Below, piece by piece: positions 1-25,886 of a DNA stretch of 25,886 nt. The notes under the pieces were generated by a model. That model was not told where the DNA came from. It saw nothing but the letters and a program-made list of their open reading frames with translations, and made no database searches. The position numbers and the translations under genes were made by a program. Location: positions 1-25,886 of the IMG/VR virus record IMGVR_UViG_3300043449_000641. One strand, written 5' to 3'. Numbering within the stretch: the first letter of the stretch is position 1; each line of letters starts with the position of its first letter. This DNA is from a virus.

Positions 1-688
1 TTCCTTTGTAGGTGAACACACGATTTTCAGCATCAATGAATTTGTAAATGTTCACATATCCGAATGCAGAATCATATCCAGTCACCTTCACACAAGTCAA
101 AGTCAATTCGATTCTTTGACCAGCTTCAAAATGATGGTCTTCTTTTTCAAGTGATTTTTGTGCAAGAAATTCAGTGTTCTTTTCAAATTGTTCACAAGAA
201 ATGAAACCATTTCGGACACCGATTCTGTTTTCCATTTTTCCAAGATTCATTGAAACTGCAATTTCTTGTGCAATCTTGCAGAAATCTTGACCACCAAAAT
301 AATGGTTGCACCAGTCACCACTTTTTTCATCTTGAAGTGGTGAACCTTTTGCAATCCACTTGATGAATTTTGGGTCACAATCTTTCAATTCTTTTCCGTA
401 ATTTTTACCGAATCGAACCATCGAATCAGTCCATTTGTAAACTTTCACAATGTCATTCAAGTCACGTGTGTTGTCAAAAACAAGTGATGCATCAACACCG
501 ATTCTTTTTGCATATTCATGTGCTTTTTGAAGTGCAACTTCTGAATCAGTTGAAAGATTTTTGACAAATCGTGGTTTCACGTATTGTGAACCATTGATGA
601 AGTCAATCCACAATGTGTGCATCTTGTTCTGTTTTCCTTGTTCAACAAGAATGATTCTTTGTGGGTGTGCTTGTGTTTGTGCTTCCAT
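1..688 (-). CDS. Hypothetical protein, possible DNA-metabolism protein (3' end outside window)
   Basis: The reading frame is open from the ATG at 688 to the window edge (about 229 residues, no stop), so the C-terminus is missing. I do not recognise the whole protein. Around residue 95-115 it has FGKNYGKELKDCDPKFIKW, which resembles the short FGKYxGK...DPxYIxW motif of exonuclease X C-terminal/DUF3820-like domains. The last visible part (about residues 187-229) is an alternating beta-rich stretch, GQRIELTLTCVKVTGY then VNIYKFIDAENRVFTYKG, that could be an OB-fold; both assignments are inferences. The A-rich leader TAAAAAACAGAACAAA precedes the ATG and is nearly identical to the leader of the gene at 716-1075, 27 bases upstream. 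A third copy of the leader core lies inside this gene before an in-frame ATG at 619-621, so a shorter product is possible. It is probably transcribed from the promoter at 1103-1131. Confidence 0.75.
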   Translation of the reverse strand, partial: MEAQTQAHPQRIILVEQGKQNKMHTLWIDFINGSQYVKPRFVKNLSTDSEVALQKAHEYAKRIGVDASLVFDNTRDLNDIVKVYKWTDSMVRFGKNYGKELKDCDPKFIKWIAKGSPLQDEKSGDWCNHYFGGQDFCKIAQEIAVSMNLGKMENRIGVRNGFISCEQFEKNTEFLAQKSLEKEDHHFEAGQRIELTLTCVKVTGYDSAFGYVNIYKFIDAENRVFTYKG

Positions 689-715
689 TTTGTTCTGTTT
701 TTTAGTGTTCTTAAA

Positions 716-1075
716 TTAGTCAATCATTTCTTTTGCAATGTTTTCTGCAATTTCTTTGTTCCCATCAAGGTCAATGTTTTTGATGACATACTTCAATGAC
801 TTGATGACCATCAACCACGAATTGTTGTCAATCTTCTTGTCATGTGAAATTTCAAACATTTCTTCGAAGTGTTTCACTTGCCAGATTTTAAGTTCAAACC
901 CATTCCAACCGAACAAAGTTTCTTTGAATAAAAAGATTCGGTCATTTGCAAGTGACACAAAAGAAAAAACATCTTTTTTCAAATATGCAAAACAAACACG
1001 TTCAAAGTGTTCTGCAAATTTGATGTTGTTTTTCAATGTAACTAATTGATTTTGAAGGTCTTGTGTTGTTTTCAT
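716..1075 (-). CDS. Hypothetical protein, 119 aa
   Basis: I do not recognise this protein. It is a mixed helical protein of 119 residues with an aromatic middle (FSFVSLANDRIFLFKETLFGW, roughly residues 37-57, here split as FSFVSLAND then RIFLFKETLFGW) and a charged helical C-terminus ending AENIAKEMID. No signal peptide or membrane segment is apparent. The frame is open further upstream to 1207, but the longer version would read through a terminator hairpin and a promoter, so I place the start at the ATG at 1075, directly after the A-rich leader TTAAAAAACAGAACATC. It is the first gene of a small transcription unit that begins at the promoter at 1103-1131 and continues into the gene at 1-688. 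Its position after the lysis cassette suggests a non-structural gene of a separate expression class. Confidence 0.7.
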   Translation of the reverse strand: MKTTQDLQNQLVTLKNNIKFAEHFERVCFAYLKKDVFSFVSLANDRIFLFKETLFGWNGFELKIWQVKHFEEMFEISHDKKIDNNSWLMVIKSLKYVIKNIDLDGNKEIAENIAKEMID

Positions 1076-1102
1076 GATGTTCTGTTTTTTAATGTTCATG
1101 TG

Positions 1103-1131
1103 CAAATATACATCTTTTTTCTTTTCTGCAA
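1103..1131 (-). promoter_or_regulatory. Bacteroidota-type promoter for the leftmost two genes
   Basis: On the minus strand TTG (1131-1129) is followed after 18 bases by TATATTTG (1110-1103), a good match to the Bacteroidota sigma-70 pattern TTG-N17~21-TAnnTTTG. It lies just downstream of the terminator at 1161-1197 and 28 bases before the ATG of the gene at 716-1075, so it would restart transcription after the lysis genes. This is the best two-box promoter I can see in the window. Confidence 0.65.
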
Positions 1132-1160
1132 CACCTGAACGAAAAAAAACCAGAAAAATT

Positions 1161-1197
1161 TTTCGAATAAAAAAAACCGACATGGTTTCTGTCGGTT
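1161..1197 (-). terminator. Rho-independent terminator after lysis cassette
   Basis: Read on the minus strand, AACCGACA (1197-1190) and TGTCGGTT (1182-1175) form an 8-bp stem with a 7-base loop, followed by six T, an A and further T-rich sequence (1174-1166). It lies 22 bases after the stop of the endolysin-like gene and would end the late operon. Confidence 0.75.
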
Positions 1198-1218
1198 CAC
1201 AATTCAATCAAAAATTTG

Positions 1219-1833
1219 TCACCATTCCTTCAAAAGAATGTAAGTCACAGATTTTTGTGGTTTCATCATTGCAATGATTTTCAAATAGTCTTTCATGTTG
1301 TTGCACACTTGACAACCAAGTGACCATGCACCGATGATTTCTTTCACTTCTGTTGATGCAAGATTGTATGTGTTTGAATGGAAATTGATTCCACACATCA
1401 CTGGAATTGAAACACCTTCTTCAACCTTCTGGTCTTTGTCACCATCACGTGAAATCAAGAATGGTTTCACTTGTCGAAGTGCTTCAATTTTGCCACGATG
1501 AAGACCGAATTTCCAAACGTCATAATAAATTTCATTTGTTTTCAAAACTGCAACACCATGTGGATTGTATGTGTCATATTTCATCAGACCATTCACACCA
1601 GCATTTGTTGTTCCAGATGTCACCATCAAGAATTTTTGAAGTGTTTTGTCTTTTGTCAATGCTGAACCAGTGTTTTCGAAAATATAGAATTTGTCATCAA
1701 ACGTGTTGAATGCATCTTCAAGTGATTGCATTCCGACAATATATTTTCCAGATGGAAAACCTTTGAATGATGGAAGTGATGCAATTTTGTTCAAGATTTC
1801 TGCATCGGAAAACTTTCTGATGTTGGTGTTCAT
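1219..1833 (-). CDS. L,D-transpeptidase-fold peptidoglycan enzyme, probable endolysin
   Basis: This 204-residue protein carries a YkuD-like active-site pattern near its C-terminus: His152 in GINFHSN and, 22 residues later, SLGCQV with Cys174 as the likely nucleophile, matching the H...SxGC arrangement of L,D-transpeptidases. Upstream it has GTTNAGVNGLMKYDT and PHGVAVLKTNEIYYDVWKFG, a beta-rich region that fits the same fold. Family knowledge: members form or cut bonds at the third residue of peptidoglycan stem peptides. In a phage lysis cassette a cutting role is more likely, but that is inference. No signal peptide is visible, so it would depend on the holin-like protein encoded just upstream. 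The ATG overlaps the stop of the preceding gene as ATGA, with the leader AAAAAAGATAAAA before it. A terminator follows the gene. Confidence 0.7.
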   Translation of the reverse strand: MNTNIRKFSDAEILNKIASLPSFKGFPSGKYIVGMQSLEDAFNTFDDKFYIFENTGSALTKDKTLQKFLMVTSGTTNAGVNGLMKYDTYNPHGVAVLKTNEIYYDVWKFGLHRGKIEALRQVKPFLISRDGDKDQKVEEGVSIPVMCGINFHSNTYNLASTEVKEIIGAWSLGCQVCNNMKDYLKIIAMMKPQKSVTYILLKEW

Positions 1834-2171
1834 TTTTTATCTTTTTTGATTTTTCTGTAAATTAATGCAACAATTGAAAAAATGAAGACAGAAAGTGCAA
1901 CCCACTTTTTTTCTGAATCTGTCTTGATTTCTTTCTTCACCACAATTTTTGTTCCTTCAATGATGATTGAATCTTGAATCACAAGATGTTCATCAACTTG
2001 TGTCACCTTGTGTTTGAACGTGGTGTCACCAGATTTTTGTTCAGATTCAAGAACAACAACTGAATCTTGTTTTTCATTGATTTCGTGGTTGATTGAATAG
2101 TCATTTGCAAATGCTGGTGACAACATCAATGTCACTACAATACACATCAAAATGTCATTTTTCTTCTTCAT
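1830..2171 (-). CDS. Secreted, C-terminally membrane-anchored lysis-cassette protein
   Basis: The protein has 113 residues when started at the ATG at 2171. The open frame reaches 2237, but this start is preceded by the A-rich leader AAAAAAAGCAGAAAACC and gives a clean signal peptide: MKKK, a hydrophobic core, and SPAFA with probable cleavage before Asn23. The middle (about 25-88) is hydrophilic and beta-rich (VVVLESEQ, LVIQDSIIIEGTKIVVKKEI). A single C-terminal membrane segment follows (about 89-107, WVALSVFIFSIVALIY), with a lysine-rich end. The topology places most of the protein outside the inner membrane. Located between the holin and endolysin candidates, it may be a spanin-like protein or a lysis regulator. 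No lipobox cysteine is seen, so it is not a typical unimolecular spanin. It overlaps the holin gene by 17 bases and the next gene by 4. Confidence 0.7.
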   Translation of the reverse strand: MKKKNDILMCIVVTLMLSPAFANDYSINHEINEKQDSVVVLESEQKSGDTTFKHKVTQVDEHLVIQDSIIIEGTKIVVKKEIKTDSEKKWVALSVFIFSIVALIYRKIKKDKK

Positions 2172-2496
2172 GGTTTTCTGCTTTTTTTGAATTGAATTTT
2201 GACCGAATCCAGTCAAGTAAAATTGAATAAATGTCATTCACAAAATCATCAAGTTTTTCAGTGATTTCGTTTGCAATCCAACCAACACAAAATGAAATCA
2301 GAATGATGACTTTCTGTGAAACATTTTGAAAGAAGATTTCAATCACACCAGTGACAGAATATGTCAAAACACCAGCAATCATCATTCCGATGATAATTGT
2401 TGACCACGAAAATTTTTTCTTGATTCCTTTCAAAAATGCACCCACAACACCGATTGCAATTGCAAACAAATCAAACCAGTTTTCAATCATTTTCAT
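2155..2496 (-). CDS. Putative holin, three membrane segments
   Basis: This 113-residue protein has three predicted membrane segments (about residues 7-25, 32-56 and 63-78) and a long charged amphipathic C-terminus ending KKAENHEEEK. Size, topology and position immediately before the other lysis genes fit a class I-like phage holin, which would permeabilise the inner membrane and let the endolysin out. The tract GWIANEITEKLDDFVNDI after the third segment resembles LydA/phage_holin_3-like proteins, though I cannot confirm the family. The start at 2496 (MKMIENW) follows an A/G-rich leader, AAAAAAGAAGAAAG; the second Met two codons later is equally possible. The 3' end overlaps the next gene by 17 bases. 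It lies 12 bases after the stop of the adhesin-like gene at 2509-3990. Confidence 0.7.
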   Translation of the reverse strand: MKMIENWFDLFAIAIGVVGAFLKGIKKKFSWSTIIIGMMIAGVLTYSVTGVIEIFFQNVSQKVIILISFCVGWIANEITEKLDDFVNDIYSILLDWIRSKFNSKKAENHEEEK

Positions 2497-2508
2497 CTTT
2501 CTTCTTTT

Positions 2509-3990
2509 TTAGTAATATGTTCTTTTATTCTTGAATTTGTCACCGACTTTGCAAGTCAAAACTGCATATCTTGTCAATTTTGGATATTCCAGTTCTGGTG
2601 ACTTTTCGACAATCACTGGAAGGTCATTGAACCGATATGAATGATTGTGTGCATTGTAGTCTGAAATGAACAATTCATTTTCTGACAACAAATATAGTTC
2701 AATCAAAGGTCTTGTGAAACATTCAAGAACGGGGTCTGTTGTGATTTCATATTCATTCAAATTTTCACGAATCACAGACTTCATTTGTCGGTCTGAATAA
2801 ATTATGTTGTCAATTTCTGCATTCGGTTGTCGATTTCCAATGAAACCAAAAAATCTGAATGTTGATTCAACATTTGAATCAGTGAAATTGATTCCTTCGT
2901 TTTCAAGAATCGTGTTGAATTTTGCACGAACCCTTGCAGTCTTTAATGCATTTTGAATTGTGAAAGGTTGCAATTTGTATTGACCCCACGTGAATTCTGC
3001 AATGATTCCTGAAATGTTGTATTTGACAATCAAATTGAAACAACCAGCACCATCATCATTCAGGACATCAGACCATTTGATTGTGCAAAAGAATGCATCT
3101 GGTTCATTCACGAATGGTTGTGGTGAAGGTTGATAATTTGCAAGACTTCCATTTCCTTTTTGAAGTTCAAAAACAACTGAATCAGAAGGGTCTGACAATT
3201 TCAACCATGCACTTGTGACATCATTTTGAAATGATTTTCCAGAATTGTCTGCAAGAACCAGATATTCACATTCACAACACCCACGAAGACCACGATTTTG
3301 TTCAACAAATACTTCTGGAAGTTTTATTGATTTGTATTCACGAAAGATTCTTTCTTCATTTCCACACGTTTCACAATCAACTTTTGTTGTTGTCAATCCA
3401 GTGGTTGAATAAATAGAAAGTGCAGACCATTTGTCACCAAGTGGACACGTTGAATTGTATGGAAGAACTGCAATTGTTTGAAATGTGTCAACATTTGCAA
3501 TTTCCCATCTGAATTCTGCTGGATTCCACCCCAAAATGAAAGAATAAGTGACACCACCAATTTCTGCATCAAATTCATAAACATTCCGACCATATTGTGA
3601 ACCAGTTGATTGAATTTCAAAATTCCAAAAAATGTCTGATTCTGGATTTGTCCACACAAGTAAAATTCCACAATCACAAGAATCTTCAATTGTTGCATCT
3701 TCTGTTTTCAAATACAACAATTTCGGTGTTGCAAGAATCCATTCACCTTCTGGACAATCAGAAGTGGAATTCAGAAATGCTTCTGGTGAAGATGTTCCAA
3801 GTGTGTTATTCAACACCCATTGATTCAAAGTGGTGTCAAAATAGATGTAAACATTTCCAACTGGTGAAGAACCTTCTGTCAAGTCAAAATTCCAGTAGTC
3901 TTTTCCATTGAAAACACCATCTGGATTTTCTGTGATGGTGAAAAGAACAACATCATCTTGTGGTTGATATGTGATTGTAAGTTGACACAT
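2509..3990 (-). CDS. Virion tail-tip/fibre-associated protein with duplicated Trp/Cys domain
   Basis: This 493-residue protein is unrecognised by name but is clearly in the tail-fibre region. The N-terminus contains two diverged copies of a beta-rich module of about 65-75 residues: about 27-90 (YWNF...QWVLNNTL...LNSTSDCPEGEW) and about 121-195 (FWNF...RWEIANVDTF...YNSTCPLGDKW). The copies share the WNF start, the central Trp, the A-x-L-x-NST/YNST tract and CPxGxxW. Cysteine pairs recur (CDC at 105-107, CETC at 206-209, CCEC at 238-241), which suggests disulfides or a metal site. The remainder is beta-rich without obvious motifs. Modules of this type suit ligand binding at the tail tip, which is inference. 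It starts 6 bases after the preceding fibre gene and is followed by the holin, the usual last-structural-gene position. Confidence 0.7.
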   Translation of the reverse strand: MCQLTITYQPQDDVVLFTITENPDGVFNGKDYWNFDLTEGSSPVGNVYIYFDTTLNQWVLNNTLGTSSPEAFLNSTSDCPEGEWILATPKLLYLKTEDATIEDSCDCGILLVWTNPESDIFWNFEIQSTGSQYGRNVYEFDAEIGGVTYSFILGWNPAEFRWEIANVDTFQTIAVLPYNSTCPLGDKWSALSIYSTTGLTTTKVDCETCGNEERIFREYKSIKLPEVFVEQNRGLRGCCECEYLVLADNSGKSFQNDVTSAWLKLSDPSDSVVFELQKGNGSLANYQPSPQPFVNEPDAFFCTIKWSDVLNDDGAGCFNLIVKYNISGIIAEFTWGQYKLQPFTIQNALKTARVRAKFNTILENEGINFTDSNVESTFRFFGFIGNRQPNAEIDNIIYSDRQMKSVIRENLNEYEITTDPVLECFTRPLIELYLLSENELFISDYNAHNHSYRFNDLPVIVEKSPELEYPKLTRYAVLTCKVGDKFKNKRTYY

Positions 3991-3996
3991 AATTCA

Positions 3997-5607
3997 TCAA
4001 ATGTTTGTCGGTTTTTGATATTTAGTTTGAATCAGAATTCCAGTTCCATCAACAAAAGAAACACTTTGACCACTATTGTTGAAAAATGAAAAATAAAAAC
4101 CACCAGTGACAAAAGGGTCATTTGCGTTTGCAGTGTATGAAATAAACACGTGTTGTTGTCCAGTGTAGTCACCATTTCTTTCAATTGTAATCGGTGAACC
4201 GATGATTGAATCATCAGACCATCTTCGAAGTGACAATTGATAAAAATTGTTTGAACCGACTGCAATGTTAAAATTCACACGAATTTCATGTTGCAATCTT
4301 TGTCCATTGTAGGCAGTGTTCAAATAAGGAATCACAATATGGTCTGCAATTGCAGTGTTCAAAGTTCCAGAAAGATTTCCAGTCAATGTTGTGATTGTTA
4401 TTGTGTTCAATGTCGCATTTGTTCCACCAAATTTCAACACACCAGTTTGTGCAAACACTTGAACACCAAGTGCAAGAAGTGTTGATTGATGTGCAGTCAC
4501 AAAATCAGTTGCAGTTTGTGTCAATGTAGTGTTGAAAGTTGCAAGATATGGAACACCATTGATGATGATGTTTGCAGTTCCATTTGTCCCAGTCAAAGTC
4601 AAAAGTCTTCCATAGGAAATTGAATATTCATCATAAGAAGTTGTTCCATTCAAAACTTTGTCGGTGTCTGTGAAAAAAGAAACACCATTTGCAGTTTGTC
4701 CAGTTGCAAGACTGACTGGTGCTGGAAGACTTTTTGACCATTGTGTTGAACTGAAATTTTTAAACGAAGCAAGATTCATCGGTTGAAATGAAGTATTTCC
4801 AAGACCATCAGTGGTCAATATGTCACCAGAATTTGAACCATCAACATCTGGCAAATTGTATTCTTCATTGATTCGAATTTTTCCATTTTTCAAAACTGAA
4901 ATTTTATCAAGACCAACACCGACACCCCCTTTTTTTCTTATTTTGAACAATGCACCACCAGTCAAGACATTTGCTTCTTCAATGTCAAACCACACACCAT
5001 TTTGTGTGTCAATTCCATTTGCAGATGTTTGAAAAATAAAACCATTGTGGTCAAGAAACCACAAGTTGAAAAATGCACCTGAAACAATTCTGTCTGACAA
5101 CAATGCACCATTTGAATTGTAAAGGTTGACTGCTGATGGAAGTGGTGTGAATACTATATTTCCAGAACCATCAGTGACCATGACTTCACCAGCATTTCCA
5201 TCTGTCAATGGGAATGTGTATTCTTGATTAAATGTGATTGAACCATCTTGATTCACACCGAATCTTCTTGTTCCATCTGATGAATCAATAATTGTGAAAA
5301 GTCTTCCAGATGGATTGACATTGAATTCAACACCATTTGCACCGAATGGTGCTGGATTGACATTGATTGTGAACTTTCGAAGATTGTCAAACAAAAGTGA
5401 ATTCAAATCTGCATCAAGAATTCTGTCACCAGTCAACACACCATCTGATGTGTAAATGTTTGAAATCAATGCTTTCAACACTGAACCTTTGACTTTTGCA
5501 GTCTTATATGTTGAATCAGATGTGTCAAACCAGTCAATGTCAAAATAGTCATCATCACCGATGACAAATCTTTCAATTGCATATCCATTTATATTTTGTG
5601 AACTCAT
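3997..5607 (-). CDS. Tail fibre protein
   Basis: This 536-residue protein has repeated fibre-type motifs: TDGNAGEVMVTDGSGNIVF (about residues 137-155) and DGSNSGDILTTDGLGNTSF (about 255-273), each after a QEY/EEY...P strand, as in many Bacteroidota phage fibre stalks. A second repeated unit is SDGVLTGDRILDADLNSLLF (about 54-73), echoed by SNGALLSDRIVSGAFFNLWF (about 164-183). The region about 335-420 (GTANIIINGVPYLATF to NLSGTLN) looks like a separate beta domain, followed by a C-terminal beta-sandwich-like part that may bind the receptor. Family knowledge supports a trimeric fibre; the receptor role is inferred. The start ATG-AGT creates one of only three GAG/CTC trinucleotides I found in the window. 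The leader is CTAAAAAATAAAAAT, and the gene starts 11 bases after the upstream stop. Confidence 0.8.
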   Translation of the reverse strand: MSSQNINGYAIERFVIGDDDYFDIDWFDTSDSTYKTAKVKGSVLKALISNIYTSDGVLTGDRILDADLNSLLFDNLRKFTINVNPAPFGANGVEFNVNPSGRLFTIIDSSDGTRRFGVNQDGSITFNQEYTFPLTDGNAGEVMVTDGSGNIVFTPLPSAVNLYNSNGALLSDRIVSGAFFNLWFLDHNGFIFQTSANGIDTQNGVWFDIEEANVLTGGALFKIRKKGGVGVGLDKISVLKNGKIRINEEYNLPDVDGSNSGDILTTDGLGNTSFQPMNLASFKNFSSTQWSKSLPAPVSLATGQTANGVSFFTDTDKVLNGTTSYDEYSISYGRLLTLTGTNGTANIIINGVPYLATFNTTLTQTATDFVTAHQSTLLALGVQVFAQTGVLKFGGTNATLNTITITTLTGNLSGTLNTAIADHIVIPYLNTAYNGQRLQHEIRVNFNIAVGSNNFYQLSLRRWSDDSIIGSPITIERNGDYTGQQHVFISYTANANDPFVTGGFYFSFFNNSGQSVSFVDGTGILIQTKYQKPTNI

Positions 5608-5658
5608 ATTTTTATTTTTTAGGGTGCTTTTAATTTTCCAAGACCATCAGTGGTCAAT
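4799..5658. repeat. 21-base direct repeat shared by two tail genes (4799-4819 and 5638-5658)
   Basis: The same 21 bases occur at 4799-4819, inside the fibre gene, and at 5638-5658, in the last codons of the preceding tail gene. Both copies encode LTTDGLG in the same frame. Each copy contains the inverted pair GACCA/TGGTC. The identity at DNA level suggests duplication or recombination between the C-terminus of one tail protein and the repeat units of the fibre. Confidence 0.8.
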
Positions 5659-7922
5659 TTTATTGTTCCATCTGTTTTCAATTTGAATGCAGATGGTTCA
5701 AGTGAACAACCTTTGATTTTTGATGTAAATTTCACACCATTCGAAAGATTGATTTTTTGTGGGTCAAAATAGCATTCAAGTTTTGCAATTGTCGGTGAAG
5801 GAAATGTCAATGAACAAAGTGAACTTGAAAGTGGTGAAAGTGGATTCAATGAATTGAAATCAGTTGGAACAATTGAAGACAAAATGAATCGTGGTGAACT
5901 TTCTTTCGGTTCACAAGTTATCATTCCCCACACTTCATCAGTTTTCCAGATATTTCCATCAATCAATTCATGTGTTCCCACCACACGCATCAAAAGACCT
6001 TCTGTGACAACACCGACATTTTGATTTGTTGAATCAATGAACAATTCAATGTTTGATTTGATGTCACGATTTGCATCGTAATCTTTCAAGGTCAAATCAT
6101 CATTGTGAAGATATGACAAACCATCAATTGTCAGTTGCAAATGAATTCGAATTGTCCAGTCACCAGTGTTGTCATATGGAAACCAGTCTTTTGTTTGTTC
6201 ATCTGGATAGAAATCTGCATTTGCATTCGGTTGTGTCAACCAGTATTCCCACCGATGTAAAAAAGGAAAATACAACTTGACACCATATTCACCAGAAACA
6301 TCAATTGATGAATCAAGAACAAGAAGTGCAGTTCTTTTTTGTGATGTGTTTGGAAGTGTTGAAATCACGTTTTGTGACATATTCAACACAAATTTTCCTG
6401 AAACAAATGGAATTGATGAAATGTCAAAAGTCACTTGTTGCAATGTGAATTTTTGTTCATTGTCAACATTGAATGCTTCAATTCTTGCAATCAGTGTTTC
6501 AACTTTGTCATTTCCTTCTGGAAGTCTGAATTTTCCAATATATGCAAGGTCATCTTCAATGTCTGCAACATATCCAGAAACAAGACCAGTTTTGTCTGTG
6601 ACATTTTCTGAATGGTCACAATAATCATTGACAATCATGTCAATTGCACCAGCAATCACTGGAATTTCTTCAAGTTGATTGTCAAAAACCAAGTGGTTCA
6701 CATTTCCCCACTTGAACCACAAAACAAATCTTCTGTCAAGTGGGTCACGTTCAGACATGAAAGTTTCAAATGCTGAATTCGGTTTGATTTTTATGTCAAT
6801 TGTTCTTGTTGTTCCAACTGATGAATTTGCAAGAATTTCAAGTGTATATCCAGCACCAGATAGATTCAAAGGTGAATTGACTGGTGTTGTGACTGGAAGA
6901 CTGATTGTTTCAATTGTCATTCCAAGTTCTGACTGACTTTGTGATTTGTTTTTGAAATATGTGTCATCATTTGAAACATAAGATGAACCGATTCCGAAAA
7001 ATGTGTTTGCAGAATCAATGATGATTTGTGCAGTTGTTGGTTGATTGAATGCAATTGCATTAATTCCTTGCACAAGTGTTGAATTTGCAAATCCATTGTT
7101 GAATGGTTCATTGAATGCACCAGTGTCAGCATCATCATTGAAAATCAATTCGTAATTGTCAAAAGGTTCACCGACAAATCTTTGAAATTTCATCTTTGAA
7201 TATAGTTTCAAACAAGATGAAAAATCAAACACTGACTGGTCATAAATTCCACCGACAATCATTCGAAATTCGATGTCATAATAAATTGCATTTGATGAAC
7301 TTGAAGGAACACCAGTGACAATTTGTGTGACATCTGTGATGTATGTTTCAACATTCCATTGACCAGATTTCAGACCGATTTGTGTCATCTGAACTTGTGA
7401 AGTTGAAAGTGTTGTCAAATCAATTTGAAAACGTGTTTGTTCACCATCAATCAAACTGAATTCAGAACCTTGTGTTCCATTTTTCACTTGATTAAAATCA
7501 AGAATCAATCCTTCACGTTTTTGACCATATGTCACATTCAATGAAGTGATTGTCATGAATTCATTGTTTGATGCAGTGAACCAGAATGGAATCGAATTGA
7601 CATCAATTGTGTTTGATGTGACAAAAGTCACTTGTGTGACCCATGTTTGCAAAACTGAACCACCGAAAGAATAAATGTTGAAACGAACAAAGTCACCAGA
7701 ACGAAAACCTTCTTCAAGGAAATCGAATCCAGTTCCATTGTTTGTGATTATGTTTTCAGATGCATCAAGTGAAAATTGAACACCACTTTGATTTGATTTC
7801 ACTTGAATATATGACTTCACACGAAGTGTTGAAATAATATAGTCACCACAATTTGCTTGAAGAAACGTGGTGTCATTTCCGAAAATATCGGTGAAAGTTT
7901 TATTTTGAACCTGAACTGACAT
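5619..7922 (-). CDS. Large tail structural protein (tail tip or fibre base), 767 aa
   Basis: I do not recognise a named family, but size, beta-rich composition and position between the tail-tip gene and the fibre gene make this a virion tail protein. The frame is open to 7976. I place the start at the ATG at 7922 (MSVQVQNKTF) because it follows an A-rich stretch, CAAGAAAAT, and limits the overlap with the preceding gene to 23 bases. The middle has an aromatic tract (RFVLWFKWGNVNHLVFDNQ) and a negatively charged segment (ADIEDDLAYIGKFRLPEGND). Further on is FPFLHRWEYWLTQPNANADF, a tract that may form a carbohydrate- or protein-facing surface. The C-terminus ends in LKTDGTIKLTTDGLGKLKAP, whose LTTDGLG is identical in DNA to a repeat of the downstream fibre. 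It may dock the fibre, which is inference. Confidence 0.75.
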   Translation of the reverse strand: MSVQVQNKTFTDIFGNDTTFLQANCGDYIISTLRVKSYIQVKSNQSGVQFSLDASENIITNNGTGFDFLEEGFRSGDFVRFNIYSFGGSVLQTWVTQVTFVTSNTIDVNSIPFWFTASNNEFMTITSLNVTYGQKREGLILDFNQVKNGTQGSEFSLIDGEQTRFQIDLTTLSTSQVQMTQIGLKSGQWNVETYITDVTQIVTGVPSSSSNAIYYDIEFRMIVGGIYDQSVFDFSSCLKLYSKMKFQRFVGEPFDNYELIFNDDADTGAFNEPFNNGFANSTLVQGINAIAFNQPTTAQIIIDSANTFFGIGSSYVSNDDTYFKNKSQSQSELGMTIETISLPVTTPVNSPLNLSGAGYTLEILANSSVGTTRTIDIKIKPNSAFETFMSERDPLDRRFVLWFKWGNVNHLVFDNQLEEIPVIAGAIDMIVNDYCDHSENVTDKTGLVSGYVADIEDDLAYIGKFRLPEGNDKVETLIARIEAFNVDNEQKFTLQQVTFDISSIPFVSGKFVLNMSQNVISTLPNTSQKRTALLVLDSSIDVSGEYGVKLYFPFLHRWEYWLTQPNANADFYPDEQTKDWFPYDNTGDWTIRIHLQLTIDGLSYLHNDDLTLKDYDANRDIKSNIELFIDSTNQNVGVVTEGLLMRVVGTHELIDGNIWKTDEVWGMITCEPKESSPRFILSSIVPTDFNSLNPLSPLSSSLCSLTFPSPTIAKLECYFDPQKINLSNGVKFTSKIKGCSLEPSAFKLKTDGTIKLTTDGLGKLKAP

Positions 7923-8145
7923 ATTTTCTTGAAATTTGAAGTGCTTCTTCTGTTTGTCCTTTCTTGATGCAGTCAATCATTTGTCTTGCATCTTTCACAA
8001 TTTCTTGTTCTTTTCCACCTTCCATTTTTGGAATCATGTCAAATGCAAGTTTTGATGAATCAAGAAGTGGTTTCATTGATTCTTGAACATTCTGCAAAAC
8101 TTTCAAAGTTTCATTCAGATGATTCAGTTGTTTTTTATTCATCAT
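7900..8145 (-). CDS. Small helical protein between tail genes, 81 aa
   Basis: This short, almost wholly helical protein has heptad-like leucines at its start (LNHLNETLKVLQNVQESM) and a second amphipathic helix (EQEIVKDARQMIDCIKKG). No signal peptide or membrane segment is present, and I do not recognise the family. Its ATG overlaps the stop of the preceding tail-tip gene by 4 bases (ATGA), and its 3' end overlaps the next tail gene by 23 bases, so it is translationally tied to tail-tip production. It could be a minor tail component or an assembly chaperone; the sequence does not decide between them. Confidence 0.65.
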   Translation of the reverse strand: MMNKKQLNHLNETLKVLQNVQESMKPLLDSSKLAFDMIPKMEGGKEQEIVKDARQMIDCIKKGQTEEALQISRKYVSSGSK

Positions 8146-9863
8146 TCATCAATTCTTATTGTTGTCACTTTTCCGTTTGACCATTGTTGTCTTTGTTTGT
8201 AGGTTATTTTGCAAAAGTTCTTTTCATCAATCCAGTCACACTTCAAAATTTCCGACAAAACACCATCAATTTCAGCGAAATTGTTGTCTTGCAAAGATAC
8301 GAAATTCGAACCAGTCAATCGAATTCTGACATCATTTTTCACAATGTAGTCATTCAACTGAATCTGGTTGATGTAGTGAAACCGATTCCACAATGAAAAT
8401 GCAGAAACTTTGTCAAGATAGTTTGAAGGTTGTTTTCCATTGACACACCACAAGATTTTTGTGGTTGAAAAGAATTGTTGTGATATTTGAAGACAATCTT
8501 TTCTGTCTGTGATTTGTTGTGCAAAGTTAGTTCCACCACCAAAAACACCAGTGACAGAATCAATGACTTCTGCAACTGATTTCCCCAAAATTTCAAACCA
8601 GTCAAGTTCACCTTTTCTTGCACCAAGTGAAAAAGGAATTTGCACTGATTGAAGACCTTTGATTGAAACAAGGTCTGCATTCACAACATTCAATGGTTCA
8701 GTTGAAAATTCTGCAAATGAATTGTCATATACTTTTCCATCAATGGAATGAAAATCTGTGAAGTCTGCTTGATATTTGATGAAATATCTTTTCCAAGAAT
8801 CTTCAACATTGTATTCGAATGCATCATCACGTTCTGATTGAAGTGAAAGTGCTGGTGTCAACTGCAAGGTTGTTTGATTTTCCCACCAGTCACGTCTTTC
8901 AATTCTGACAACACCATTGTTCACTTTTGTTTGTGCATTGAACATCAATTCAACTGCTTGAATCAATTCACCAAGTGTTTGAACTGAATCAGATGTTGAT
9001 GGTGTTCCTTTCGTGAATGCATTGTTCAAAAATGCTGGTTCATATCCAAAAATTGACATTCTGTCTTTGACAAGTGGAACTGGAAGAATTGTCCATTGTG
9101 GTTCTGAATCAAAAAGTGTTGATTGAAAAGTGAAACCAAGATGTTGACAACCTTTTGTCAATAATTCTTTGACTTTGCAACCTTTGAATTTCCTTTTCGG
9201 TGGAAATAACAACTGCAAAAGTTTTGTTGCAAGGTCAATGACCACAGAAAGAATTGCAAGAAAATAAATGAATCTTGCAGTTGCTTTGATTGAAAGTGCA
9301 ATCACGTCACCAGTGTCAACTGATGGTGGAACACTTAAATTCAACGTAATTGCTTGAACAAGTTCAGCAGTTGATTGTGCAAGTTCTTTTGATGCTTCTG
9401 CAAGTTCTTTTCCCATGATGAACAATGTGATTGACAACGACACTGCTTGTGCATATCGGTCAGGTGGAATCACAAAATAGTCAATCATTTCAAAATTGAA
9501 TTGAACATTTTTTGACAACATCAAATCGAAAGTTGTTCCATTTGCTTTGTCAAAGAAGTCATCTTGACCTTTTCTTTTTTTCAATTTGACTTCGATGTCA
9601 TAAAGTCTTTGAATCACACCATCAGTCAAATCAACATACATTTCAAGTGTCACACCTGAATCAAGTTGCACTTCATAGGGAATTCCTTCAAAGATTCCTT
9701 GTGTCTGAATATGTTGTTTCACGATGTCAAATGCTTCACGTGGCAAAACAACCGAATCAGTTGACAATTTCAAGACATCTGGATTTTCAGAAAAATCAGA
9801 AACAATTCCGATTTCACTTCGATTTCGTGGTGAAATTTCCACACCATTCAAAAAATGTTTCAT
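8142..9863 (-). CDS. Distal tail / tail-tip hub-like protein with hydrophobic segments, 573 aa
   Basis: The gene directly follows the tape measure (ATGA overlap), where siphoviruses encode distal tail and hub proteins. The N-terminus (about 1-95) starts MKHFLNGVEISPRN and is beta-rich, with short strands ending in LYDIEVKLKKRKG. Residues about 139-152 (AVSLSITLFIMG) and about 190-220 (an uninterrupted stretch including FIYFLAILSVVIDLATKLLQLLF) are strongly hydrophobic and flanked by helical segments. The C-terminal half (about 250-573) is soluble and beta-rich, containing VRIERRDWW and the ending SNGKVTTIRIDE. Hydrophobic helices in a tail-tip protein could remain buried until infection and then insert in a membrane; this is inference. 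Family not named with certainty. Confidence 0.7.
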   Translation of the reverse strand: MKHFLNGVEISPRNRSEIGIVSDFSENPDVLKLSTDSVVLPREAFDIVKQHIQTQGIFEGIPYEVQLDSGVTLEMYVDLTDGVIQRLYDIEVKLKKRKGQDDFFDKANGTTFDLMLSKNVQFNFEMIDYFVIPPDRYAQAVSLSITLFIMGKELAEASKELAQSTAELVQAITLNLSVPPSVDTGDVIALSIKATARFIYFLAILSVVIDLATKLLQLLFPPKRKFKGCKVKELLTKGCQHLGFTFQSTLFDSEPQWTILPVPLVKDRMSIFGYEPAFLNNAFTKGTPSTSDSVQTLGELIQAVELMFNAQTKVNNGVVRIERRDWWENQTTLQLTPALSLQSERDDAFEYNVEDSWKRYFIKYQADFTDFHSIDGKVYDNSFAEFSTEPLNVVNADLVSIKGLQSVQIPFSLGARKGELDWFEILGKSVAEVIDSVTGVFGGGTNFAQQITDRKDCLQISQQFFSTTKILWCVNGKQPSNYLDKVSAFSLWNRFHYINQIQLNDYIVKNDVRIRLTGSNFVSLQDNNFAEIDGVLSEILKCDWIDEKNFCKITYKQRQQWSNGKVTTIRIDE

Positions 9864-12800
9864 CTTTTCACTTTGTATTTGTTGAAGATTGTTGTGTTCC
9901 CTTTTTTTGTTTTTTCAATCATTTCAAAGAACGTTTGTGTGATTTGACCGATTTCAAAATGATGTTCAGGTTTGTTTTCAATCACACTTGTCAAGTTGTC
10001 AAGTTTTTGAACCAGAATTGCAGTGTCCATTGCAGAACCGATTTGTGAATCATTTCTGGTGAACACCTTCATGTTCTGATATTCAACTGCAAGTTTTGTC
10101 AATTGTTCATTTGAAAGATTTCCGATTTGCTGGTTCAATGATTTCGGAATCACACGTTCATTCGGGTGCAGAACTGCATGAAATCCACCACGACCATCAA
10201 CACCACGACCATTTGAACCAGTGTCTTCTGTTCCATCAAAGAATGCTGGAATCGAATTGATGAATTGTGTCAACAATGTGATGTCTTTGATGGTGTCTGC
10301 AAGTGGTGTTTCTGAACCATTTTCAACTTTTTGTGAATACGTTGTCAAAGCAGTTTCAACCAGTTTGATTTTTTCTTGTTTCTTTTGTTCTTGAAGTTTC
10401 TTTTTGTTTGCTTCATCAATGATTTTCTGGTTTTCTGCAAGTGATTCTTTTGCACTGATGTTCCCATTCTTTGCAAGTTCTTCAAGTGCAGTTTGATTTT
10501 CTTCTGCTTTTGCAATTTCCTTGTCAAGTTGTGCAATTTTTTCTTCTGATTTTTTGATGAAATAGTCAGCAGATGCTTTGATGATTTCTTGAATTGCTTG
10601 TTGTCGCTTCTTCATGTCTTCAATTTCATCATCAGTCATCTTCTTGTTCATTTCACGTTTTTTGTTGTTTGTATTTTCAAAATCATTCAACAATTTTTCA
10701 TTTTCAGTCTTCTTTTCATCAGTGATTTTTTCATCAATCTTGATGACATCATCAGCATAAGTTTCATCAATTTTGATTTTCTTGATTCGAAGGTCATCTT
10801 GCATTTGTGCAATTTCAACATCAAGTTCTTTTTGTCTTTGTGTGTAACTTGCTTCAATTTTGTCTTTGTCTTTTTGTGTGATTCCTTCTTGTGCAAGAAG
10901 TTTGATTTTTTCATCAAGAAGTTTGTTTTGTTCTTCAAGAATTTTGTTTTCAACTTCGATTGAAAGTGTTTGTTTTTCAAATTCTGCACGTTGTTTCAAA
11001 TTTAATTTTTCCAGATTTGCACGTTCCTGAATTTTTCGATTCAATGAAGTATTTGAAGAAATCAATTTTTCCAGATTTGCTTGATGCACTTTGTCTTCAT
11101 CAATCAATTCACCTTCTGCATTTTGTGTTGGTGTTGCAAGTTGAACACCCAAAACAATTCCAGAACCTTCTTCAATCTTTTTTTGTGCATTTTCAATGAT
11201 TGTTTCAATGTCATCATTGATTTTCTTTATCTGTCTGTCCTGATTAATCATTTCAAGGTCTTGAAGAAGTTGTCTTGATTCTTGCAAATAGTCATTGACT
11301 GCACCAAGTTCTGTTTTGAATTCTTTGACACTTCCAGTTGCAGTGTTGACCGAACCAGAATAACCACCAGTTGATGTTGTTGCTTGTTTTGATTTGTAAC
11401 TATATTTTCCAAGTGCATCTGCATTTGACATCGTGTTTTTTGTCAAATCTTCAAGGTCTTTGTTGATTTTTCTGCTTTGACCAGCAAGTTCTTCAAGTTC
11501 AAGTGCAGTTTTTCCGAAAATACCCCCTTTTCCAAGTGCATTCATTGTTTTCGAATCAACAACAAGTGAAAAATCACCAGCAATCAAATTTTTTCTTGTG
11601 TCTTCTGAAACACCGATTTTTTTGATTCTTTCGTTGATTAGTTCTTGTTTTTTCAATAAGTCTGTGAATTTTCCTTCATTTGCTTGTTGTTTGTATTGTA
11701 GTCTTTTGTAGTTGATATATTCTTGAACTGCAAGATTCAATTGATTCTGAAAAGCAGTTTCATCAGAAAGATTCTTCAATGTTGTTCCATATTGTGAATT
11801 TATTTTGTCAATCAAAGAAAGTCTTTCACGTGAATTTGCATTTGTTCCTTTCAATTGATTAATCAAACCGACAAATTCAGTTGTTTCTTTTGCAACCCAT
11901 TCTGCACCTTCTTCTGTTTTTCGGTTCATTTCTTCAAGTGCTTCTTTTCGTTTCACTTCTTCTTCACGTGCTTTTTCAGTTGCTTCTGCACTTTGTTCAC
12001 TTGCACCAAAATAGTCATAAAGTGCAAATGCAAGTTCTGTGACTGCAACTGCAATCAAACCCCAAGGTGTGCCCATCATGGTTGTTTTCAATGCTTTTTG
12101 TGAAGCATTTGCAGAATTTGTTGCAAGTGTCATTGTTTGTGTTGCACGTGCAGTTTGAAGTTGTGCAAGTCTGTATGCACGTGTGAATGGAATGTTTTGC
12201 ATGATTGATTTTCCGATTCCATTGAAACCAAGTTCTGCAAGTTTGTTGTATGTGTTGACCATCATGATGGTTGCTTTGTAAACCAACCACATTCTAACTG
12301 CTTGACCACCAAGATTGATAATTGTTCCAAGATTTTGTGCAAGAAAATCAAGAATTGCACCGAATGTTCCAGTCACATGACCAGATGCATCAATTCCAAG
12401 AACATATTTGTCAAACGCATTGACAAGTTTGTCAATTTTTGCTTGAAGTGTTTCATTCTTTTTGTTGTATTCATCAGTGATTGAATCTTGTTTTTTCAAT
12501 GATTCAGTTGCAAGATTTGTTCTTTTTGTTAACAAGTCAGTATTTGTTGATAATTTCAAAAGAACTTCACTTGCACCAGCACCATCAAGTTTCAATCCAT
12601 CAAGTGCAGTTGCAAGACCAACTGCGTCACCTTTGAATTGTTTTGTTCCTTCGACAACTTTCATGAATGCACCCATCAAGTCAGTGTTGACAAGATTTGC
12701 AAATTCTTGTGTGTTCATTCCAGCAATCTTTGAAAAACCTTCTGTGTCTTCTGCCATTTTTTTCAAGATTCCACTGACTGCCGTTCCACCACGTTCAGCA

Positions 12801-14083
12801 GTGACATTCAATTCTTGAAGTGTTGCAGAAAGACCCAAAACTTGACCAGTTGACAAACCAAGTGGAATTCCCACACCACCGATTCGACCAGCAAAATCAG
12901 AAATTACGGGTGAAGTTGCAGAACCTTGTGCACCAAGTTCATTCAATGCATTTCCGATGTTCAACAAATCTTGTGAAACATTTTGTGATTTGATGTCAGA
13001 AAATACATTTCGAAGACCACCGATGACAGAAGTGATTTCATCTGCACCACCAGTGAATTCGTCACCAAGTGCAACATTCAATTTGTTCACAGAATCAGTG
13101 AAACCAACAATGTCTTTTTTTCCGATTCCAAGTTGACCACCAATGACTGCAATTCTTTGAAGTTCTTGAACACTTGTTCTGGTGTCAATCTTCAAAAGTT
13201 CTTGTGAAAGTGCTTTTGCTTCTTTTGTTGACACATCAAGTGTCTTTGACATATTTGCATTTTCTTCATCAAATGATTTCAATGTGTTTGTTGCCTTTGT
13301 GACAACTGCACCGATTCCGAATGCAAGACCAACATTTGCAAGACCATTTTGAAGTGTTTGCAATGCACCAACATAGTTCCCAACATTTCGAAAATTGTCA
13401 CCGACATTTGCATCAATTTGCTTCAATCGTGCATCGTATTTTTGTGCTTCGGCAGTCACAATTTTGTATTGATTTGCAAGTCTTTGATATTGTGCAGTGT
13501 TTTGTTTTCCTTCTTCTTCAAGTTTGTTCATTTCAGATGCAAGGTCTTTCGATGCATTTTTCAAGTCACGTGTTGCCTTGACAAGTTGATTGTATGCACT
13601 TGCTTCTTTTTGTGCTTGTTGTGATGCACGTTCTTCTGCTTTTTGTTTTCGTTCTTCTGCACGTTGTTGTTGTTCAGACAACTTGATTCTTTCACGTTGT
13701 GTTTTCAGTTTTTGTTGTTCTGCTTTTTCATTTTCTTGAAGTGCTTTTCCACCTTCACGAAGTCTTTTCTGATATTCTTGTTCAAGTTTTTCAAGTTGTT
13801 GTGTGACCTTGACTTGATTCGCTTCTGCTTGTTTTTTCAGGTTTTCAATCTTGATTGCTTCAATCAACAACTTGTTTGACTTTTCTTGTGCTTTGTTCAA
13901 TTCATTGATTGACTTTGAAGAATCCATTTTGTTTTTTCCAAGTGCATCATTCAATGCTTGTGCAACTTTCACAGATGATTGATGCATCTGGTCAAGTTTT
14001 TGAATTGATTGTTCTGCACTTTCACGAAGTTTTTTGAAGATGTCAACTTCTTTGAACAAGTCTTCGATTCCTATTTTTTTCAT
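9860..14083 (-). CDS. Tail tape measure protein, 1407 aa
   Basis: At 1407 residues this is the longest gene, in the expected place between small tail genes and the tail tip. The N-terminal third (about 1-240) is a long charged coiled coil. Residues about 250-560 contain the TP901-type tape-measure core (ANVGLAFGIGAVVTKA, GGQLGIGKKDIVGFTDSVNK, NVTAERGGTAVSGILKKMA). Hydrophobic stretches near residues 573-620 (FGAILDFLAQNLGTIINLGG) and 668-690 (GTPWGLIAVAVTELAFALYD) are typical of tape measures and may form the membrane-active part. A second charged coiled coil spans about 960-1250. The C-terminal GRGGFHAVLHPNERVI tract near 1290-1310 recurs in many tape measures. At about 0.15 nm per residue the tail would be near 200 nm. 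The start overlaps the upstream stop as ATGA. Confidence 0.93.
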   Translation of the reverse strand: MKKIGIEDLFKEVDIFKKLRESAEQSIQKLDQMHQSSVKVAQALNDALGKNKMDSSKSINELNKAQEKSNKLLIEAIKIENLKKQAEANQVKVTQQLEKLEQEYQKRLREGGKALQENEKAEQQKLKTQRERIKLSEQQQRAEERKQKAEERASQQAQKEASAYNQLVKATRDLKNASKDLASEMNKLEEEGKQNTAQYQRLANQYKIVTAEAQKYDARLKQIDANVGDNFRNVGNYVGALQTLQNGLANVGLAFGIGAVVTKATNTLKSFDEENANMSKTLDVSTKEAKALSQELLKIDTRTSVQELQRIAVIGGQLGIGKKDIVGFTDSVNKLNVALGDEFTGGADEITSVIGGLRNVFSDIKSQNVSQDLLNIGNALNELGAQGSATSPVISDFAGRIGGVGIPLGLSTGQVLGLSATLQELNVTAERGGTAVSGILKKMAEDTEGFSKIAGMNTQEFANLVNTDLMGAFMKVVEGTKQFKGDAVGLATALDGLKLDGAGASEVLLKLSTNTDLLTKRTNLATESLKKQDSITDEYNKKNETLQAKIDKLVNAFDKYVLGIDASGHVTGTFGAILDFLAQNLGTIINLGGQAVRMWLVYKATIMMVNTYNKLAELGFNGIGKSIMQNIPFTRAYRLAQLQTARATQTMTLATNSANASQKALKTTMMGTPWGLIAVAVTELAFALYDYFGASEQSAEATEKAREEEVKRKEALEEMNRKTEEGAEWVAKETTEFVGLINQLKGTNANSRERLSLIDKINSQYGTTLKNLSDETAFQNQLNLAVQEYINYKRLQYKQQANEGKFTDLLKKQELINERIKKIGVSEDTRKNLIAGDFSLVVDSKTMNALGKGGIFGKTALELEELAGQSRKINKDLEDLTKNTMSNADALGKYSYKSKQATTSTGGYSGSVNTATGSVKEFKTELGAVNDYLQESRQLLQDLEMINQDRQIKKINDDIETIIENAQKKIEEGSGIVLGVQLATPTQNAEGELIDEDKVHQANLEKLISSNTSLNRKIQERANLEKLNLKQRAEFEKQTLSIEVENKILEEQNKLLDEKIKLLAQEGITQKDKDKIEASYTQRQKELDVEIAQMQDDLRIKKIKIDETYADDVIKIDEKITDEKKTENEKLLNDFENTNNKKREMNKKMTDDEIEDMKKRQQAIQEIIKASADYFIKKSEEKIAQLDKEIAKAEENQTALEELAKNGNISAKESLAENQKIIDEANKKKLQEQKKQEKIKLVETALTTYSQKVENGSETPLADTIKDITLLTQFINSIPAFFDGTEDTGSNGRGVDGRGGFHAVLHPNERVIPKSLNQQIGNLSNEQLTKLAVEYQNMKVFTRNDSQIGSAMDTAILVQKLDNLTSVIENKPEHHFEIGQITQTFFEMIEKTKKGNTTIFNKYKVKR

Positions 14084-14604
14084 TTTTTTCTGTTGTTTAT
14101 TGAACTTTCAATCTTCATTGCACGTTCATATTCTTTCAATATATTGAACCATTCACGTGTTGTGATATTCTTCGAATTGACCCATTGATTCAACCATTTT
14201 GACACATGGACAAGTGCTTGTTCAATTGACATTCCTGAATTTGCATTGTTGACCATTGACTTCAATTTCTGAATCTGCATTTCAATTTGTGTCAACTTGA
14301 ATCTGTCAAGTGTGATGACAAAGTCAAGTTGCAGTTTTGTTTGTTTTTTTATTGCTTCCAGCATCTTTTTGTGTTTGTCTGTCAATCCAAATTCATTCAA
14401 ATAAGAATCGTAAATTTCAGACCACACTTGATTGTCTTCAATTTCATTTCCATTCTTCAAATCTTTTCTGACATATTTCAAATTCCCTTCTGTGCATCGA
14501 ATCCAGTTGAACAATGGAAGTTCATCAATGTCAAGAAAATATCTTTTCGACTTCAATGATGAATCTTCTTGAAACTTCGTTTGCAAGTTTTTGTTTGTTT
14601 TCAT
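14080..14604 (-). CDS. Small tail protein, possible tape-measure chaperone region
   Basis: This helical protein of about 174 residues is not recognised by name. It contains KRYFLDIDELPLFNWIRC followed by EGNLKYVRKDL, a pattern I associate with conserved Bacteroidota phage proteins encoded just before the tape measure, and ends in lysine-rich ESSINNRKK. Position suggests a tail-assembly chaperone or minor tail protein. The start is uncertain: the frame is open to 14691, the ATG at 14604 overlaps the preceding gene by 74 bases, and a TTG at 14556 would place the conserved KRYFLDIDELP tract right at the N-terminus with 26 bases of overlap. I saw no obvious slippery frameshift signal linking it to its neighbour. 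The stop overlaps the tape-measure ATG (ATGA). Confidence 0.65.
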   Translation of the reverse strand: MKTNKNLQTKFQEDSSLKSKRYFLDIDELPLFNWIRCTEGNLKYVRKDLKNGNEIEDNQVWSEIYDSYLNEFGLTDKHKKMLEAIKKQTKLQLDFVITLDRFKLTQIEMQIQKLKSMVNNANSGMSIEQALVHVSKWLNQWVNSKNITTREWFNILKEYERAMKIESSINNRKK

Positions 14605-14992
14605 CAGTAAGTCCGACAATACCTTCACCATATTCATAAAAAAGATTTGTTTTTTCACCATTTTCATCAATTTTGATAGGGTCTGCATCAATCACAATTG
14701 AATCAGACAACACAACCACAAACATTGACCGATAAAATTCACCAGTGTCAAAAAGTGTGTAATGTGAACCAGCAATTTTTTCTGGATTGATTGATTCAGT
14801 GAATTCAGAATATGTTCCAATGATGTCACCATCTTCATCAATTCCTTTTTCAAACAACTGGTCTTGTCGAATCCAGTCAAGAACCATTTTCTTCAAATTC
14901 TGGTCACGAAAAACTTCAAACCAGATTGATTTTGAACTGATTGTTCTTGCACGATTCAATAATTTTCCAAGTTCTGTTTTCATCAAATCCAT
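14531..14992 (-). CDS. Minor tail / tail-completion-like protein, 153 aa
   Basis: This is the first gene after the mid-operon terminator. The protein has WIRQDQLFEKGIDEDGDIIG followed by TYSEFTESINP, then a beta stretch RSMFVVVLSDSIVIDADPI and a final helical LANEVSRRFIIEVEKIF. The combination (an N-terminal helix, a QLFEKGID tract, then a strand-rich part) resembles HK97 gp10-like/virion-morphogenesis minor tail proteins of Bacteroidota phages; the exact family is inference. The ATG at 14992 is only four bases after a TAAATTTG promoter box, so the message may be leaderless or nearly so. An in-frame ATG three codons later is an alternative start. The 3' end overlaps the next gene. Confidence 0.7.
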   Translation of the reverse strand: MDLMKTELGKLLNRARTISSKSIWFEVFRDQNLKKMVLDWIRQDQLFEKGIDEDGDIIGTYSEFTESINPEKIAGSHYTLFDTGEFYRSMFVVVLSDSIVIDADPIKIDENGEKTNLFYEYGEGIVGLTDENKQKLANEVSRRFIIEVEKIFS

Positions 14993-14996
14993 ATTG

Positions 14997-15004
14997 CAAA
15001 TTTA
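14997..15004 (-). promoter_or_regulatory. TAAATTTG promoter box ahead of tail genes
   Basis: The minus strand reads CGTAAATTTGC, a match to the Bacteroidota -7 element TAnnTTTG. It sits between the terminator at 15007-15040 and the ATG at 14992, where a restart of transcription is needed. No convincing TTG box is visible 17-21 bases upstream. The same ten bases CGTAAATTTG recur at 24318-24327 and 25400-25409. Confidence 0.45.
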
Positions 15005-15006
15005 CG

Positions 15007-15040
15007 AAAAAAAAAGAAGGGTGTTGAATACACAACACCC
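15007..15040 (-). terminator. Strong rho-independent terminator inside the structural gene block
   Basis: On the minus strand GGGTGTTG (15040-15033), a six-base loop and CAACACCC (15026-15019) form a perfect 8-bp stem followed by TTCTTTTTTTTT (15018-15007). It lies 27 bases after the stop of the gene at 15067-15444 and separates head and tail-tube genes from the tape-measure and tail-tip genes. It may lower expression of the latter. Confidence 0.85.
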
Positions 15041-15066
15041 CACTTTCGTTCATAGTTTGACATGAA

Positions 15067-15444
15067 TCAATTTGAATCTGATGGTGCTTCTGGTGAAGTT
15101 TCAGATGTTTTCGCTTCTGCAAGTGGTTCTTTCACAACATTGTCAACTGGAACACGTGTTTCTGAAAATTTACTTTTCCAGATTGCAAGTGCTTTTTCAA
15201 ATGCTTTGATTTTCGACTTGTTTTTTCCACACAATTTGTCAATGAACTTTTGTGCATCTGTCTTGTTCAAAGACTGCAAATAGTTTGCATTTACACTTGT
15301 GTTGATGAAACGAATTTCATTTGCTTCTTGAAACAACCACACAATTCTTTTTTTGGGAATTTGTTCTTCACCATAAACTTTCAATGCTTCTTGAATTGAC
15401 TTGAATTCACGCATTGTTTTTTCATTGAATGGTCTTTTTTCCAT
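15067..15444 (-). CDS. Possible tail assembly protein, 125 aa
   Basis: The gene lies directly after the tail-tube gene, the usual place of a tail assembly chaperone. The protein is helical and charged (FKSIQEALKVYGEEQIPKKR, then a second helix DAQKFIDKLCGKNKSKIKAF) with a disordered, Pro/Ser/Glu-rich tail (residues about 105-125, ending PEAPSDSN). I do not recognise the family. I start at the ATG at 15444 (MEKRPFNEK); an in-frame TTG three codons upstream is less likely. It begins 10 bases after the tail-tube stop and is the last gene before the strong terminator at 15007-15040. No frameshift extension was evident. Confidence 0.65.
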   Translation of the reverse strand: MEKRPFNEKTMREFKSIQEALKVYGEEQIPKKRIVWLFQEANEIRFINTSVNANYLQSLNKTDAQKFIDKLCGKNKSKIKAFEKALAIWKSKFSETRVPVDNVVKEPLAEAKTSETSPEAPSDSN

Positions 15445-15454
15445 GTTCTTCAAA

Positions 15455-16354
15455 TTAAGATGCAGTAAATGTCACAGAACCAGTGAAACCAGCTTTCACA
15501 ACTGAAATGGTGTATATTTCACCAGTCACAAATGCAAATGCAAGTGTGTAATTTCCAGCAGTGTTTTCTGTCACAGAACCGATTGTTTCAACACCATTTG
15601 TCACAGATGACAATTCAAAATCTGAAATTGTTGCACCTTGAAATTTAATAGGATTGTAAGCAGTTCCATAATCAAGTGATGCATCAAATGTGATGTCAGT
15701 GTTCAATGTTTCTGCACCAAGAACAAGATTCACATCAACAAGACCTTCAAGTTCATTGAAGTTCAATCCAGCTTCTTGTGGTGTTATCATATACATTGTT
15801 CCTTCATCAAACAATCTGTCAAAATCAAATGCAACCATGATTTTTGAAGTTGTTGAATCAGTTGCAAACATATAACGTGGGTCAAACGAAGGATTGTCAA
15901 CTGGTATTGGATACAAGAAACCATTCACTTTTGAACCGACAAGATTTCCATTCACATCAACAATATAAACACCAAAATCAACACATCTGTTGTTTTGAAG
16001 TTTTGACAACAATGTCGGTGAAGAATCTTCTTGCCACAATTCACCAGCAAAAGAACGCTTTCCTTGTCGAAGGAACACCATTCTTCCTGAATTTGCTTCT
16101 TCAAATTGTGAATCTGCTTTTGCAAGTTCAACATTTTCAAAGTTTGGAAGTGGAAACCATCTTTTCGATGCATCAACTTCATTCACCAAATCATTCCACA
16201 CTGGAATGGGTGCAGACAAATCAATTCCGTTCAATGTTCCATCAGTTGCCTTCAAAGGAACAAGAATCAATTTTGATGTGACCGACTGAATCGGAACACA
16301 ATTCGGTCTTCCAGTATTTGAAAGACCACTTTCACAATTACAACCAAGTGCCAT
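15455..16354 (-). CDS. Major tail (tube) protein, 299 aa
   Basis: This 299-residue beta-rich protein lies between neck/completion genes and a possible chaperone gene, as expected for the tail-tube protein. It begins MALGCNCESGLSNTGRPNC, a Cys-rich start common in Bacteroidota phage tube proteins. The body contains KRSFAGELWQEDSSPTLLSK and CVDFGVYIVDVNGNLVG. Residues about 215-299 form an Ig-like C-terminal domain (ITFDASLDYG ... GNYTLAFAFVTGEIYTISVV), a common surface decoration of tail tubes. It has one of the strongest leaders in the window, TTAAATTA followed by ten A's and GAAAAAA before the ATG, nearly the same as the leader of the major capsid gene. This fits a protein needed in hundreds of copies. 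The tube role is inferred from position and composition. Confidence 0.75.
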   Translation of the reverse strand: MALGCNCESGLSNTGRPNCVPIQSVTSKLILVPLKATDGTLNGIDLSAPIPVWNDLVNEVDASKRWFPLPNFENVELAKADSQFEEANSGRMVFLRQGKRSFAGELWQEDSSPTLLSKLQNNRCVDFGVYIVDVNGNLVGSKVNGFLYPIPVDNPSFDPRYMFATDSTTSKIMVAFDFDRLFDEGTMYMITPQEAGLNFNELEGLVDVNLVLGAETLNTDITFDASLDYGTAYNPIKFQGATISDFELSSVTNGVETIGSVTENTAGNYTLAFAFVTGEIYTISVVKAGFTGSVTFTAS

Positions 16355-16379
16355 TTTTTTCTTTTTTTTTAATTTAACA
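16355..16379 (-). promoter_or_regulatory. A-rich translation leader of the tail-tube gene
   Basis: Immediately before the ATG the minus strand reads TTGTTAAATTA, a run of A's, then GAAAAAA. The major capsid gene has the same arrangement (19871-19894). There is no Shine-Dalgarno sequence; A-rich leaders of this kind are typical of strongly translated Bacteroidota genes. Confidence 0.6.
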
Positions 16380-17066
16380 ATTTAAACAATTTTCTTTGAA
16401 TCGTGTCAAGGTCAAACGAAGTTCAACACCAGACAAATTTGCATCAAGAATGTTTTCAAGAACACCTTCACGTGTTTCAACACCGAATCTGGAAAATGTC
16501 AACACTTCAAAATCATCAATTCTTTTGTAATTCCGATTTTTTTTCAACACTTGCATAAATTCTTCAACAAGTGCATTCATCGGTTTCACAACCTGAATTC
16601 GATGGTCTTTTGTGTAAAATTGTCGAATGTTCGTTTCATCAAGAAAGAAGATTCGAATTTCGCTTTCATAATCAAGTGCAGAATCACGACCAAAAGAACG
16701 AAATCTGATTGAATCAAGAAACCACACCAGTGGTGTTTTTTCCAGAAGAAAATTCGTGTTCTTTGTCCATTCTGAATTTGTTGACTTTCGTGTTCCAGTG
16801 ATGAAGAATGGTTCATCAATTGTGATGATTCCTTCAAGACTGGTTGTGTTCAGTGGGTCAACTGGTTCAACTTTCAACCATGCATCAACTTCAAGGTCTG
16901 TGACAACATATTCATTTCCAGATTCATCAAAGACTTTTTTTCCTATTCGAACCCATTTTGTGTGACACACATCAGTTCTGTCTTCAACAATGTTGAATGT
17001 TCCAGTGATGGTGTTGTCAATCTGTGACACCAGTTGTTCGATATGTTCTGAAATGTCTTCTTTCAT
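16374..17066 (-). CDS. Neck / tail-completion-like structural protein, 230 aa
   Basis: The gene lies between the connector and the tail-tube genes, the place of head-closure and tail-terminator proteins. The protein is mixed alpha/beta with GTFNIVEDRTDVCHTKWVRI, a charged DSALDYESEIRIFFLDET stretch, and a C-terminal beta hairpin-like end (SGVELRLTLTRFKENCLNC). A central TDLEVDAWLKVEPVD tract fits a small beta-barrel such as head-closure proteins have. I do not recognise the exact family. Its ATG overlaps the connector stop as ATGA, so the two are likely made in linked amounts. Its stop lies within the leader of the tail-tube gene. Confidence 0.65.
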   Translation of the reverse strand: MKEDISEHIEQLVSQIDNTITGTFNIVEDRTDVCHTKWVRIGKKVFDESGNEYVVTDLEVDAWLKVEPVDPLNTTSLEGIITIDEPFFITGTRKSTNSEWTKNTNFLLEKTPLVWFLDSIRFRSFGRDSALDYESEIRIFFLDETNIRQFYTKDHRIQVVKPMNALVEEFMQVLKKNRNYKRIDDFEVLTFSRFGVETREGVLENILDANLSGVELRLTLTRFKENCLNC

Positions 17067-18331
17067 ATCCAGTAGTTGAATAACTTTTGAACACCCTTGA
17101 ATTTTGTGAAGTCACCGATTCCGACATAAGTGATTTTCATCAAACAATCATTGTTCCCACCATTGACAATGAACAAGTCATTGACTTGATAATTTGAACC
17201 AGATTGATTGATTGTGAATTCAGTGACAGAACCATCAGTGACACTTGTCAATGTGATTGTTGCATCAAGATTTCCAGAATCAATTGTCAACACTTCACCA
17301 CCGACATAATTTTGACCAGCAGAACCAGTTTCAACTTCACACGTCAAAACTTCACCAGTCAATGCATCGGTTGTGATGTTTACAATCAAACCAGTTCCAG
17401 AAACAGAACCAGTTGTTGTGAAACTTCCATCAACATAACCAGTTCCAGATGCAGAAAGAAAGAACCCATCAACACCACCGATTTCATTTGCAACAATGTC
17501 AAGTGTCAATCCAGTTCCATCAGAAGATGGTTCAGTGATTGATGTCACTTGCAAGAATGCATCGAAATTTCCAGCATCAATTGACACAATTTCGTTCACA
17601 TAATATCCAGAACCAGCATCAACAATCGTGAAAGACAGAATTCCACCAGCACCATCATCAACAATGTCAAGTGTCAATCCACTTCCAAAAACACCAGTTG
17701 TTGTCACACCACTTGCAGTTGAATATCCAGAACCGATTGCATTCAAATTCAATGTTTCTGGAACACCAGAAAGATTTGTTTGAACATCAGTTGCAGTTGA
17801 ATATCCAGAACCACCAGTTCCAAGTGACATCGTGAATTCAAAATCTGCTGAAATGACTTGACCATTTGTGGTGTTTGTCTGATTCAGAAGAATGAATTCC
17901 TGAATTGCTTTGTATGTCTTGACTGCTTCATTGTAACGTGCATACATCATCGAATTCAAAGTTGACACAAGTGTCGAATTTTCTGATTTCTGCTTGACAT
18001 TTCCGAATGGTGTCATCTGGTTCATCAAGTCTTTTGCATACTCAAAATAAATGAAACCTTTCAACATTTCCTTGATTCCTTCTGAAATCAGAAGTCTGTT
18101 GAAATACACATTGACTTCAAATGGGTCAAATATCTGAATGAATGTCGGTGACAATGGAATTTTTGTGACTGAATCAATGTCAGACATAAATTCAGCATAC
18201 AAATCTGCACCAAGCAGTTCAATCAAATATCTTTTTTCATATCGGTCAATGTAGTCTTGCAACTTGTTCTGGTCATACATTCCAGTGTGCAATTCGTATT
18301 TTCCAACAAAATCAACGTATGTCAAAAACAT
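17063..18331 (-). CDS. Head-tail connector with inserted GSGY repeat domain, 422 aa
   Basis: Residues 1-155 look like a helical head-tail connector/adaptor of Bacteroidota phages (LTYVDFVGKYELHTGMYDQN, DRYEKRYLIELLGADLYAEF, then YARYNEAVKTYKAIQEFI), similar to DUF6712-type proteins. The extreme C-terminus, GDFTKFKGVQKLFNYWI, also fits that family. Between them, residues about 165-400 are a glycine-rich beta-repeat region with six GSGY-type turns (near 175, 200, 240, 296, 338 and 378). Pairs of strands also recur (GLTLDIV twice, GLIVNIT once; DAGNFDAFLQVTSI, DSGNLDATITLTSV). Such repeats are known from fibres and decoration proteins of marine phages; here they appear inserted in a neck protein. 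The repeats keep DNA identity. The leader is ACTAAAAAAATAAAGAACC, and the gene precedes the neck gene with an ATGA overlap. Confidence 0.75.
   Translation of the reverse strand: MFLTYVDFVGKYELHTGMYDQNKLQDYIDRYEKRYLIELLGADLYAEFMSDIDSVTKIPLSPTFIQIFDPFEVNVYFNRLLISEGIKEMLKGFIYFEYAKDLMNQMTPFGNVKQKSENSTLVSTLNSMMYARYNEAVKTYKAIQEFILLNQTNTTNGQVISADFEFTMSLGTGGSGYSTATDVQTNLSGVPETLNLNAIGSGYSTASGVTTTGVFGSGLTLDIVDDGAGGILSFTIVDAGSGYYVNEIVSIDAGNFDAFLQVTSITEPSSDGTGLTLDIVANEIGGVDGFFLSASGTGYVDGSFTTTGSVSGTGLIVNITTDALTGEVLTCEVETGSAGQNYVGGEVLTIDSGNLDATITLTSVTDGSVTEFTINQSGSNYQVNDLFIVNGGNNDCLMKITYVGIGDFTKFKGVQKLFNYWI
17491..17812 (-). repeat. Direct DNA repeats within connector repeat domain
   Basis: Two pairs of long identical stretches lie in the GSGY region: 17491-17513 equals 17659-17681 (23 bases), and 17713-17734 equals 17791-17812 (22 bases). 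Both are in frame with protein repeats, so the domain can expand or shrink by recombination. Confidence 0.85.
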
Positions 18332-18337
18332 GGTTCT

Positions 18338-18643
18338 TTATTTTTTTAGTTTTCCGATTCCCTTTTTCAAAAAGATTTTCAACAATTCACCAGTGACTTT
18401 CAAAATTGTTCCTTTTGGAATGTGCTTTGAACCAGAAGATTCAAATTCATATTCTTTTGCATCATCAATTTCGATGTCAAGACTGGTGTTGTCTTGATTC
18501 TTTTCAAAATGAACATCAACACGTTTTGTGTCAACATCAACCTTCACATTTCCTTCTGAATCACGTTTGAATTCAATATCAACATTTTTCGTGTCAATCT
18601 TGATGTCAATCGGTTTTTTCGGTTTTTTCGGTTTCTTGTCCAT
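18338..18643 (-). CDS. Small charged beta-repeat protein after the capsid gene, 101 aa
   Basis: This 101-residue protein has a lysine/proline-rich start (MDKKPKKPKKP) and three successive strands of alternating Asp and Val/Ile: IDIKIDTKNVDIEF, VKVDVDTKRVDVHF and LDIEIDDAKEYEF (about residues 12-67). It ends in a basic helix (ILKVTGELLKIFLKKGIGKLKK). The alternating pattern gives strands with one charged and one hydrophobic face. I do not recognise the family. It lies between the major capsid gene and the connector, 30 bases after the capsid stop, with the leader TAAAAAAGCACAAG before its ATG. A capsid decoration, head-stabilising or DNA-contacting role is possible, but the sequence does not decide. 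The basic C-terminal helix could also contact nucleic acid or membrane. Confidence 0.7.
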   Translation of the reverse strand: MDKKPKKPKKPIDIKIDTKNVDIEFKRDSEGNVKVDVDTKRVDVHFEKNQDNTSLDIEIDDAKEYEFESSGSKHIPKGTILKVTGELLKIFLKKGIGKLKK

Positions 18644-18673
18644 CTTGTGCTTTTTTACGATTCAGTTATTTTT

Positions 18674-19870
18674 TTACAAGTCAATTGAAGTGATTGCAGT
18701 TGCAATTGTTCCTTTGACAAACGCATTGACATCATTCAATTTCACATAGTGAACTGCACGTGCTTCTGCAAGAATTGTCACCATGTTTCTTTTGAAGTCA
18801 TCACTTTCATATCCGACTGACAAATTCACGTTTTCACGAACTTTCAAGTTTGCACGTTTCATGTCACCAACAAGGAAATTTCCAGCAGTCATGTATGTTG
18901 TTGAAACAACAATCAAGTTTGCAATTTTCATTTCGTTGTTTTGTGATGGATAGAAAATCGGCATTGTGTATTCACCAGAAGTTGTTTTTGTCAATTGCAT
19001 TTTTGCAACATCAACTGGATTAAGAACAACGTGTGTTGCATTGAACTTTGCAGATTCAATTTGTGCAACTGAAACACGAATCACATCAAGAATGTTTGCT
19101 TGAACAATTGTTCCAGCGAAAGTTCCAGCAGAAAATGTTGATGCAAAAGAAAGAATTCCTTCAAGGTCTGAACCACCAGCACCATTCAAGATTGAATTTT
19201 CCATTTTTCCAAGAACACCTTGAATCAAATCATTGTTGATTTCACCTTGAACGAATGCAAGGTCTGACAACATTTCTTTTGAAACCTTCACGAATCCAGC
19301 AACTTTCTTCACTTCTTTCGAAATTTCAGTGTATTTTTCTTCGTATTCAGTTTTTGCAGTTGCTTCTGTGACCCATGCACCAGTTGGTTGTGAAGTTTGT
19401 TGAATATATGTCACAAACTTTGATGCAGTTGTTCCACGATTCACTGCATTCAACAAGATGTTTTCTTGTCTTGCAATTCGGTTGATGTCTGAATCAAGTT
19501 CAGTCAATGCACGTGTTCCAGTGTAGTCACCAGTGATTGTTGTGTCTTTCACTTCAAGTTCAAATCCTTGACCACCTTTCAATGAATCAAGTTTTTCAGT
19601 GATTGATTTTGCAACAATCGAACCCATTGAAGAAGGTGTTGAACCATTCTTTTGTGCTTTTTCTGACATTGCTTCAAGTCTTCCTTCCATTTTTGCAATA
19701 GACTTTTCAATTTCAGAACTTTTTTCAGACAGACTTTTCAATCCATCAAGTTCAGTTTGCAAATGCTTCACATCATCTGATGTTGCAACACTTGTCATTT
19801 TTTCAGAAATCATGTTGTCAATCTTTGCGACAACTTCTTCTGGTGTCAAATTTGTGTTTTTTTCTGACAT
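18674..19870 (-). CDS. HK97-fold major capsid protein, 398 aa
   Basis: Gene order (portal, prohead protease, then this) and sequence both fit an HK97-type major capsid protein. Residues 1-105 are a charged coiled coil (ELDGLKSLSEKSSEIEKSIA), the typical N-terminal delta/scaffolding domain removed by the upstream protease. The shell-forming core follows, with TELDSDINRIARQENILLNA, GAWVTEATAKTEYEEKYTEI (E-loop region), KVAGFVKVSKEMLSDLAF (spine helix) and a C-terminal part including HVVLNPVDVAKMQLTKTTSG and VREN...GYESDDFKRN, all characteristic of the family. The leader TTTAATTA, a run of A's and GAAA before the ATG is nearly the same as that of the tail-tube gene and suggests very strong translation. 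The cleavage site cannot be fixed from sequence alone. Confidence 0.92.
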   Translation of the reverse strand: MSEKNTNLTPEEVVAKIDNMISEKMTSVATSDDVKHLQTELDGLKSLSEKSSEIEKSIAKMEGRLEAMSEKAQKNGSTPSSMGSIVAKSITEKLDSLKGGQGFELEVKDTTITGDYTGTRALTELDSDINRIARQENILLNAVNRGTTASKFVTYIQQTSQPTGAWVTEATAKTEYEEKYTEISKEVKKVAGFVKVSKEMLSDLAFVQGEINNDLIQGVLGKMENSILNGAGGSDLEGILSFASTFSAGTFAGTIVQANILDVIRVSVAQIESAKFNATHVVLNPVDVAKMQLTKTTSGEYTMPIFYPSQNNEMKIANLIVVSTTYMTAGNFLVGDMKRANLKVRENVNLSVGYESDDFKRNMVTILAEARAVHYVKLNDVNAFVKGTIATAITSIDL

Positions 19871-19894
19871 TTTCTTTTTTTTTAATTAAACAAT
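19871..19894 (-). promoter_or_regulatory. A-rich translation leader of the major capsid gene
   Basis: The minus strand reads TTGTTTAATTA, nine A's in total, then GAAA immediately before the capsid ATG, with no Shine-Dalgarno sequence. The arrangement is repeated before the tail-tube gene (16355-16379), which suggests a shared high-output translation signal. Confidence 0.6.
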
Positions 19895-20644
19895 TTATTT
19901 TTCTAATTTATCAAGAACGAATGACCAGTCAAACGAATCAACTGACTTGTGTTCAACTGAATGAATCTTTTGAATCGGTTCAGTTGTTGCAAGTGTCGAA
20001 AGTTCTTGTGTCAATCTTTTGATTTGCATTTCAATTGTGAACAATCTGTCATCAGTTCCTTTTCCATTTGCAAGTGCTTTGACCAGCACATCAATTTCTT
20101 GTGAAACTTTGACTGCACGTTCAATTTTGTCTTCTGATTTGATGACTTCAACCACGTTTGTCATTTCATTTGCACCAAATGTCACTGCACTACCCTCCCA
20201 CAACATGACTTCTTTGATTTCGAAGAAACCACCACCATCAATTGAAGGGTCTTCAATCCACTTCATTTTGTCCATAATGTAACGAAAACCGATGGAATGT
20301 TCACGAATGATTCCATCTTCGTAATCTTTGAATGCATCTTCACCGATGGTTGACCTTCCAAGTTCACCAACTGCAAAAAGACCATTGTTGTCTTCTTGAA
20401 GTGTCACGAATTTTCCGATTTGTTTTGTCCAGTCATGGTGTCGAAGGAATGCAATCTTTCGATTTGATGCAGAATCAACACCATGTTCAAGAAGTGATTT
20501 TGCAAATGCACCTTTTCGAATCAAGTCATTGTCTGAATCAATCACATCGAATTTTGACAAATAGAATGCAACTTGTCTTTTCGATGCATCAAGGTCTTTC
20601 AATTCGAATGACCCCTTTGTTGAATATAGTTGTTCAGTTTTCAT
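19895..20644 (-). CDS. HK97-type prohead protease, 249 aa
   Basis: The protein matches the S78 prohead protease family: an early beta strand block with DVIDSDNDLIRKGAFAKSL, the histidine motif FLRHHDWTKQIGK (His69/70 when counted from the chosen start) and the nucleophile region EHSIGF (Ser117). LWEGSAVTFGAN is the conserved C-terminal strand of the protease core. It would cut the scaffold domain from the capsid protein and then degrade itself. Residues about 165-249 form a charged tail that may act as an internal scaffold. The start is the ATG at 20644; an upstream TTG two codons earlier is less likely. The Glu of LWEGSAV is encoded by the only GAG codon I found in the window. A TAACTTTG element precedes the gene. 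Confidence 0.88.
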   Translation of the reverse strand: MKTEQLYSTKGSFELKDLDASKRQVAFYLSKFDVIDSDNDLIRKGAFAKSLLEHGVDSASNRKIAFLRHHDWTKQIGKFVTLQEDNNGLFAVGELGRSTIGEDAFKDYEDGIIREHSIGFRYIMDKMKWIEDPSIDGGGFFEIKEVMLWEGSAVTFGANEMTNVVEVIKSEDKIERAVKVSQEIDVLVKALANGKGTDDRLFTIEMQIKRLTQELSTLATTEPIQKIHSVEHKSVDSFDWSFVLDKLEK

Positions 20645-20656
20645 TTTCAATTTTTA

Positions 20657-20664
20657 CAAAGTTA
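20657..20664 (-). promoter_or_regulatory. TAACTTTG promoter-like box before the prohead protease gene
   Basis: The minus strand reads TAACTTTGTAAA between the portal stop and the protease ATG, matching the Bacteroidota -7 pattern TAnnTTTG. The same twelve bases occur before the portal gene (21910-21899). No clear upstream TTG box was found, so promoter activity is uncertain. Confidence 0.35.
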
Positions 20665-20668
20665 CTAA

Positions 20669-21880
20669 TTAAACACCAACAATGGAACGAACTTCATCTG
20701 GTGTCAAACCGATTCCCATTGCTTGAATTTTTTCAAGTGCTTCTGCACGTGTTTTCATTGAACGTGAAATTGCAAGTTCATCATCTGCAAGAACTGGAAG
20801 ATGGTCAAATTCTGCAATCAAACGAACACCATCTTTTTCAAGACCAAGTTGATTCGTGATTGAATCGTAAATCTTTTGCGTTTCAGGAATGATTGTGTCT
20901 TGATAGCACATTCGTATTGAATCACGAACATTTGTGAATGTAGTTCCTTTTTCAGATGAAAACAGATTCATTGAAAGACCGAATGCATCAATCAATGCAA
21001 TCTTGTCTGCATTCAATTCTTCGAACAACATCAAATCTTTTGTTGGAAAAGACATCGGTTGCCACTTCACATTTGATTCTGTGATGATTAGTTCATCTTT
21101 GCTTCTTCTGAACCAGTCTTTTTGAATTTGCTTTTTGTCTTCTGGTGTCATAGGTATTGCACCACCGATGTCATTGTTTTGTGCAGACAAGATTCCGATT
21201 GCACCGATGTTTTCAAGAAGAACATTTCGTTTTTTGTATTGTGCTTTCAAATTAGACAACACGAATTTCAATGATTCAAGTCTTGAAACTGGTTTGACAA
21301 GATTCATTCCATCATTTGTCATCAAATAAACCATGTCAGTGACTTCGATGTCTTCTGTCTGCTTTGTGTCATATTGAAAAACGTATTTGTCAATCAATCC
21401 ATTTTTGTCCATTTGCTTCAATTTTTTTCCAGAAAGATTGATTTGAACTTTGTTTGATGGAAGTGGAATCATCATGTTCACAATGTTGAATGACCTTTTT
21501 GGTGCATAAATGAATGTATTTGAATAAATTCCATCTTGCACTGCAATTGAAAAGACAAAGTCAGACCATGATTGTGTTGGATTCGGTTTCTTCAATACAT
21601 CACTGAACCAGTGGTTTGTGACTTCATTTCCATCTTTGTCAACAAGACAAGGTCTGTTTGATGACATCATTGATGCACGTTTTTCAATCACTGCACGAAG
21701 TTCAGGAATTTCAATGAACAATTTCCACAAGTCATTTGTGTCAACCCACACTGGTTGTTTGACACCCCAAATTTGTGATTCAAGAATCGGAAATAATCGG
21801 TTCAGTTGATTGATGAATCTGTCATCAGTGTTCAATTCGATTCCGAAAAATGACTGCCAGAAGTTAAAATCATTGAACAT
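20669..21880 (-). CDS. Portal protein (HK97 family), 403 aa
   Basis: The gene follows the terminase large subunit and precedes the prohead protease. The 403-residue protein has the features of HK97-type portals: an N-terminal helical region with IEIPELRAVIEKRASMMSS, the wing strands (DMVYLMTNDGMNLVKPVSRL), a glycine-rich turn followed by TPEDKKQIQKDWFRRS, and LMLFEELNADKIALIDAFGL followed by the FSSEKGTTFTNVRD stretch seen before the clip/stem helices. The C-terminus ends LTPDEVRSIVG, as portals often do. It forms the dodecameric DNA channel at one capsid vertex and docks terminase. The leader AATTAAAAAAAGATATT precedes the ATG; a TAACTTTG box overlaps the stop of the terminase gene upstream. 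Confidence 0.9.
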   Translation of the reverse strand: MFNDFNFWQSFFGIELNTDDRFINQLNRLFPILESQIWGVKQPVWVDTNDLWKLFIEIPELRAVIEKRASMMSSNRPCLVDKDGNEVTNHWFSDVLKKPNPTQSWSDFVFSIAVQDGIYSNTFIYAPKRSFNIVNMMIPLPSNKVQINLSGKKLKQMDKNGLIDKYVFQYDTKQTEDIEVTDMVYLMTNDGMNLVKPVSRLESLKFVLSNLKAQYKKRNVLLENIGAIGILSAQNNDIGGAIPMTPEDKKQIQKDWFRRSKDELIITESNVKWQPMSFPTKDLMLFEELNADKIALIDAFGLSMNLFSSEKGTTFTNVRDSIRMCYQDTIIPETQKIYDSITNQLGLEKDGVRLIAEFDHLPVLADDELAISRSMKTRAEALEKIQAMGIGLTPDEVRSIVGV

Positions 21881-21902
21881 AATATCTTTTTTTAATTATT
21901 TA

Positions 21903-21910
21903 CAAAGTTA
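21903..21910 (-). promoter_or_regulatory. TAACTTTG promoter-like box before the portal gene
   Basis: The TAA stop codon of the terminase large-subunit gene forms the first three bases of TAACTTTG on the minus strand, followed by TAAA, as before the protease gene. It matches TAnnTTTG, but no convincing -33 box is present. Confidence 0.35.
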
Positions 21911-23278
21911 GTGAATTGTTTTGAACATTGCTTGAATGAACATTGAAAGACCAGCAGAACAATCTGGTGCATCATCATTCTTGTTTTTTCCTTCTTTGCT
22001 GAATGACAACACGTTCTGAATGAACAATTCTTGTTGTGGTGAACCAGTCTTGACAAACACAAACTTGTTCATGATGAATGCAGATTGCATGATGATTCTG
22101 GTCATCTTGTTGGTTGTGTTTGGAACAAGAAGGATTCTTGAAGATGTGTGTTGTTGAAGTTGTCTTCCAAACATTGCACCGATGTTGTTTGATTCAACAC
22201 GACAATATGACACCGACCACTTGTTCAAGATTTCTGCACACAATGGAATGGTCACATCAGTGTTGTCACGTGTGAAGACATAATCAACAATGAAGACTTG
22301 ATTCTTGATGACTGCACCGACAATCATTGCAGTGTAATCAAGACCCATGTCAGCAGTGTCAATGTATGCGACACAACCTTCAATTGAATCTTTGATTGAA
22401 TTGAATTCATCTGAATCAATGAAGTTCAAGTCATTAAACAATCGACCTTTCAAGTCAACTGGTTCTTGTTGATATTCAGCAGACCAGATTTCTGGTGCAG
22501 TCTTCTTTCGTTTGTCAAGATATTCTTCTGTGGTCATCACTGATTCACAGAATGAATTGTCATTGTCATCAAGTGCTTTGACTGAAATGATTCTGTCATA
22601 AGAACCAGATTCAATGTTTTTTCCGATGACATCATTTGTTGTCCATCGTGTTCCGATGTCAATTCGTTTGCAACCAGTTTCAAAACGTGAATCATGTGAA
22701 GATTCCTTCCATGCATGAATTCGGTCATTCATTGAATCTGACAATGCATCTTCGATTCCACGATACAAGTCATCTGTGATTGCAACATTCGATGCACCGA
22801 ATCCGATGATTGTTCCACCAACACCAGCACCGAAATATCCAACTTGTTTTGATTTGTTTGTGTTCCACCCTTGAAGATTTGATTTGTCTTCACTGATTCT
22901 GACATCTGGAAAAACTTTCTTGAACACATCAGACTTCAAAACATTTCTGACATCGTAGGAAAATTTCAAAAACAATGTTGCAGTGCAAGTGTTACGCATC
23001 ACAGATTCAGATGGATTCCGACCAAGTGTCCATGCACAAAACAATGTTGTCAGATATGACTTTGCACTTCGTGGTGGCATTGAAACCGACAATGATTTGA
23101 TTCGACCTTCTTCAATGTCCTGAAATGCATCTGCAACTTCTTGAAGAAATGGTCTTGACTTGAACAATTGTGGGTCATAATACAAGCAGAATGACCAGAA
23201 ATGTCTTCGACACAATTCGTGTTTCAACAATTGCTTCAAATGACCTTTGTCAATCTTCTGATTCTGAATCACTTGCAT
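21908..23278 (-). CDS. terL: Terminase large subunit, 456 aa
   Basis: The ATPase domain has a Walker A-like motif SMPPRSAKS (residues 66-74) and Walker B with catalytic acid in VAITDD (165-170). The nuclease domain has the expected acidic residues: AYIDTADMGLDYTA (Asp307 and Asp310), RVESNNIG (Glu362) and DDAPD (435-439). The protein therefore has both the packaging motor and the headful or site-specific cleavage activity. It works with the small subunit encoded upstream and the portal encoded downstream. Walker A has Ala where most ATPases have Gly before Lys-Ser, a variation that is tolerated in some phage terminases. The ATG lies 29 bases inside the end of the small-subunit gene, after TATTGAAAGAAG, so the two are translationally coupled. 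Confidence 0.95.
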   Translation of the reverse strand: MQVIQNQKIDKGHLKQLLKHELCRRHFWSFCLYYDPQLFKSRPFLQEVADAFQDIEEGRIKSLSVSMPPRSAKSYLTTLFCAWTLGRNPSESVMRNTCTATLFLKFSYDVRNVLKSDVFKKVFPDVRISEDKSNLQGWNTNKSKQVGYFGAGVGGTIIGFGASNVAITDDLYRGIEDALSDSMNDRIHAWKESSHDSRFETGCKRIDIGTRWTTNDVIGKNIESGSYDRIISVKALDDNDNSFCESVMTTEEYLDKRKKTAPEIWSAEYQQEPVDLKGRLFNDLNFIDSDEFNSIKDSIEGCVAYIDTADMGLDYTAMIVGAVIKNQVFIVDYVFTRDNTDVTIPLCAEILNKWSVSYCRVESNNIGAMFGRQLQQHTSSRILLVPNTTNKMTRIIMQSAFIMNKFVFVKTGSPQQELFIQNVLSFSKEGKNKNDDAPDCSAGLSMFIQAMFKTIH

Positions 23279-23768
23279 CTTCTTTCAATAGGTTGACAAT
23301 GTCTTCTGTGGTCAATGCAGACAAATCTGGTGTCTTGTTGTTGACTTCCAGTTCTGATTTTTCAACATATCCACGTGACTTTGCTTGTGTTTTCAAAAAG
23401 AAAATTATCATGGTATCTGAACCTTCTTTGATGCGTTTGAACATCTGTGATTCAACAAAGTCAATTGCACTTTCACGAATCGAATTGACTTCACGTGCAA
23501 ATTGTTCATCTTGATGACACCAGTCATAAAAAGTTGACCGATGGATTCCCACTTGTTCAACTGCATTTTTGACAACACCATTCGACATTTGCAGTGCTTC
23601 AATGATTTGTCTTTTTTTTATGTCGGTTGTGTCTGCGAGAAAAACACTTTGATTTTTCTGTTTTCTTGTCGTTTTTTTGACTTCTGGTGAACTTTCTGTC
23701 AATTCATGACCATTCGGTTGACTGACATCAAAATTCTTCTTCTGATTGAATCTTTTCGTTGTTTTCAT
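23250..23768 (-). CDS. terS: Terminase small subunit, 172 aa
   Basis: The position directly upstream of the large subunit and a helix-turn-helix at about residues 53-85 (QIIEALQMSNGVVKNAVEQV, then GIHRSTFYDWCHQDEQF) identify this as the DNA-recognition subunit. A central helical region (FVESQMFKRIKEGSDTMIIF) fits the oligomerisation domain, followed by an acidic disordered end (EDASDSESED) that may contact the large subunit. Residues 1-45 are basic and probably disordered. I start at the ATG at 23768 (MKTTKRFNQ), two bases after the upstream stop; the frame is open a further nine codons. The only CTC codon I found in the window (Leu44, in VFLAD) lies in this gene. Confidence 0.85.
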   Translation of the reverse strand: MKTTKRFNQKKNFDVSQPNGHELTESSPEVKKTTRKQKNQSVFLADTTDIKKRQIIEALQMSNGVVKNAVEQVGIHRSTFYDWCHQDEQFAREVNSIRESAIDFVESQMFKRIKEGSDTMIIFFLKTQAKSRGYVEKSELEVNNKTPDLSALTTEDIVNLLKEDASDSESED

Positions 23769-23770
23769 TT

Positions 23771-24001
23771 TCAGTTGTCTTTGATGATGACACAATCTTT
23801 GTGTGAATACATTCGAATGATGAAATCTTCTGAATCGTATGCATCAAAATCTGGTGTTTTGATGACATCAATCATTTTCTTCAATGAATACACTGGAAGA
23901 CCATTGATTGACATTCCGATTTTTGCTGAATCAAATGAAGAATGCAGTTCAAATTCTGATGAATCATCGAATTCTTCTTCATTGTATTCTTCAAAGAACA
24001 T
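23771..24001 (-). CDS. Small acidic protein, 76 aa
   Basis: This 76-residue protein is strongly acidic at its N-terminus (FFEEYNEEEFDDSSEFE) and has a small mixed domain in its second half (GLPVYSLKKMIDVI, then EDFIIRMYSHKDCVIIKDN). I do not recognise the family. The start overlaps the stop of the membrane-protein gene by one base (TGATG), and the stop is two bases from the terminase small-subunit ATG, so it belongs to the packaging operon. An accessory packaging or DNA-mimic role could be imagined for such an acidic protein, but the sequence does not support one choice. Confidence 0.6.
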   Translation of the reverse strand: MFFEEYNEEEFDDSSEFELHSSFDSAKIGMSINGLPVYSLKKMIDVIKTPDFDAYDSEDFIIRMYSHKDCVIIKDN

Positions 24002-24234
24002 CAGAACAACCAGTTGAAAACGTGAATGATTCCATAAATTAATGCAATGACACCGATTCTGATGATTGTCATCACAACACTTTGAACATTGTCAGTCCAT
24101 TTCAGGAAATTCGGTGAATCAAGATGCAACAAAAGTGTCAAGATGATTCTGTCTGCAATGAACAATGCAACCAGCACTGGAAGAAGTGTGATTCCGATGA
24201 CCATTTTCCATTTGTCGAATTTGTATTTTTCCAT
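24001..24234 (-). CDS. Small two-TM membrane protein, 77 aa
   Basis: This 77-residue protein has two hydrophobic segments (about residues 11-38 and 54-77) separated by a short polar loop (DSPNFLKWTDNVQS), so it should sit in the inner membrane. No family is recognised. It is the first gene after the promoter-terminator element at 24246-24350; its ATG at 24234 follows AAATTCAAAAC directly after the terminator T-run. It shares a TGATG overlap with the next gene. Two-TM topology would be compatible with a holin or a superinfection-exclusion protein, but the location at the start of the packaging genes does not favour either. Confidence 0.6.
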   Translation of the reverse strand: MEKYKFDKWKMVIGITLLPVLVALFIADRIILTLLLHLDSPNFLKWTDNVQSVVMTIIRIGVIALIYGIIHVFNWLF

Positions 24235-24245
24235 GTTTTGAATTT

Positions 24246-24306
24246 AAAAAAAAAGTGGTGACTGATGAATGAACAAAACAGAACACAAACACCATCAGTC
24301 AACCAC
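24246..24306 (-). terminator. Rho-independent terminator upstream of the packaging/structural genes
   Basis: On the minus strand 24306-24293 pairs with 24267-24255 (13 bp with one bulged base at 24301), enclosing a 25-base loop, and is followed by nine T's (24254-24246). It ends the small-gene cluster to the right, or acts as an attenuator of the promoter at 24318-24349. Its loop contains TGTTCTGTTTT, complementary to leaders at 625-635, 691-701 and 1078-1088. Confidence 0.75.
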
Positions 24307-24313
24307 AATCATT
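24246..24313 (-). ncRNA. Putative short phage RNA (promoter to terminator)
   Basis: If the TAAATTTG element at 24318-24325 is a promoter, transcription starting about five bases downstream would stop at the hairpin and give an RNA of roughly 65-70 bases. Its large loop would carry TGTTCTGTTTT, an exact 11-base antisense to the translation leaders of the genes at 716-1075 and 1-688. This is inference from sequence; no known RNA family is recognised. Confidence 0.3.
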
Positions 24314-24317
24314 TTTG

Positions 24318-24349
24318 CAAATTTACGTTTTTTTTTGAACAAATTTCAA
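24318..24349 (-). promoter_or_regulatory. Promoter-like element just upstream of the terminator
   Basis: The minus strand has GTTG (TTG at 24349-24347), 21 bases, then TAAATTTG (24325-24318), fitting the Bacteroidota TTG...TAnnTTTG pattern with slightly long spacing. The TAA of the box is the stop codon of the gene at 24323-24616. The element sits only about 12 bases before the terminator stem. Confidence 0.5.
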
Positions 24350-24616
24350 CCAGCAGAAACCAGTGTCATCAATCTTGACTGAATGCACTTCGATTTTGTT
24401 GAATTCAAGAAACTTCACGAATGAATTCATTGACTTTGAAACATATCTTGATTTCCAGATGATTTTTGTGACACCATTGATGTCATCATCATCTTCATGA
24501 ATGAACTGGAAAAATTCAGATTCGATTCCGAATCCATGCAAAAGACAGACAATTGTTTTTTTTGATGGAAAACCATTTTTGAAATCAATGAACACAACTA
24601 TCTTCTTTTTTTCCAT
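24323..24616 (-). CDS. Hypothetical protein, 97 aa
   Basis: This 97-residue protein is not recognised. It begins MEKKKIVVFIDFKNGFPSKK, a strand-turn-helix start, has an acidic patch HEDDDDING in the middle and ends in a beta stretch (EVHSVKIDDTGFCWLKFVQ). Composition fits a small soluble alpha/beta protein of the early or accessory class. It starts 12 bases after the 35-residue ORF at 24629-24736, and its stop codon overlaps the TAAATTTG promoter box. It appears to be the last gene of the right-hand cluster. Confidence 0.6.
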   Translation of the reverse strand: MEKKKIVVFIDFKNGFPSKKTIVCLLHGFGIESEFFQFIHEDDDDINGVTKIIWKSRYVSKSMNSFVKFLEFNKIEVHSVKIDDTGFCWLKFVQKKT

Positions 24617-24628
24617 TCTGTGACACTT

Positions 24629-24736
24629 TCAACCATCGTGTGAACAAAAACCTTGTTCAAGCATTTTTCTTCTTTCAGATGCAATGAATGTCATGTGTCT
24701 GATTATTCCTTTGAATATATTGAAAGCAGTTTTCAT
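24629..24736 (-). CDS. Very small protein, 35 aa
   Basis: A 35-codon frame begins with an ATG that overlaps the stop of the zincin-like gene by one base (TGATG), the same coupling seen at 24001. The product is basic and helical (MKTAFNIFKGIIRHMTFIAS, then ERRKMLEQGFCSHDG). No family is recognised; the ending with Cys-Ser-His could bind a metal but is too short to judge. It fills what would otherwise be a 119-base gap in a densely packed cluster, which is the main reason to believe it. Confidence 0.45.
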   Translation of the reverse strand: MKTAFNIFKGIIRHMTFIASERRKMLEQGFCSHDG

Positions 24737-25197
24737 CAATTTTGACAGATTTTGCAGATTTGACTGACTGGTTCTTCAATAACAAGATGCAATGAAGGAA
24801 ATTTCAATTCATGCATGATTTTCTTTGCATACAATTCTGCATCTTCAATCAATCTTTCTTCAAATTCAGGGTCTTGAATCAATGTCGGATTTTTTATCAA
24901 TTGCATTTCACGAAAGTGAAACATCAAATGTGTTGTTTCATGCATCACAAGAAGTGCAGATTCCCAAATTGTCAATTCAGACATTGTTTTTGAATTCAAG
25001 AAGATGAATGGTTTTCCATCGTGAATCGGTGAAATGTTGCAAAGTCCATCAATATATGAACCACCTTCTTTCAATCTTTGACAACATGAATCAAAGTCAA
25101 GACCATGAAGTTCTGATGTGTTGAAATACCAGAACAAATCACGTGGGTCATCACTGACAAGAAGAAGAAAATCTTCAATGTTTTTTTTTATCATCAT
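24736..25197 (-). CDS. HExxH zincin-like metallopeptidase, 153 aa
   Basis: The protein has VMHETTHLMFHF with HETTH at residues 86-90, the zinc-binding and catalytic HExxH helix. About 25 residues later it has EERLIEDAELYAKKIM (about 113-128), whose acidic residues can supply the third zinc ligand, as in gluzincins such as ImmA/IrrE-like peptidases. Upstream strands (GKPFIFLNSK, then MSELTIWESALL) fit the strand before the active-site helix. Family knowledge: ImmA-like enzymes cut repressors to control mobile elements. Here the target is unknown and no repressor gene is in the window. An additional Cys pair at the C-terminus (CKIC) is present. The start overlaps the upstream stop by ATGA; an alternative start is the second Met. 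Confidence 0.65.
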   Translation of the reverse strand: MMIKKNIEDFLLLVSDDPRDLFWYFNTSELHGLDFDSCCQRLKEGGSYIDGLCNISPIHDGKPFIFLNSKTMSELTIWESALLVMHETTHLMFHFREMQLIKNPTLIQDPEFEERLIEDAELYAKKIMHELKFPSLHLVIEEPVSQICKICQN

Positions 25198-25385
25198 GAT
25201 TCAATTGTTTTTCGTGGTGGAACAATAATCAATGCACCATTTTTTGCAACACGTTTGAATTCAGCTTCGTTTTCTGGAAGTTCAATTGTTCCATTCTGGT
25301 CAATTTCGTATTCGACACCCTTTTCATCAGTTGCAGTTGTGATGACTTCTGGTGACATAAATTCAGACCATGTGATTGTTTTCAT
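25194..25385 (-). CDS. Hypothetical small protein, 63 aa
   Basis: This 63-residue protein (MKTITWSEFMSPEVITTATD...) has a short beta-rich centre (GVEYEIDQNGTIELPENEAE) and ends in VPPRKTIES. It is not recognised. I start it at the ATG at 25385, after the A-rich leader TAAAAATCGAAAAC, rather than at 25418 inside the preceding gene. A TAAATTTG element at 25407-25400 lies 14 bases upstream. The stop overlaps the ATG of the zincin-like gene (ATGA), so both are probably made together. Its size and acidic character would suit a partner or inhibitor of that enzyme, but this is speculation. Confidence 0.6.
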   Translation of the reverse strand: MKTITWSEFMSPEVITTATDEKGVEYEIDQNGTIELPENEAEFKRVAKNGALIIVPPRKTIES

Positions 25386-25399
25386 GTTTTCGATTTTTA

Positions 25400-25407
25400 C
25401 AAATTTA
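25400..25407 (-). promoter_or_regulatory. TAAATTTG promoter-like box
   Basis: The minus strand has CGTAAATTTG, identical over ten bases to elements at 14997 and 24318. Its TAA is the stop codon of the gene at 25405-25611. No good -33 box was found. Confidence 0.35.
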
Positions 25408-25611
25408 CGAAATTTCAAGTTGCAGTGAATATCTGAATTCCTGAATCAATTGATGAAGGTGTTTTCGGTCAAGAACTTCATCAATGTCACATGATGCATT
25501 GACAAACATTGTCTTTGTTCTGACATTCAATCTGATGTCTGACATCTGTTTGATTCTGGTGTGAAGATGAAATTTTCTTCTTTGTTCTGGTGAATAAGGT
25601 CTTTTTGTCAT
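25405..25611 (-). CDS. Hypothetical small basic protein, 68 aa
   Basis: This 68-residue protein has a basic start (MTKRPYSPEQRRKFHLHTRI) and a helical C-terminus (LDRKHLHQLIQEFRYSLQLE). It is not recognised; composition suggests a soluble, possibly nucleic-acid-binding protein. Its ATG overlaps the stop of the preceding gene (ATGA), and its own stop lies within a TAAATTTG promoter-like box. Confidence 0.6.
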   Translation of the reverse strand: MTKRPYSPEQRRKFHLHTRIKQMSDIRLNVRTKTMFVNASCDIDEVLDRKHLHQLIQEFRYSLQLEIS

Positions 25612-25886
25612 TTCACAATGATTTCTGTCGGTTTCACATCTGTTGTTCTGAACACCTTGATTCCCATGATGAACAATTCTTTTGAAATGTCATATTTGAA
25701 ATTCTGAATCTGATTTGAACATTCATCAGAAATAAATTTCACGCATTCAGGGTGCATCACAATGATTGATGGTTCTTCAAACTTGAAAGTGATTTGATGA
25801 ATTTTGTGAAAGATTTCTTCCATCAGTTGAAAATATGTTTTTCCTTCAAAGTGATTCATCTGTTTGAATGTGATTGATTTCAATGT
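25608..25886 (-). CDS. Hypothetical protein, 5' end at or beyond window edge
   Basis: The frame is open to the right edge, so the true start may lie outside the window; within it, a TTG at 25883 or the ATG at 25859 (MNHFEGKTYF) are possible starts. About 92 residues are visible, with helix FQLMEEIFHKIHQI and strands PSIIVMHPECVKFISD and ELFIMGIKVFRT. The pattern (helix, IIVMHP strand, then GIKVFRT) resembles small virion or capsid-fold-like fragments only loosely, and I do not assign a function. It is coupled to the next gene by an ATGA overlap. Confidence 0.55.
   Translation of the reverse strand, partial: TLKSITFKQMNHFEGKTYFQLMEEIFHKIHQITFKFEEPSIIVMHPECVKFISDECSNQIQNFKYDISKELFIMGIKVFRTTDVKPTEIIVK

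Follow-up and report, generated by a model that had tools for sequence, protein, structure and literature searches.

The window analysed here, the whole stretch of 25,886 nucleotides (positions 1..25886 of IMGVR_UViG_3300043449_000641), is a complete IMG/VR contig and forms part of the genome of an uncultured tailed phage, whose hosts are probably Bacteroidota. Nearly all genes lie on the same coding strand, and the identified genes encode head, packaging and tail proteins (Table 1).

Table 1. Assigned genes, residual GAG/CTC sites and the largest stretch without an assigned gene in the window.
Feature	Positions	Strand	Remark
Largest stretch without assigned gene	1..715		0 GAG and 0 CTC inside
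Residual site 1, CTC	5603..5605	-	coding-strand GAG, from start codon ATG followed by AGT
Probable tape measure protein	9860..14083	-	from length, position and coiled-coil-like sequence only
Residual site 2, CTC	18041..18043	-	coding-strand GAG in the 17063-18331 gene
Major head protein (HK97-like)	18674..19870	-	
Head maturation protease	19895..20650	-	
Residual site 3, CTC	20195..20197	-	coding-strand GAG in the head maturation protease gene
Portal protein	20669..21880	-	
Terminase large subunit	21908..23278	-	probe for relatives and for the tree
Residual site 4, GAG	23637..23639	+	coding-strand CTC in the terminase small subunit gene

Relatives of the phage occur inside genomes at four loci. 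Three of these are in Bacteroidota, at 42-48%; the fourth, on an 8.9-kb contig binned as Rhodobacteraceae, is probably misbinned. Among 395 Bacteroidota genomes, a replication-module protein used as query found no match and short DNA matches were confined to gene fragments or chance level. No tRNA genes, sought as a clue to the host, were found, and the window's 573-residue structural protein returned no result as a query for relatives.

The trinucleotide GAG and its complement CTC are almost completely missing from the window. The exact count is one GAG and three CTC, four in total, where a first-order Markov model expects 206 GAG and 252 CTC (approximately 458 in total); the log2 ratio is about -6.8, a depletion of approximately 100-fold. 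A sequence-only reading of the same DNA had reported this near-total absence correctly, and its expectation of a few hundred per strand was of the right size, but it listed three sites instead of four: the CTC at 18041 was missed and the CTC at 20195 placed one base off. It had also held that a preference for GAA as glutamate codon cannot account for the loss, and a shuffle of synonymous codons that keeps proteins and codon usage bears this out, with 131 +/- 9 GAG and 131 +/- 9 CTC retained in the genes. The observed coding strand contains 3 GAG and 1 CTC versus 262 in total by codon shuffle (Poisson P for four or fewer, ~1e-106), which excludes chance. Neither of the null models put forward in that reading therefore predicts the depletion: codon usage as cause is ruled out by the shuffle, and dinucleotide content by the first-order Markov expectation. 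The loss affects both strands, every codon phase and the 1,148 bases of intergenic DNA (0 GAG/CTC, ~16 expected). Selection at the level of mRNA is ruled out as well, since nearly all genes lie on one strand and yet both GAG and CTC are gone, also between genes. That canonical AGGAGG ribosome sites are thereby precluded is trivially true; Bacteroidota mostly do not use Shine-Dalgarno sites, so this loss is unlikely to matter for the probable hosts.

The depleted word is sharply delimited. AAG, CAG, GAA, GAC, GAT and GTG occur in the window at normal or raised frequency, and in 12 related genomes pooled, GAGA, GAGC, GAGG and GAGT stand at 1.6, 1.7, 1.8 and 3.7% of expectation, respectively: all contexts of GAG are affected, and the flanking bases matter hardly at all. 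A synonymous change suffices to eliminate any GAG, and a fall to about 1% is therefore possible without altering any protein. The choice of the third codon base follows a rule of 'whatever is allowed', transversions included; before G, the glycine codon is GGT (162/164) and never GGA, before A it is GGA (165/178).

Besides GAG/CTC, about a dozen further words are eliminated from the window, including GATC (observed/expected 0/113), ACNGT (0/37), CTNNAG (0/38), GGATG (0/24), CTGAAG (0/22), CTGCAG (0/13), CCGG, GTAC, GCNGC and GGNNCC. Most of the palindromic ones correspond to sites of known restriction enzymes. An observed/expected ratio below 0.1 at an expectation above 15 is found for GAG (4/458), GATC, ACNGT, CTNNAG, GGATG and CTGAAG. 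Nearly identical words are kept, namely ACNNGT (126/124), CTNNNAG (60/50) and GANTC (201/172), so that the word boundaries in the window are as sharp as restriction-site avoidance demands. CTNAG was dropped as an independent eliminated word, because the missing GAG/CTC and TA fully account for its absence (order-3 expectation 1.6). The dinucleotide TA itself is reduced to 0.16 of expectation and remains mainly in tyrosine codons.

The loss of GAG is genome-wide, lineage-specific and common to the whole clade of the window. In the relatives G001, G002 and L104, GAG stands at 0-10% of expectation throughout, while other words differ: GGATG is kept in G001 (60/65) and G002 (67/64), some GTAC occurs in G001 and some GATC in L104. 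Words lost in some relatives and kept in others are a signature of restriction-site avoidance. Differences that change GAG are rare between close relatives. G001 and L104, 90% identical, show 3 versus 58 expected (for AAG, 187/148), and the complete set of comparisons at 90-94% identity gives 3/58, 0/23, 0/21 and 1/21. The majority of the depleted genomes have each eliminated 9-16 words, other Bacteroidota phages 0-2, and two ordinary relatives that carry a methyltransferase 1 and 5. In the tip of the tail fibre of G002, GAG (13/15) and TA (0.75-0.90) are near normal, versus 31/481 and 0.31 in the core of that genome, as expected if purging takes time. The GAG sites remaining in G002 show a mild excess of GAGT. 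Sister lineages have lost AG or CA/TG. The methyltransferase families PF01555 and PF00145 had no match, and PF05869 none above cut-off, in the window (an incomplete genome), G001, G002 and the L104/L106/L110 records. Among the relatives, G011 has no methyltransferase match and few eliminated words, and G005 has a methyltransferase match, yet most of its GAG is missing.

From the depletion and its three-base sharpness, its presence on both strands, its extent across the clade, the rarity of substitutions that create GAG and the other absent words, we infer that a host defence exerts the selection, and that GAG itself is what this defence recognises. The best explanation, which we consider probable though by no means secure, is that GAG/CTC has been purged under pressure from restriction-type DNA defences of the host, one of which recognises GAG, making this an extreme case of restriction-site avoidance. 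Of the causes named in the sequence-only reading, the best supported is thus selection against a GAG-core target of host restriction or defence, whereas a modification chemistry of the phage finds no support in the searches for three methyltransferase families, although several genes are of unassigned function. Purifying selection acting on double-stranded DNA would remove GAG/CTC from the phage lineage. The hosts of the clade, probably Bacteroidota, would possess a large, shifting repertoire of sequence-specific DNA defences, and the phage, in which no modification gene was found, would survive by losing each target word. At least one old defence, common to the hosts of the whole clade, would target GAG/CTC whichever strand carries GAG, largely irrespective of neighbouring bases; it might be a nuclease, a nickase or a base-modifying enzyme with a specificity of ~3 bp. 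Several observations count against this explanation. No natural restriction enzyme that recognises GAG was found described, and a survey saw avoidance almost exclusively at orthodox Type II sites (PMC6286503). The reduction of TA, like the loss of AG or CA/TG from sister lineages, concerns only two bases; no restriction enzyme accounts for such effects, and they may share a cause with the loss of GAG. The patterns of G011 and G005 also fit poorly.

A more specific version is less likely than not: a host defence or phage nuclease with a true non-palindromic three-base target, GAG/CTC, would have acted on the whole clade for so long that 90 to 99% or more of the sites are gone, and the sisters stripped of AG/CT or CA/TG would record other defences of 2-3 bases. 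No natural non-degenerate restriction enzyme we found described has a site as short as this target would be. The sites of CviJI, SetI and FaiI are degenerate and palindromic. These three are the only restriction enzymes listed with a recognition below 4 bp (PMC5948728); they resemble the putative agent in this respect, as do three-base nicking enzymes (PMC8845596), but none was found described with GAG/CTC.

Among the alternatives, the one that survives best, though we think it rather unlikely, is a defence that modifies or nicks DNA at a target of ~3 bases and is no classical restriction-modification pair, such as a DarT-like ADP-ribosyltransferase acting on the T of CTC in single-stranded DNA, or a GAG nickase. 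Both strands would be exposed during replication, and a small additive cost per site would permit gradual loss from hundreds of sites. Natural targets can be this short: TYTN for EPEC DarT2 (PMC13368585), CCA for the phosphorothioate system SspABCD (PMC11931770) and 3-7 bp for nicking enzymes (PMC8845596). These 3-4 base motifs are about as short as GAG, but TYTN and CCA are unlike GAG/CTC, we found no description of such an enzyme with GAG/CTC as its target, and TTT, which lies within TYTN, is abundant in the window, so that EPEC DarT2 itself does not fit. Nor did we find a description of genome-wide motif loss by phages in response to DarT2 or SspABCD.

An unusual mutational pattern, also raised by the sequence-only reading, is disfavoured as sole cause, and we judge it improbable that GAG/CTC (and TA) are simply hypermutable in this lineage, through mutational or repair bias, and vanish without selection. 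The bias is genome-wide and lineage-specific, and the loss of TA goes along with an excess of CA/TG (1.75), its transition products. A GAG level near 1%, however, requires a mutation rate about 100 times that of neighbouring words, and we know of no process that mutates GAG so much faster. By our estimate, hypermutability would still let new GAGs arise perhaps 20-30% as often as at random, far above those seen at 90-94% identity; it also accords poorly with a third-base choice that follows the allowed words and with the exact absence of GATC, ACNGT and CTNNAG.

Self-avoidance appears still less probable. Here a phage nuclease would degrade host DNA at GAG/CTC and spare a phage without the word, which would suit a loss of GAG that is stable across the clade while other words turn over. 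Several genes of the window and its close relatives have no known function, and NinG-like proteins occur in G001 and G002, the one in G001 being weakly similar to the Septu protein PtuB; but NinG belongs to the usual recombination machinery of phages, with no tie to GAG, and the remaining eliminated words would still require a host explanation. It is doubtful in the extreme that no GAG-specific agent exists and that avoidance of numerous longer targets with GAG inside them (Type I, III, IIS) adds up to the loss, in a generally shrinking vocabulary. The vocabulary has shrunk, with 3,063 distinct 7-mers in the window versus 6,047 in an ordinary relative at equal length and fewer than Markov models of orders 1 to 4 predict, but all contexts of GAG are depleted about equally, whereas most words differing from it by a single base are not, and phages rarely avoid Type I and III sites (PMC6286503). 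The partly depleted G002 also speaks against a sum of longer targets, since apart from the mild excess of GAGT its remaining GAG sites are nearly free of context structure. Least credible of all is avoidance of GAG or CTC as the protospacer-adjacent motif of a host CRISPR system: three bases is the right size, and the part of Kupczok and Bollback (2014, PMC4246573) considered here likewise reports a short motif depleted on both strands in phages of CRISPR-bearing hosts, but as a small statistical shift (log2 ratios of about -0.1 to -0.2) against the ~100-fold loss in the window; CRISPR acts on chosen protospacers and hence does not explain why every copy should be purged, and the 395 Bacteroidota genomes, a small sample of possible hosts, yielded no clear spacer-like match.

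Restriction-site avoidance is textbook knowledge for cutting sites of 4-6 letters; the near-total loss of a three-letter word, in contrast, is explained by no cutting enzyme we found described. The closest precedent is described by Rusinov et al. (2018, PMC6286503), in whose survey avoidance was almost confined to orthodox Type II sites, which non-temperate phages eliminate. It shares with the window the complete or near-complete loss of four-base and gapped palindromes such as GATC, ACNGT and CTNNAG. The window differs in that a single 26-kb record lacks about a dozen words together, and has in addition lost a non-palindromic three-base word and, more weakly, TA. In the open-access literature we found no report of a near-complete trinucleotide loss in a phage.

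Of the 77,658 point mutations possible in the window, 6,806 create GAG or CTC, so that near-total loss of the word would require selection against ~9% of them, a pressure of unusual strength and constancy. Should the agent prove to be a defence enzyme with three-base specificity, it would found a new class of enzymes that cut or modify DNA at frequent sites, with laboratory use, and one that could be discovered from the side of the phage, whose absent words would then point to unknown host defences. The sister lineages, missing different short words, constitute a natural experiment.

Exact counting over the whole IMG/VR record of 25,886 bases finds one GAG (at 23637) and three CTC (at 5603, 18041 and 20195), four in total, against 206 GAG and 252 CTC expected under a first-order Markov model. 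The depletion claimed in the sequence-only reading, which listed three sites, is real; the CTC at 18041 had been overlooked. The coding strand of the genes contains 3 GAG and 1 CTC, compared with 131 +/- 9 of each after a shuffling of synonymous codons that leaves proteins and codon usage unchanged; neither occurs in the 1,148 intergenic bases (about 16 expected), and the longest run free of both spans 12.4 kb. Since the loss affects both strands of the genes as well as intergenic DNA, it acts on double-stranded DNA and not on codons or mRNA. Codon choice obeys the same avoidance rule: before G, glycine is encoded by GGT 162 times out of 164 and by GGA not once; before A, GGA is used 165 times out of 178.

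The target comprises three bases. In twelve pooled GAG-depleted records, GAGA, GAGC, GAGG and GAGT occur at 1.6%, 1.7%, 1.8% and 3.7% of expectation, respectively, and the preceding base has little effect (2.0-4.2%). Relative to related phages without the depletion (ordinary relatives), the one-base neighbours AAG, CAG, GAA, GAC, GAT and GTG occur at normal or raised frequency, and GCG, GGG and TAG are low as well. Within the window, GCG and GGG lie, as GAG does, far below ordinary relatives and GTG above them, hence the wider depleted pattern may be G-V-G.

The loss is clade-wide and ongoing. In a terminase tree the window groups with the related phages G001, G002 and L004 (support 98/93); GAG/CTC number 1 in G001 (549 expected) and 53 in G002 (540 expected), and stand at 0-6% of expectation in L103-L118, records found via replication genes, some of which derive from one and the same contig. 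G001 and L104 are 90.1% identical with 773 isolated differences, of which 3 alter GAG content, whereas random placement predicts 58; AAG and CAG are changed by 187 (148 expected) and 137 (112 expected). Observed/expected GAG-changing differences in other pairs are 0/23, 0/21, 1/21 and 5/18; TA-changing differences are just mildly reduced (149/226). In the related genome G007 (L072-L073), GAC/GTC stands at about 0.1 and the two strands are markedly asymmetric, with coding-strand CTC nearly absent but GAG common; the window differs.

The head and packaging genes show that the window comes from a tailed phage; nearly every gene lies on the minus strand. Missing from the record are the replication genes present in its fuller relatives G001 (31.6 kb) and G002 (34.6 kb); in G001 these encode, among others, DnaB, ERF, NinG, DUF6291 and DUF3127 proteins. 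The hosts of the group are probably Bacteroidota, because three of four more distant relatives within bacterial genomes lie there and the isolate phages with the nearest capsids infect Flavobacterium. Searches by tRNA genes, and by replication-module protein and short DNA matches in 395 Bacteroidota genomes, found no specific host. An 8.9-kb contig of the same family (L098, AG at 0.32), binned in a Rhodobacteraceae genome, is probably misbinned.

The tail-fibre gene of G002 has two versions of its tip, one at each contig end. In this tip TA is 0.75-0.90 of expectation and GAG 13 vs 15 expected (33.4-34.6 kb), compared with 0.31 and 31/481 in the genome core; GATC is missing, at a low expectation. 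On the simplest reading, this host-recognition tip would have been gained lately from a non-depleted source and purged slowly since.

Features of the window and of the related genome G002
Feature	Description	Coordinates
Terminase subunits, portal, protease, HK97-type capsid	Head and packaging genes of the window	
Tail-fibre tip variants	Ends of G002	L068:16400-17610 and L067:1-512

Further words are eliminated, as scored against 3- or 4-base composition. The window lacks GATC (0/113), ACNGT (0/37), CTNNAG (0/38), GGATG (0/24), CTGAAG (0/22), CTGCAG (0/13), GCNGC (0/13), CCGG (0/13), GTAC (0/12), GGNNCC (0/11) and GCNNGC (0/9). The edges are sharp: ACNNGT (126/124), CTNNNAG (60/50) and GANTC (201/172) are all present. 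The set varies across relatives, G001 and G002 retaining GGATG, and L104 and L115 containing some GATC. The window's distinct 7-mers are half as many as in an ordinary relative and fewer than Markov models of orders 1 to 4 predict.

Purifying selection by host restriction-type defences, with an agent that would recognise GAG itself, is the most likely explanation, and one we hold with modest confidence. That the agent is a three-base enzyme is a further step that we infer, since, among natural restriction enzymes, a site shorter than 4 bp is listed for CviJI, SetI and FaiI alone (PMC5948728). Short targets are documented for nicking enzymes (PMC8845596), DarT2 (PMC13368585) and the Ssp phosphorothioate system (PMC11931770). 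CRISPR motif depletion, as described in PMC4246573, is far weaker than the loss seen here. A purely mutational origin is conceivable but less probable: it would require about 100-fold hypermutability of GAG and, by our own estimate, predicts more GAG differences among relatives than are observed.

Restriction enzymes do not account for the two-base effects, which may reflect this pressure in a weaker, additive form or have a different cause. TA is at 0.16 of expectation in the window, remaining mainly in tyrosine codons, where it is unavoidable, and at 0.15 to 0.34 across the clade; CA/TG in the window is at 1.75. Over the whole records of the related phages L069, L083, L087 and L056, AG/CT is at 0.08-0.18 (0.08 in L069 and 0.12 in L087, sister lineages) and TA is low too, while the sister lineages L088 and L089 have CA/TG at 0.30-0.35 and TA enriched at 1.5-1.64. 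L089 additionally lacks CTCC, CATC, ACNGT, GCNGC and GANTC.

The number of eliminated words (counted in up to 20 kb) is 9-16 in most of the depleted genomes, 0-2 in other Bacteroidota phages, and 1 and 5 in the ordinary relatives G009 and G010, which carry DNA methyltransferase genes. The related genome G005 also has such a gene, yet its word usage is not ordinary. Although G005 and the related genome G011 are discordant in this small sample, the pattern fits methylation and site loss being alternative answers to restriction.
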